Below, piece by piece: positions 1 to 64,000 of a DNA stretch of 64,000 nt. The notes beneath the pieces were generated by a model. The model made no database searches, was not told the DNA's origin, and was given only the letters and a program-made list of their open reading frames with translations. Position numbers and translations under genes: made by a program. Numbering within the stretch: position 1 is the stretch's first letter; the number at the start of each line of letters is the position of its first letter. The DNA lies in contig OZ024811.1 in assembly GCA_964017045.1 (NCBI GenBank), positions 14,783,812 to 14,847,811 on the forward strand, in the 5' to 3' direction. This stretch comes from Omphiscola glabra. Taxonomy: Eukaryota > Mollusca > Gastropoda > Lymnaeidae.

Positions 1-926
1 CATTGACATTACCGTCCAAATTTAATCTCTCCTAATCAGGACGGTGGCGAGGAAAAGATATGCGCGCGGCGCAAAATCTAAAATTGGCGCCACCCCTCCC
101 ACAGAGACGTCATTTGGGTAGGGTGGGGCAATTTGCCCCAGTAGGGTGGGATAATTTGCCACCCCCTTCCCTGATTTTGCAGGTTATATTTCAATTGTTA
201 TGTACTGTGGTGCCTCCAGTAATAAAGAACTCAACAAGCCGACCTAATTTTGGTTTGCTCCACACCCCTACCTCGAAAAAACCTGATATGACGCCCATGC
301 CCTCCCACGTCATCAATAAATGATATATAATTTAAGCATACGCCCTATATATATATTTATAAGTATCAATTACGATTTAGACGCCAATTGAGAGTTACAC
401 CCGGGGCGCTCGCCCCATTCGTCCACCTTTCGGATGGCCCTGCTACTGATAATGATAATACACGCAAAAAATAAATGACGGACGCCAACATTTACGGCTG
501 TCTCCGTTTCACAAACTTTCTTCCTTCAACTTGTAATTTTATTATGTATGTATGGCATCTTTCCGTCTACGAGAGACGATAGATTATCTTGTCTGGTTGC
601 AGCTCTTCGTGTGGCTAATGAGACCGATCCTTGAATGGCAGTCTCTTGTGCATGTCCCGCACACGAATTTTATTAAGGACTTATTAAAAACTTTAACGTG
701 CCTTTCAGGAACAAGTCATTTTAGGTTTAAACTTTTACCAACTGTCCGTAAATTTACAGTAACTTCGGAATTTTCCAAGTCATTTAGGGTATACATGTAA
801 ATGTCAATAGGGTTCTTGTTTGTAAATCTGTCCGACCAAGACACTGGCAATTTTTAAAAAAAAAATCATGTGTTTGTAAGACATTAAATATAAAGGTGTA
901 TTCAACACGTAAACAATGAATATTAG
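1..926. other. No recognisable gene
   Basis: Short open frames only, with no coding signature. Nothing further can be supported here. Confidence 0.5.
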
Positions 927-1488
927 TACACCCATACCTCGCTTTACGGCCTAGATACGTTCCGAAAAAGTTGGCCGTAAAGCGAAAAGCCGTATAATGA
1001 ATCAATAATTTTGATATAAACCCATACAAATTTAATTGGATCTGTTCCAATTTTTGTATAAAATAATATAGTCGTTAGTTCATAAATCATTTAATTCCTT
1101 TCATTTCCTATAAAAATAAAAGTACAAAACATTGTAATAGTAAACAGAAATTTAAAAAAATAAACATATAAATTAAAAAACAAAAGAAATCATATGCACA
1201 TATTTATACATAAAATAAAATTCACCAATTAATCCAAACAAACAAAACAGAAACAAACACGTCAACTTACTGAGTCACGGGATATGAATAAGGTGGGATA
1301 GCACAGGAAATAAGGCAGACTACTAAAGCAGAGCCGCCTAAGGGGAGAAGCTGAAACTAAAGAGAGGATATCTATTGGCCATATAATGAAACATCGTGGC
1401 CCGTAAACCGAAAAAGTGCCATAATTTAAAGTTGGCCGTAAAGCGAAATGCCCTATAAAGAGCGGCCGTATAGCGAGATATAGGTGTA
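927..1488. mobile_element. MITE with inverted ends
   Basis: CACCCATACCTCGCTTTACG at the left end is mirrored by GCCGTATAGCGAGATATAGG at the right (20 of 23 bases pair by eye). The interior holds further GGCCGTAAAGCGAAA copies. No clear target duplication and no coding capacity. Confidence 0.6.
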
Positions 1489-2130
1489 TTCTACGAAGAG
1501 CGGTGAGAACAGCGGTGCTGAGACCTGGTTCCATTGGTTGTAAATGTCCCTTCGCCACGTCCCGAACGTCTTAAATCCAAGATACACATGGGTCAAATCC
1601 AGCAAACTGATTGTCGTATATCATGATGTCCTTTCAGTTCACAACCCCAGCCAGTATATCTTTTATCCAGATACGCCCGACATGGTACATATTCGTGATC
1701 TATAATGTGTCATACAGTCACACACCGGTTGTTATAGCGACGCGCCAAATGGTATTACTGAGTGGCATGAGTGTACCGACTGAACAATCGCAAGCCTATA
1801 TGTGATTAACCCCCCCCCCCCTCGCCACTGTCAGTACGTCCCATAAGTTAAAAACTACGCCCCTTAAGGTATAAAGCCACGAACCACAATGTATTAAACC
1901 ACCCCCCCCCAAGTGGTAAAAACGGTATGGTATAAACCACGTCCAAAATGGTACACAAACACGCCCCATATGGTGTAAAGTTTCTCCGTACATAACAGAT
2001 GAACACCTGACGCTACTTCACTTATTTCCACTTGCAAAATTTGTCCCCATAAATTGCACACTGCAGTCACTGAAGTTTTTTTTTTCTCTTTGGTCCACCC
2101 CCCCCCCCCAACTCATACATACGGTTACAG

Positions 2131-5100
2131 CTGAGATGATGGAGACGATGATGTCCGGCGAGAACCCGATGCTGACCATGATGTTCATGCAGTCCATGCA
2201 GCAAAGCCGTAAGTGATGTCGATGTTTGTGGCTGCTTTCTTTGCCCTCTTTGCGTTTCTATGTTCAGCTCTGAGTTTTGGGTTTGATGTTCGCGTGTTGT
2301 TTTTTTAGGGGGCCGACAGAGGACAACAGAACTATAGGCCACCCAACCATTTAAATATTCCCTTTGAGTTTATAAAACTGTGTTTCTTCTACATCTATAT
2401 TTAATTTTCCGATGAAACAAAAGGATTTTCAAATTTGAAATCAAATCATTGATCGTTGTACCATCTCGTCCGTTAAAGACGTATTTTCAAAGTCGTGATT
2501 TCCATCACTGTAAAAATTGTACAGCGGCTCACTACTTGTGTTTCTGCCGTTTACAGAGAGACCACAACAACCTCCGACTCCACCTATGGGATCTTCTCTT
2601 ACGCCAGGTTCAGGTGAGGAGTTACGATTCAGTTGAATTGTTGGGATAGCTAAGTTCTTTCGTCGTGTATAGAAGGAAGGACACAGACTGGGCGACAGCG
2701 ACGCCGTTATGTGTGTCTCGGTGTATGTGTAGTGTGTCGGTGAGTGTGTGTGTGTGAGAGAGTAAGGGAGCACTTCTGGAAGACTGAACATGCATCAAGG
2801 TGTGTGTAATTGCGTATTTGAGAGAGAGAGAGGGGAGAGATAGAGAGAGAGAAAGAAAGAGAGGGGGTAAGAAAGAGGGTACGAAATGTAAAGAATAAAT
2901 ATGTAAAAAAAACAAAGATGGGGGTTAAGGACGAGAGAGACATCTAGATTCAAAGAGATGGAGGAATAGAGAGAGATTGACAGAGAGAGAGGGGGGAGAG
3001 ATGCAGCATAAGTAAGTTTCGGTGTTAGTGTGAAATAAATAGAGTGAGAGATGGAGATATACCGTCTGATATTTGTGTGCCACTGTTTGAAAGAGACAAA
3101 AAGACGGAGATGTTGAGTTTCTGTCTGGGTAAAAATGTGTTTATGTGAGGGGAGAAAAGAGAGAGAGGGGTGAATGAGACAGAGAGAAGCAGAGGGAGCG
3201 AGAAAGAAAGCGAGTGAGGGGGAGAGGAATAGAGGAAGAGAGGAGGGGGAACAGAAAGTGAGAGAAAAGGGGAGAGAAAGAGATAGATAGAAAGAGAGAG
3301 AGAGAGAGAAAGAAAAATAGAGAAAGAGAAATAGGAAATGAGAGAACTAGAGGAAGAGAGAGAGAGTGATAGACTGAAAGAGAGGGAGAAAAGAAGAGCG
3401 AGAAAAAGAGAATGAGAGAAAGAGAGAGAGAAAGAAAACGATAGTGGGAAAATATATAGTGAGAAAGAGAGACCGACAGAGAATGAGAGAGAGGGGTAAA
3501 GAAAGAGGAAGAGAGATAAAGAGATAGAGAAAAATAAAGTGGTAGAGTGAATGAGAGAGCGAAAAAGAAAGAGCGAGAAATAGAGAAAGAGAGATTGGCT
3601 ACATAAATAGAGAAAGAGATATTAGTTACATATACATATAGAAAGAGAGAGTTAGAGATAAAGAATACGAAAGAGAGGGAGAGAAAAATCATTTAATGTG
3701 TATTGTGATGGAAAACTCTAAAATATTTTGAAAATATTCCGTGGACTTAGGTGTTCACTATATAATTTTAATTCGAAGTCTATAAGATGAATTTAAAATT
3801 AGTGGTTACCTACCTTGACATGGTTTGGAAAATTAATCTGTGTTAACATTTGGCTCATTAAATGAACACTACGTAACTAAGGACTGAACAAATCAATCAA
3901 CAACAACAACAAGAAAGATACCAAAGCTAGTGATACTTACAATATTCAATTGAAAATCAGAAAATCTATAACTCAACTAGGAAAGCTGCTGGCTTATATA
4001 TATATAGTGAGTTGGTTGAATCCTCCATAAAATAAATTCTTGACATTGCGTCACCTGATAGCAGTCTTTAGATCAAATAAAACGTAAACAACATTTCCCA
4101 ATCAAGGGAGGGTGGGTAAAAGGACTGGCGCTACACATGTTATCGGTGACGTCAATATCAAAACAGAAAAAAATGGGGGGAGGGGCGTGGTGGACGCTTT
4201 AGCTCTACGGCTAAGTAAAATTAGGTCAAGACACAGGCTATACTTTCAACGATAATAAATACCGTAATTTCAGGACTTAAACATAGTGTGTTCGAAATGT
4301 TGTCATACCTCATGAACTTCCATTAATGCCTTTTGAACTCGATCAACATAAAATGTCTTGGTGTTCCATTTGACAGGATTCCCATCTGCTGGAGCAGGGG
4401 CTGGGGGCTTCATGGATCCAAATTTTGGTGGAATGCCAGCCGCAGGAGCTGGTGGTAGTTTCATGGATCTCAACAGCTTAAGTAAGTGCTTGGCCTGCCA
4501 AAAAACGGAACTTTGAAAATGAAAGTAGAGAGAAAAGGATTTTTTTTTAGATAAAACGAAGGTTGTAAAGGAAGGTTAAGAGAAAATGAGAGTTGATATA
4601 AAATGAAGGTTGAGATAAATGGAAGTTTGGAAGAAAAGGATGCGTGAGAGGAAAGAAAACCTTTGAGAAAAGAAACGTTGAAAAAAAAAGAAAGATGATT
4701 TTTTAAAAAAATGAAGGTTGGGATAAAGAAAATTTTGCAAGAAAGGGTAGGTTGTGATAAAAATAAAAGTTGAGATAAAAGGAAAGATGAGAGGAAATAA
4801 AGGTTGAGCTAAAGGGAAAAGTTAGAGAAAAGGAATTAAGAAACAAGTGAATATAAATTTAAAAAAACAATTCACCGGCACTGCTGCAAATCCTTGAGCT
4901 TCAGAAAATGAAAACAGAATTATTAGAAGATGCATCTGGTTTTTGTATATTTTGTTTTCAAAATAGTGACAAAGGATGACAGTTTTTATTTTCTTTCTCT
5001 GCAGCTGGTGCAAATATAGCTCCCAATCCAATGGGAGGAGCAGGTACCTCATCAAATCTGATGCCGTTGTTGAACATGATTAATCAACCCGCAGGTCAGT

Positions 5101-8100
5101 TTAGGTCATGATTATTCGGGGGGGGGGGGGTGTTGGTCGCTGCTCGATTCAGCTCATAATTTAGATAATGTTGCTGTCCAGCGGTCCAGTTCTTCTCATA
5201 ATTGAGATGATGTTGCTGTCCATCAGTCCACTTCTTATCATAATTGAGATGATGTTGTTGTCCAGCAGTCCAGTTCTTCTCATAATTGAGATAATGTTGC
5301 TGTCCATCAGTCTAGTTCTACTCATAATTGAGATAATGTTGCTGTCCAGCGGTCCAGTTCTTCTCATAATTGAGATAATTATGTTGTCCAGCAGTCCAGT
5401 GCATCTCAGAAATTTAACTCGGTGCCTCCCAATCCCCAGACTGGTTTAAATAACTTAAGCTTATCGCATTTCAGCCTTTATGTGATTAGTACAAATACTA
5501 GGACTATAAGAGCGTAAGCTCGGCCCGAATAGAGAATATTCTGTGATTAGTAAAGGCTTTAGCTAAAAATTAAGTACGTCTTAGAAAAATGAATATTTGG
5601 TCAATAAATTACATTATGGAGAATTTCTCCTTTTCATAATGTATTCATCAACCTCTTTTTTGACTGAAGCAATTCGGATGATGATGCAGTTAAAATTTCA
5701 TATTATTATGTCGAAATGTAACATAAATATAGAGTAATTTTAAGAGAGCTTAACTATATCGATATGTGGGGGGAAATGTTTCATTAATATCTTCTTGTCA
5801 GAATACTTGAATAAATGTAAAGAAAAGTCTTTGGGCTATGGAAGATACCCGCCTTTTTAAAAAAATGGGTTAATGTGGCCGAGTGGTCTAAATTGAGTCA
5901 ATCCCACATTTGTGGTCTGAAGTTCCATCCCAGTCAAAAAGCCCAGTCATCACCAGCACCCCATGATGATGGTAGCACCTCTAAGAGAAGGCAAACTCTC
6001 AATTATCTTACCCGGAAATGGAGTCCCCTAGGAGGAAAACATTGACACAATGGAAAATTCCGACAACTCCTGCGATGCTACAGGTGCCAAGATGTATCAT
6101 CCACATATGATGTTATCCTTGGCTTATCCAGGTGCGTGGAGAGAGGCGATTTGCTGTGTAAGGAAACCAGCGTATCCTCCTAAAAGAAACATCCCAGGCC
6201 TTGTGATTTCGTCCTGCGGAGTCTACACCCTTGTCACACTGGGACGGACGGATGCCAGAGAAAGAAAATATGAAGGAGAATAAAGTTTTTGACAAGAAAT
6301 ATACAGTTTTAAATCATAGAAGGTTACATTTTCATATTACAAATAGCTGAACCGGGTTGATCAATGGTTTAGAGTCAATATCAGCTTTGATATTCTTAAA
6401 TTTCAATAAAGTTGATTTTAATAACCATTCAAGCTGACCTACTTTGCGTTATCCTTTATTTATACTTAGGGTCTCCTGCTCTACCTGGAATGCCACCAAC
6501 TGGATCAGGTATATTTTTTTCCCTCTTTCATCATGTTGTAGTTTTTTTCTTTAACTTTTCGTTCGCATTGAATAGAAATGAGACCGTAAATAAACCAGCC
6601 AATAAATAAAGCACTTTATAAATTTAACACACGGAGATATTTCAAAACACTAAAAACACACCCAAGAAATCCAAACAAAACTATTTAAATATTTTCTTAT
6701 CGCCATAGCAAACACTCCCCCCTAGACACCGCCTTAGTAACGTATCAACTAACAATCTAGTAGATTATATGGCCAAACAAGAAGTATTTTTAATACGTCG
6801 AAATATTGTTGAGCGTTGGGGGGACGGTAATCAATTGATAATTTGTTGTTGTAGCGCTGCCCCCAATGGACATGGCAACCTTACTCAGCAACTTCGGAAC
6901 ACCACCCACGGGCGGTGCTGCAGCACCTACAGGAGCAACAGGTCCTACTGGTATGTAGTAAGAGCATGTGTGTGTGTGCGGGAGCTCATCACATGTCTCT
7001 TAAATACTTTGGTTGGGGTCTGTGTCGGGGTCCGTGTCGGGGTCGGGGTCGGGGTCTGAGACGTGGTCTGTGTTCCGGGTCTGTGACTATGTCTGTGTCT
7101 ATTTCGGAGTCTATGTCTGTGTCTATTTCGGGGTCTGTGTCGTGGTGTGTGTCGGGGTCTGTGTCGTGGTGTGTGTCGGGGTCAGTGTCGGGGTCGTTGT
7201 CTATGGCGGGAGTGCTTATTTCATGCTTCGGAATATTGTTGGTTGGATGGGGTGTTTAATGCATATAGAATTGTAATGGGTAGAGCTGAAATTTCGTTTC
7301 ATCTAAGTATCATAATATGTTTTGATCAAAAATATAATAATTAAAATAGGAAGACTTTTAAAAAATTAATTTCTTCTTAATTTTTTTTCAAAGAGGAGAC
7401 AAAACTATCCATCGCATGGATAGACGTGTAATGGATAGACGTGTAATGGATAGACGTGTAATGGGTAGACGTGTAATGGATAGACGTGTAATGGATAGAC
7501 GTGTAATGGATAGACGTGTAATGGATAGACGTGAATATCAGAAACGATGAACATCGGTTGATTGTATTCAATTTTCAAAATACTTGTGGATTGCCTAAAA
7601 TGGACAGAATTGGGATACATTAGAGGGGGGAGTAAATTGAAACAGTTCGTTGTTAAAATACGTCCCGGATTATACGGTGATTTTTTGGCGGTTAGGAGAA
7701 AAGCAAGACATAAAATAGTAACAATCACATTGATTGATTGATTGATTGATTGGAGTTCTTATATAACGCTAATTCCATGCCAGTGGAAGGTTTAGTTTTT
7801 AGGGTCTCGCAAATTGATAAGCAGTGGAATGACGCTTGCAGTTTTAATATTTATTTTTTTTAATCTTTAAAAATATTTTTTGAGACATCAATTTTAAATT
7901 ATCGGTCTTTCAATGTTATTTAATAACAGTTTTAATGTTCTTGAAATCAAATGTAAAAAAAAAAAAAATTATTATTAAATTATTTTTTTAAAATCCTCTA
8001 TAATTGACTCCGCTTTTGTTCGCGTGTCAATGTGTTTAAGGCAAATTTTTAGGACTGCTTATTTACCCACTTCCCGTCATCCTATCGAACTGAAACTTAG

Positions 8101-9341
8101 CCCATAGACTTGTTGCCTATTAAAGAACATTTTTGTCAAGTTACAGTCCCAACCCCACCCCCCCCCCCCCACCCAAAAAAAATCATCAGTTTTTCCCGTT
8201 TTCAAAGGTAAGATGAATGAAATACGCTTTGTTCGATGGCTGCGTGCTTTGGTGTGGAGATTAACTGTGCAGCGATGACTATGTGGTTTATATTTGTGAC
8301 GCATTTTGGATATGCATTAAAAAATAAATTTATTTTTTCAGGGGGGGGGGGAAATGAACGAAATATGAAACGTGTATCCGCCAGAAATTTACCCATTCAC
8401 ATAACCACCTCTTCATAAATGATAAATCACTTACAATTGCTTAAACGAAAACAAAAATGCATGTAAATGATTTGTACGGAAAACTTTGATTTTAGGGCTT
8501 TTGTTTTTATTCTTAAAAACTACTTTTTTTTTTCTTTTTCAGACATGACTTTTGCTAACTTGATCAGCCCGGGAACCCAACGTAAGTTGATTAAAACGAT
8601 GGATTGACCTACTTAGTCAATGTGTTGTTCTTAGTCCGTCAAATCGACAAGGACCATCTAGACATCCGGTTAGGGGTGGGGTGGGTCATGGTGAGTGCCT
8701 AGGTGGCTCACTGGACCGATCCGCGGGCCAGGGGATAGTTGCGGAAGTCGGTGGTCTGAGGTTGCTCTTTCCGGCCAGCCTGCGTTTTTGTCAGCTGTCG
8801 CTATCCTTCTGTGACTGAGCCCCCTTCTTGATAGCTGACCCCCACATGGCTCTGTTCCTGGTCTGTCTGCACCCTCTTAATAGGGTGGATGTATAATAAT
8901 GTGTCATTACGTGTTTGTTTTTTTTTGTACTTCCCACCTACGGCTATACACTGACATCGCACAAGACAACAGACAGGGCAACTCGTAAGGAAACTGAACA
9001 AAATGACAACATGTTAATTGACATTTTAAGCTTTTTTAAGTATCTTCTCGACTTGATATTAATGTTAACCTGCCGTTAGAAACTCTAAGCTAGTCAAATA
9101 CAAAGGCCTCTCTCATACATTTTTTTTTTTTAAAAAAAGTGTTCACTTGCATACATGTAATCCCTTTGAATTCTATTATACATTCATGGAATTTAATTCA
9201 TACAGAAATCGAATACATTTGACGGTCATATTCGTAAACCAATCTAATCCATTTGAATTGTGCAATACATTCATTGCTTTTTTTTTTTTTACAGCAACGG
9301 GAGTGAGTCCAACGTTAGATCCATTTGGCGCAATGGGTTAG
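2131..9341 (+). CDS. Multi-exon Met/Gly/Pro-rich protein of unknown function, 3' part of gene
   Basis: Eight exons with consensus splice sites: 2131-2208, 2557-2613, 4377-4481, 5005-5094, 6470-6508, 6855-6950, 8543-8581, 9295-9341 (TAG). Every intron is phase 1, so each internal exon is a multiple of three, and together they give about 183 residues. The protein starts Met-rich (METMMSGENPMLTMMF), then becomes Gly/Ala/Pro-rich with recurring short Met-Asp motifs (GFMDPNFGG, SFMDLNSL, PPMDMATLLSNF, then DMTFANLI). No known domain, transmembrane segment or Cys pattern is visible. The first listed exon begins in phase 1, so at least one upstream exon, including the start, is missing; none was recognised in 1-2130. 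It could be a low-complexity secreted (matrix-like) or intrinsically disordered protein; neither is shown. A GT donor-like site directly after the stop suggests a possible 3'UTR intron. Confidence 0.7.
2735..3690. repeat. GA-rich microsatellite tract
   Basis: Almost 1 kb of interrupted (GA)n, GAAA and GGGA on the + strand, preceded by a (TG)n stretch. It lies in an intron of the Met-rich gene. Long open frames here are composition artefacts. Confidence 0.95.
5162..5415. repeat. 42-bp tandem repeat, six units
   Basis: Unit of 42 bp containing GATGTTGCTGTCCAGCAG and CTTCTCATAATTGA. It is intronic; the length is divisible by three, so it is open on both strands without being coding. Confidence 0.93.
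5870..6265 (+). mobile_element. tRNA-derived SINE
   Basis: A-box-like TGGCCGAGTGGTCTA (5876-5890) and B-box-like GGTCTGAAGTTCCATCCC (5913-5930) begin the element. A body containing CCTCCTAAAAGAAACATCCC follows. The body recurs inverted at about 37320-37580. Confidence 0.75.
7010..7205. repeat. GTGTCGGGGTCT-type repeat
   Basis: Imperfect 6/12-bp units (GGGGTC, TGTGTC) in an intron of the Met-rich gene. Confidence 0.9.
7413..7533. repeat. 15-bp tandem repeat, eight units
   Basis: Unit ATGGATAGACGTGTA, nearly perfect. In frame on the minus strand it reads as repeated HYTSI, not a real protein. Confidence 0.95.
7729..7830 (-). mobile_element. SINE 3'-tail fragment
   Basis: (TGAT)n followed by GGAGTTCTTATATAACGCT, the same tail that starts the inverted SINE at 44680. 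Confidence 0.6.
8690..8900 (+). mobile_element. SINE-like element
   Basis: TAGGTGGCTCACTGGACC resembles an A box and GGTCTGAGGTTGCTCT a B box, spaced as in tRNA-derived SINEs. Diverged. Confidence 0.4.
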
Positions 9342-9460
9342 GTAAGCGGTCACCTGTAGTGTAGATGGTAACCTAATGGATAGGTAAGGGCCCACCTGCA
9401 TTGTAGATGGTAATTAATGGGTTAGGTAAGTGGTTAACTGTATTTAGGTTAATTTAAGTG
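9331..9460 (+). repeat. Three imperfect copies of the gene's last coding segment
   Basis: ATGGGTTAGGTAAGCGG is followed at about 42-bp intervals by ATGGATAGGTAAGGG and ATGGGTTAGGTAAGTGG, each with a GTAGATGGTAA-like tail in the first two. The stop codon and donor-like GTAAG are thus triplicated. Confidence 0.7.
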
Positions 9461-9533
9461 GCTCGGCTAGTCTGGTATGGCATCTAATATACAAGTGACC
9501 ATCAGGGATCTTATAACATCATAACCTCTAGAG

Positions 9534-9903
9534 CAGGGGTGGGCAAACTACGGCCCGCGGGCCACATGCGGCCCGGCAACTGATATTATGTGGCCCTCGA
9601 AAGCATTAAGAAATTTTTTTTAATTACTTAGTTTTTAAGTTATTTTGTTGAATTTTACAGAATTTCATGTACCGTACCGTTATGATTGTTTTAACAATGT
9701 TTGATCAACTTTCTAATTCTCTATTTTTTTAAAACAGTCCTTGACTTTTGTCATGTAAGGCTAAAAAGCGAATTTACCGATTTTAACATAGAGAAATGTT
9801 TATCGGCATAAAATTGGACATACTATACATCCGCCCCCCCCCCCCCAAATAGCCATTACATTTGTCAATGTGGCCCGCCGCACAAAAAGTTTGCCCACCC
9901 CTG
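9534..9903. mobile_element. hAT MITE with perfect 8-bp target duplication
   Basis: Inverted ends CAGGGGTGGGCAAACT and GTTTGCCCACCCCTG, flanked by direct repeats CTCTAGAG (9526-9533 and 9904-9911). 370 bp, non-coding. Same end family as the elements at 45844 and 59765. Confidence 0.9.
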
Positions 9904-9911
9904 CTCTAGAG

Positions 9912-10735
9912 TAAAGGTAACAAATCGATAAGCAAGTATTGACATGCAGATTTAGCTATAATAATAGATACGGAAAGATTTTTTGTTATCTTACAATTGA
10001 ACGGTCATCAATCGAGTAGATCGGTAAAGATGGGAGGGGGGGGCGAGATTTTAGGACGTAAATATACCATCCCCGACTACTGGGAAAATCGACTGCTGAC
10101 GCTGTGGTAGCAGTGTCACCGGACGACCGCGTGAGTGGGTACTGGCGGGGGGGGGGGGGGGGCTGCCCTGGCAAATGGAGTTTTCCAACGTGGGGTTAAG
10201 GAGGACATAAAGAGCTTGGTACAAGCTCGTCGTCCCGCTGATGCCATTTCCTAATGTACAACTTCAGTAGACAACAGATGATATTATTACTCTTACAGTT
10301 TCTGATCTTTTCCTATGTTCACTTTGGAAAATTAACGATAAACAATAGATTATTTACCGGACTTTTTTTAACATCTGATTTACTTACCTTTATTTACACA
10401 CACCACGCAAATTTACAACTCTACTGCATCTGACCTAAATTGAAGTAGAGATTTCAATATCCTAATCGATTATCGATTGTTGTTGTCATTTTCCAGTTTC
10501 ACAACCAGACGTTCAGAGGTAATGATCTTTAACAGTTTCAATAATTGAAATGGCCAATCAGGGATGACCTGACGTGAAGAAGTGACGTAGAGTATCCTAA
10601 TCAAAGAGTGACCTCACGTATAATATATTCTATGTAATTCTAGCTATGAAATTTGACGAAGAGAGGATTAGATATGATCGTGTCGAAATGACGAAATAAA
10701 ATATTATGTGGACCATCTTAGTGTTGATGAAGTCT
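9912..10735. other. Intergenic sequence
   Basis: No gene recognised. It contains a poly-G run of about 16 at 10147 and the possible UTR mini-exon noted separately. Confidence 0.5.
10497..10518 (+). other. Possible 3'UTR mini-exon of the Met-rich gene
   Basis: Pyrimidine-rich acceptor TTTTCCAG and donor GTAATG flank 22 bp. It could pair with the donor-like GGTAAGC after the stop at 9341. Weak evidence. Confidence 0.2.
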
Positions 10736-10743
10736 GTTTCATG

Positions 10744-10980
10744 GTGTGTAAGGTCCTGGTGGTGTGTAAGGTCCTGGTGGTGTGTAAGGTCACGGTGTGT
10801 AAGGTCACGGTGTGTAAGGTCACGGTGTGTAAGGTCACGGTGTGTAAGGTCACGGTGTGTAAGGTCACGGTGTGTAAGGTCACGGTGTGTAAGGTGACGG
10901 TGTGTAAGGTCACGAAGTGTAAGGTCACGGTGTGTAAGGTCACGGTGTGTAAGGTCACGGTGTGTAAGGTCACGGTGTTC
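10744..10980. repeat. 15-bp tandem repeat, about 16 units
   Basis: Unit GTGTAAGGTCACGGT, nearly perfect. It gives open frames on both strands that are not genes. Confidence 0.95.
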
Positions 10981-11057
10981 ACTGTATGAATACGGTGCAT
11001 ACTTTTTATAGCCGGTGAATAAAACAAATGACTTTTCAAAACAAAACCATATATCAA

Positions 11058-11064
11058 TATATAT

Positions 11065-11146
<82 letters not shown>

Positions 11147-11212
11147 CTCTCTCTCTATATATATATAATAATATATCTATCTATCAACCAATCTATCTAT
11201 CTGTCTAAGAGA
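11058..11212. repeat. (ATCT)n microsatellite
   Basis: About 24 ATCT units, then CT, TA and more ATCT units. Confidence 0.97.
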
Positions 11213-11619
11213 GAGAGAGAGAATATGAATATAATTTGGAACATGCCTGTTAACCAAACATAATCAAACATTACCTGTCCAGGAATCTACCGGATAAACA
11301 GAGAGCCAAACCACGGAAGACACGAAGCCGAGAACTGGCCAGTTAAATAAAACCATCTGCAAGAAGTGGAATGAGCTGGAAGGAATAGAGCAAAGATCAA
11401 TGGAATGAAATTGGCGATGAGCATTTTAGACAACAATGGGGATTGGTGTAACTCTCTACAACGAGAACAAATAAAATAGGTTCAGATATTCGTAAAAGTT
11501 TCCGTTTATTTTCAGAAAACAGCCAGGCATTTGACTATACTTTTTTTAAAAAAAAATATTCACGAGTTCAAAGCTGCCTAAAGGTGCAATGGTCAGTTCA
11601 TAGAGAATGACACACTTAC

Positions 11620-11995
11620 ACAAGAACTTACTGAAATAATAACACACTGATACAATGACACACTGAAACAATAACACACTGAAACGATGACACACTAAAA
11701 ATGACACTGAAACAATGACACACTGAAAAGATGAATCACTGAAACGAGGTCACAATGAAACGATGACACATTGAAACAATGACACACTGAAACTATGACA
11801 CACTGAAACTATGACACACTGAAAAGATGAATCACTGAAATGATGACACACTGAAATGATGACACACTGAAACGATGACACACTGAAATGATGAATAACT
11901 GAAACGATGACACACTGACACAACGACACACTGAAACAACAACACAATGAAACAACACCACACTGAAACGATGACACACTGAAACGATGACATAT
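11620..11995. repeat. 16-bp tandem repeat
   Basis: Imperfect units of GATGACACACTGAAAC, more than 20 copies. Confidence 0.93.
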
Positions 11996-12466
11996 GGAAA
12001 CAAACTTCCCATTGAAATTTGTTTCCTGGAATGTGTTTTTCGTACAGGCAGAATTTTTAAAACATTAAAATCTGCAGTTCATCTCATAAATGAACCAAAA
12101 TAATTCCATCGATTTCCTTTAACCCGATTTATTGAGGATGATTATTTCCCTCATTTTCATCTTTATTTTAAAATAAATAATCAACAGTCAGTATTAAACT
12201 TAAATATATTTCTAAAATTTATCAAGGGGCATTTTTTTTTTTACCCTTGATAATCTCGCAAAAATGTAAATTTTTGTCATCATAGACTATTTTTTTTTTT
12301 TATAAAATAATATTTTAAATTTTCGAATCAGCCAAAAGGGGCATATCTGGGGTATTTGGCACCCAGGGAAGGAGGGTCAGAAAACGGTTAAAATTTACAA
12401 TAGCCATTGATCAATTTCTGTTTCTTCTTCTAAAAGACTTTGAAATGCAAAACTGGAAAGCTGGTT

Positions 12467-13150
12467 TAATACCTTCATAACAATTACATTAAAATGTTAG
12501 AAAAAATATGCTGGCTGTATTATGTTATTTGGGGGGCAATACCTTAATAACAATTACATTAAAATGTTAGAAAAAATATGCTGGCTGTATTATGTTATTG
12601 GGGGCAATACCTTAATAACAATTACATTAAAATGTTAGAAAAATATGCTGGCTGTATTATGTTATTGGGGGCAATACCTTCATAACAATTACATTAAAAT
12701 GTTAGAAAAAATATGCTGGCTGTATTATGTTATTTGGGGGGGCAATACCTTAATAACAATTACATTAAAATGTTAGAAAAATATGCTGGCTGTATTATGT
12801 TATTTGGGGGGCAATACCTTAATAACAATTACATTAAAATGTTAGAAAAATATGCTGGCTGTATCATGTTATTTGGGGCAATACCTTAATAACAATTACA
12901 TTAAAATGTTAGAAAAAATATGCTGGCTGTATTATGTTATTGGGGGCAATACCTTCATAACAATTACATTAAAATGTTAGAAAAAATATGCTGGCTGTAT
13001 CATGTTATTTGGGGGCAATACCTTCATAACAATTACATTAAAATGTTAGAAAAAATATGCTGGCTGTATTATGTTATTGGGGGCAATACCTTCATAACAA
13101 TTACATTAAAATGTTAGAAAAATATGCTTGCTGTATTATGTTATTTGGGC
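12467..13150. repeat. About 67-bp tandem repeat, ten units
   Basis: Each unit contains ATGCTGGCTGTATTATG, ends in a run of 3-7 G, and continues AATACCTTAATAACAATTAC. Unit length varies through the poly-A and poly-G runs; a TTAATAAC/TTCATAAC variant alternates irregularly. Confidence 0.95.
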
Positions 13151-13825
13151 AATGTAAATTTTGAGAGAGTTATGAATAACTACTGAATTAATAGAAATTG
13201 AGTTTTTTGGCGCCCCCCCCACCCCCCTTTGTTTTTCAAGTGGGGCTCAGAACACCTGCCCTACAAGCCAATTTCAAAAACTGAAAAGTTTAAATGAACA
13301 AAAATGAAATTTACTAACAACAAATATTATAAAAATTCTGCAATGCTAATCATGTATAAGAAATCATATATTTGGTTAATATTAATTATACAAAAAAAAA
13401 AAACAAAAAAAAAACTCTTTTTTAACAAACGCCTTTAAATATAAAAAGTTGAAATATAACAAGTTACATCTCGGCAAACATTTCCGACAGCAAAGCGTGA
13501 ACTTCCAAATGTTTGCTACACCCCCCCCCCCCCCCAATGAAACGTCACTGCACACTTTTTATTTCACGCCCATGAACTATATTAATATTCTTGTTTCCCA
13601 AATGATTTTAAACCGAATGTCTATTACACCATATTTAAATTGAGACGATTTAATTTTGTCCCGAAATAAAAGAAAATATAACGCAGTTGCGTTATTTAAA
13701 AAATATATATATATCATTTAGCGTAGTTATCGGGAATTATATTTTGCGCGCTAGCCGGCAATGGACGATGATAATTGAAAACTTTTATAGCGCTTTGGCC
13801 TTGTTATTTTTAGCATGCTCACAGC

Positions 13826-13920
13826 CAGTGGCGTAGCGAGCTTAACTCGCGCCCGGGGCACAATACCTTTTTAGCGCCCCCCCCCCATTCGAAAACCATA
13901 CAATACTATATGTAAGAACT
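13826..13920. mobile_element. hAT-type transposon end
   Basis: CAGTGGCGTAGCGAG matches the terminal motif of the elements at 16113, 34199 and 39591. The partner end was not found, probably because of the adjacent LINE. Confidence 0.45.
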
Positions 13921-13994
13921 GGGGTGATGTGGTCAGATTTATTTACACGCGATACAATGCGTGCTGTAGTGTTTTGTACCTTCTGGAGTCTCTG

Positions 13995-14935
13995 AATTTG
14001 AGACACTGAAACAGCTTCGTTTCACACATCTTCTGCCTTTTTTACTCCTTCGTACACTGCAGTTCGTTGTTCGGCAATGATCTCCCATTTATTGATTTCT
14101 ATGTTGGTTTCCCTCATGCCCCTTTTGCAAACATCCTTAAATCTCAGGCGTGGCCGTCCGATAAGTCTTGTACCTTTTTCCAACTCTCCATACAACAGCA
14201 TCTTTGGAATATAGCTTTCCTCCATTCTCCTTACATGGCCTAACCAGCGAAGGCGCCTATTGCTAAGAGCGGAGAATATGCTACATATTTTTGCACGTTC
14301 CAAGACCTCTGTGTTAGTCACCTTGTCTTGCCATCGGATGCGTAAAATGCGATGCAGACATCTTTGGTGGAAGCTGTTGAGTTTCCGCTCGTGACTGGTG
14401 TCTGTGGTTCACACTTCACTGCCATATAGGAGCGTACTAAGCACGCATGCCTGATAAACACTTAGTTTTGTTCTTTCGGTTATATTGAGATTATTCCACA
14501 CCCGCTTATTCAGTTTAGCCATAGTTACTTCTGCTTTTGTGATCCTGATGTTTATCTCTTCATCAACGGAGAGGGAAATAGAAATCCAAGGTATGTGAAA
14601 TGCTCAACAACCGACAGATTATGGCCCTCAATAGTTATGATTGGAGGGGACAGTGCTTCTTGCATCATGACATGCGTTTTCTGTAGGCTAATTAACAATC
14701 CAAACTCTTTACAAGCGTGTGATAGATGATTAACGAGCCGCTGAAGACCTTTTTCTGTGTGAGATGTTAAGGCGGCCTCGTCAGCGAACAGCAGTTCACT
14801 AATTAGTATCCTTTTTACTTTGGTCTTTGCACGAAGGCGATTGATATTGAACAGCCTACCATCAGATCTGGTATGTATGTACAATGCATCTTCACAGTCC
14901 ATAGAAGCAAATTGAAGGAGCATCGAGAAGAAAAT
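13995..14935 (-). pseudogene. Broken non-LTR retrotransposon reverse transcriptase
   Basis: Minus-strand frames contain ELLFADEAALTSHTE (the RT catalytic box, with the second Asp replaced by Glu), HFTYLG, ACVLSTLLYGSE, RRLRWLGHVRRME and GRPRLRFKDVCKR, as in LINE RT C-terminal regions. A frameshift near 14580 and a stop just after LYGSEV interrupt it. Inactive; clade not determined. Confidence 0.85.
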
Positions 14936-15064
14936 GGAGAAGAGCTTTGGTGCCAGTATATTTAAAGCATAATTTTTATTTCCGATGTCTTTTAAGACTT
15001 AAATTTAAATTGAATTATTTCATTTATTTAAATCGGTTGATTTAAATTATCTCAACTCTGATCT

Positions 15065-15236
15065 TAACACAAGGCTCTAAGAACAAGGCTTTAACCACAT
15101 GGCTTTAACCTTAAGGCTTAACTCAAAGCTCTAACCACAAAGCTTAAACCACAAGGCCCTAACCACAAGGCTCTAACCACAAGGCTTAAACCACAAGGCT
15201 CTAACCACAAGGCTCTAGCCACAAGGCGTTAACCAC
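15065..15236. repeat. 14-bp tandem repeat
   Basis: Imperfect AAGGCTCTAACCAC units, about a dozen. Confidence 0.9.
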
Positions 15237-15700
15237 TAACGTTTGTCACGGTAAGATCGTGTGTTTACCTTTTCTGTGTATGTTTGGGGAAAGGGGGAAG
15301 GACCAAGGTGAGGAAGTGAGTGTTGTGAGTTTGGGAATATTGAAAGGGGTGAACGAATGTTAGCTATTTTTGTTGATATCACGAGTGCATGATCTGTGAG
15401 GGTATAAGAGAGAGAGAGAGACATTATTATTAGGGATAAAACGATTATATTTGAGTCTGGATTCGACAGAAGGTGTTTTGAGTGGGACTTAGTATATATT
15501 AAGAAGTCTTTGTGTATATTCATTGGAATTGTGAGTGACTTTGCATAACCCTTCCAAAGAAGGTGATATGTTTGAACACGTATATTCCAACCATAAATAA
15601 AACTATATCTGATGACTCTTAGACAACGTTTAGTGTTTTCTTTGAACTATCGGCTTTGTAGGAGCCATGAAACTAGTGTCTGTGGCTACAGAAGGGACCT
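15237..15700. other. No recognisable gene
   Basis: Unique-looking sequence with a short GA microsatellite near 15410. Nothing else supported. Confidence 0.4.
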
Positions 15701-15712
15701 CATCCTCTAGAC

Positions 15713-15915
15713 CAGAGGTCTCCAAACTACGGCCCTCGGGCCGGATCCGGCCCGCGAGGCCAGTTCAACCGACCCGCCGACGGTACTTGAAATTTCGTTC
15801 TGGCTTGAAATTATTGTACGTAATCGTTATCAGGCCCACGCTCGTCATTTTTTGTTGTTGTTTTTTTTTGTTTGTTTGTAATCCGCCCACGGTGAAAAAA
15901 GTTTGGAGACCCCTG
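15713..15915. mobile_element. hAT MITE with perfect 8-bp target duplication
   Basis: Ends CAGAGGTCTCCAAACT and AGTTTGGAGACCCCTG, flanked by CTCTAGAC on both sides (15705-15712 and 15916-15923). 203 bp, non-coding. Confidence 0.92.
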
Positions 15916-16112
15916 CTCTAGACGACGTACCTTTCGCCACAACGTTCACCTCAATATTTAATCGCCAGATGTTTTCACACAATGTCATCACTAAACTCTC
16001 ACTGCCAATCTTACCCTATACATGTTCAGACCATCCTCAGTCCATTAATTATTTCTGCAAAATCTTAGTGTCAGAACATAAAAAGTCTCTATATCTAATG
16101 AATAGTTCACAC

Positions 16113-17520
16113 CAGTGGCGTCGCTAGGATGTGCGGGGGGTGCGGACTGCACCGGGTGACACTATTTCAGGGGGTGACACCACATTGAAAAAAATGCATA
16201 TTTACATAGCACACAATGCTCGGTCTAACCGAATTGCATAGAATAATAACTGATCACACGTAAAGTAAAATGTCTACATATATAACCAATTCAATTGCCT
16301 GCATTATTAAAAGTGGTGACCCTATAATATACTTGGGTCAGATAAATATCGTTTTGACCATGATTCAAAGCCGATTGAAGTTTTCGGTAACTTTCGTAAG
16401 TGAAACCTTTTTGCCGAAAACGCTTCATGTTTTAATTAAATTTTTTAGTACTCTTGAGAGAATATTTTCCTTCTTTGCTGCATTCACTCATTGATGTGAT
16501 GTTTAAATTGAACACACTGGAATGTCGTTGAAAATATTGTCAAAAACACGTTGGAGTGCTCAACATGCTGCTGTTAAAACAGTGAAAGATAAGTTTGATG
16601 AATGTGTGGCAACGATTGAAGCTCTATGTTCATGATCCTCTTGAAAATTTTGATACAAGAGGTACAGCAAAAAAAATTTTTTTTAAATGCTGTCTGGTTT
16701 CATGTGTATCTGCTACTTTTACCTTTGGGCTGATCTACTTGAGGAAGTTAATCTTACACAGCAGTATCTGTAGACTAAAGGCTTTACTTTTGAGAAAGTG
16801 GTGACCAACCTAGAGGCCTTAAGATTGTTAATGCACGAGAAGCGCTGTCACTTTGTGGAAAATGCTATTGAAAAGGCACCTTTAAAATCAGACCAATATG
16901 GAATTTCGGTAGGGAGAAGAGACAAATTTAACAAGAGAATGGCAGGAGAACTTTAATAGATGCTGGACTCTCTGCGAGAAGAAAACAGTAGGGAGATGCT
17001 TGAGTGTATTGGTGGCTTTTAGTCTGAACGCCAGATCAGATCATCAGCTATCAAGGAAATAGCAAATATATTTGGGGCTGTTCAACCCAAGAGTCTTCTA
17101 TCAACAAGTGAAGAAGAGTTATTGCCGTCCGTTCCAAAATTAACATCTTTCTATGATGAGCTATTAGAAGATGAACTTTTAAAAGAAATACCAAGGCTTA
17201 GAAGACACCTAAAAACAGCTGGTATTGAATTTCACAAAGTCATGGACTGGTCAGTTATACTTGATGTTGTGAAATTCATAGTTGGATTGGACTTCCTAGA
17301 ATCTCATACAATGCTCTCGCTAAGCCTTCAAATGTTTCTTACGATAAGTGTGTCTGTGGCTTCATGTGAGCGGAGCTTTTCAAAACTAAGGCTTATCAAG
17401 AACTTTTTACTATCCACCATGGGACATTCAGGGCTTTCTGATCTAGCAAATGATTGACAGGTTAGCAGATTTGAGGACCAGGAAAGGACAATTTTAAATA
17501 AAGTAAATTTAATGTAAAAA
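16113..17520 (+). pseudogene. Decayed hAT transposon, ZMYM1-like transposase
   Basis: The left end CAGTGGCGTCGCTAGG is followed by a broken transposase. Scattered frames encode ENFDTRGTAK, and 17122-17457 encodes KEIPRLRRHLKTAG and VSVASCERSFSKLRLIKNFL, the hAT C-terminal dimerisation motif of ZMYM1-like elements. Many stops and frameshifts. A possible right end (AAGACGCCTCTG, about 21003-21016) would make the element enclose the repeats and LINE that follow, but no target duplication supports this. Confidence 0.75.
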
Positions 17521-17765
17521 TAACTATATGGTGACAGAAAATATTTTTTGATGGCAGAAACTATTTTTTGGTGACAGAATCTATAGCTAGTTGACAGAAA
17601 ATATTTTAGGTGACAGAAATTGTTATTTGGTGACAAGAACTATTTTTGTGTCAGGAACGATTTTTCGGTGACATAAACTATTGCTAGGTGACAGAAAATA
17701 TTTTTAGAGGACATTAACTATTTTTAGGTCACATAAACGATTGCACGTGACAGAAACTAATGTTT
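17520..17765. repeat. Degenerate 20-22-bp repeat
   Basis: Imperfect units of GGTGACAGAAACTATTTTT, about eleven. Confidence 0.8.
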
Positions 17766-18002
17766 GAAATCTTCAAAATTCTAGTTAATTAATATCAAAA
17801 GAAGTTATGTCATTAAATTTATCCTATTTTTTCTCAATTTGTTACATTTTTGGTTTACCTTCCCATTAGTAAAAAAAAACAATTTGTTCTGGTTTCATTT
17901 CCAGATGAATTATTTCTGTAATTATAATACTTGAAGTCTAGTTTAGATCCATATGTTTTCTCAAATAAATGAACACAGTATAAAAATATAAGTCTAATCC
18001 TT

Positions 18003-18290
18003 GCTGCAGCAATGTTAGATGTTGCAGCAATGTTAGATGTTCTTGGGGCAATGTTAGATGATATAGCAATATCAGATGTTGTGGCAATGTAAGTTTTTTT
18101 GGCAATGTTAGATATTGTTGGGGTAATGTTAGATTTTGCTGCAGAAATGTTAGATGTTGTTTTGAGCCGTGTAATATGTTAAATGTGGCAATATTATATA
18201 TTTTGTAGAAATACTAGATTTTGCTTCAATTTTAAATGTTGTCACGGCAGTGTTAGATGTTGTTGCATCAATGTTAGACGTTGTTGCCCA
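18003..18290. repeat. Degenerate GCAATGTTAGATGTTGTTG repeat
   Basis: Irregular spacing of 15-30 bp; many units are eroded. Confidence 0.75.
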
Positions 18291-18734
18291 AAGTACAAAA
18301 CGCTTTGTTTGTTGGCAATAGTGGTTTGAGTTGGTTCGTATGTACATCTATAGAGATCCTAGTCTTAACATCGTTTGTCAAATTTCGAGTTTCTGTTGAA
18401 GTCAATTAATTAATTTATCGGAGCATATCAGTAAATTCTCCTTCTGACCTTGTATTTTTCTATTTAATTTATTCAGGTCTTTAAACAAGTCACCCAGGTA
18501 TGCACGTTTTGCCACCGAGCATTATCTGCCAGAAGCTGGTGTTTTGTTCAGGCACATTTTGATTAAAAAGACTAACCTCGTGGCGTAGCTCAAACAAAAA
18601 TATCACATGCTAAAAACAATTAAAAAACAGTCGCTTGATACTAATAAAAGCCGGGACTATTAACTTAATTACGACACTCATTTTCGTTTTTAAAACTGTC
18701 ATATTTATTTCAATGCCAAGAATGAAACAACTAG

Positions 18735-18932
18735 GAAATTACTTAAAACACAGTAAGGTTAAACCTGATAAAAGGAACGCAACAAAACAACGAACGTGTC
18801 GGCAGGAAGCCTTCATCAGCGAACAAACAGAAACACGAATGAAATTAAAAAATGTATCAAAAAAAATATATAATATAGCACTTAGCTCAGAAATAGTATC
18901 CAAGAGGGCAGCAGAAGATAAGTGACACAACT
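18735..18932 (-). mobile_element. Interspersed repeat, possible Penelope-like fragment
   Basis: Shared with 39830-40020 and partly with 50265-50325. On the minus strand it contains CTGATGAAGGCTTCCTGCCG, reminiscent of the terminal repeats of Penelope-like elements. Assignment tentative. Confidence 0.4.
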
Positions 18933-19109
18933 AACACACAAATAATAATAAAAAATAATAATAATAATAAAAACCAATCAATATTTGAAAAATGTTGCAG
19001 GATAATCACGCACGGCTGTGTCGACAAATCAGATGAAAAGCTCTTAGGTACTCTCAATCTTGACTGAATGATGCTTATGGGGTTTGTTTTTAATTTTTTT
19101 TTTTTTTTG

Positions 19110-20795
19110 GTGATGAAATTGTACCTTGGTTGAGTCGTTAGATCATTTGCTCCCAACGATAACCAACATAGTCAATGAAAGCTTGTCTTCGGGCACTGTT
19201 CCATCTATTTGTAAGTCAGCTGTCATGAAACCGTTGCTTGAGAAGCCTGGTCTGGATGAAAATAATTTTAAAAACTATAGACCTCTATCTAACTTATCAT
19301 TTTTGTCTAAAGTCATTGAAAAACTAGTTCTAAAACAACTTTTTGCTTACTTAAATGACAACTCTCTTCTCAGTCCTAATCAATCAGCCTATAGACTTTT
19401 CCATAGCACTGAGACGGCTCTCTTGAAAGTCACCAATGACCTCTTGCTTGCATTGGACAGTGGTGATGTCTCACTCCTGATCCTCTTGGACCTCAGTGCG
19501 GCCTTTGACACTGTCGACCATGAAACCCTTTACAAAACGCTTAAAAATTACTTTGGCATTTCTGGTTCTGTTTTGTCTTGGTTTAGGTCGTTCCTCTCCG
19601 ATAGAACGCAAGCAGTCGCTGTCGATGGCTGTATCTCCAGCAGTGCTGACTTGGTGTATGGAGTGCCACAGGGGTCCGTTTTGGGCCCGGTTCTATTTAC
19701 AATGTATACCAGGCCACTGCTCCTCTTGCTCGAGAGGCATGCTGTGGGGAGCCAGTCTTTCGCGGATGATACGCAACTATACAAGCATACCCATCCCTCT
19801 CTTGTCGATTCAGCTGTTCGGACTTTGCAGGAGTGTATTGGTGATGACAAGTCATGGATGACACTCAGCAAGTTGAAACTTAACGATGACAAAACGGAAG
19901 CACTTCTTATTCATGATCACAAATCATCCTCTAACTCAGCTCTCCCCACCTCATTTCAAGTAGGTAACTCAGACATACAGTTTACATACTCAACTAGGAA
20001 TCTTGGTTATATTCTGTCTAACAACATGTCTCTAGATAAACATATATCTCACATTTGTCACTCTGCATACACTGCTATCCGTCAGATCAGCTCCATCCGC
20101 CACTACCTCACAGTTAGTGCAACAAAAACCTTAGTCTGTGCTCTTGTTCTCTCTCGTCTTGACTACTGCAACTCTCTTCTATCAGGCTCACCAAAACACT
20201 TCTTAGAAAGATTACAAAAGGTTCAAAACTCAGCTGCTAGGCTAGTTTTAAAGGCAAAAAAACGTGATCACGTCACACCACTACTTCATTCACTTCATTG
20301 GCTACCTGTACAAGCACGGATTGATTATAAACTCTCTGTTCTGTGCCACAACTTTTTCTCGAATTCCTGGCCTTCCTATCTAACTGAAATTCTCTCTGTC
20401 TATTCACCCCTTCGACAGCTTCGCTCCTCCGCAGACGATCGTATTCTTTCTGTCCATACGGTGAAAGATCTTTCTCTTACTGTGCCCCCAAACAATGGAA
20501 TTCTCTTCCACTACACATCAGAAATATATCAACCATCACAGCCTTCAAAACTGCACTCAAAACACACCTCTTTAAACTTTACTATCCTGACTGATTCCCC
20601 CTCTGAAAGTTAAACGATGCTGCGGAGTGCCGTCCATGGCTTCACATGTAAATTGATATGGAATGGTTGGTTTTTAATTTATATTTTTTAAGTTCATTTT
20701 AATTTGTATGTACAGCGTGGTGAGCCCAGCCCTAGGCTGGGGTACCACGCTATAGAAAACTACCTATAATAATAATAATAATAATAAAGAAATTA
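19110..20795 (+). mobile_element. 5'-truncated L2/CR1-like LINE
   Basis: The frame 19126-20613 encodes reverse transcriptase: NYRPLSNLSFLSKVIEKLV, SAYRLFHSTETALL, LLDLSAAFDTVDH, GVPQGSVLGPVLF and the catalytic SFADDTQLY. Near 20460 a small frameshift moves the conserved C-terminal SYCAPKQWNSLP motif out of frame. The 5' half (endonuclease) is absent. The 3' end has a strong hairpin (20714-20751) and a (TAA)n tail, as in L2/CR1-type elements. Dead copy. Confidence 0.9.
20714..20751 (+). other. LINE 3' hairpin
   Basis: AGCGTGGT pairs with ACCACGCT, and inner CCCAGCC pairs with GGCTGGG around a short loop. It sits just before the (TAA)n tail, where the RT of this class is thought to recognise its RNA. 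Confidence 0.75.
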
Positions 20796-21195
20796 TATAG
20801 CGACCAAGAATCCACACCTAGTCGTTGCGTGAAAAGCGCGGGATCAAAGGTCATAAGGAAAAAGGACATAATTTACAAGAAAATATAAATTATTCTGAAT
20901 TATCTTGTTTAACAATACTTCGGTGCAGTTTGGGGGGTGGAGTCTGGTGAAAGGGAGGGGGGAGTCACCCCATGAGTTTACCGCACAGGGAGATACCAAC
21001 TACTAAGACGCCTCTGGGTGGTGACTTAGGTGGCCCGCTAAATTTAAACCTGTAGGATGTGTCTGTACTATTTGACATGAAAAATTTGGCAGCTTGTTAT
21101 TTACCCAGTCATCGTCCCTTTTGGTTTAGCAAACTCTTATAGCCTTCGCGTGATTTTCATCCTCTTGGAAGACTATTGCCGCGGCATACCTAGCT

Positions 21196-21260
21196 CAGGG
21201 GTCACCAAAATATGGCCCGCGAGGCCAGTTCATCCGGCCGGCAAATGGTACAGGAACTTG
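21196..21260. mobile_element. hAT MITE end fragment
   Basis: CAGGGGTCACCAAAATATGG and following GGCCCGCGAGGCC resemble the ends at 9534 and 15713. The other end was not found. Confidence 0.5.
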
Positions 21261-22715
21261 CTTGATAAAACGAATGGAAAATGAGATGTTGTGATACAAT
21301 TTAAATCTAAATATTATGTTTAGAATACTAGGAGATCTTCACACGTGCGGAGACCTCCTGGCTGCTATGCGCCTTAATTTACCATTTTCACTTTTAAATT
21401 ATTGTATCTAGATTTTCTTGTTTATTACAGACCTATTTACTCTCAAACTCCTAAAATTGTACAATATCATATCAAAATCTTTCAATACGGTATCTTAATA
21501 GTAAATAAATAAACATACAGTAAAATTAATACAATCGCATTGCAGTGCCTCGTGGGATCGAGTTAAGCTGGCAAAGGTAGATGACCGATGTATATAAAAC
21601 ATTCTGCTGTCACTTTGATTTGCAGACGTGTATTTGCTATAGATATTAACTTATATTGAGTGGACGTAGAGATCACATTATCCCAGTCTATCACTGGTAA
21701 AAATTAAGTTACTGGTGAAATTTAACGTGGTTCAAACTCGAACTCAGATCAGCATAAAACAAGATGTATTTAAATAAGAATTAATTAACAAATGACAACA
21801 TTTTAAAAACCTACCTAGTAACTTAAGTAACTAGAGGTTGTTATTTTTAGAATAGAAAAAGATCGTTAAAAAAATAAGAAGAATCAATTTACATTAAGAA
21901 TATTCCCACTAATATATTTTAGTTTCTGATAACTGCCACAAACTTTAAATGGGTGAAAGAAAGAGGCGTGTTGGAAACATACGGGGACATTAAAAATTTG
22001 ATAATTTTAACAGATATTTTTTTACACGTAATGATATATAGGCCTATATTTATTTCGTTCCCTTTAAAATGTTGTTTTAAATTGAAATTTAAGTATTGAA
22101 TACATAATTTTCCTTTAACCTAGTATGAAATCTTTTTTTATATTAACTTCTTTTTATGCATTGTTTAATATATTTAATAAACATTCTTTTATGACTTAAA
22201 AAAAAGATGGCAAATTAAAATTAAAGCATGTGAAATAGAGTTTATAGTACAGACTGCTGAAGATGTTATCGTATTGTTAACATGAAACTTCTTAAATATA
22301 TTAAATTATCGAATACAACTACTACTTTACTAATTACTATTCAGCAGACTAGCAGACGATAATAGCAGGTGGCGGCGCCTTGTAAATTCAAAAAAAAAAC
22401 TAAAGTCCACTTCTTTCATAACTTTTATTGCTATAAATTTTATTTTGTTATTAAATGCATCAGGGTAAACCCAAATAATTATATATATTTATTAGGTATT
22501 CACTAAATGTTCATCGCATTAAACTATTATTTTATAAAGATACAGAAGACTTCTGCAAAGCAAATTCAACTATACTTGCCGGTGCCGGTAGTAGTGAGAA
22601 ATAAGTGAGTGGCTCGAGGCCGAGACTAAAATCAGTAAAATTTAAAATTATAGGCCTACGTGAGACTAGGCTTTACTATTTATATAGTGAAGAGATAACT
22701 ACAAGTCATCAAGCC

Positions 22716-22860
22716 ATGGAGAAGTGTTTTAAAAGTCCCCCTAAAAATGCAGTAACTATTGAGGAGTTTTTTACACCTGAAGAATATGCAGCTATACCTG
22801 CCTATGAAAGACTGCACTTGATGAGTTTGAGACAAAATTATGAAGTTCTTAAACAAGCTG
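22716..22860 (+). CDS. PRDM9: PRDM9 copy A, KRAB-like first coding exon
   Basis: Encodes 48 codons and ends in phase 1 at a GTAAGA donor. The core FTPEEYAAIPAYE...YE matches the FTKEEW...WE pattern of the PRDM9 KRAB box, and RQNYEVL matches the vertebrate KRNYNAL stretch. In vertebrate PRDM9 this domain mediates protein contacts (for example CXXC1 and EWSR1) rather than KAP1 repression. By hand count it differs from copy B at 5 of 145 bases, 4 of them silent. Confidence 0.88.
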
Positions 22861-25800
22861 GTAAGAGCAAATTAAAGACATGATTTTTATTAAGTAAAAG
22901 AGTCATAAATGTGCCGCATACAAAGTTAGCTTTTTGTCTAATGTTTTTGTCAGTAAAACTAAAACAAAAATTGCATGATTTTAAATTTTTTAATATAATA
23001 TGTATAGAGACTAATCTTCCCTACATATTAAATGCGTAATAATGTGAAATTTTCTACAGTCACAGCATTTAAAAAAATTAAAATTCAGTTTTTTGTTTTT
23101 TTTAAAATAGAAATTCAATTAGAGTGTATTGAGAAGAACTGGTGATTCCGATAAATTCTCATAACATCATTGAATGATCTCAAAGTTAATTTTTCTTAAC
23201 AGATGAGTTACATGATTGTATATTGATTGGAAAGATGAGTTTTTATAAAATAATTATCATGCAAGGTTGTGAGTTAAACATATTTGCAGAGATGTAAAGA
23301 TAACTTTTTGTTAAGTGTTGACTAGAAAATTACTAGAAATAGAGCTCTATTCAATAAAGTCTATTCCTTACTCTTGCAGGTTTACCTGTAAAACCCCCAG
23401 AATTCATGGTTAAGAAAAATACACAGGATAGATGCAGTGTCTACACCAGTAGTCCCTTCTCAGACTCAGAAGGATCAGATTCTGAATGGACGCCAGCTGC
23501 AGAAAAAGCAGCTGTAACTTCAGGTAAAATCAGTACATATAATCATTCATTTTCTTTAGTTATCTGCGATTTAAATACATATTTTTCACCCATATTATGC
23601 CAAAATTGTAGGTCTATTAACTAAAATTGGATTTCTTTATGTTTTCTCCATACTTAAATTTTTAACAAAATATTTTATTAAATTTTATTGCATGTTTCTG
23701 GAAGGTACAAGAAAAAAACAGGTCACCTCTTGCAAAATTCCAGGAGATAGAGTTGACTCCACTGAAAGCAAAGATGAAAAGTCAAAAAAAAGGAAAAAAG
23801 TTAGATTTGAAATATTTTGTATTACAATAGATAAGATAATTTATTAATTGCAAAATAGGGTACTTATAATTATTGTTTAGCAGAGATAATATATGCTTCA
23901 ATTTTGACATTTAAAAAAATGTGTTGACATATTTTACAATCTTTAGGCAGCAAATTTAAACTAAATGTTTGTTTAGTGCTTGAATTAGGAAATAAAATAT
24001 GATGTCATTTAATATAGCTTAGGCCTACTTATTCAATTCAATGAACTATTAGTGCTTATTTCAAAACTTTGCTAGTTCAAGAAACAAGTCAAAGTTAATG
24101 AGAAAGAAGAGGAGAGTGAGGAGGAAGTCCATATATATCCATTTAGGATGAAAAGAATAACACATTTTATGTCTCTAGCCATCCCTGAAGATGATGATTT
24201 CTTTTGTAAGTAGGCTATAGGAGCTTAATGTCTGTACGCTTATTCTATTTTTGAAGTTTAAAATACTTATCTTAAGTTTCAAGCTACTAGTTTTGTATTT
24301 ATAATATTGATTGAACTAAAAACAATGTGTAATATTAAAAATAGTGTTATTAATTCTTGTCAAATGCAATTCAAAAATGACATTTAGTATGTCTAAAAAA
24401 AACTATGAACAACAATTTTATTCTATAGTCTTTCCTGTACAACTAGGTTCCCACTATTATAGTTTGAAAGCTTTTAGCATAACGATTCAAAGGTAAAACA
24501 GGTTAGAGAGGACATACGAGTAAACATAGTTGTAGTTTATTATCTTGTTCATTACCCTAAGTTTCATTGTAATAATTGCTCCAAATTTATCTTAGATCAT
24601 TTTTTAAATACAGAAACTGATCATGTAGTGATTGTAGTGTAGTCAGTATGCTAATCTCACAAATGGAATGAGTTAAATTTTGTATCTCACTAATAAACTC
24701 TTTTAATCTCACTTTATTTGTCATCAACTCATAAGCTAACCTTGTGACTTTAGATCAGATGGTCATTTATTAATTTTTAAAGTCTTTTATTTAAAACTTT
24801 TTGGGGGGGGGGGGGGGTGTCGCTGGCTATGGTATTTTGGTTTGATGAAGTTATGCTTGAATTTAGGTGTTACTATTATATTAATGTAATAGTTTCTTTT
24901 TTCAGTTTGTGAAGAGTGCAATTTTGAGTATATGTCTGAGTGCACATTACATGGCCTTGTTCCAGTAGAAGATCGAAAAGTAAGAATTGAATAATTTTAT
25001 ATTTAATGTCTTTAGTGTAGGCTACTAAAACATATTTAGTTTCGTGTTTAGAGCTAATCAAATGCATTAGACTTTAATTAAATTTGGGAGCTTCTTCATC
25101 AAATTTATTATAACTTTTTTTAAAAAACCTCAAATAATCTTTAAATAATCTCTAAACTTAAAGCTGTCTGATAGCAATCAATTGAAAACATTAATTATTG
25201 AAAGTCTAGATCTAATCCATTATACAAGATATATCTCATAATATTAATATTATTGTTCGGGGTGGGTGATGAAAAGAAAGCTGTTTCATCAACTTCCCAC
25301 ATATTTTTTTTTTAAAAAAGAAACAATTGGTTTAAGTAAAAGAGTAGGCTATAGATACTAAAAAACAAAATACAAATTTAATCATTTAGGCTAATGCCTA
25401 TTTAAATAAAACAAATACAAAAATTTAAAGTTTAAATTTTATATACATAATATATTTTATATGCTACCTAATAAGTGAACGAAAAGGAAAGAAAAAAAAG
25501 TAGGCATCTGTTATTTACAAAAACTCAAGGGCCAGGGGGTAGGGGGATGACGGCGACTTCATTTAAGTCTTAAAATTTCACTATAACAAAAATATAAATG
25601 CTATATTCGCTTTATATAGTTAATTTACAAAAACAACTTTTTCTCAAAATCATCTAGAAGATACATAGTAGGTTTTGGTGCCAATGTGTGTTTAAAAGCA
25701 TGGAGATAGCTTCTAATTGGAAAAGGGCTTTTATTTAAAAATACATGTTTGGTCACAGTTTGTGCCATAAGGATGGACCATGTGTTGTGAATAATGTTGC

Positions 25801-28800
25801 CAGGAATTAGGTTGTGGGGATAAATAGCTATAATTAATTTGGACCTTTCACTAATGTTAATAAAAATATATACAATTTAGTTAAACAATAAAGCAAACAC
25901 ACTTCCATGGCTCCTCATCTCATTACGCTGGAAGTAGAGGTTTATTGTGAACTTTTAATTTCAATAAGAATTTAGCACCAATAGAAAAAATAAAAGACTA
26001 CTTTTGAAAAGCAGACATATTAATTCACATTCTGAAATGCCATTTTTAAACCCATCTATATGTTGTAGAGAGAAAATAAAGGTTTATTGGACCTAGACTT
26101 TTGCAACTTCTTGTTTTTTGCAATCTAGAGAACTAGGACATAAGTATTGCGCTATTAATTTGTGGGTAAAAAATTCGTATAACAACATGCTCAGGTCACC
26201 ATTGACTTAAATCAAACAAATTATTGCTTTTTCTATTTTTTTTTTTTTACGATCAATGGAAAAAGCCGTAGGTACATAAAAACAGCCAAATATCATGTTT
26301 TTCTACTTCCAATGAAACATCCCAATTATGCTCATTTTTTCAATGATTTAAAAAGCTTCTTTCTTAAATAAGACCAGATGCCAGCAGTTACCATTGTAAG
26401 AATGCAATTATACAAAATAACTTTTTTCTTCATGTCACATAAACATCTGTCAGACTGTTAACTTCTAATGTAGTTCAAATTTCCCACTCATTCAACAGAG
26501 CATTTAATAAAATACACCCTGTACAATTTTTAGGTCCCCCCAGAGTGTGAGAAAGGTTTGGACTCAAGCTACTGTTGGAAAACTTTGCCCCAAGGTCTTA
26601 CCATTAGGAAATCAAAAATCCAAGGTGCTGGTCTGGGAGTTATAGCAACTAAATTTTTTCCAGCTCGAACAAGATTTGGACCATATGTTGGAAAGAAAGA
26701 GAAAAATGAAGATGTCGCCCATGAGTTTGGCTATAGTTGGCAAGTATGTCATGGGTAGGATGCAACAAGTGTGTCAAATAATAAGTCAAGTTAGACTTTC
26801 TAAATAATATAATAATCTTGATTTATGTGTACCATACAACATATCAAAATTTTGAATAATATATAACTGATAGATAAAGCTTTTATCCTGTCCAGACACA
26901 TGCATATGCAAAGAGCTTCTGCCTTGTACACTGCAGTAAAATTCCCATGGTCATTAATAAGTCTACATTTATAGCTCATCAATATCAATTAAAAGAAAGA
27001 CAAGTAATGATATCCTCTACTCAATGGAAGGCCTATAAACTTAGAGATTGAAAGGAAGGTAAATATTAAGCAGAAAATGATCAAGGGGTTGCTCACAAAG
27101 TTATAATGAGATTACTAAGCTTGGGCTCATATTTATGTAGAAAACTTGTTCACAAGTATGCCACTTATGCATGAGTTAGCCAAAAATTGTACACATATAA
27201 CCTGAACCATAGAGAGGCTATAGTGGACCCAATTAATAAACTTATCTTATATTGTGATAAGAGTTTATAGTGGAGTACCCTATTAATTACTCTTAGCTTA
27301 TACTTATATTATGTGAAAAGAAATTACAGTACGCAGTTATATAGTGTGAACCCTTGAAAAGTGACTTGTGAAATATGCAAAGCATTTTAGCCTGTACCGG
27401 TGAGATGGATATATTTATTTGACAGTAAAGTAATGTATTTAAAATATTTGCCTGGATTCCTTCAATATTCATTAATAATCTCATGATATCTTTAACATAT
27501 TTAGATCTATAAAGATGGCAAGCCTTCTCACTTTGTTAATGCCAGCGACCCAAGTGACTCTAATTGGATGAGATTTGTCAACTGTGCTAGGCATGAAGAC
27601 GAGCAGTGTGTAACTGCCTACCAAAATGCAGGAGAAATCTTTTACAGAACTCACAAGGATGTTTATCCTGGCACAGAAATACTGGTGAGACATTGAACCA
27701 AGATAGTTACTGTGGCTGTTTATTGAAACAGCTTGCATTAGCTTTAAGGCCATGGCTGCTTATCAAGCAATTTTCAGTGTTGTATGCATAGATTATTAGA
27801 TAAAAGGTCACTAATATAAAACATATGCACTGAATTGGGGTGGTGGTTGTTGATTTTGTGTACGCCTGAACTCAGTTTTGACCACTCTGCCACCCAGCAC
27901 CCTGACTGCTGTTTTTTATAAAGGCCTATTTCTTGTTAGCACTTAGAGAAACATTTGTGTCTTCAAAAAAATACCACTACAATAATACATTATCAAATAA
28001 ATTTTAAAAGCAATAAAAATGATTGCTGTTTGATCGACAACAAACATCATTATGCAGCAGCAAAAATTCAAAATCGTCACTATCAATCACTGAGATTTTT
28101 ATCAAGCAGATGTTGGCAATCGATGACACAATGAATAGTAATGACAGTTGGCACTGCTTATTTTAAAAGAAACTACAAACCCAAGGTAGTAACCTGTCAT
28201 TGATGGTTCTCCATCAGTTGCAGGTGCAAGCATGTTATTTTGGAGAATTTACTTGTCATCCAAGAATTGCTCAGCAGTACGAAACACCGACTCCCCTTTA
28301 GGTATCTGTTCTATCCGTCTGGCATATAATAATACTTCTTAAACCAAAGTCATCTCAACCAGTTGCAATGCAAGTTCTGTTGACTTTAGTGTACTGCACA
28401 AAGTATTTTCAATATTATTATTCTTAGCCATTTTATTTATAGGTCTTTGGACTGAACTGTTTCTGAAATGAACCATCTTAATTATATCATTTGGTGAATC
28501 AGGCTAAGGAGCACTCAAAAATTCACTAATTTGCAATCAATCATGAAATCTCTTATGTTAACCATTAATGAAGGGCTCAAGGGAAAAACCAGTGATGTCA
28601 GGTTTTGAGAGTTTTGAGAAAAATTGATAATAAAGTTTAAAAATTCCTCATAAAAGTATCAAAATTTCTAAATATTTATTTGACTACGCTGCTTTTTTAA
28701 TTGGACCTATGTGTCATATTATTCTATTGAATGGAATGTAGCCACATGGGTGATATCTTGCAAAACATATTCAAATTGTGGGTCTCTTTTGATGTTTGTA

Positions 28801-31108
28801 ACTCTCATCCTGGTATCCAGGATGAAATTAATTCGATTAACAGTATTGTAGAAATTGAATTAAACTATATAAGAGTGTGTTTTTTAAAAAATAATTGCTT
28901 AGTTGTTTTTATCTTTTAAGGAATTGAAAATGATATTAAGGTTACTTAAGTGGTTGGTCATTTGTTACTAGTTGCTTCATTTTCCCCTACTTAGCCCAAG
29001 TTACAGATAACCAGCTAATAATGTTAGAGCTTTGCATTAAATACTTTGTGCATTCCTAACATGTCACAAATTCTAGTTTGTAACAAGGGGTTGTTCAAGT
29101 AAAAAACAATTGGAATTAATAATAAAATGTATCCAATTATGAATCTGTCTTACTAGGATGATTTTGGAGTAAAATATACAATATGTGATGTAAAAGTAGT
29201 TTAAAAATAAAGAGCCTAGTATACTAAGTTACAACAGTAGAGGTTCCCAGCCTATGGAATGTGACCTCCAATTGATTTGCAAAGGGATTTCTTTGGGGTT
29301 CGCTGTCTGAAACATTATACTAAGAGAAATGTTATTTTAATATTTTTTTTAATTTCCCAGGAAGCCTTTGGTTTGCTAAGGAATTAGCTTGATCTCAGAA
29401 TCCCAGCAGAAAAATCCCACGTGACAATATTGAATTTTGGGGGTTCGCCAAACAAAGTTCAAAAACAATCCTGAAGAAAAGTATCTCCTGGCGAGATGCT
29501 AGAAATGCCTAATTAGCTGCATTATCTGAACATCTGGAGAATTTAGCATGTGTTGTGTTTGATTAAAATTTAGTTATATCAACAAAGAAGTGTATTTTTA
29601 TCAAAGAATTGATTTACCAACGATAAATTAGGTCCTAAGCTCTAAAACACTATAATACTTGAACGCTTAGAAAATAATGAGATGAATATGGACTAATATG
29701 TTAAAGAAGAGCTTCAGTCTGCTTTGTTAAGAAGTTCGGAGAAATTGACTTATTTGTTCTCTAAACTGAATAAGTTGTATGTTTTATATATTGTTGTCAG
29801 GTATACAACAATGACACATCATTTATTTGATGTATTTATATTCATATCAGGTATACTATGGGGACAGTTATGCCAAAGAGTTAGGAATAGACATGCAGAC
29901 TGTTGGCAAAGTTAGCAGAATATCTTCATCAAATGTGTCAGAACATCCAAGGGTAAATGACTTCATCATTCCAACAAGCAATGCTTGTGTGCTTGATCCT
30001 AGTCAGGATGACAGAGATGGTAGTCACTCAGGAATAGTTGAGGGTATACTTATATTTTGAAAATTTATAGTACTTGGACTAGATATTATTTACATTTTGT
30101 AAAAATATAGAATAATGCTTGTTTGTCTTCAATATAAAAAGACTATTGGTTTCCGATTTTGTCATTTATAATAATGTTCTTATAGAAACTAAGTCTTATA
30201 ATTGAGTAATACATAAAATGATTTTTTTTTTCATTTCTAGGGTTCAATCCACTTTTATTTTTGTTCTTTTAATAATATTGCTTAACAGTAGTTAAAATAA
30301 ATTAAGTAACTTATTAACTGTTTATATCATTTTCTTATGTCTTGCAGATATTTTCAAGTGCAAATTTTGTACTATTGCATTCTCACATCAAATATACCTT
30401 GAGAATCACCTGAGAAGAAAACACAGTGATGACTATTGGAAAATTAAGCCGGTGGAAGTATCCAGAGAACAAACTGACCAAGCTAATGGTGTGGAAAAAT
30501 ATCCATTACAAATAAGTCTAAAGAAGAAAGAAATCTTTCCTGTTAGAGTCAGACGAATCAAACAGAAAAAAACATATCCAGGAGAAAAACCTTTCAACTG
30601 TGATGTCTGTGGAAAAGGTTTTACACAAAATAGTCATCTAACTCAACACAAAAGGACACATTCAGGAGAAAAACCTTTCAAATGTGATGTCTGTGGGAAA
30701 GGTTTTACACAAAGTGGTCCTCTAACTGTACACAAAAGGACACATTCAGGAGAAAAACCTTTCAAATGTGATGTCTGTGGGAAAGGTTTTACACAAAGTG
30801 GTCCTCTAACTGTACACAAAAGGACACATTCAGGAGAAAAACCTTTCAAATGTGATGTCTGTGGGAAAGGTTTTAAACAAAGTAACAATCTAACTGCCCA
30901 CAAAAGGACACATTCAGGAGAAAAACCTTTCAAATGTGATGTCTGTGGGAAAGGTTTTAAACAAAGTAATAATCTAACTGCCCACAAAAGGACACATTCA
31001 GGAGAAAAACCTTTCAAATGTGATGTCTGTGGGAAAGGTTTTACACAATCTAGTGGTCTTAATCAACACAAAAGTACCCATTCAGGGGGAAAAAATGTTC
31101 AAATGTGA
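22716..31108 (+). CDS. PRDM9: PRDM9 histone methyltransferase / zinc-finger protein, tandem copy A
   Basis: Nine exons with GT-AG introns join into one open frame of 643 codons plus stop: 22716-22860, 23380-23523, 23705-23799, 24076-24205, 24906-24979, 26534-26743, 27505-27684, 29851-30043, 30348-31108. Domain order is KRAB-like (residues 1-49, VTIEEFFTPEEYAAIPAYE), SSXRD-type region with SDSEWTP and EDDD motifs (49-171), zinc knuckle CX2C-X8-CX2H (about 173-187), PR/SET domain (197-345; NWMRFVNCAR and YYGDSYAKELGI), an isolated C2H2 finger, a basic linker, then six C2H2 fingers. This is the full architecture of vertebrate PRDM9, which binds DNA through its fingers and trimethylates H3K4 (and H3K36) in meiotic cells to place recombination hotspots. 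The start ATG is the first one shared with copy B; an upstream in-frame extension in A is not conserved. The third exon's acceptor is weak. A meiotic role here is inferred from the family. Confidence 0.92.
26534..27684 (+). CDS. PRDM9: PRDM9 copy A, first two PR/SET exons
   Basis: Exons 26534-26743 and 27505-27684 are both phase 0 to phase 0. They encode the SET N-lobe (GAGLGV, RFGPYVG, YSWQ) and core (NWMRFVNCAR, FYRTHKDVYPGTEIL). The third SET exon (29851-30043) supplies VYYGDSYAKELGI. All three segments align with human PRDM9 without gaps at the S-adenosylmethionine and catalytic regions, so methyltransferase activity is plausible. Confidence 0.88.
28000..29300. other. Copy-A-specific sequence in the SET2-SET3 intron
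   Basis: Sequence from about 27860 to 29350 has no counterpart in copy B, whose intron rejoins homology at CTTTGGTTTGCTAA. It begins with a SINE-like GACCACTCTGCCACCCAG patch and looks like old transposon, unidentified. Confidence 0.5.
30348..31108 (+). CDS. PRDM9: PRDM9 copy A terminal exon with zinc-finger array
   Basis: One exon encodes an isolated C2H2 finger (30359-30424, CKFC...H-X4-H), a basic linker and six tandem fingers joined by THSGEKPF linkers, then a stop at 31106-31108. The single-exon array after a lone finger mirrors vertebrate PRDM9. Contact residues (-1,2,3,6) in order are QSHQ, QGPV, QGPV, QNNA, QNNA, QSGQ. Confidence 0.92.
30599..31081 (+). repeat. 84-bp coding minisatellite (zinc-finger array, copy A)
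   Basis: The six fingers are an 84-bp tandem repeat (483 bp from the first Cys to the last His = 5 x 84 + 63). Units are almost identical outside the helix codons. Units 2 and 3 look like a recent duplicate pair, and units 4 and 5 differ by AAC/AAT at one Asn codon. Such homogenised arrays change by unequal exchange. Confidence 0.9.
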
Positions 31109-31262
31109 TGTCAGTTGGAAAGGTGTTATATGAAGTGGTAAAATAACTATGCATGAAAAGAGACATTCAGGGAGAAAAACTTTTCAAATGTGATTCTGTG
31201 GAAAATCTTTTACACAAACTCTAAATATAACAAAAAAACTTTAACTAGTCACAAAAAACATT
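31109..31262 (+). pseudogene. Relic zinc fingers after the PRDM9-A stop
   Basis: After the stop, finger-like DNA continues out of frame: TTCAAATGTGATGTC, GAAAAGAGACATTCAGGG and a second TTTTCAAATGTGATTCTGTG segment, then CACAAAAAACATT. A frameshift in the GGGGAAAAAA run before the stop ended the array. The same relic sits after copy B (54992-55147), so it predates the duplication. Confidence 0.75.
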
Positions 31263-31498
31263 TGAACAAGCTTAATACTTGCATGATAAAAACATTGTAC
31301 ATCTTGTTTTTTCAAGAGTAGACATCCAGATAAGACTTTTATGTGACACAATTATAAATATTAAATATGCATACATTAATTTTCTATGTTAAAGCCCTAT
31401 TCATAGTGTCATGTGAAATTTAGTCTAAGATAATCTAGTCACTAGTTATAATCTGTATTCTATGTCAGTTCCTACCCTCAATGTTGAATGCATTAGAA

Positions 31499-31504
31499 AA
31501 TAAA
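31499..31504 (+). promoter_or_regulatory. Possible polyadenylation signal, PRDM9-A
   Basis: AATAAA about 390 bp after the stop, conserved in position in copy B. No transcript evidence. Confidence 0.35.
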
Positions 31505-31959
31505 AACAGTTGGTTCAAGTTTTCTAATTTTTTTATTTTATATACATTTGCTGTTAATTGTATATTTTATGTAGATGTTCGGACAATTTTATATATTTAA
31601 TTAATTATTATCTTTTGGCTATTTAATAGGTCAACTTGAGAATATTCTTTGTACTTCTTAAGTGCATAGCAAGTGAAAGATCATTGTCTATATCAGTAGA
31701 TCATCCCTCTATTAGTGAACTCATCACTTCTGCTTTGCAAGTGAAATACTTATTTTTTATTTCTCCTAATTAAAAGCGTTTTGTATGAAAAAATTGATCA
31801 GTTACTTCTATTCTTTTGCATCAGGGTGTTATTAAGGGCAAGAACACTGTTAAAGGTGATCAGCACAATGCTTGCTTGAAAAGGATGGTCCCATAAGCTT
31901 TTATATATATTTATGTATAGTCAATATTTATTTTATATACACATATATTGTATAAAGGA

Positions 31960-32400
31960 GAAAATTTGTTTGTTCTTCATGGATGGATTGATCTTGACCA
32001 AGCTTGGCACCCATATCCACCATTATCAAGAATTAATTACCATTTCTGGGGGGGGGAGGGGGGGGGGGGGTTCGAACATTTCAAAAATATTCCCCTTTTT
32101 TCTAATATATGCTATATAAATCAAATTATCAATTGCATCTATGGATGTATCTAGACCAAACTTAGTGCACATACACTTAACTATCTATATTCAAATATTG
32201 AAGGGTACTGAGCTCATAATATCCACCCCTGCTGGGCTGTGGTCCCAATTTCATTTATCCTTATACCTATATAAGCTGTCATAGGTCTTATGCGAATGAA
32301 TTGATTAGTAGGCCTATCTAGGACAAGCTTAGTAGCAATATCCTTCATAGTCCATATTAAAATATCGGCGTATTTATAAGTAATAATATCCTCTCCATTC
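31960..32400. repeat. Degenerate ~170-bp repeats after PRDM9-A
   Basis: The motif GATTGATCTTGACCAAGCTT and later diverged forms (TCTAGACCAAACTTAG, TCTAGGACAAGCTTAG) recur about every 170 bp. Block B keeps one unit (about 55870). Function and family unknown. Confidence 0.45.
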
Positions 32401-33442
32401 GTGATGGGTCTGGAAGTTTTACTATTATATAAATGGCTGATTTTTAGCAGGGCCCCCTGTTCAAGGCATAACCAAGACGTCAGATTATGGAAGGTTCTAC
32501 AACTTAAATGAATAGGAAATGTTTAAAAGTTATGTCATGTCATTTTGATTTTGTTGTAGCTTTTTTTTTTCCTACTCGAAAAATGATTTCGAAGAAAAAT
32601 TAGTCACGCGTTTCTGTTGGGGGGGGGGGGGGGGGGAATAAACTAAATCTATAAATTTTCAGAAAGTAATATTTTTTCCATGGAAGCATAGTATTATATT
32701 ATTATTGGGATTTAAAAAGGGGATATAGAATATTTTTTTGACCATGTAATTTTCGATTTCCGTAAAATATTAGAAAATAACTTTGATTGTTTTTAAGAGT
32801 CCGAACTTATCAAAATAGTTTCGGGTTTTTAGAGTTGTCAGCATTGCTCATTCTTATATAGGCCCTATATATATTATTGGGATTTAAAAGCTGTAGAAGT
32901 GTTAATTTAGTTCTATAGATTTCTATGCCTTCCTTAGGATTTGCTTATTATCGTTAATTTGACATTTCCTAAGTTTCTATTTTATTCTAGAAGATTTAAT
33001 TTTTTTTCCTATGATTGAGGGTTTTTAAGATTAAAGAAATTTTCAAATTCAGTTTTACTTTAGTTCCATAGATTTCTCTAACTTCCTGCGAAATTTCTCA
33101 GTACCGGAGAATTACCATTTTATAAGTTTCATGAAGTTTCAAAATTATTCTAGTCGAGTAATTCGATTTTCTTAAATAAGCGTTTTAGGATTGTATAAAT
33201 TTCCTGATTATTTTCTTTTTGTCTTTATAACTTTCAATTAATTTCTTCGAATAATATGAAATAAGTTTGAAAGATTCTAGAAGGTTACAAACTAATTTTC
33301 TCTTATGGCCTAAGCCTATGCTACACACATAAAGTTAAAGTCATAATCCTACTGGGAACAGGATCCCACCAGGAATGTGATCCCGACAGGGAATGGGCTC
33401 CCACCGGAACAAGATCCAGTGGGAAAGAATGGAATTCTTCAG

Positions 33443-35020
33443 GGGCCATCCATAAATGACGTCACGCGTCTAGAGGGGGGGGGGGCAGATTTTTGTGACG
33501 AGGGGGAGGGGGGGACTCTCAAGCAATGTGACGTCACATGAAAAGTAGAATGTTGTAGTAAAGAATTGCACTTAATAACCCTAAATTATTGACATTTTTA
33601 ACATATTCTTTTATACAAAAATCATTATTTTATTTTTAAACTACTATCATTGAGAGAATCAGTTCAGGTATGAGAGGTTTCAATAATGGCTCAGATCAGG
33701 TTACAAGACACCATGGAGGAGGGAACTGGGGGTGTGGTTGCCATGCCAGTTGTGAGAATTTATGGCTAAATGTGGACACAGGAGTCATCCAGAGGAAGTG
33801 GAATTGAAAGAATACAATGGTTGACCTTGGGGTGGGTGGGTGGTGGTAAATGCTCTAGGACAGGGGCCGGGGGGTATCTTAGTGCATGCTCTAGAGCAGG
33901 GATTCTTAACATTTTTTGCAGCCCTGCTGGCCCACTCCGTTTTAAACACCTCCCCCCCCCCCCAAACATATAAATTATATTGTAATAAAATTAAAAATAA
34001 CTCAACAATTTAGTCATCGCAGTTTTATTTCTTTCATTTACTTTATAAGCAAGGGAAAAAAAATTACAAATAAAAGCAATGCGCCAACAAAATTCACAAG
34101 AAAGACAGTTACTGCTGCTAATTAAAATGGATACAAACTATTTTTTTTTAAAAAAGCATCAACAACTAGCAATGGCAGCAATTACAACCAGTGGCGTAGC
34201 TAGGATTGGTGTCACCCGGTCCAGTAAGCTAGTGGTGTCAACCCTCCACCCTCGACTTCCACGATGTAATTCTTCTTGTTAAACTTAGTCCACAGTATTG
34301 AATGTCAGGAGGTAAATGTATTTAAGAACTGTGACATGTACTTAGAATCGCTTATTGTTATTAGAATGTTATCAAAGGATAGTTTTACTTCTCAGATTTT
34401 AGATAATTATAGCTTCCTGTCACATACAAAAGTTACCAAACACTTCATTCGGCGTTGAAACATTGTCAAAACGGTGTGTTTCTGACCTAATAATAAGGTA
34501 ACCTAACTGCTGACACATCACCTTTGAAATTTTAATAAAAAACGAATCTTGTTTGGTTACATGGGTGGAAAAGGTACGTGCCATCTGTTATCCTTTTATG
34601 AATTTCGGTTAGACCGCGCATTGCGTGCTCTGTAAATACGCAATTTTTCAATTTGATGTCACCCCCCTGAGATGGTGTCACCCCTGTGCGGTCCGCACCC
34701 CTCTGGCTACGCCACTGAATGCACTTTTCTAGTCTTCCGCACCTCAGGGCTTGGGAGGTACTTTTACCACTGGATAAGAACCACTGTTCTAGTGAAGTGT
34801 TTCTGACACAGGTGCAGTAATTTGATATCCACGGGAGGTGACTTTCTTAAGGGCTTGTAAAGGACAGTAGTGGACACAGGGATTTTTTATAGGGGGGGGG
34901 GGGGGTAGAGATTTGTGACGTTATATTTTAGGGGGGGTCTAACTTTTTGTGACGATGAGGGGAGGGGGGGAGGGGGACAAAAATCGGCAAAATTTGCGTG
35001 ACGTCATTTATGGATGGCCC
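33443..35020. mobile_element. Transposon with perfect 25-bp inverted ends (block A only)
   Basis: Ends start GGGCCATCCATAAATGACGT and close with ACGTCATTTATGGATGGCCC; both carry the palindrome TGACGTCA, then G-rich GTGACG-containing arms. The interior has acquired another MITE (34199-34717). The matching place in block B (about 56700) is empty, so this inserted in A after the duplication or was lost cleanly from B. Confidence 0.8.
34199..34717. mobile_element. Non-autonomous hAT related to the ZMYM1-like element
   Basis: Starts CAGTGGCGTAGCTAGG and ends GGCTACGCCACTG. About 110 bp at its right end is the inverse of the left end at 16113-16230 (GCGGTCCGCACCCC, AGACCGCGCATTGCGTGCT). No matching target duplication seen. 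Confidence 0.75.
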
Positions 35021-35099
35021 ACTATCTTCTATATTTTGAGGGACCACGATCAATTTATTGATCATTCTGACTCCTGGTTTGCATTCTCTTAGTTGAGTT

Positions 35100-35215
35100 G
35101 CTGTTCAAGGCTAACGAGACCCACCCACCCGGTGTGCCTGGGAGGTTGGCTTTGGTTGGGATTGAAATCCAGACCAACAGCTGAGTTTATACCGCTCGGC
35201 CACCCGACGATGGCT
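35100..35215 (-). mobile_element. tRNA-like SINE head (block A)
   Basis: On the minus strand GGGTGGCCGAGCGGTA (A box) precedes GGTCTGGATTTCAATCCC (B box). A counterpart in block B lies at about 56735-56805, so it predates the duplication. Confidence 0.65.
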
Positions 35216-35540
35216 GGTGAGCTTAAAACAACTGGAAAATAGCTGCTTGCACGAATAAGAATATGGGGTGCCAAAGATTACGATGAGCACGCTTGCACGG
35301 GATAACAACATTGGAAACTGAGCATGTGGTAGCTAACGCTAGAAGTTATTGAGAGTGGTGCAAGAAGTAGAAGTTTAACTTGGACAAGAGAACGCTTGAA
35401 GCTGAATCAACTCCAACTGCAGGTCAGAGGGGGACGTCGTCGTAGGGAAAGTCAGAAGCAGTGCTGACGATCTTGATTTCTTGCGAATGAGAACGCACGT
35501 CAGTGAAGCGCAACGAGAATTCATTCTGCAGTGTTTACAG

Positions 35541-36680
35541 CACACTGATGCATTTTACAGCACACTGATGCATTCTACAACACACTGATGCATTCTACAG
35601 CACACTGATGCATTCTAAAGCACACAGATGCATTCTACAGCACACTGATGCATTTTACAGCACACTGATGCATTCTACAGCACACTGATGCATTCTACAG
35701 CACACTGATGCATTCTACAACACATTGATGCATTCTACAGCACACTGATGCATTCTACAACACATTGATGCATTCTACAGCACACTGATGCATTCTACAG
35801 CACACTGATGCATTCTACAACACACTGATGCATTCTACATCACACTGATGCATTCTACAACACATTGATGCATTCTACAGCACACTGATGCATTCTACAA
35901 CACATTGATGCATTCTACAACACACTGATGCATTTTACAGCACACTGATGCATTCTACAACACACTGATGCATTTTACAGCACACTGATGCATTTTACAG
36001 CACACTGATGCATTTTACAACACACTGATGCATTTTACAACACACTGATGCATTTTACAGCACACTGATGCATTCTACAACACACTGATGCATTTTACAG
36101 CACACTGATGCATTCTACAGCACACTGATGCATTCTATAGCACACTGATGCATTCTATAGCACACTTATGCATTCTACAGCACACTGATGCATTCTATAG
36201 TACAATTATGCATTCTACAGCACACTGATGCATTCTATAGCACACTTATGCATTCTACAGCACACTGATGCATTCTATAGCACACTTATGCATTCTACAG
36301 CACATTGATGCATTCTATAGCACACTTATGCATTATACAGCACACTGATGCATTCTATAGCACACTTATGCATTCTACAGCACACTGATGCATTCTATAG
36401 CACACTTATGCATTCTACAGCACACTGATGCATTCTATAGCACACTTATGCATTCTACACCACACTGATGCATTCTACAGCACACTGATTAATTCTAAAG
36501 CTCACTGATGCATTCTACACCACACTGATTAATTATACAGCACACTGATGCATTCTACAGCACACTGATGCATTCTACAGCCCACTGATTAATTATACAG
36601 CTCACTGATGCATTCTACACCACACTGATTAATTCTACAGCACGCTGATGCATTCTACAGCACACTGATGCATTCTACAG
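35541..36680. repeat. 20-bp minisatellite, 57 units (block A)
   Basis: Unit CACACTGATGCATTCTACAG. The tract is 1140 bp, exactly 57 x 20, with substitutions but no length change. From about 36141 to 36460 alternating units (CTATAG/CACACTTATG versus CTACAG/CACACTGATG) form a 40-bp higher-order repeat. Some late units carry GATTAATT in place of GATGCATT. Confidence 0.97.
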
Positions 36681-36742
36681 TGGGGTTGAGAGAAAGAACA
36701 TATAGTCGCACTTTTTCTCAGCAGTTTCTCCCACAGAATCAT

Positions 36743-37319
36743 TTTAACTTGAATCCAGGCTTCTCTATCATCTGCTCGTACACTAGTTCAAACACAAGCG
36801 CAGCTCGCCATAGAAAAATACTATTCAGTGTTCTCACTCAATGTTCAGACTGCACGGGACAAGCGAATAGTCCGAATAGCACGTTCTAAAAAGACACACT
36901 AAAAAGACAGACTATAAAACTCAATATTCGATGCGCAACAATTACTAGTGACTATCTATGCTCGACATATGACCCCCCCCCCCCCCCAACTTCCATTCCA
37001 GATTTTACACACTGCTTAAAACTTAAATCGATAACCTTTTAAAAAATACATATAGAATGAAATAAATATATTTAATTTGAGACTCTTGAAAAAAATGGCA
37101 TGTCCCCGAAAATGTAAGAACCCATGAAGTATTAGCAGTGTGAGTGCGTTTATACACTTGTGGCCTTAGCCTAAGACTCGCCACAGTATAAGTAGCCTTT
37201 ATTTAAAATTACTCTTTGGTGAAAAATGGAAAGATGGCGTGACATTTCTTTTCTCCGTAGATTTAACACCCATGTTTTTTTAAATTACTTATTTTAAATT
37301 TGGCATCCGTCCGTCACTA
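36743..37319. other. Unassigned sequence between the duplicated blocks
   Basis: No gene seen. Contains a poly-C run near 36971. Confidence 0.4.
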
Positions 37320-37580
37320 TGTTAAGATGTTGTTGACTCCTCAGGACGGAATCATGGGCCTGTTATATTTCTTTTAGAAGGATAAGCTGGTTCCCTAGAC
37401 AGAAAATCACCTCTCTCCTCAGATCTGGATAACCCAAAAGGAACACCATATGTGAATTCTTTTGTGTGGATGATACAATGTGGCACCTGTAGCATCACAA
37501 GAGTTGCCGGAATTTTCATTGTGTAAATGTCAAACCGCGTACGGGACTCCATCTGCAGGTTCAAATTCATAAAATTAAGA
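37320..37580 (-). mobile_element. SINE body fragment (same family as at 5.9 kb)
   Basis: On the minus strand, the segment from the ATGGAGTCCCGT region to CTTCTAAAAGAAATATAACA parallels the + strand element at 6010-6260, including the GGAAACCAGC-like core. The tRNA-like head is missing. Confidence 0.65.
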
Positions 37581-39120
37581 TGTAAATTCCATAAATTTTA
37601 CTATGCCAGTTATTATGTGACACCTTTCCCGATGACCTTTTGACCCTTAGTCACAACACAGATTAAACTTGTGCTTTACTATACATATTTTTATACCCAA
37701 GCCGACCATTTCAACAGTTAAAGTTTTACAAAATACAAAAACAAAGTGTCATCAAAAAGTCATAGCAATTTTTAAAAATCCAGAGCAATAATATCTCATT
37801 GTTACACACGATTCACTTTTAAGAACACACAAAAAAAACAACACACTCCCTCCCCGAAATAATAGAAAAAAATCTCAACACTATATACATAGCTAACACA
37901 GCACTCCCTAACAAATTCAATCATTTTGTCGGGCTTAAACCTGGAAATTCATCCAACAACATATACTCTCCACTCCCCACCTCAGGCAATACACTCACCT
38001 CTACAAAGTTGAGCTATACGACACAATTAATTATAAATAACACCAACCCTGCCTGAAATTACCTGACATTACACCAGGGTTCACTTTGATTCTGGAGCGA
38101 CACGTGTCATTTATTACAAAAACATCACTTCCAGTGGCACTTAGACATTCCTCTTCGTATAACCTTTTAAGGTCTCTCCCAATAATGTCCACCTTTTTTT
38201 TACTCTGCGACCCCCCCCCCTTCCCTCCATGAAACAACCTAACAACATCAGCCTCATGGTACCCGTAACCGGATTACTTTTAAATACGTTCACATCCTGT
38301 GACGGCCTTTTAGTACAGGAAAGAAAGTAACTGCATGCCTGGAGCATCAAATTCTAGAATCATAATTATTTTGCTAAATGTTCATTTAATTAATTTTTTT
38401 GGAAGAATTAGGGCAAACTATTACATTCTATTACATTCCAGGAGATACTTATTTGTAAAAGCGTTGCGGGGGGGGGGGGGGCGTGTTTTTTAATTTTAAA
38501 AACGTGTGGACTGTTGGGTGCTGTTGCAACAGATAAGAATATAGAACCGTTGACACACAAACCCAAATAAGCAACAACATTAATAGTGGAGAGTGCATTT
38601 TATTGTAACTATAATTTTTACTTCTTTTGTTTTTACTTGATTAAAAAATACAGCACTGTTAAGCAGATTATCAAAGCAAAGAAACAAATAAAAAAAAAAA
38701 AAAAAGAAGAGTGGTTTAATAGATGGGTGATGGGCTCAACAGTACGAGGTGTGTGTTCACACACGTGCCGGCCCAGACCATATCTTAATCAGGGGCGTCA
38801 TTTCAGTTTTTTCAGGGGGGGGGCAATCCAAAACTTGGGCGGCTTGTTGGGTTGTTTATTTCTGGGGGAGGGGCGCCACAGTACATAGCAATTTAAATAA
38901 AACCTGCAAATTCAGGAAGTGCAAGTAAATCCATCTTTGAGTCTGAATATTTCCAGAGGGAGTGATCCTATCAATTTCAATCACATAGGGGCACATTTTA
39001 TAATGGCTACCATTGCAACTTTTTGTGCCTATATGTGCTTTAGGAGCAGCGAGGTGGCTTCAACAAGAATGTCCCTTGGTAAAAAGTGCGGGAAATTAAA
39101 AGTAGGAGAGAAAGGTCGTC
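37581..39120. other. Unassigned sequence with decayed repeats
   Basis: Short open frames on both strands without recognisable domains; poly-G run at 38467. CAGGGGCGTCATTTCAG near 38790 may be another hAT end. Confidence 0.35.
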
Positions 39121-39275
39121 TCTAACGGTAATAAACCATTTATCTCTTATGAAATTGAGCGTCATACACAGACGGCCGGGAATAACGTTGAGCTAGCGGT
39201 AATAAACCATTTATCGGCCGGGAAAAACGTTGAGCTAGCGGTAATAAAACCATTTATCGGCCGGGACTAAAATTG
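39120..39275. repeat. Short tandem repeat, three units
   Basis: GGTAATAAACCATTTATC and GGCCGGGAAAAACGTTGAG recur at about 45-60 bp spacing. Confidence 0.75.
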
Positions 39276-39590
39276 AGCGTTCTTCCCAACCGACTGTGTT
39301 AGTATAACAACTCCCAATTTCTACACTCTTCATTTGATTTTCATCCTCTTGAAAGACAATTGCCGCGGCACACCTAGCATCGTTACAAGGCATATCAGTG
39401 TGCCGCTACTACCCGTTTGCGTAGCCCTGCTATGGAACACACTTAAAATAGCAATATAATATAGACAAAACACATGTTTTTGTTTTACTTTTAGGCCTAA
39501 GTTATCTCTTTCATAATCCAAATTTAAGATAATGAAAGCTTTTTCTGTTGAGATTCCGACTGAAATACTGAACTAAAGAAAGAAGACGCC

Positions 39591-39798
39591 CAGAGGCGTA
39601 GCGAAGGGGTGGGCATGGGGACAGATGTCCCCGGGCGGCAGTTAGTTAGGGGCGCCAAAATATGCTTTGGTATTATTTTATTGATGAACATAATGGGTTT
39701 GAGGGGTTGAAAAAAGACAAAAGGGGCGCTTTAAAATGAATCTTGTCCCCGGTCGCGAATCTCGTCCCCGGTCGCCAAACACTCTAGCTACGCCTCTG
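39591..39798. mobile_element. hAT MITE with near-perfect target duplication
   Basis: Ends CAGAGGCGTAGCGAAG and TAGCTACGCCTCTG, flanked by AAGACGCC (39583-39590) and AAGACACC (39799-39806), 7 of 8 matching. 208 bp. A diverged relative lies at about 46275-46400. Confidence 0.85.
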
Positions 39799-39829
39799 AA
39801 GACACCTAAGGTAATTGGTTACAATAGGA

Positions 39830-40020
39830 AATTAGTAAAACACAGTAAGGGTAAACCTGAAAAAAGGAACGCAACAAAACAACGAACGTGTCGGCAGGAA
39901 GCCTTCATCAGCTAACAAACAGAAAAACGAATAAAATTTTAAAATATTTTTAAAAATTAAAAATATTATAGCACTTAGCTGATAAGTAGTGTCCAAAAGG
40001 GCAGCTAAAGATTTGTGACA
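39830..40020 (-). mobile_element. Second copy of the CTGATGA-containing repeat
   Basis: Same order of motifs as at 18735: CTGATGAAGGCTTCCTGCCG, then TTCGTTGTTTTGTTGCGTTC on the minus strand. Confidence 0.45.
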
Positions 40021-41170
40021 GACAGTAAGTGGGAGAAAAGTTAAATAGCGAAGAGGGAAAGAAAAGAGGATTGGTTTAAGCTTTATAAAAAGAATATAGG
40101 AAACCTGTGCACAGAGCTCCGCGTGGCTTTGGTAACTGAAGGACATTTTATATTTTTTCTTCTTCTATATATTAAGTGCCCATGATCAATTTATTGATCA
40201 TTCTGGCTCCTATGCATTATATTTTATTACTTGCAAGGGCTACTAGCGATGGTAGCATCCCTTTGGGGTTGGAAGGCCTGAGTTAATAGACGCAACTGTG
40301 TTAAGTGTTGTCGCCCCAATGGTTCCTTTTGGAAGCTTGTTCCAGTCCCTGATTATGGGCCCCAGAGTTGTGAAATGGGTAAAAATTAATATAATATTTT
40401 AAATTACATTGACGTATGTATAGTAGTCGAAAGTCACGCAATGTCACCGCCTGTGCCTTGCTATTCTAATGCACCCCCCCCCCCCAGCACTTTCTAACTA
40501 GATTTAGTTTGAATTTGAAGACAATGATGTCCCATTCATAGCCAGTAATTCGTAAACAGGCGATTTACATGATACATTACATTTTATTTCGTCCATCTGC
40601 TTCAGGAAAATTTTAAGAAATTTTCTTTTGACTTACTTTTAATTTCCACCCCATCCTTACTTTACGGCAGTCTGCGCATGTATAATATTGTCAGTAATGT
40701 CAGTGTCATTCTGATTAATGAGGCTACTATAATTAGTTAGTGTTTAGGCGAACTATTATTACTAGGAGTACTATTAGTAAATATTATTTACATAATATTA
40801 ATTCAGAGGACTATCGGATGATTAATATAATTAATATTAGTACCATCCTAACAGTGTTTCTTTCTGAATTCTTTTGGGGAAAAGGGGGAGTTGGGGGGGG
40901 GGGGGAGAGAAATACCCTGCGGAGAAATTCAACTGCACTACCCCCACCCACACTTCCCCTAGAACTGTAAACAATAAAACGTAAGTTTATTTGTTAAAAT
41001 GACTAAATTGGCCTTATTATAAAATTTTTAAAAATAATATTAACTGTTGCCTTAATGAAATGCCTTTCTCTACCGTGTCCAATTAGTGGAGACTGTGAAA
41101 TTTCCCTGCGCTCGATAAATGTAATTATCCGTAATTTTAATAGTTATTAATAGTCTTAACTTTGCTATAC

Positions 41171-41389
41171 CAGTGGTTCTCAACCTTCCTAATACCACGA
41201 ACCTTTAATACAGTTCCTCATGTTGTGACGACCCCCAATCATAAAATAATTTTCTTCTATATAGTAACGGCCCACGATCATTTTCGTTGCTTTGTCATAA
41301 ATATGTGTTTTCCGATGGTCTCAAACGACCACTGTGTAAGGGTAGTTCAAACACCCAAAGGGTCGTGACCCACAGAATGAGAACCTCAG
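41171..41389. mobile_element. SPIN/URR1-like hAT MITE
   Basis: The left end CAGTGGTTCTCAACCTTCCT and the segments TTTAATACAGTTCCTCATGT, ATAAATATGTGTTTTCCGAT and GGGTCGTGACCCACAG follow, in order, the SPIN_NA/URR1 consensus as I recall it. Flanks TGCTATAC and ATCTAGAC are compatible with a diverged 8-bp target duplication. 219 bp, with some internal insertion and deletion. The match is from memory, not a search. Confidence 0.75.
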
Positions 41390-41397
41390 ATCTAGAC

Positions 41398-44300
41398 GAT
41401 TACACTGTTCGACTATAAATATCGTACCTCTCCGAAAATTTGCGACTCCTGATTACAACTTACACGACGAATTCTAGCTCCTTATTGTTCGTTTTTATCG
41501 GTATTTTCATTTATTATTTTTTCAAATCCACAAATTTAAAGACTTTAATAAAACTAACTTTACATCAATATAAAAGTATTTAAATTTAATAAGTTGTTGC
41601 TATGTATTAAACATAAGCAATCTCTTTTTTAAAAATCTGCTTTAATAAATAATTAATTTAGTTATTAGCATGATATTAAATGTACTCGATTCCATGATTA
41701 TTAAATTAAAAGCGTTGTGTTTTCTTTACAAATGAGGTAAAATTGGTCCACAGTTTCCTGAATAAAAGATATTTTTTTTAACTTTACCTATGTTTATTAA
41801 ACTCCTATCTGCTTTTCTCTTTTTAATATAAAAATAATAAACAATCTTCCTCATCAATTTGCATTTTAAATAAAAATTCCTATAGAAAGTTAATTTAAAA
41901 ATTAAATAAAACTTTTTAAACTTGAATTTCAATTATCATGGTAACTCCATTTTTAATACTAGTTTGAGGAAAACAAATAGTTCTTTCTAAATTGTAATAT
42001 TAAAAAATAAATACTATGGATTTAGTTTAAACTTTTTTTGAAAAGTTTATGGAAGAGGCAATTTGTAATTTATCTGCAGAATGTTATAGCAGTTTTAGTT
42101 GAAAATAAACTTTTCAATCAACTGAATATTGGGAAATCTTTACTTTATTTTTATGCGATTTCCCTCAGATGAAATCATACATTAATAATAAATGTAAATC
42201 TTTTGTAAACATCTCATTGCTTCTTACAGTCTTAAAAACCCATAAACTGTAGGCTATAAACCTTTCAACATAACAGTATTTTTCTCTTTTTGACTCTGGC
42301 AAAACTTAAAAAAATATTTAGAAAATTAAATTATAATTCTACGTAAGATGTTTTTGTTTTGTAATTTGCGTTCAAACTGTAAAAATATGTTCCCAGTGGG
42401 CTTTGTGTGAGTGTATGTGTTTGTGTGTGTATGTTTATGCGTGTATGTTTATATATGTGTGTGTGTGATGGAAACATTTTTTGGAAGGAATATTAGATTT
42501 TAAAAATCATTTATGAATCAAGTAATTTACCCCAAAAATAGATTTAAAAAATTGAAAAACAAATAAATATTTGTATAACATAACCAGGTTAAGCAGAGCC
42601 ATCGCTTGACCTTTTGAGGCCCCCTGCAAATTTCAGTTTTGTCTTTCCCCCGGCCCCCTTAAAATGTATAATTTAAAAAGTTTCAACAGCACAGCATTAA
42701 ACCCCTAAATATCCGAGGCCCACTGAAGCCATAGGGGTTGTAGGATCAAGTCAAGTAACACCAAAATGTTTAACTAGTGTCTCTACCGTTGCTCTCTGAT
42801 TATGTATAGAATGTTGCAAAATTATATTGAGGTACTGTATATGCTAAAATGCTTAATGATTTAAAGGGTGAGACCAGGCTAGGGCAAAAAGAATACCCTT
42901 AAGGGTGTCATAACTGGAATTAATTTATTTCATGATAGGTTGGGCTGGAGTCAGATCGTTATTATGGGTAATTTTGGAAGTTTCTTACCCAAAAATCTTA
43001 AATCTCACCCCCTCCCAAATTTTCTGAAAGAAACTCTGAAATCAAGTATACACCAAAATGTATTCCCGCAAATTAAATTTATCAACAATTTTTTAAGGGG
43101 ACGCCTGCTCCTCTTTTGCTGTAGAGTCTTCGGCGCTCCCGATTTCTGCACCACCCTTCCCCGACACCAATCAATATAACAGTAAGGGGTGGAATTTAAG
43201 CTTGTGCAAAATGATTACCCAGGGGTTCATGTATGGCTCAGGATGCCATAATGCCTCAAATAACGCTTGAAAAAATTCTTCCGCCGATCAAACAGTGGAG
43301 TTGATACAATGAATACTCCAAATTCACTTCATATTGTAACACAGAATTCTCCAAAATGCACCTCTTGATTTTGAAATAATCAACAAATTCATTGTTTTGA
43401 AAAGCCATTGTCGTCCTCGATTTCAGCACCGATTCCCGATAACAATGACAGCGTAGATTGACCTGATCGCAAAATGTTGTGCCGATACATACACTAACCT
43501 AGTTGCGTAGCTAGTGTAGGTCCACTCTAGGCGGGCCAAGATGTTTTCCGCACACCCTTTCACGCTTAGCCGGCCCTACTGTTGCTGGCACCTCGGGCAA
43601 GCTTAACTTAGGCGCACCTTTTAAGAATAATAATACAATTGTAAGGGAAACAAAAGTAGGGGTTAGGTATTGAGTTTAACTTAAGTTAGCATACCGATAT
43701 GACATTTTCTTCCCTAACGTTTAGAACAGCAAATCTTTTTATTTCACGTTCTATTATTCTTACACGGCGCACACATGCAATGTTTTTTCTTATTTGGGAA
43801 GAATGTTAATGGTGCCCCAAGTTGCCGGTTCCTAAGTTGCCGGTACATTGACTAAGCTCTGCAAAAGTAGGTACATTCATTTAAAAATTCTACAATAATC
43901 ATCTTGAAATTTTGACCCTCCAAAAATAGCATATTTATATCTCAAATACGCTACTGTAACATTATCACGCAATGTTTTGAAGAATTATCGTCGTAATGTT
44001 GTTATGTGTTTTCACAAATGAACTCGCTAGATATCGCTCAAATAGTATTCAGTAGCTGCAGTATTACAGTAATATTTCTTCCCCCGTATCTTCAATGTGC
44101 GTGTGATGTTTCCCCCTCCCACCATCGTATCCGCCATTGGTTTCTCATTTTTTTTTTAAAATTCCCGGCGGCTTTGGCAAATGTAGGGTTTCACCAGGAT
44201 CTCTTTATTAAATTCTAATAAGGTCAATTCCAAAAAAGCGAATACATCAAAATGTAAGACAGGCCGTAATACTTTATGAAAACCTTGAACGGGCCGAAAG

Positions 44301-44590
44301 ATAATTGGCCGGGTGAAAGCGATTAATAATAAAGAATATTTCGTTACTTCGCCAGCACCCACTTGACGCGGCGTATATTTTGGTTTATACCTGTAAACTT
44401 AATTCTTCATTTTAACTAAAATTAACTACTACAATTGACATCCAACTTAACATTACAAATTATACAAATTCAATTATCTTTCATTTGATACCTCATTTGG
44501 TCTTACAAACCAAACAATAATATTTTAAATTGTTTTTTAATCCAAGCCTCTCAATTCTAGTACCCGGGTACCAATAGGACCAGCCTTTTT
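41398..44590. other. AT-rich intergenic region
   Basis: No gene recognised. Contains a TG/TATG microsatellite (42405-42470) and scattered TE-like GC-richer patches around 42600 and 43500-43870. Confidence 0.4.
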
Positions 44591-44679
44591 TTTTTAAAGG
44601 ATATGAAGTATATATATTTCGTTCCTTTTAAAATGCTGTTTTTAATTTGAGTATCGAAATATTATTTTAAATATTACTT

Positions 44680-44910
44680 GATTGATTGATTGATTGAATA
44701 GAGTTCTTATATAGCGCTCATGCCATGCTATGACTCGCGGCTCCGATGTTAGATGTTCGAGGGGCACGTGAACTCCATCTCCCCATCTCCGGGTTTGCCT
44801 TGCCTTCTCTTAGATGGTGGTGTTTTTCTTGCTTGACTGTGATTTGGCGGGGATTGAACTCCTGACCATTAGGTTGAGATTTGCTCAGTTTTGACCACTC
44901 AGCCACCCAG
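44680..44910 (-). mobile_element. tRNA-derived SINE (block B upstream)
   Basis: Starts with (TGAT)n and GAGTTCTTATATAGCGCTC, which is its 3' tail in inverse. It ends with the inverse of a tRNA-like head: A box GTGGCTGAGTGGTCAA (44890-44905) and B box GGTCAGGAGTTCAATCC (44851-44867). It interrupts the region upstream of PRDM9-B and is absent from block A. Confidence 0.8.
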
Positions 44911-45436
44911 TATACTTCATTATACGAATACTTATGAGTTGGACTACTTTGTAGTTTATACGTTTAAAAATGTTTTTTGCTTTGTTAAATATTTTTAATA
45001 GTCTAACATTCTTTTGCGACTTAAAAATATAGCAACTAAAAATTAAGGTTTGAGAAATAGCGTAGATGGAAGAATAGCGCCTTTATCGCCAATTGTTGTT
45101 CAAAATACATCGTTTTTATTTTTTAAATAGCTACATTGAGATTCCATTTTTCAACCAGATTAATAATAGAGATTTTAACTTAAAGAAAAATTTAAAAATT
45201 AATTCCAATCTGCTATTTTAAACAGATAATTAAATGGCTATATTTTAAGTTGTCTTATTGTATCGTTAATTTGATCGTATGACTATCAAATTAAAATCGA
45301 ATACAACTACCGCTAATAATAGCAGCTGGTGGCGCCTTTTAAATTCAAATCAAAGCTCACTTCTTACATAACCTTTGTTGCCGTAAGTATTATTTTTTAT
45401 TGTAATGTATTCATCGTAAAAATTAATCATTAGGCT

Positions 45437-45638
45437 AATGCGAAGAGATATCACAGTGACTTCGTTTGCAAAACATTTAGGGTTCAGATTAGGTTTAGGG
45501 ATCTATTTAGGGTTAAGGTTAGGTTTAAAGATTTAGGATTTTTTTTCATTATTTTTAAACGTTTTATTCTTAATTTTACGGGTCGCGGCAATCAAGCTGG
45601 CGGTTATGGAAAAAAACGCGGTGCTATCTCTTCGCATT
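45437..45638. mobile_element. MITE with degenerate telomere-like interior
   Basis: Perfect 14-bp inverted ends AATGCGAAGAGATA / TATCTCTTCGCATT. The interior (45476-45540) has irregular TTAGGG/TTAGGTTTAGGG units. Present only in block B, about 0.83 kb upstream of the PRDM9-B start. Confidence 0.75.
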
Positions 45639-45843
45639 TACCCATCATGTTTGTCTTATTCTTCTCTGTTGATCTAACTTAAACTACTCATAGTCATAGC
45701 ATTTTTGTGACTTCTTTTTATGAACCAAATTGAACCGACTATTATGTCACTATTCAGGAAATAAATTTTATACCATGACATGTGTCCTAAAATCTATTAG
45801 AGATTTAGAATTGGCTATTTGGGGGTCTTACTATACTATAGAC

Positions 45844-46183
45844 CAGGGGTGGGCAAACTTGTTGTGCTGAGGGCCACATTGAAATATGTAAAACTATTTG
45901 GGGGCCGCATGTATATTATGTCCAATTTTTACGTGTCGATAAACATTTATCTATATTAAAAATCGCATTTTAGCATTACAAGTACAAGACAAAAGTCAAG
46001 GACTGTTTTTAAAAAATTGAAAATTAGAAAAATGTTGATACAAAATGTAAAAACAATTATAACGGTACATGAAATTCTGTAAAATTCAACAATATGACTT
46101 AAAAACAAAGAGTTTTTTAAATTATAAAATGCCTCAGAGGGCCGCATAAAATCAAATGCCGGGCCGTAGTTTGCCCACCCCTG
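45844..46183. mobile_element. hAT MITE with perfect 8-bp target duplication
   Basis: Ends CAGGGGTGGGCAAACT and AGTTTGCCCACCCCTG, flanked by CTATAGAC (45836-45843 and 46184-46191). It lies about 290 bp upstream of the PRDM9-B start codon and is absent from block A. Confidence 0.92.
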
Positions 46184-46274
46184 CTATAGACTATAGTATT
46201 TGTATACCATTAAAATTAAGCTTTACCCTTTAAAAATGCAAGCTCACACACATGTGTGTATCACAGACAGTAGA

Positions 46275-46400
46275 TCAGAGGGGAATAGATGTCCCCTAGT
46301 GTCAGACCAGCATGGGCATCAAAATGGACTTTGATAGTATTTTATTGATTAAAATAATGGGCTTCAGAGTTAAAGGGGGGGGGGGGGGGCTAGAAAAAAA
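46275..46400. mobile_element. Diverged hAT MITE fragment
   Basis: CAGAGGGGAATAGATGTCCC and TAGTATTTTATTGATTAAAA parallel the element at 39591-39798; it ends in a poly-G run. Only about 70 bp from the PRDM9-B start, so the proximal upstream sequence of B is transposon-derived. Confidence 0.6.
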
Positions 46401-46471
46401 ATAAAAATTGTGTTCAAGGTTTGCAATGCTTCCCTTTATATAGTGTTGAGATAACTACAAGTCATCAATCA

Positions 46472-49400
46472 ATGGAGAAGTGTTTTAAAAGTCCCCCCAA
46501 AAATGCAGTAACTATTGAGGAGTTTTTTACACCTGAAGAATATGCCGCTATACCTGCCTATGAAAGACTGCACTTGATGAGCTTAAGACAAAATTATGAA
46601 ATTCTTAAACAAGCTGGTAAGAGCAAATTAAAGACATGATTTTTATTACGTAAAAGAGTAATAAATGAACAGAATACAAAGTTAGACTTTTTGGCTAATG
46701 TTTTTATCCGTAAATTTGGCTTTAATTTTTTAAATATAATTTATATGATCTATACTACATATTAAATATGTAATAAAGGGAATTTAAAAAAAAGACTTTA
46801 GAGCTTTTTAAAATTAATAAAAATTCAATTACAGTGTATTGAGAGGAATTATTTAATCCAATAAATTATCATAGAATCATTGAATGATCTCAAAGTTAAT
46901 TTTTCATAACATGTAAAGTTATATGATTGTATATTGGATAGTTGACATTTTATAAAATAGTTCTCATGCAAGATTGTGACCTAAAAGTTAAACATATTTG
47001 TAAAGATAACTTTTTGTTAAGTGCTGACTAGAAATAAAGCTCTATTCATTACTCTTGCAGGTTTATCTGTAAAACCTCCAGAATTCATGATTAAGAAAAA
47101 CACACAGGACAGATGCAGTGTCTCCAATAGTATTCCTGTCTCAGACTCAGAAGAATCAGATTATGAATGGACGCCAGCTGTAGAAAAAGAAGCTGCAACA
47201 CCAGGTAAAATTAGTAAAAATATTCATTCATTTCATTTAGTTGTCTTGCCCGGACTGGTACTTGAGGTAATATTTTTTTATTGCCACTTCTTTCTATTGG
47301 CCAATTTTGAGAGAGCTGACAGGTTTCTTTTCTGCAGAAAATTCTGCCTGAATTCTTTTACCTTCCATCTTTTAGTCTGCCATCTTTTTGTTTTCTCTAG
47401 ACTATCCATCTTGGTTCTGGCAGTTTAAAACAGAGAAACTAATTTTTTTGCTCTCATTGGCATCTCTGTGGTTCATTAAAATGAGACATAATATTGACCC
47501 CAAAATTATCTTTTTTTTTTTTTTTTTTAAAAAAAGGAAGTTGGGTGCTTATTTAAAAGAAAATTAAAATCACCCTCATCATGCAAAAATTGTAAGTCGT
47601 TTGACTAAAATTGCATTACTGTATGTTTTCTCTACATTTGAATTTTAACAGAATATTTTATTAAATTTTATTGTATTTGGAAGGTACAAGAAAAAAACAG
47701 GTCACCTTTTGGAAAATTCCAGGAGATAAAGTTGACTGCACTAAAAGCAAAGCAGAAAAGTCAAAAAAAAGGAAAAAAGTTAGATTTGAAATATTTTATA
47801 TTACAATAGATAAGTTTTATTAATTGCAAAAAAGGGTATTTATAATTATTGTTTAGCAGAGATAATATATGCTTCAATTATAACATTTAAAAAAATTTTT
47901 TTTGGACATATTTAACAATCTTTAGGCAGCAAACTTAAACTAAATGTTTGTTTAGTGCTTGAATTAGGAAATAAAATATGGTTTCATTTAATATAGCATA
48001 GGCCTACTTATTCAATTCAATGAACTATTAGTGCTTATTTCAAAACTTTGCTAGTTCAAGAAACAAGTCAAAGTTAATGAGAAAGAAGAGGAGAGTGAGG
48101 AGGAAGTCCATATATATCCATTTAGGATGAAAAGAATAACAAATTGTATGTCTCTAGCCATCCCTGAAGATGATGATTACTTCTGTAAGTATAGGAGCTT
48201 AATGTCTGTAGGCTTATTCTATTTTTTAATTTTGAAAAGACGTGTCTTAAGTTTCAAGCTTCTAGTTTTGTATTTATAATATTGATTGAACTAAAAACAA
48301 TGAATGTGTAATATTAATAATAGTGTTATTAATTCTTGTCCAATGCCATTCAAAAATGACATTTAGTATGTCTAATAAAAACTATGAACAACAATTTTAC
48401 TCTATAGTCTTTCCTGTTCAACTAGGTTCCCACTCTCATAGTTTGAAAGCTTTTAGTATAACTATACAAAGGTAAAACAGGATAGAGATGACATAAGTGT
48501 AAACATAGTTGTAGTTCATTTTCTTGTTCATCACCCTGAGTTTCATTGTAATAATTGCACCAGTTTATCTTAGATTTTTTTTAAAATACAGAAACTGATC
48601 ATGTAGCGATTGTAGTGTAGTCAGTCTGCTAATCTCACAAATGGAATGAGTTAAATTTTGTATCTCACTAATAAACTCTTTTAATCTCATTTTATTTGTC
48701 AGTATGTCATCAACTTATAAGCTAGCTACATGACTATAGATCAGACAGTCATTAATTTATTCTTAAAGTCTTTTAATTTCAACTGGGGGGGGGGGGGTGC
48801 AGGCTATGGTATTTTGGTTGGATGAAGTTAAGCTTGAATTTAGTTGTTACTATTAATATTATATTAATGTAATAGTTTCTTTTTTCAGTTTGTGAAGAGT
48901 GCAATTTTGAGTATATGTCTGAGTGCCCATTACATGGCCTTGTTCCAGTAGAAGATCGAAAAGTAAGAATTGAATAATTTTATATTTAGTGTCAATAGTG
49001 TAGGCTACTAAAAATATTTAGTTTCCTGTTTAGAGTAAATCAAATGCATCAGACTTTAATTAAATTTGGGAGCTTCTTCATCAAATTCAATATAACTTTA
49101 TAAAAAAAACTCGAATAATCTTTAAATAATCTCTAAACTTAAAGCAGTCTCATAGCAAATATATATTGATTTCAATTGAAAACATTAATTATTGAAAGTC
49201 AAATCCATTATACAAGATATAGCTCATAACATTATTGTTCAGGGTGATGAAAAGAAAGCTGTTTCACTAACTTCCCACCTATTTTTAAAAAAATAGAAAT
49301 TTGTGTAAGTAAAATATTAAAAAACGAAATACAAATTTAATTGCTTAGGCTACAGTGGGTTTTTCAATTTGGTAGCTAATCAGTTAAATAAAACAAATAA

Positions 49401-52400
49401 TAAAATTGTATGAGTTTCAATTTTAATAACATAATGTATTTTATATGTTACCTAATAAGTGAACGAAAATGAAAAAAAAAGTAGGCATCAGTAATTTATA
49501 AAAATCAAGGCTGCGGGGGGGGGGGGATTACAGTTAAAGACAATACAGGGAACAATATTGAAGCTATTTAAAGAGTGCTTTTGATTAACTTACCTATTCT
49601 TTAAACAAATTAGAGGAGGCCACTTGCCAAACCTGCTGAGTCACTTTTAAAAAAAAAATGAGTTATCTATTATAGCTGTCTTGTTAAGTGTCAATCTACA
49701 GTATTTTATGTATTTAATGAATCAAAAACTTCATTTAAGCCTTAAAATTTCACTATAACAAAAATATAAATGCCATATTCGCTTTATATAGTTAATTTAG
49801 AAAAACAACTTTTTCTCAAAATCATCTAGAAGTTACATAGCAGGATTTGGTGCCAATGTGTGTTTAAGAGCATGGAGATAGCTTCTAATGGGAAAAGGGC
49901 TTTTATTTAAAAATATATATTTGGTCACAGTCTGTGCCATAAGGATGGACCAGTTGTTGCGAATAATGTTGCCAGGAATTAGGTTGTGGGGATAAATAGC
50001 TCTAATTAATTTGGACCCTTCACTAATGTTAGTAAAAATATATACAATTTATTTAAACAATAATACAATAAAGCAAACACATTTCCATGTCTCCTCATCT
50101 CATTACCCTTGACGTAGATGTTTATTATGAACTTTTAATTGCAATAAGAATTGAACACCAAATTAAAGACTACTTTTGAAAAGCAGACATTCTGAAATGT
50201 CATTTTTAAAAACATATATGTTGTAGAGAGATAAAAAAGAAATATTGGACCTATAGGAAATGAATAAAACAAAGTAAGGTTAAACATGAAAAAAGGAACG
50301 CAACAAAACAACGAATGTTTTAGCACTTAAGACTCCGTCGCTTTTCTAATTTCCTATTGTACTAACCTGATTGCAGTCTCTCCCATTATTACCCTTTATT
50401 AGACATAGACTTTTGCAACTTCTTGTCGTTTGTAATCTGTAGAACTAGCACAGAAATATTGTGCTATTTTTAAATTGTAGGTAAAAATTTAGTACAACAT
50501 GCATGGGTCCCCATTGACTTAAATCAAACAAATTATTACGTTTTCTATAACTTTTTGTTTTACAATCAATGGACTTAAGCCATAAGTACATAAAAACAGC
50601 CATATCATTATTTTTTTTTCTACTTCTAACTAATGAAATAATAAAACATGCCAATTATGCTAGTTTTTCAATGATCTAAAAAACTTCTTCTTAAATAAGA
50701 CCAGACGCCAGCAGTTACCATTGTAAGAATGCAATAATACAAAATAACTTTTTTCTTCATGTCACATAAACATCTGTCAGACTGTTAACTTCTAATGTAG
50801 TTCAAATTTCCCACTCATTCAACAGAGCATTTAATAAAATACACCCTGTACAATTTTTAGGTCCCCCCAGAGTGTGAGAAAGGTTTGGACTCAAGCTACT
50901 GTTGGAAAACTTTGCCCCAAGGTCTTGCCATTAGGAAATCAAAAATCCGAGGTGCTGGTCTGGGAGTTGTAGCAACTAAATTTTTTCCAGCTCAAACCAG
51001 GTTTGGACCATATGTTGGAAAGAAAGAGAAAAATGAAGATGTCGCCCATGAGTCTGGCTATAGTTGGCAAGTAAGTCATGGGTAGGATGCAACAAGTGTG
51101 TCAAATAATAAGTCAAGTTAGACTTTCTAAATAATATAATAATCTTCATTTATGTGTAGTATACAACATATCAAAATTTTGAATAATATATAACTGATAG
51201 ATGCAGCTATTATCATGTCTAGTCACATGCATATGCAAAGAATGTCTGCCTTGTGCACCACAGTAAAATTCCCATGGTCATTAATAAGTCTACATTTATA
51301 GCTCATCAATATCAATTAAAAGAAAGACAAGTAATGATATCCTCTACTCAATGGAAGGCCTATAAACTTAGAGATTGAAAGGAAGGTAAATATTAAGCAG
51401 ACAATGATCAAGGGGTGCAAAACAGTTATATTGAGATTACTAAGATTGGGCTCATATTTATGGAGGGTGTACCACCTGTTTGTAGAAAATTGTACACATA
51501 TAACCGGAACCATAGAGAGGCTATAGTAGACCCAATTAATTAACCTTATCTTATATGTAAAGAGAAGTTAAAGTGGATGACCCTATTAATTACCCATAGC
51601 TTATATTATGTGAAATGAAGTTACAGTACAGTTATATTGTGTGAACCATTGAAAAGTGTCTTGTGAAATATGCAAAGCATTTTTGCCTGTACGGTGAGTT
51701 GGATATATTTATTTGACAGTAATGTAATGTATTTAAAATATTTGCCTTAAAGATTCATAGATAATCTCATGATATCTTTAACATATTTAGATCTATAACG
51801 ATGGCAAGCCTTCTCACTTTGTTAATGCCAGCGACCCAAGTGACTCTAATTGGATGAGATTTGTCAACTGTGCTAGGCGTGAAGACGAGCAGTGTGTAAC
51901 TGCCTACCAAAATACAGGAGAAATCTATTACAGAACTCACAAGGATGTTTATCCTGGCACAGAAATACTGGTGAGACATTGAACCAAGATGTTTACTTTT
52001 GCTGTTTTTTGAAACAGCCTGCATTAACATTAAGGCCATTGCTGCTTATCAAGCAATTATCAGTGTTGTATGCATATATTATTAGATAGAGGGCCACTAA
52101 TATAAAGCGTGTGCACTGAATTGGGGCGGAGGTTGTTGATTTTGTGTATGCCTGGGTATGGCCGGGGGTTGTATCGACAGCAGTATGACATTTACTCACA
52201 AACTCTGCAATAATGAGCCTTAAATTCTAACATTCCGATTATATCTCTAATGCTGTACAAATATCTAATGCAGTGGTTCTCAAACTCCCCCCCCCCCCCC
52301 CTTTTGAGATCATAAACGTATCCTTAGTGCCGCCCTATGTTAATCCATTAAAGTAATTCCAGAATATTAGTTTTGCACAAGCCTTTAAGGAAAATTATAA

Positions 52401-54991
52401 AATCACAAAATGAAAAAGTTTAACTTTTATTTCAATAATTTACAAATAAAGTTGATTACCTTCCAACGATAATACAACCCCCACTTTTAAAGTAGGATTG
52501 TTATAAATCAAGAATTTTATAATGACTTAATATTAATAACTAACTTTCTTCACTGTTCAATACTTTGGGTGGGCTTTGTGAAGTAATATAATCTTTTCAA
52601 TGTCTGATAGAAAGCCACTTAACACGACTTTTAAATGGCCTGGTTCAGTAATCTGGAGCCTATTTCTTTGCTTGGAGAAAATTTTAAGACCACATGCCAA
52701 CAACTAGGATGTTGGAAAGCAACAAGAAGTCTCTCAACAACTTTCCACAGTACAGGATAATGATTTGTAATTACCTTTTGAAGCTAAAACTCTTGGTATG
52801 AGCTCCTGAACTTTAGCTTCTGCTCTATATCATTTTTAAGCTCAATTAAATCTCTTGAACTGTCAGTATTCGAAAAATGGATTTATCCACCAAACTGGAA
52901 TGTTAATCAAAAGTAGATCTTAAATCGCTCAGACATATCTTAATCTAGCATATCCAACTGGTAAAAAACTACTTAAAGATCATTATCTGGTATCCCACCT
53001 TTCTCTTCTAGTTCAGACATGCTTGGAAATTGGAACAACTCAAAATGGCCATAATGTGTTTGTGAAAATCTGTGACATGCTAATTTATTTTTCTAAAATA
53101 AGAAAATTGAACCTGCTAATTCGCAAGATGGGAATGTTTCTTAGAAAGTCTTTGGTTTGCTAAAAATTAGCTTGATCTCAAAATCACAGCAGAGAAATCC
53201 TACTTGACAAACTGAATTCTGGGGGTTGCCAAACAAAGGTAAAAAACAAGGCTGAAGCTAAGTAGCTCCTGGCAAGAGCTCCTTTCCAGTGTAAAACCTA
53301 GGGCTAAAAATGCCTAATTAGCTGACTATCTGAACATCTAGAGAATTTATGTGTTGTGTTTGATTAAAATTTCATTATATCAACAAAGAAGTGTATTTTT
53401 ATCAAAGAATTGATTTACCAAGGATAAATTAGTTCCTAAGTTCTTAAACACTATTAAACTTCATGCTTAGAAAATAATGAGGTGAATGTGGACTAAGAGG
53501 GTAAAGAAGAGCTTTAGTCTGCTTTGATAAGAAATTATGAGAAGTTGACTGATTTGTTCTCTAAACTGAATAAGTTTTATATTGTTTTATATATTGTTGT
53601 CAGGCATACAATAATGGCAGATGATTTTTTTGATGTATTTATGTTCATAACAGGTATACTATGGGGACAGTTATGCCAAAGAGTTAGGAATAGACATGCA
53701 GACTGTTGGCAAAGTTAGCAGAATATCTTCATCAAATGTGTCAGAACATCCAAGGGTAAATGACTTCATCATTCCAACAAGCAATACTTGTGTGCTTGAT
53801 CCTAGTCAGGATGGCAGAGATGGTAGTCACTCAGGAATAGTTGAGGGTATACTTATATTTTGAAAATTTATAGTACTTGGACTAGATATTATTTACATTT
53901 TGTAAAAATATAGAATAATGCTTGTTTGTCTTCAATATAAAAAGACTTTTGGTTTCTGATTTTGTCATTTATAATAATGTTCTTATAGAAACTAAGTCTT
54001 ATAATTGAGTAATACATAAAATGATTTTTTTTTTCATTTTTAGGGTTCAATCCACTTTTATTTTTGTTCTTTTAATAATATTGCTTAACAGTAGTTACAA
54101 TAAATTAAGTAACTAACTGTTTATTTCATTTTCTTATGTCTTGCAGATATTTTCAAGTGCAAATTTTGTACTATTGCATTCTCACATCAAATATACCTTG
54201 AGAATCACCTGAGAAGAAAACACAGTGATGACTATTGGAAAATTAAGCCGGTGGAAGTATCCAGAGAACAAACTGACCAAGCTAATGGTGTAGAAAAATA
54301 TCCATTACAAAAAAGTCTAAAGAAGAAAGAAATCTTTCCTGTTAGAGTCAGACTAATCAAACAGAAAAAAACATATCCAGGAGAAAAACCTTTCAACTGT
54401 GATGTCTGTGGAAAAGGTTTTACACAAAATAGTCATCTAACTCAACACAAAAGGACACATTCAGGAGAAAAACCTTTCAAATGTGATGTCTGTGGGAAAG
54501 GTTTTAAACAAAGTAGTAATCTAACTGCCCACAAAAGGACACATTCAGGAGAAAAACCTTTCAAATGTGATGTCTGTGGGAAAGGTTTTACACAAAATGG
54601 TGAACTAACTCAACACAAAAGGACACATTCAGGAGAAAAACCTTTCAAATGTGATGTCTGTGGGAAAGGTTTTAAACAAAGTAATAATCTAACTGCCCAC
54701 AAAAGGACACATTCAGGAGAAAAACCTTTCAAATGTGATATCTGTGGGAAAGGTTTTAAACAAAGTAATAATCTAACTGCCCACAAAAGGACACATTCAG
54801 GAGAAAAACCTTTCAAATGTGATGTCTGTGGGAAAGGTTTTACACAAAGTGGTGATCTAACTAGACACAAAAGAACACATTCAGGAGAAAAACCTTTCAA
54901 ATGTGATGTCTGTGGGAAAGGTTTTAAACAATCTAGTGGTCTTAATCAACACCAAAGGACCCATTCAAGGGGAAAAAATGTTCAAATGTGA
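46472..54991 (+). CDS. PRDM9: PRDM9 histone methyltransferase / zinc-finger protein, tandem copy B
   Basis: Same nine-exon structure as copy A, with identical exon lengths and phases except the last: 46472-46616, 47061-47204, 47684-47778, 48055-48184, 48889-48962, 50861-51070, 51791-51970, 53654-53846, 54147-54991. It gives 671 codons plus stop; the 28 extra residues are exactly one more C2H2 finger. The SET motifs NWMRFVNCAR and YYGDSYAKELGI are unchanged. No stop or frameshift was found, so it does not look like a pseudogene. Protein differences from A cluster in the SSXRD exon, the following linker, the SET domain and the finger contact residues; the KRAB exon has one conservative change (V to I). 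The gene lies about 23.8 kb downstream of copy A in the same orientation, inside the second half of the segmental duplication. Whether both copies are expressed in the germ line cannot be told from sequence. Confidence 0.92.
52271..53140. mobile_element. Copy-B-specific insert in the SET2-SET3 intron
   Basis: Begins with the hAT-type end CAGTGGTTCTCAAACT followed by a poly-C run. The rest is AT-rich with no intact frame and is missing from copy A. Confidence 0.5.
54147..54991 (+). CDS. PRDM9: PRDM9 copy B terminal exon with zinc-finger array
   Basis: Same layout as in copy A, with the isolated finger at 54158-54223 and seven tandem fingers. Contact residues in order are QSHQ, QSNA, QGEQ, QNNA, QNNA, QGDR, QSGQ. 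Fingers 4-5 and the outer two match copy A; fingers 2, 3 and 6 are specific to copy B. One finger has CDIC in place of CDVC. Confidence 0.92.
54398..54964 (+). repeat. 84-bp coding minisatellite (zinc-finger array, copy B)
   Basis: Seven 84-bp units (567 bp = 6 x 84 + 63). Unit order cannot be turned into that of copy A by a single gain or loss, so the two arrays have rearranged or mutated independently since duplication, or have exchanged units. Confidence 0.9.
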
Positions 54992-55147
54992 TGTCAGTTG
55001 GAAAGGTGTTATATGAAGTGGTAAAATAACTATGCATGAAAAGAGACATTCAGGGAGAAAAACTTTTCAAATGTGATTCTGTGGAAAATCTTTTACACAA
55101 ACTCTAAATATAACAAAAAAACTTTAACTAGTCACAAAAAACATTTG
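54992..55147 (+). pseudogene. Relic zinc fingers after the PRDM9-B stop
   Basis: Counterpart of the relic behind copy A, with the same frameshift next to the stop and nearly the same sequence. The ancestral gene therefore had at least two more fingers before the terminal frameshift. Confidence 0.75.
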
Positions 55148-55384
55148 AACAAGCTTAATACTTGCATGATAAAAACATTGTACATCTTGTTTTTTCAAGA
55201 GTAGACATCCAGATAAGACTTTTATGTGACACAATTATAAATATTAAATATGCATACATTAATTTTCTATAATGTTATAGCCCTATTCATAGTGTCATGT
55301 GAAATTTAGTCTAAGATAATCTAGTCACTAGTTATAATCTGTATTCTATGTCAGTTCCTACCCTCTATGTTGAATGCATTAGAA

Positions 55385-55390
55385 AATAAA
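55385..55390 (+). promoter_or_regulatory. Possible polyadenylation signal, PRDM9-B
   Basis: AATAAA at the position matching that in copy A. Confidence 0.35.
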
Positions 55391-56734
55391 AACAGTTGGT
55401 TCAAGTTTTCTAATTTTTTTATTTTATATTCATGGACGTTGTTGTTAATTGTATATTTTATGTAGATGTTCGGACAATTTTATATATTTAATTAATTATT
55501 ATCTTTTTGCTATGCAATAGGCCAACTTGAGAATATTCTTTGTACTTCTTAAGTGCATAGCAAGTGAAAGATCATTGTCTATATCAGTAGATCATCCCTC
55601 TATTAGTGAACTCATCACTTCTGCTTTGCAAGTGAAATACTTATTTTTTATTTCTCCTAAATAAAAGCGTTTTGTATGAAAAAATTGATTAGTTACTTCT
55701 ATTCTTTTGCATCAGGGTGTTATTAAGGGCAAGAACACTGTTAAAGGTGATCAACACAATGCTTGCTTAAAAAGGATGGCCCCATAAGCTTTTATATATA
55801 TTTATGTATAGTCAATATTTATTTTATATACACATATATTTTATAAAGGGGAAAATTTGTTTGTTCTTCATGGAGGGATTGATCTTGACCAAACTTGGCA
55901 CATATATCCACCATTATCCAGAATTAATTATCATTTCTGGGGTGTTTCGAAATTTCGGCAAATTATGGAAGGGTCTACACCGGGTCCCTTTCTTAAACTT
56001 AAATGAATAGGAAATGTTTAAAAGTTATTACATTTTGTTGCAGTTTTTTTTCCGTTTCGAAAAATGATTTCGAAGAAAATTAGTCACGAGTTTCTTCGGG
56101 GGGGGGGGATAAATTAAATCTATAAATTTTCAGAAAGTTATATTGTTTTCCATAGAAGAATATTATATTATTATTGGGATTTAAGAAGCTTTAGAAGTGT
56201 TAATTTAGTTCCATAGATTTCTATGCCTTCCTTAGGATTTTCTCATTATAGGTAATTTGTCTTTTCATAAGTTTCTATTTTATTCTAGAAGATTCAATTG
56301 TTTTTCCATGAGGATTTTAAGATTAAATAAATGTCCAATGTTAATTTTACTTTAGTTACATAGATTTCTTTACCTTCCTGCGAAATAAGTTTGATGACGT
56401 TTCTAGATTATTCTAGTCGTGTAGATTCGATTTTTTTTAAATATACGTTTTAGTTTTAGGATTATATAAATTTCCTTATTATTTTCTTTTTGTCTCTATA
56501 ACTTTCAATGAATTTCCTCGTATAATATAAAATAAGTTTAAAAGATTCTAGAAAGTAAAAAGCTAATTTTCTTTTATGGCCTAAGCTACATAGGCCTAAA
56601 TAAAATTGAAGTCATAATCCTACTAGGAACAGGATCCCACCAGGAATGTGATCCCAACAAGGAATGGGCTCCCACCGGGAACAAGATCCAGTGGATCAGA
56701 ATTTATTTATTCTATATTTTGAGGGCCCTGGATC

Positions 56735-56805
56735 AATTGCCTGGGAGGTTGGGATTGAGCTCCAGACAAACAGCTGAGTTTATACCACTCGGCCACCCGA
56801 GGATG
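56735..56805 (-). mobile_element. tRNA-like SINE head (block B)
   Basis: Orthologous remnant of the SINE in block A, with GGGTGGCCGAGTGGTA on the minus strand and a shortened body. Confidence 0.6.
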
Positions 56806-57115
56806 GTTGGTGTGCTTAAAACAGCTGCTTGCACCAATAAGAATATGGGGTGCCAAAGATTATGATCAGCACGGGATAACAACATTGGAAACTGAGCACG
56901 TGGTCAGTGGTAGCTAACGCTAGAAGTTATTGAGACTGGTGCAAGAAGTCGAAGTTTAACTTGGACAAGAGAACGCCTGAAGCGGAATCAACTGCAGATC
57001 AGAGGGGGACGTCGTCGTAGGGAAAGTCAGAAGCAGTGCTGACGATCTTGATTTCTCGCGAATGAGAACGCACGTCAGTGAAGCGCAACGAGAATTCATT
57101 CTGCAGTGTTTACAG

Positions 57116-59345
57116 CACACTGATGCATTTTACAGCACACTGATGCATTTTACAGCACACTGATGCATTTTACAACACACAGATGCATTTTACAGCACAC
57201 TGATGCATTTTACAGCACACTGATGCATTTTACAGCACACTGATGCATTTTACAGCACACTGATGCATTCTACAGCACACTGATGCATTCTACAGCACAC
57301 TGATGCATTCTATAGCACACTGATGCATTCTACAACACACTAATGCATTCTACAACACACTGATGCATTCTACAACACACTGATGCATTCTACAGTACAC
57401 TGATGCATTCTACAACACATTGATGCATTCTACAACACATTGATGCATTATACAACACACTGATGCATTCTACAGCACACTGATGCTTTCTACAACACAC
57501 TGATGCATTATACAAGACACTGATGCATTCTACAGCACACTGATGCATTAAACAGCACACTGATGCATTCTACAACACACTAATGCATTATACAACACAC
57601 TGATGCATTATACAGCACACTGATGCATTATACAACACACTGATGCATTATACAACACACTGATGCATTCTACAGCACACTGATGCATTCTACAGCTCAC
57701 TGATGCATTATATAGCACACCGATGCATTATACAGCACACTGATGCATTCTACAGCACACTGGTGGATTCTACAGCACACTGATGCATTCTACAGCACAC
57801 TGATGCATTATACAGCACACTGATGCATTATACAGCACACTGATGCATTATACAACACACTGATGCATTATACAACACACTGATGCATTCTACAGCACAC
57901 TGATGCATTATAAAGCACACCGATGCATTCTACAGCACATTGATGCATTCTACAGCACACTGATGGATTCTACTGCACACTGATGCATTCTATTCTACAG
58001 CACATTGATGCATTCTACAGCACACTGATGCATTCTATTCTACAGCACACTGATGCATTCTATTCTACAGCACACTGATGCATTCTACATCACACTGATG
58101 CATTCTACAGCACACTGATGCATTATAAAGCACACCGATGCATTCTACAGCACATTGATGCATTCTACAGCACACTGATGGATTCTACTGCACACTGATG
58201 CATTCTATTCTACAGCACATTGATGCATCCTACATCACACTGATGAATTCTATTCTACAGCACACTGATGCATTCTATTCTACAGCACACTGATGCATTC
58301 TATTCTACAGCACACTGATGCATTATACAGCACACTGATGCATTATACAGCACACTGATGCATTATACAACACACTGATGCATTATACAACACACTGATG
58401 CATTCTACAGCACACTGATGCATTCCATAGCACACTGATGCATTCTACAGCACACTGATGCATTATATAGCACACCGATGCATTATACAGCACACTGATG
58501 CATTCTACAGCACACTGGTGCATCCTACAACACACTGATGCATCCAACATCACACTGATGCATTCTATTCTACAGCACACTGATGCATTCTGTTCTACAG
58601 CACACTGATGCATTCTATTCTACAGCACACTGATGCATTCTACATCACACTGATGCATTCTACAGCACACTGATGCATTATAAAGCACACCGATGCATTC
58701 TACTGCACATTGATGCATTCTACAGCACACTGATGCATTCTACAGCACACTGGTGGATTCTACAGCACACTGATGCATTCTACAGCACACTGATGCATTA
58801 TACAGCACACTGATGCATTATACAGCACACTGATGCATTATACAACATACTGATGCATTATACAACACACTGATGCATTCTAAAGCACACTGATGCATTC
58901 CATAGCACACTGATGCTTTATACAGCACACTGATGCATTATATAGCACACCGATGCATTATACAGCACACTGATGCATCCTACATCACACTGATGCATTC
59001 TATTCTACAGCACACTGATGCATTCTATTCTACAGCACACTGATGCATTCTATTCTACAGCACACTGATGCATTCTACATTACACTGATGCATTCTACAG
59101 CACACTGATGCATTATAAAGCACACCGATGCATTCTACTGCACATTGATGCATTCTACATCACACTGATGCATTCTACAGCACACTGATGCATTATAAAG
59201 CACACCGATGCATTCTAAAGCACATTGATGCATTCTACAGCACACTGATGGATTCTACTGCACACTGATGCATTCTATTCTACAGTACATTGATGCATTC
59301 TACAGCACACTGATGCATTCTACAGCACACTGATGCATTCTGCAG
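57116..59345. repeat. 20-bp minisatellite, expanded (block B)
   Basis: Same unit family as in block A but 2230 bp long, about twice the size. Many units are 25 bp through an extra TTCTA (CATTCTATTCTACAG). Multi-unit blocks containing TAAAGCACACCGATG followed by CACATTGATG and GGATTCTACTG recur near 57910, 58130, 58680, 59110 and 59200, showing higher-order duplication. Confidence 0.96.
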
Positions 59346-59764
59346 TGGGGTGAGTGAAACGAACACAGTCGCATATTTTCTCAGCTCTCTCTCCCATAGA
59401 ATCAGCTTTGCTTCGAAAGCCCGCACGCTGGTCTCCATGTTCGTGATTAGCACGTCACGTCATTGCAGCCTCATGTAAACTTCGTTGAGGTGAGATCTGA
59501 TATCGTCGGTGAGGAAGCTGAACCCACAGAGCCAAACCTCGCCTGAGAACTTTTGAAAGCCCTTGAAGCACCTATCACTGGCGAAGGAAACGATTTCATG
59601 GTGGAGGGCGAAGACAAGTACAGGATTTACCTATAAGCTAAATAAGATACAGCTTAGGGCCTCACAATCTTCCAGCTATAAATTTTCTATTTTTCTTTGA
59701 CCCTTCATTGAAGTTCATGAGATTTCAAACGGTAGCGGGCCTCTAGACTTTGTATAGCTTAGGG

Positions 59765-61304
59765 CAGGGGTGGGCAAACTTTTTGACTCGCGGGCCACAA
59801 TGGTTTCTAAAATTTGACAGAGGGGCCGGGTCAGAATATTAGATTGGTGTGTTTATGTGAACTAATATATATTAAATGTAAAAATCATTACATGAAAAGA
59901 TTTGGCCTTTCATAGGCAGCAAAACACCATTGTGCTTAGTTTATTGTAAAAATTGTTTTACAAATTTATTAATTTAATAACGTAGTAATAAACTCCCATT
60001 CAGTTTCAGAGGGAACAGTGTTGTTGGTCTCCTTTTTTTGCAAGTGCATCAATGTCTGGCATTATATTTGTTGTGGCAATTCTCAAGATAGATCCGAGGT
60101 GTTGGTCAGTTAACTTAGATCTGTGACGGGCTTTGTTGATGTTCATGATGCTGAATGTCTGTTCACACACATAGGTTGAGCCAAACAACGTCAGCATCTT
60201 CTGTGCCATCCTTCGGAGGTTTGGAAACGTGGCTTCGTTAAGTGAAGCATAAAAGTCGTTCAGTTTAAGAGAGTTAAACTTCTCCTTCAATACAGAGTCA
60301 GACTGAAGATCTATCAGTTCCAAATGCAGCTCCAACTGCAGCTGTGCAGTGTCTTTTATGTCGTTACTTTCATCCAGTGCTAGTGAATAAAACTTAAAGG
60401 ACTCCGCCTTTTTGTTTAATTTGCCAGCTATATCCTTGTCATTCAATTCGACACGGCGAGTCACAGTTCTGCGTGATAAATTGATTTGTTCAAATTTGAC
60501 TTTGCTCTCCGGACACAAGAGACCTGCTGTCTCAACCATGCATTCTTTTAAAAATTGGCCTTCGGAGAAAGGCTTACTGGCCTTTGCTAATTTGAATGCC
60601 AGCAAAAAACTTGCCTTAGTACTTGACTCTTGAATCGCAGTTTGTCTGTGAAAAATATTTTGCTGAGTCTGTAAATTAGCCGTCAATCTCTGAGCTGTAA
60701 CCGCCAGTTCTTGTGGAGACTGTTTACTAGCGCAGTTAGCATGTTTTGTGGTAAAATGGCGGCTGATGTTGTATTCTTAAAAAACTGCTATAGTTTCTTG
60801 GCATATCAGACATACAGCTGTTGATCGGACTTCAGTGAAAAAATATTTTGTTGTCCACTCTTTATTGAACACTCGGCACTCACTGTCTACTTTTCTTTTC
60901 TTCTGTCCGCTCATTTTTACTGAAGGGCTGAAAGTGCAAAGCAAAAAAAATGAAGTAGAGAGTAACCGTAATGCATCACACTCAAGAAAATCACTAAAAT
61001 AATGCTTCAAATGACAAGTAAACCTTGGTTTCGCTTGTAAACAATGAAGTACCACTCTTCTATGTAAAAGTTTTTTTTAAAAATAGCTCTTAAAAAGTTT
61101 AACCGAGAAATAGCAAAGAAACAAACATGATATCGAAACGACGCAGAGCGCGTTGGTCCAAGGTTTTGAGAACGGCGGATGAACGCAGTGTGCGTTGCTC
61201 AGCAGCGAAAGAGTTAATAATATAACGTGGACGAGTTCGGCGGGCCGGATTAAAAAGCCCAACGGGCCGTATATGGCCCGCGGGCCGTAGTTTGCCCATG
61301 TCTG
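59765..61304 (-). mobile_element. GTF2IRD2-like hAT, internally deleted
   Basis: Ends CAGGGGTGGGCAAACT and AGTTTGCCCATGTCTG, flanked by perfect GCTTAGGG duplications (59757-59764 and 61305-61312). Carries a minus-strand transposase remnant. The clear duplications suggest a fairly recent insertion. Confidence 0.92.
60006..60914 (-). pseudogene. Remnant hAT transposase (GTF2IRD2-like)
   Basis: Starts MSGQKKRKVDSECRVFN with a BED-like finger (CLICQ...H-X4-H). A nonsense codon interrupts it just after ETIAVF, then the frame continues to the end at 60006. FYSLALDESNDIKDTAQLQ, around the first catalytic Asp, is followed directly by the C-terminal NEATFPNLRRMAQKMLTLFG and CEQTFSIMNINKARHR, so most of the catalytic core is deleted. 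Related transposase genes were domesticated in mammals as GTF2IRD2; this copy is dead. Confidence 0.88.
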
Positions 61305-61312
61305 GCTTAGGG

Positions 61313-61806
61313 CCTCAGCAAGTCTAACTTCGGTCCTGGCGAATACGAGCATCAAGATTGAGACAGCGAACTTCAGTGAGGTAAATCAGATCGCCGTAAT
61401 CAGCCTGGAGAAAATTCTAAAAATATTCTATGACCTGCTCATAAGCCAGCCACCCAACTTACTCCCCAGAAATATTTCCCCAAAAAGTAAGCGTTTAAAC
61501 GAGCAGACCTATGGTTTAGAAGAGTCGTTAGAATTAAACTTATAAAATAACTATGGTAATGTAAATCATTCGATTAAAGTCTTCTATTCAAACTGTAATA
61601 TACCGACTCATTCTCACCCCCCCCCCACAACGCCTGATACACAACGCTCGATTCTGCTGGGTGCTGTCCAGGTTACTGTCCAAGGGTAGATAGTGCCTGT
61701 GTGGGTGAATGTCAAGCTTTTAACCAATAATTTGTTTTTAAATATATACGCTTATGTAATTGCTAATTTTTATGTGAAGCGCATTGAGCCTAGCCATAGG
61801 CCTAAT
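61313..61806. other. Unassigned sequence with LINE-like 3' tail
   Basis: GTGAAGCGCATTGAGCCTAG near 61778 resembles an L2-type tail. Nothing else recognised; poly-C run at 61615. Confidence 0.35.
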
Positions 61807-62967
61807 TAGACCTGCCAGCCGAATATTTTTTAAAATTTCGGCTGGCTGACATAATTTTTTGGCTGATATCCGGATTAGCCGCATTTCTCTGTAAATTGAC
61901 ATCTGCGGCCGATTTTCGGCTGATTACGAAATATTCGGCTGAAATTCGGCTGGAGTCTGGCCAATAATGAGGTAATAAAACTTCAGCAATAAAAAACGTT
62001 TACAATACTTCAGAAATAGTTTTATTATTTCAAACAATAGAAAAAAAAAACAGTTTTATATGCTGTCCTAATAATACAGTGCATGAATGCACTCCATTCA
62101 TTCAGTTTCTGTCACTCAGTACCTGAGAGGCACTTAAAATATCAGTTTGTAATTGTCATGAATAAAACAAACGCGATGTAGTTTATCAGCTGTTAGGCTT
62201 GATCGTTTGCTGTTTATTATCAAACTAGCAACTGAAAACATGCACTCCACTGGTACAGATGATGCTGATGATGATGATAGGTGAAGACGAGCCAGTTGAG
62301 TAAGTTGTGGATACGAGGATGATGTAGCACTGGTACGCCAGAAAGCGAGAACATCATGAAACTTAACAACAGGCGCCGTCAAATAGTTTGCAATTTCCAC
62401 AGCTATCTGAAATAATTGTTCAAAAAATCAAAACACAACAGTACTAACTGCTAGGTTATAAAAAATTTCATTATAGTACACAGTAGATGTAATATTTAGT
62501 TTGTTCAGTTAATAGATACCAGTAAAAAAAATATTGGAATAGAAACCTATACTAATGTCACTAAAAGTATTTAAATAGCCTATTATTTAAATACTGTATG
62601 TATTTAAAATTATTTTACTGCAAACTGAGTGGTCTATTGAGAGCAAAATAAAACGAAAACTGTTTCAATGCCAATAAATTAACATATAGAATGCATAATT
62701 AGTACAATCGTTGGGTGACTTCTCAGTTCTTATTCATCAGCTCCATTCGCAACCGCTTACATCGGCTTTCTTCAGAAACATCTTCACTAACCATGAAATT
62801 TAAGAAAGCAAAAACATTACGTTACGTCGACTCGTTCATTTTTCGGCGGATTTACGGCGGACGAAATACGTCGGCTAATGCGGCGCGCCGCATATTTTCC
62901 GGCGGATATTTGGCGGACGAAAATCCGGGGGCGTATTCGGCGCGCGGCGTCGACTGAGGGGTCTAGC
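61807..62967 (-). mobile_element. hAT transposon remnant
   Basis: The minus-strand frame 62134-62400 encodes YPQLTQLARLHLSSSSASSV, then PVECMFSVASLIINSKRSSL, a hAT dimerisation motif. Flanking GC-rich arms (GCCAGCCGAATATT at left, TCGACTGAGGGGTC at right) and GGCCTAAT on both outer sides (61799-61806, 62968-62975) suggest the element limits. End repeats are poor. Confidence 0.55.
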
Positions 62968-62975
62968 GGCCTAAT

Positions 62976-64000
62976 AACCACCTAATAATAATAATAAGTT
63001 GTCAACAAGACCTGAGAATTAGGCCTAGTGGAAAAAAAGTAATAAAAGCCCAAATTCGCATTCTATAAATAAAGTAAAAAAAAACAAAAAAAAGTGCAAT
63101 CAAATAATCTATGCATGGGGTGATCTTCTCCTTGAAGTTTATACCAACATCTTGGTGGTTCGAGATTACGGTATATTTCGTTCGCAATTTAAAAGTGTTG
63201 AACTTACATGAAAACACGCTATGACAGTGGGTCTAAATCAAGCAGATAAAAGAACAATACTTATTCCCACATCCACCCCCCCCCCCCATTTTTATTAATT
63301 CCCAGTTTTTTTTGCGTAAGAACGATACTCCCCCCCCCCCCCACTTTCTTTCGCGCCTCTTTGAGGATGACTTTTAAATATTTTTAAATATTAAATTTTC
63401 ACGTCTCAAATAATTGGGTCTTGTGATGTTGTCGTCTACATAAAAATGTTCCCACTTTCTTTCATTCACACTTGAAATGTATCATCGCGGAACATTTACA
63501 CTACATTTTTAATATTAACATGTTATTTTTATCCTCATAAATATGTGCAAACCCCTTCTTCTTGCCACTGCACTCTGCGTCTTTGGGAACAATCTTTGAG
63601 AATGTTGTAGTTCAGAAAAAACAGTTTTCCCCCCGCACTATTCACCTTAGCCTATGACAACATTTATGAGTAATGTAAATCATACTGAATGCCACGAATG
63701 AATGAATTGAATAAACCTAGAGTTCCCAAATTTTATTTTGAAAAATAATTTAGACAAAAATAATCATAGAAACATTACCCTTAAGATTTTGTTTCCTTCT
63801 TCCACAAAAATATTTAGCTTTTCCTAGGCATAAATGTAATTTTATTTTTGGATTTATTGGACAAATAGGTCGTCATGAAGCTGTGAGCACTGTTCGCAGA
63901 AGATTATTCATAACATATCATACCATGACAAAAAGTTGAGCACTAAAGAATATCGGATTGCTAGCTGACAGGCAGAGAGAGTGACAGTCTGATTTCTGAT
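62976..64000. other. No recognisable gene
   Basis: AT-rich sequence with two poly-C runs (63278 and 63331). Nothing else supported. Confidence 0.45.

Follow-up and report, generated by a model that had tools for sequence, protein, structure and literature searches.

We report two adjacent genes on one strand that, judged from their sequence, are likely to represent a tandem segmental duplication of full-length PRDM9 in which the copies have exchanged sequence and carry finger arrays for overlapping but different motifs. The window, that is, the whole stretch of DNA analysed, is 64,000 bases long and has a G+C content of 35.6%. A blastn comparison of the window with itself, based on self-matches longer than 150 bp, delimited two copies of one block (Table 1). 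The outermost 5' part of block A (22017-22481) matches copy B at only 72 to 77%. Genes A and B have the same intron phases (1, 1, 0, 1, 0, 0, 0, 1), and every intron is GT-AG. The splice models were built from the DNA alone; they are least secure at the exon 3 acceptor and at the precise position where exon 4 starts. Between the copies, exons are 87.5 to 99.0% identical and introns 64 to 98% (intron 1, 83.5%; intron 2, 72.7%; intron 3, 95.2%; intron 7, 64.1%). No third copy or remnant was found in the window, in that no tblastn match of either protein (E 0.01) started outside 22000-31300 and 46000-55200. The initial annotation had claimed two adjacent, open, same-strand genes of 643 and 671 codons, and our models return proteins of these lengths. 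Its reading of them as a tandem pair of PRDM9 genes with full architecture is supported at the sequence level.

Table 1. Positions of the duplicated block, the gene models and associated features in the window.
Feature	Positions	Strand	Basis
Block copy A (gene A, 3' flank, 20-bp minisatellite)	about 22017-36750	+	blastn self-comparison
Block copy B	about 44589-59413	+	blastn self-comparison
Gene A, nine exons, 643 aa	22716-31108	+	splice model
A exon 1: start codon, ancestral-type KRAB-A	22716-22860	+	splice model; alignment to human PRDM9
A exon 2: end of KRAB region, acidic ..DSEWTP motif	23380-23523	+	splice model; same alignment
A exon 3: basic linker, acceptor least certain	23705-23799	+	splice model
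A exon 4: SSXRD-position segment	24076-24205	+	splice model, alignment; not recognised by Pfam
A exon 5: zinc knuckle CEECNFEYMSECTLHG	24906-24979	+	splice model, PDB alignment
A exon 6: PR/SET part 1, GPY aligned to Y276	26534-26743	+	splice model, PDB alignment
A exon 7: PR/SET part 2, YRT tyrosine aligned to Y341	27505-27684	+	splice model, PDB alignment
A exon 8: PR/SET end, YYGDSY aligned to Y357, and linker	29851-30043	+	splice model, PDB alignment
A exon 9: lone finger, linker, 6-finger array	30348-31108	+	splice model
A finger array, 6 x 84 bp	30593-31096	+	repeat and finger calls
Gene B, nine exons, 671 aa	46472-54991	+	splice model
B exon 1: KRAB-A	46472-46616	+	splice model; alignment to human PRDM9
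B exon 2	47061-47204	+	splice model; alignment to human PRDM9
B exon 3, acceptor least certain	47684-47778	+	splice model
B exon 4: SSXRD-position segment	48055-48184	+	splice model, alignment
B exon 5: zinc knuckle	48889-48962	+	splice model
B exon 6: PR/SET part 1	50861-51070	+	splice model
B exon 7: PR/SET part 2	51791-51970	+	splice model
B exon 8: PR/SET end and linker	53654-53846	+	splice model
B exon 9: lone finger, linker, 7-finger array	54147-54991	+	splice model
B finger array, 7 x 84 bp	54392-54979	+	repeat and finger calls
Putative conversion tract in A, exon 8 to about 0.9 kb past the array	29851-32051		identity pattern
Counterpart of the tract in B	53654-55942		identity pattern
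20-bp minisatellite, 3' end of block A	35536-36680		repeat scan
Same 20-bp minisatellite, 3' end of block B	57111-59345		repeat scan

In the PDB, the best matches of the PR/SET domain of copy A are to PRDM9 and not to other members of the PRDM family. A search with residues 1-432 of A returned 15 distinct sequences at E ≤0.001, and the top three are named PRDM9 (E 5.3e-38, 7.5e-36 and 1.5e-35), ahead of PRDM14 (5e-23), PRDM4 (4e-22) and PRDM11 (2.2e-21). For further alignment we used a human PRDM9 sequence, which we take to be UniProt Q9NQV7 and whose numbering puts the catalytic tyrosines at 276, 341 and 357; over PR/SET it is consistent with the PDB alignment. The tyrosines aligned to Y276, Y341 and Y357 are residues 247, 313 and 329 in both A and B. 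Both copies have a zinc knuckle before PR/SET that aligns to PRDM9 and keeps the spacing C-x2-C-x7-C-x2-H, and the lone finger of A after PR/SET aligns weakly to PRDM9 in 4ijd (9.8 bits). The exon plan, with two exons for KRAB, one for the SSXRD-position segment, three for SET and one for the array, is that given for PRDM9 in the available text of PMC11703093.

The profile scan proposed in the initial annotation gave a divided answer. The PR domain, SET and C2H2 families scored above the Pfam cut-off in both proteins. Neither KRAB nor SSXRD was among all 24 families at E ≤1 for A or the best 25 of 29 for B, and no family of either kind appeared at E ≤10 for the N-terminal and SSXRD pieces of the two copies. 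A PDB search with residues 1-96 of A returned no match at E ≤10. In direct alignment to this human PRDM9 sequence, the KRAB region scored 104 in A and 107 in B against shuffle means near 27 (z 16.3 and 16.8), and none of 2000 shuffles reached the score in either copy. The SSXRD-position segment scored 46 and 45 against about 22.5 for shuffles (z 5.7 in A and 5.4 in B; 0/2000 and 1/2000 shuffles), owing in part to a P-x-DDD run. The support for SSXRD is weaker than that for KRAB, and the segment is in the expected position. In the accessible parts of two papers, the ancestral PRDM9-type KRAB is set apart from modern KRAB and traced to protostomes (PMC8835667), and SSXRD is weakly predicted in some fish (PMC5519329). 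From the full domain set claimed earlier, PR/SET, knuckle, lone finger, arrays and, by alignment, KRAB have held up, and SSXRD is a weakly aligned candidate.

The pattern of identity along the block suggests recent gene conversion over the finger exon, or a later partial re-duplication. Outside the array, the tract is 96 to 99% identical between the copies, compared with about 91% in introns 4-6. Identical positions number 191/193 in exon 8, 295/300 in intron 8 and 242/245 in exon 9 before the array, and 292/304, 293/300 and 337/350 in three stretches of the 3' flank. At the borders, identity falls to 435/490 at the end of intron 7 and to 68 to 87%, where alignable, beyond 32.2 kb. Noncoding tract sequence (counted with the last 12 coding bases) differs at 37/1254 positions, against 271/2891 in a comparison set of introns 4-6, with introns 1, 2, 3 and 7 omitted (Fisher P 6.7e-15). 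The intron and the 3' flank come close to the exons in similarity, and protein selection therefore fails to explain the tract. The array lies inside it, and therefore the array differences most likely post-date the conversion; the alternative is a conversion that skipped the array. A second patch of high identity (95 to 96%) covers intron 3 and the windows at 23.8-24.4 kb. It suggests that there was more than one event, because a single event leaves this patch unexplained.

PRDM9 chooses the sites of recombination on chromosomes in mammals and salmonid fish. By analogy with these proteins, the finger array of each copy would bind DNA, PR/SET would methylate H3K4 and H3K36 on nearby nucleosomes, and KRAB with SSXRD would mark the bound sites for meiotic double-strand breaks. 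Ectopic gene conversion between the copies would have acted on the pair, in the latest instance over exon 8, intron 8, the finger exon and the 3' flank.

We then compared coding with noncoding change in the well-aligned stretches of the copies (A 22700-25300, 25617-25900, 26300-27100, 27417-27800 and 29517-31950; poorly aligned stretches omitted). Noncoding sequence differs at 323/4433 positions and by 40 indels. Coding sequence differs at 68/1932 positions and by one indel, which is the difference of one whole finger. Applied to the coding sequence, the noncoding indel rate predicts about 17.4 indels with both copies neutral (P 4.9e-7) and 8.7 with one neutral (P 0.0016). When scaled by 0.053/0.073 (by hand), the expectations are about 12.6 and 6.3. 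The test for one neutral copy is not decisive when divided by region (P 0.02, 0.078 and 0.34). The dN/dS ratio failed as proof of function, being near or above 1 outside the KRAB exons. Over codons 1-472, where 36 codon differences are nonsynonymous and 13 synonymous, NG86 gives dN/dS of 0.033/0.053, or about 0.62. Codons 1-97 hold 13 nonsynonymous and 9 synonymous differences and codons 98-472 hold 23 and 4; three regions within the latter have ratios of 1.38, 0.92 and 1.03. Thus, downstream of the KRAB exons, NG86 comparison of A with B gave no indication that the protein is constrained. With so few synonymous changes, the pattern in codons 98-472 is compatible with relaxed constraint, positive selection and chance. 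Synonymous divergence between A and B is below intron divergence, and the conservation of the exons is therefore not to be credited to protein constraint alone; part of it may reflect conversion.

These results bear on whether both copies direct recombination. It is quite possible, if short of probable, that only one does so and that its partner, a recent, relaxed or repurposed paralogue, is still open by chance. The overall dN/dS and the 23:4 count fit such a history, as does an indel test that speaks against one neutral copy overall but loses its force by region. So does the likeness to many vertebrate PRDM9 duplicates; in the available text of PMC11703093, all salmonid species bar one keep a single full-length alpha1 despite tandem copies. 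However, all exons, GT-AG sites, catalytic tyrosines and knuckle residues are kept in both copies, and the 1932 aligned coding bases contain no frame-breaking indel where about 8.7 indels are expected for one neutral copy.

A and B have arrays of unequal finger number and with different DNA-contacting helix residues, so that they probably recognise overlapping but different motifs. At helix positions -1, 3 and 6, the six C2H2 fingers of A read QHQ, QPV, QPV, QNA, QNA and QGQ, and the seven of B read QHQ, QNA, QEQ, QNA, QNA, QDR and QGQ. Position -1 is Q in every finger. The QNA type is common to both arrays, QPV is private to A, and QEQ and QDR are private to B. Finger 1 is identical in DNA between the copies, as are fingers 5 of A and 4 of B; within A, fingers 2 and 3 are identical. 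Identity exceeds 90% in 18/36 within-array and 24/42 between-array finger pairs. Among the nine inner fingers, whose backbones are near-identical, 5/8 codon columns vary in the helix segment, compared with 2/20 elsewhere (hypergeometric P 0.009). Pairwise codon differences in the helix segment (-2 to 6) are 102 nonsynonymous to 3 synonymous, and elsewhere 8 to 8, the pairs not being independent. The annotation had proposed two DNA specificities. These are possible because the inner fingers differ; the homogenised finger exon, the common first finger and QNA type and the constant Q at -1 weigh against them. Both arrays stop at the same one-base shift inside a decayed further finger, so that the end was either fixed before the duplication or spread by conversion. 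The 20-bp minisatellites were rejected as finger targets: motifs derived from a recognition code matched there at best 7/11 and 10/17 positions, versus 11 and 14 elsewhere in the window.

We computed the diversity statistic of PMC5519329 at -1, 3 and 6, positions that we chose and that may differ from those counted in that paper. The raw values, taken from these two arrays, are 0.333 for A and 0.292 for B. They become 0.493 and 0.434 when position 2 is added, and 0.500 and 0.389 without the first and last fingers. Among the listed rows of Table 1 in PMC5519329, complete orthologues have 0.331 to 1.000 (one has no value) and partial ones 0.158 to 0.331, with one at 0.524. A is therefore at, and B below, the lowest complete vertebrate orthologue (0.331) among those rows. 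The low statistic and the invariant -1 position would suit PRDM9 orthologues that serve germ line gene regulation rather than the placement of recombination. We consider this reading unlikely, as the array differences are concentrated in the helix on near-identical backbones. If the animal is mollusc-like, and only then, two further observations count against it: according to the accessible text of each source, bivalve PRDM9 is testis-specific beside SYCP3 and MSH4 (PMC9716669), and oyster PRDM9 is high in the male gonad with Zcwpw2 (PMC12111275).

The initial annotation had also raised the worry of uncollapsed haplotypes, which is now largely answered. High heterozygosity occurs in some invertebrates, and the copies are 96 to 99% identical over part of the block, but it is highly unlikely that two haplotypes of a single locus were joined end to end in the assembly, because noncoding divergence outside the tract is about 7 to 18% in the stretches compared, the flanks do not continue the homology, the middle parts of intron 7 are non-homologous between A and B, and the window contains no N. 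Noncoding divergence is 17.8% around exons 1-2, 6.8% over 23800-27800 and 3.5% over 29517-31950. At E 1e-4, nothing in the interval that separates the blocks (36751-44588) matched the sequence that follows block B (59414-64000). Between 1-22016 and 36751-44588 there are four matches of 51 to 263 bp, not collinear with the block, and between 1-22016 and 59414-64000 three short dispersed matches of 36 to 74 bp. On this sequence evidence, A and B appear to be two loci on one chromosome and not alleles.

The annotation had considered the combination of a mollusc-like genome, full architecture and a tandem pair to be new. This claim is not supported, since invertebrate PRDM9 appears in PMC2779102 and PMC13186367 and vertebrate duplication in PMC5519329 and PMC11703093, as far as the available parts of these papers go. 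In PMC2779102 (Oliver et al. 2009), the accessible text describes concerted evolution of Prdm9 finger arrays in the sea anemone Nematostella vectensis, the gastropod Lottia gigantea and the annelid Capitella sp. I, with a male gonad EST for Lottia. The present genes resemble these as presumed invertebrate PRDM9 with concerted finger evolution. However, that text mentions no tandem pair on one molecule in these animals; the three Capitella sequences lie on three scaffolds and are called alleles or rapidly diverging paralogues. Lottia has 23 finger sequences and mouse 13 or 14 fingers there, compared with 6 and 7 here, and Nematostella shows selection at -1, 3 and 6, whereas -1 is always Q here. 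Mulinia PRDM9 is listed with 710 aa and 10 zinc fingers (PMC10451705, in part). The accessible text of PMC13186367 places full-length homologues in cnidarians and sponges, and that of PMC6116924 states that non-vertebrate orthologues have not been carefully examined.

Human and mouse PRDM9 share with A and B the KRAB-type start, the knuckle, PR/SET with three tyrosines, the lone finger and a finger minisatellite in one terminal exon (84-bp repeat as given in the available part of PMC6116924). They differ in that the SSXRD-position segment here is too divergent for Pfam and two complete genes are adjacent. The salmonid Prdm9 alpha paralogues, in the accessible text of PMC11703093, share tandem duplication and gene conversion, and a few species have two full-length copies; most copies are truncated or pseudogenised, whereas both look intact here. 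PMC5519329, in its available parts, puts the number of independent PRDM9 duplications among its vertebrates at 55. Its Table 1 gives Bos taurus more than one complete PRDM9 per genome, as here, with one copy on chr1 and one on chrX marked as directing recombination; this is a mammal with copies partly on different chromosomes, and its statistic is 0.414 to 0.684, versus 0.333 and 0.292 here. Among the papers listed in searches of open-licence literature, which leaves out the majority of subscription articles and preprints, we found no description of an intact tandem pair of full-length PRDM9 in an invertebrate. The pair adds a useful example to a kind of gene already known. What is new in it is a conversion tract around the finger exon together with arrays that diverge.

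According to the accessible text of PMC13186367, it is not settled whether PRDM9 determines the sites of recombination beyond the vertebrates. It is doubtful that A and B are both active in setting hotspots in a single invertebrate genome, each serving as a finger reservoir for the other. The finger exon would then be moved by ectopic conversion and the arrays would drift to new specificities, a two-locus escape from target erosion. Two intact full-length copies that differ mainly in their inner fingers would offer a natural test, since both motifs should be found at hotspots if both copies act. The conversion tract, with about 3% noncoding divergence, provides a baseline for measuring the turnover of the arrays.

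Between the two tandem PRDM9 copies, genes A and B, the coding part beyond the KRAB exons (codons 98 to 472) has four synonymous codon differences, and introns 4 to 6 differ at 271 of 2,891 sites. Across exons 4 to 9, synonymous sites appear to have diverged less between the copies than the neighbouring introns have.

Gene A lies about 2 kb downstream of a long reverse transcriptase reading frame that probably belongs to a LINE-type element. A Pfam family search of the frames at 60777 to 61385, which adjoin the Dimer_Tnp_hAT match in 60006 to 60776, gave no confident match. Self-comparison also revealed a tandem array at 12468 to 13153, with a period of about 68 to 70 bp and copy-to-copy identity of about 95%.

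Repeats and decayed or mobile-element sequences in the window
Feature	Position	Strand	Detail
Reverse transcriptase, fragment	14552-14998	-	Pfam RVT_1, E 2.6e-07
hAT-type transposase remains	17023-17457	+	Dimer_Tnp_hAT, E 4e-05
Reverse transcriptase, long open reading frame	19117-20610	+	Pfam RVT_1, E 9.5e-27
Decayed extra finger, A	31097-31231
20-bp minisatellite, end of duplicated block A	35536-36680
Decayed extra finger, B	54980-55114
20-bp minisatellite, end of duplicated block B	57111-59345
hAT-type transposase remains	60006-61385	-	Dimer_Tnp_hAT in 60006-60776, E 3.6e-08

The two blocks end in the same minisatellite. There are 57 copies in block A and 108 in block B, and therefore the length change postdates the block duplication. 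A decayed finger lies 3′ of each terminal C2H2 array, separated from it by a one-base shift common to A and B. Therefore, both arrays were formerly longer.
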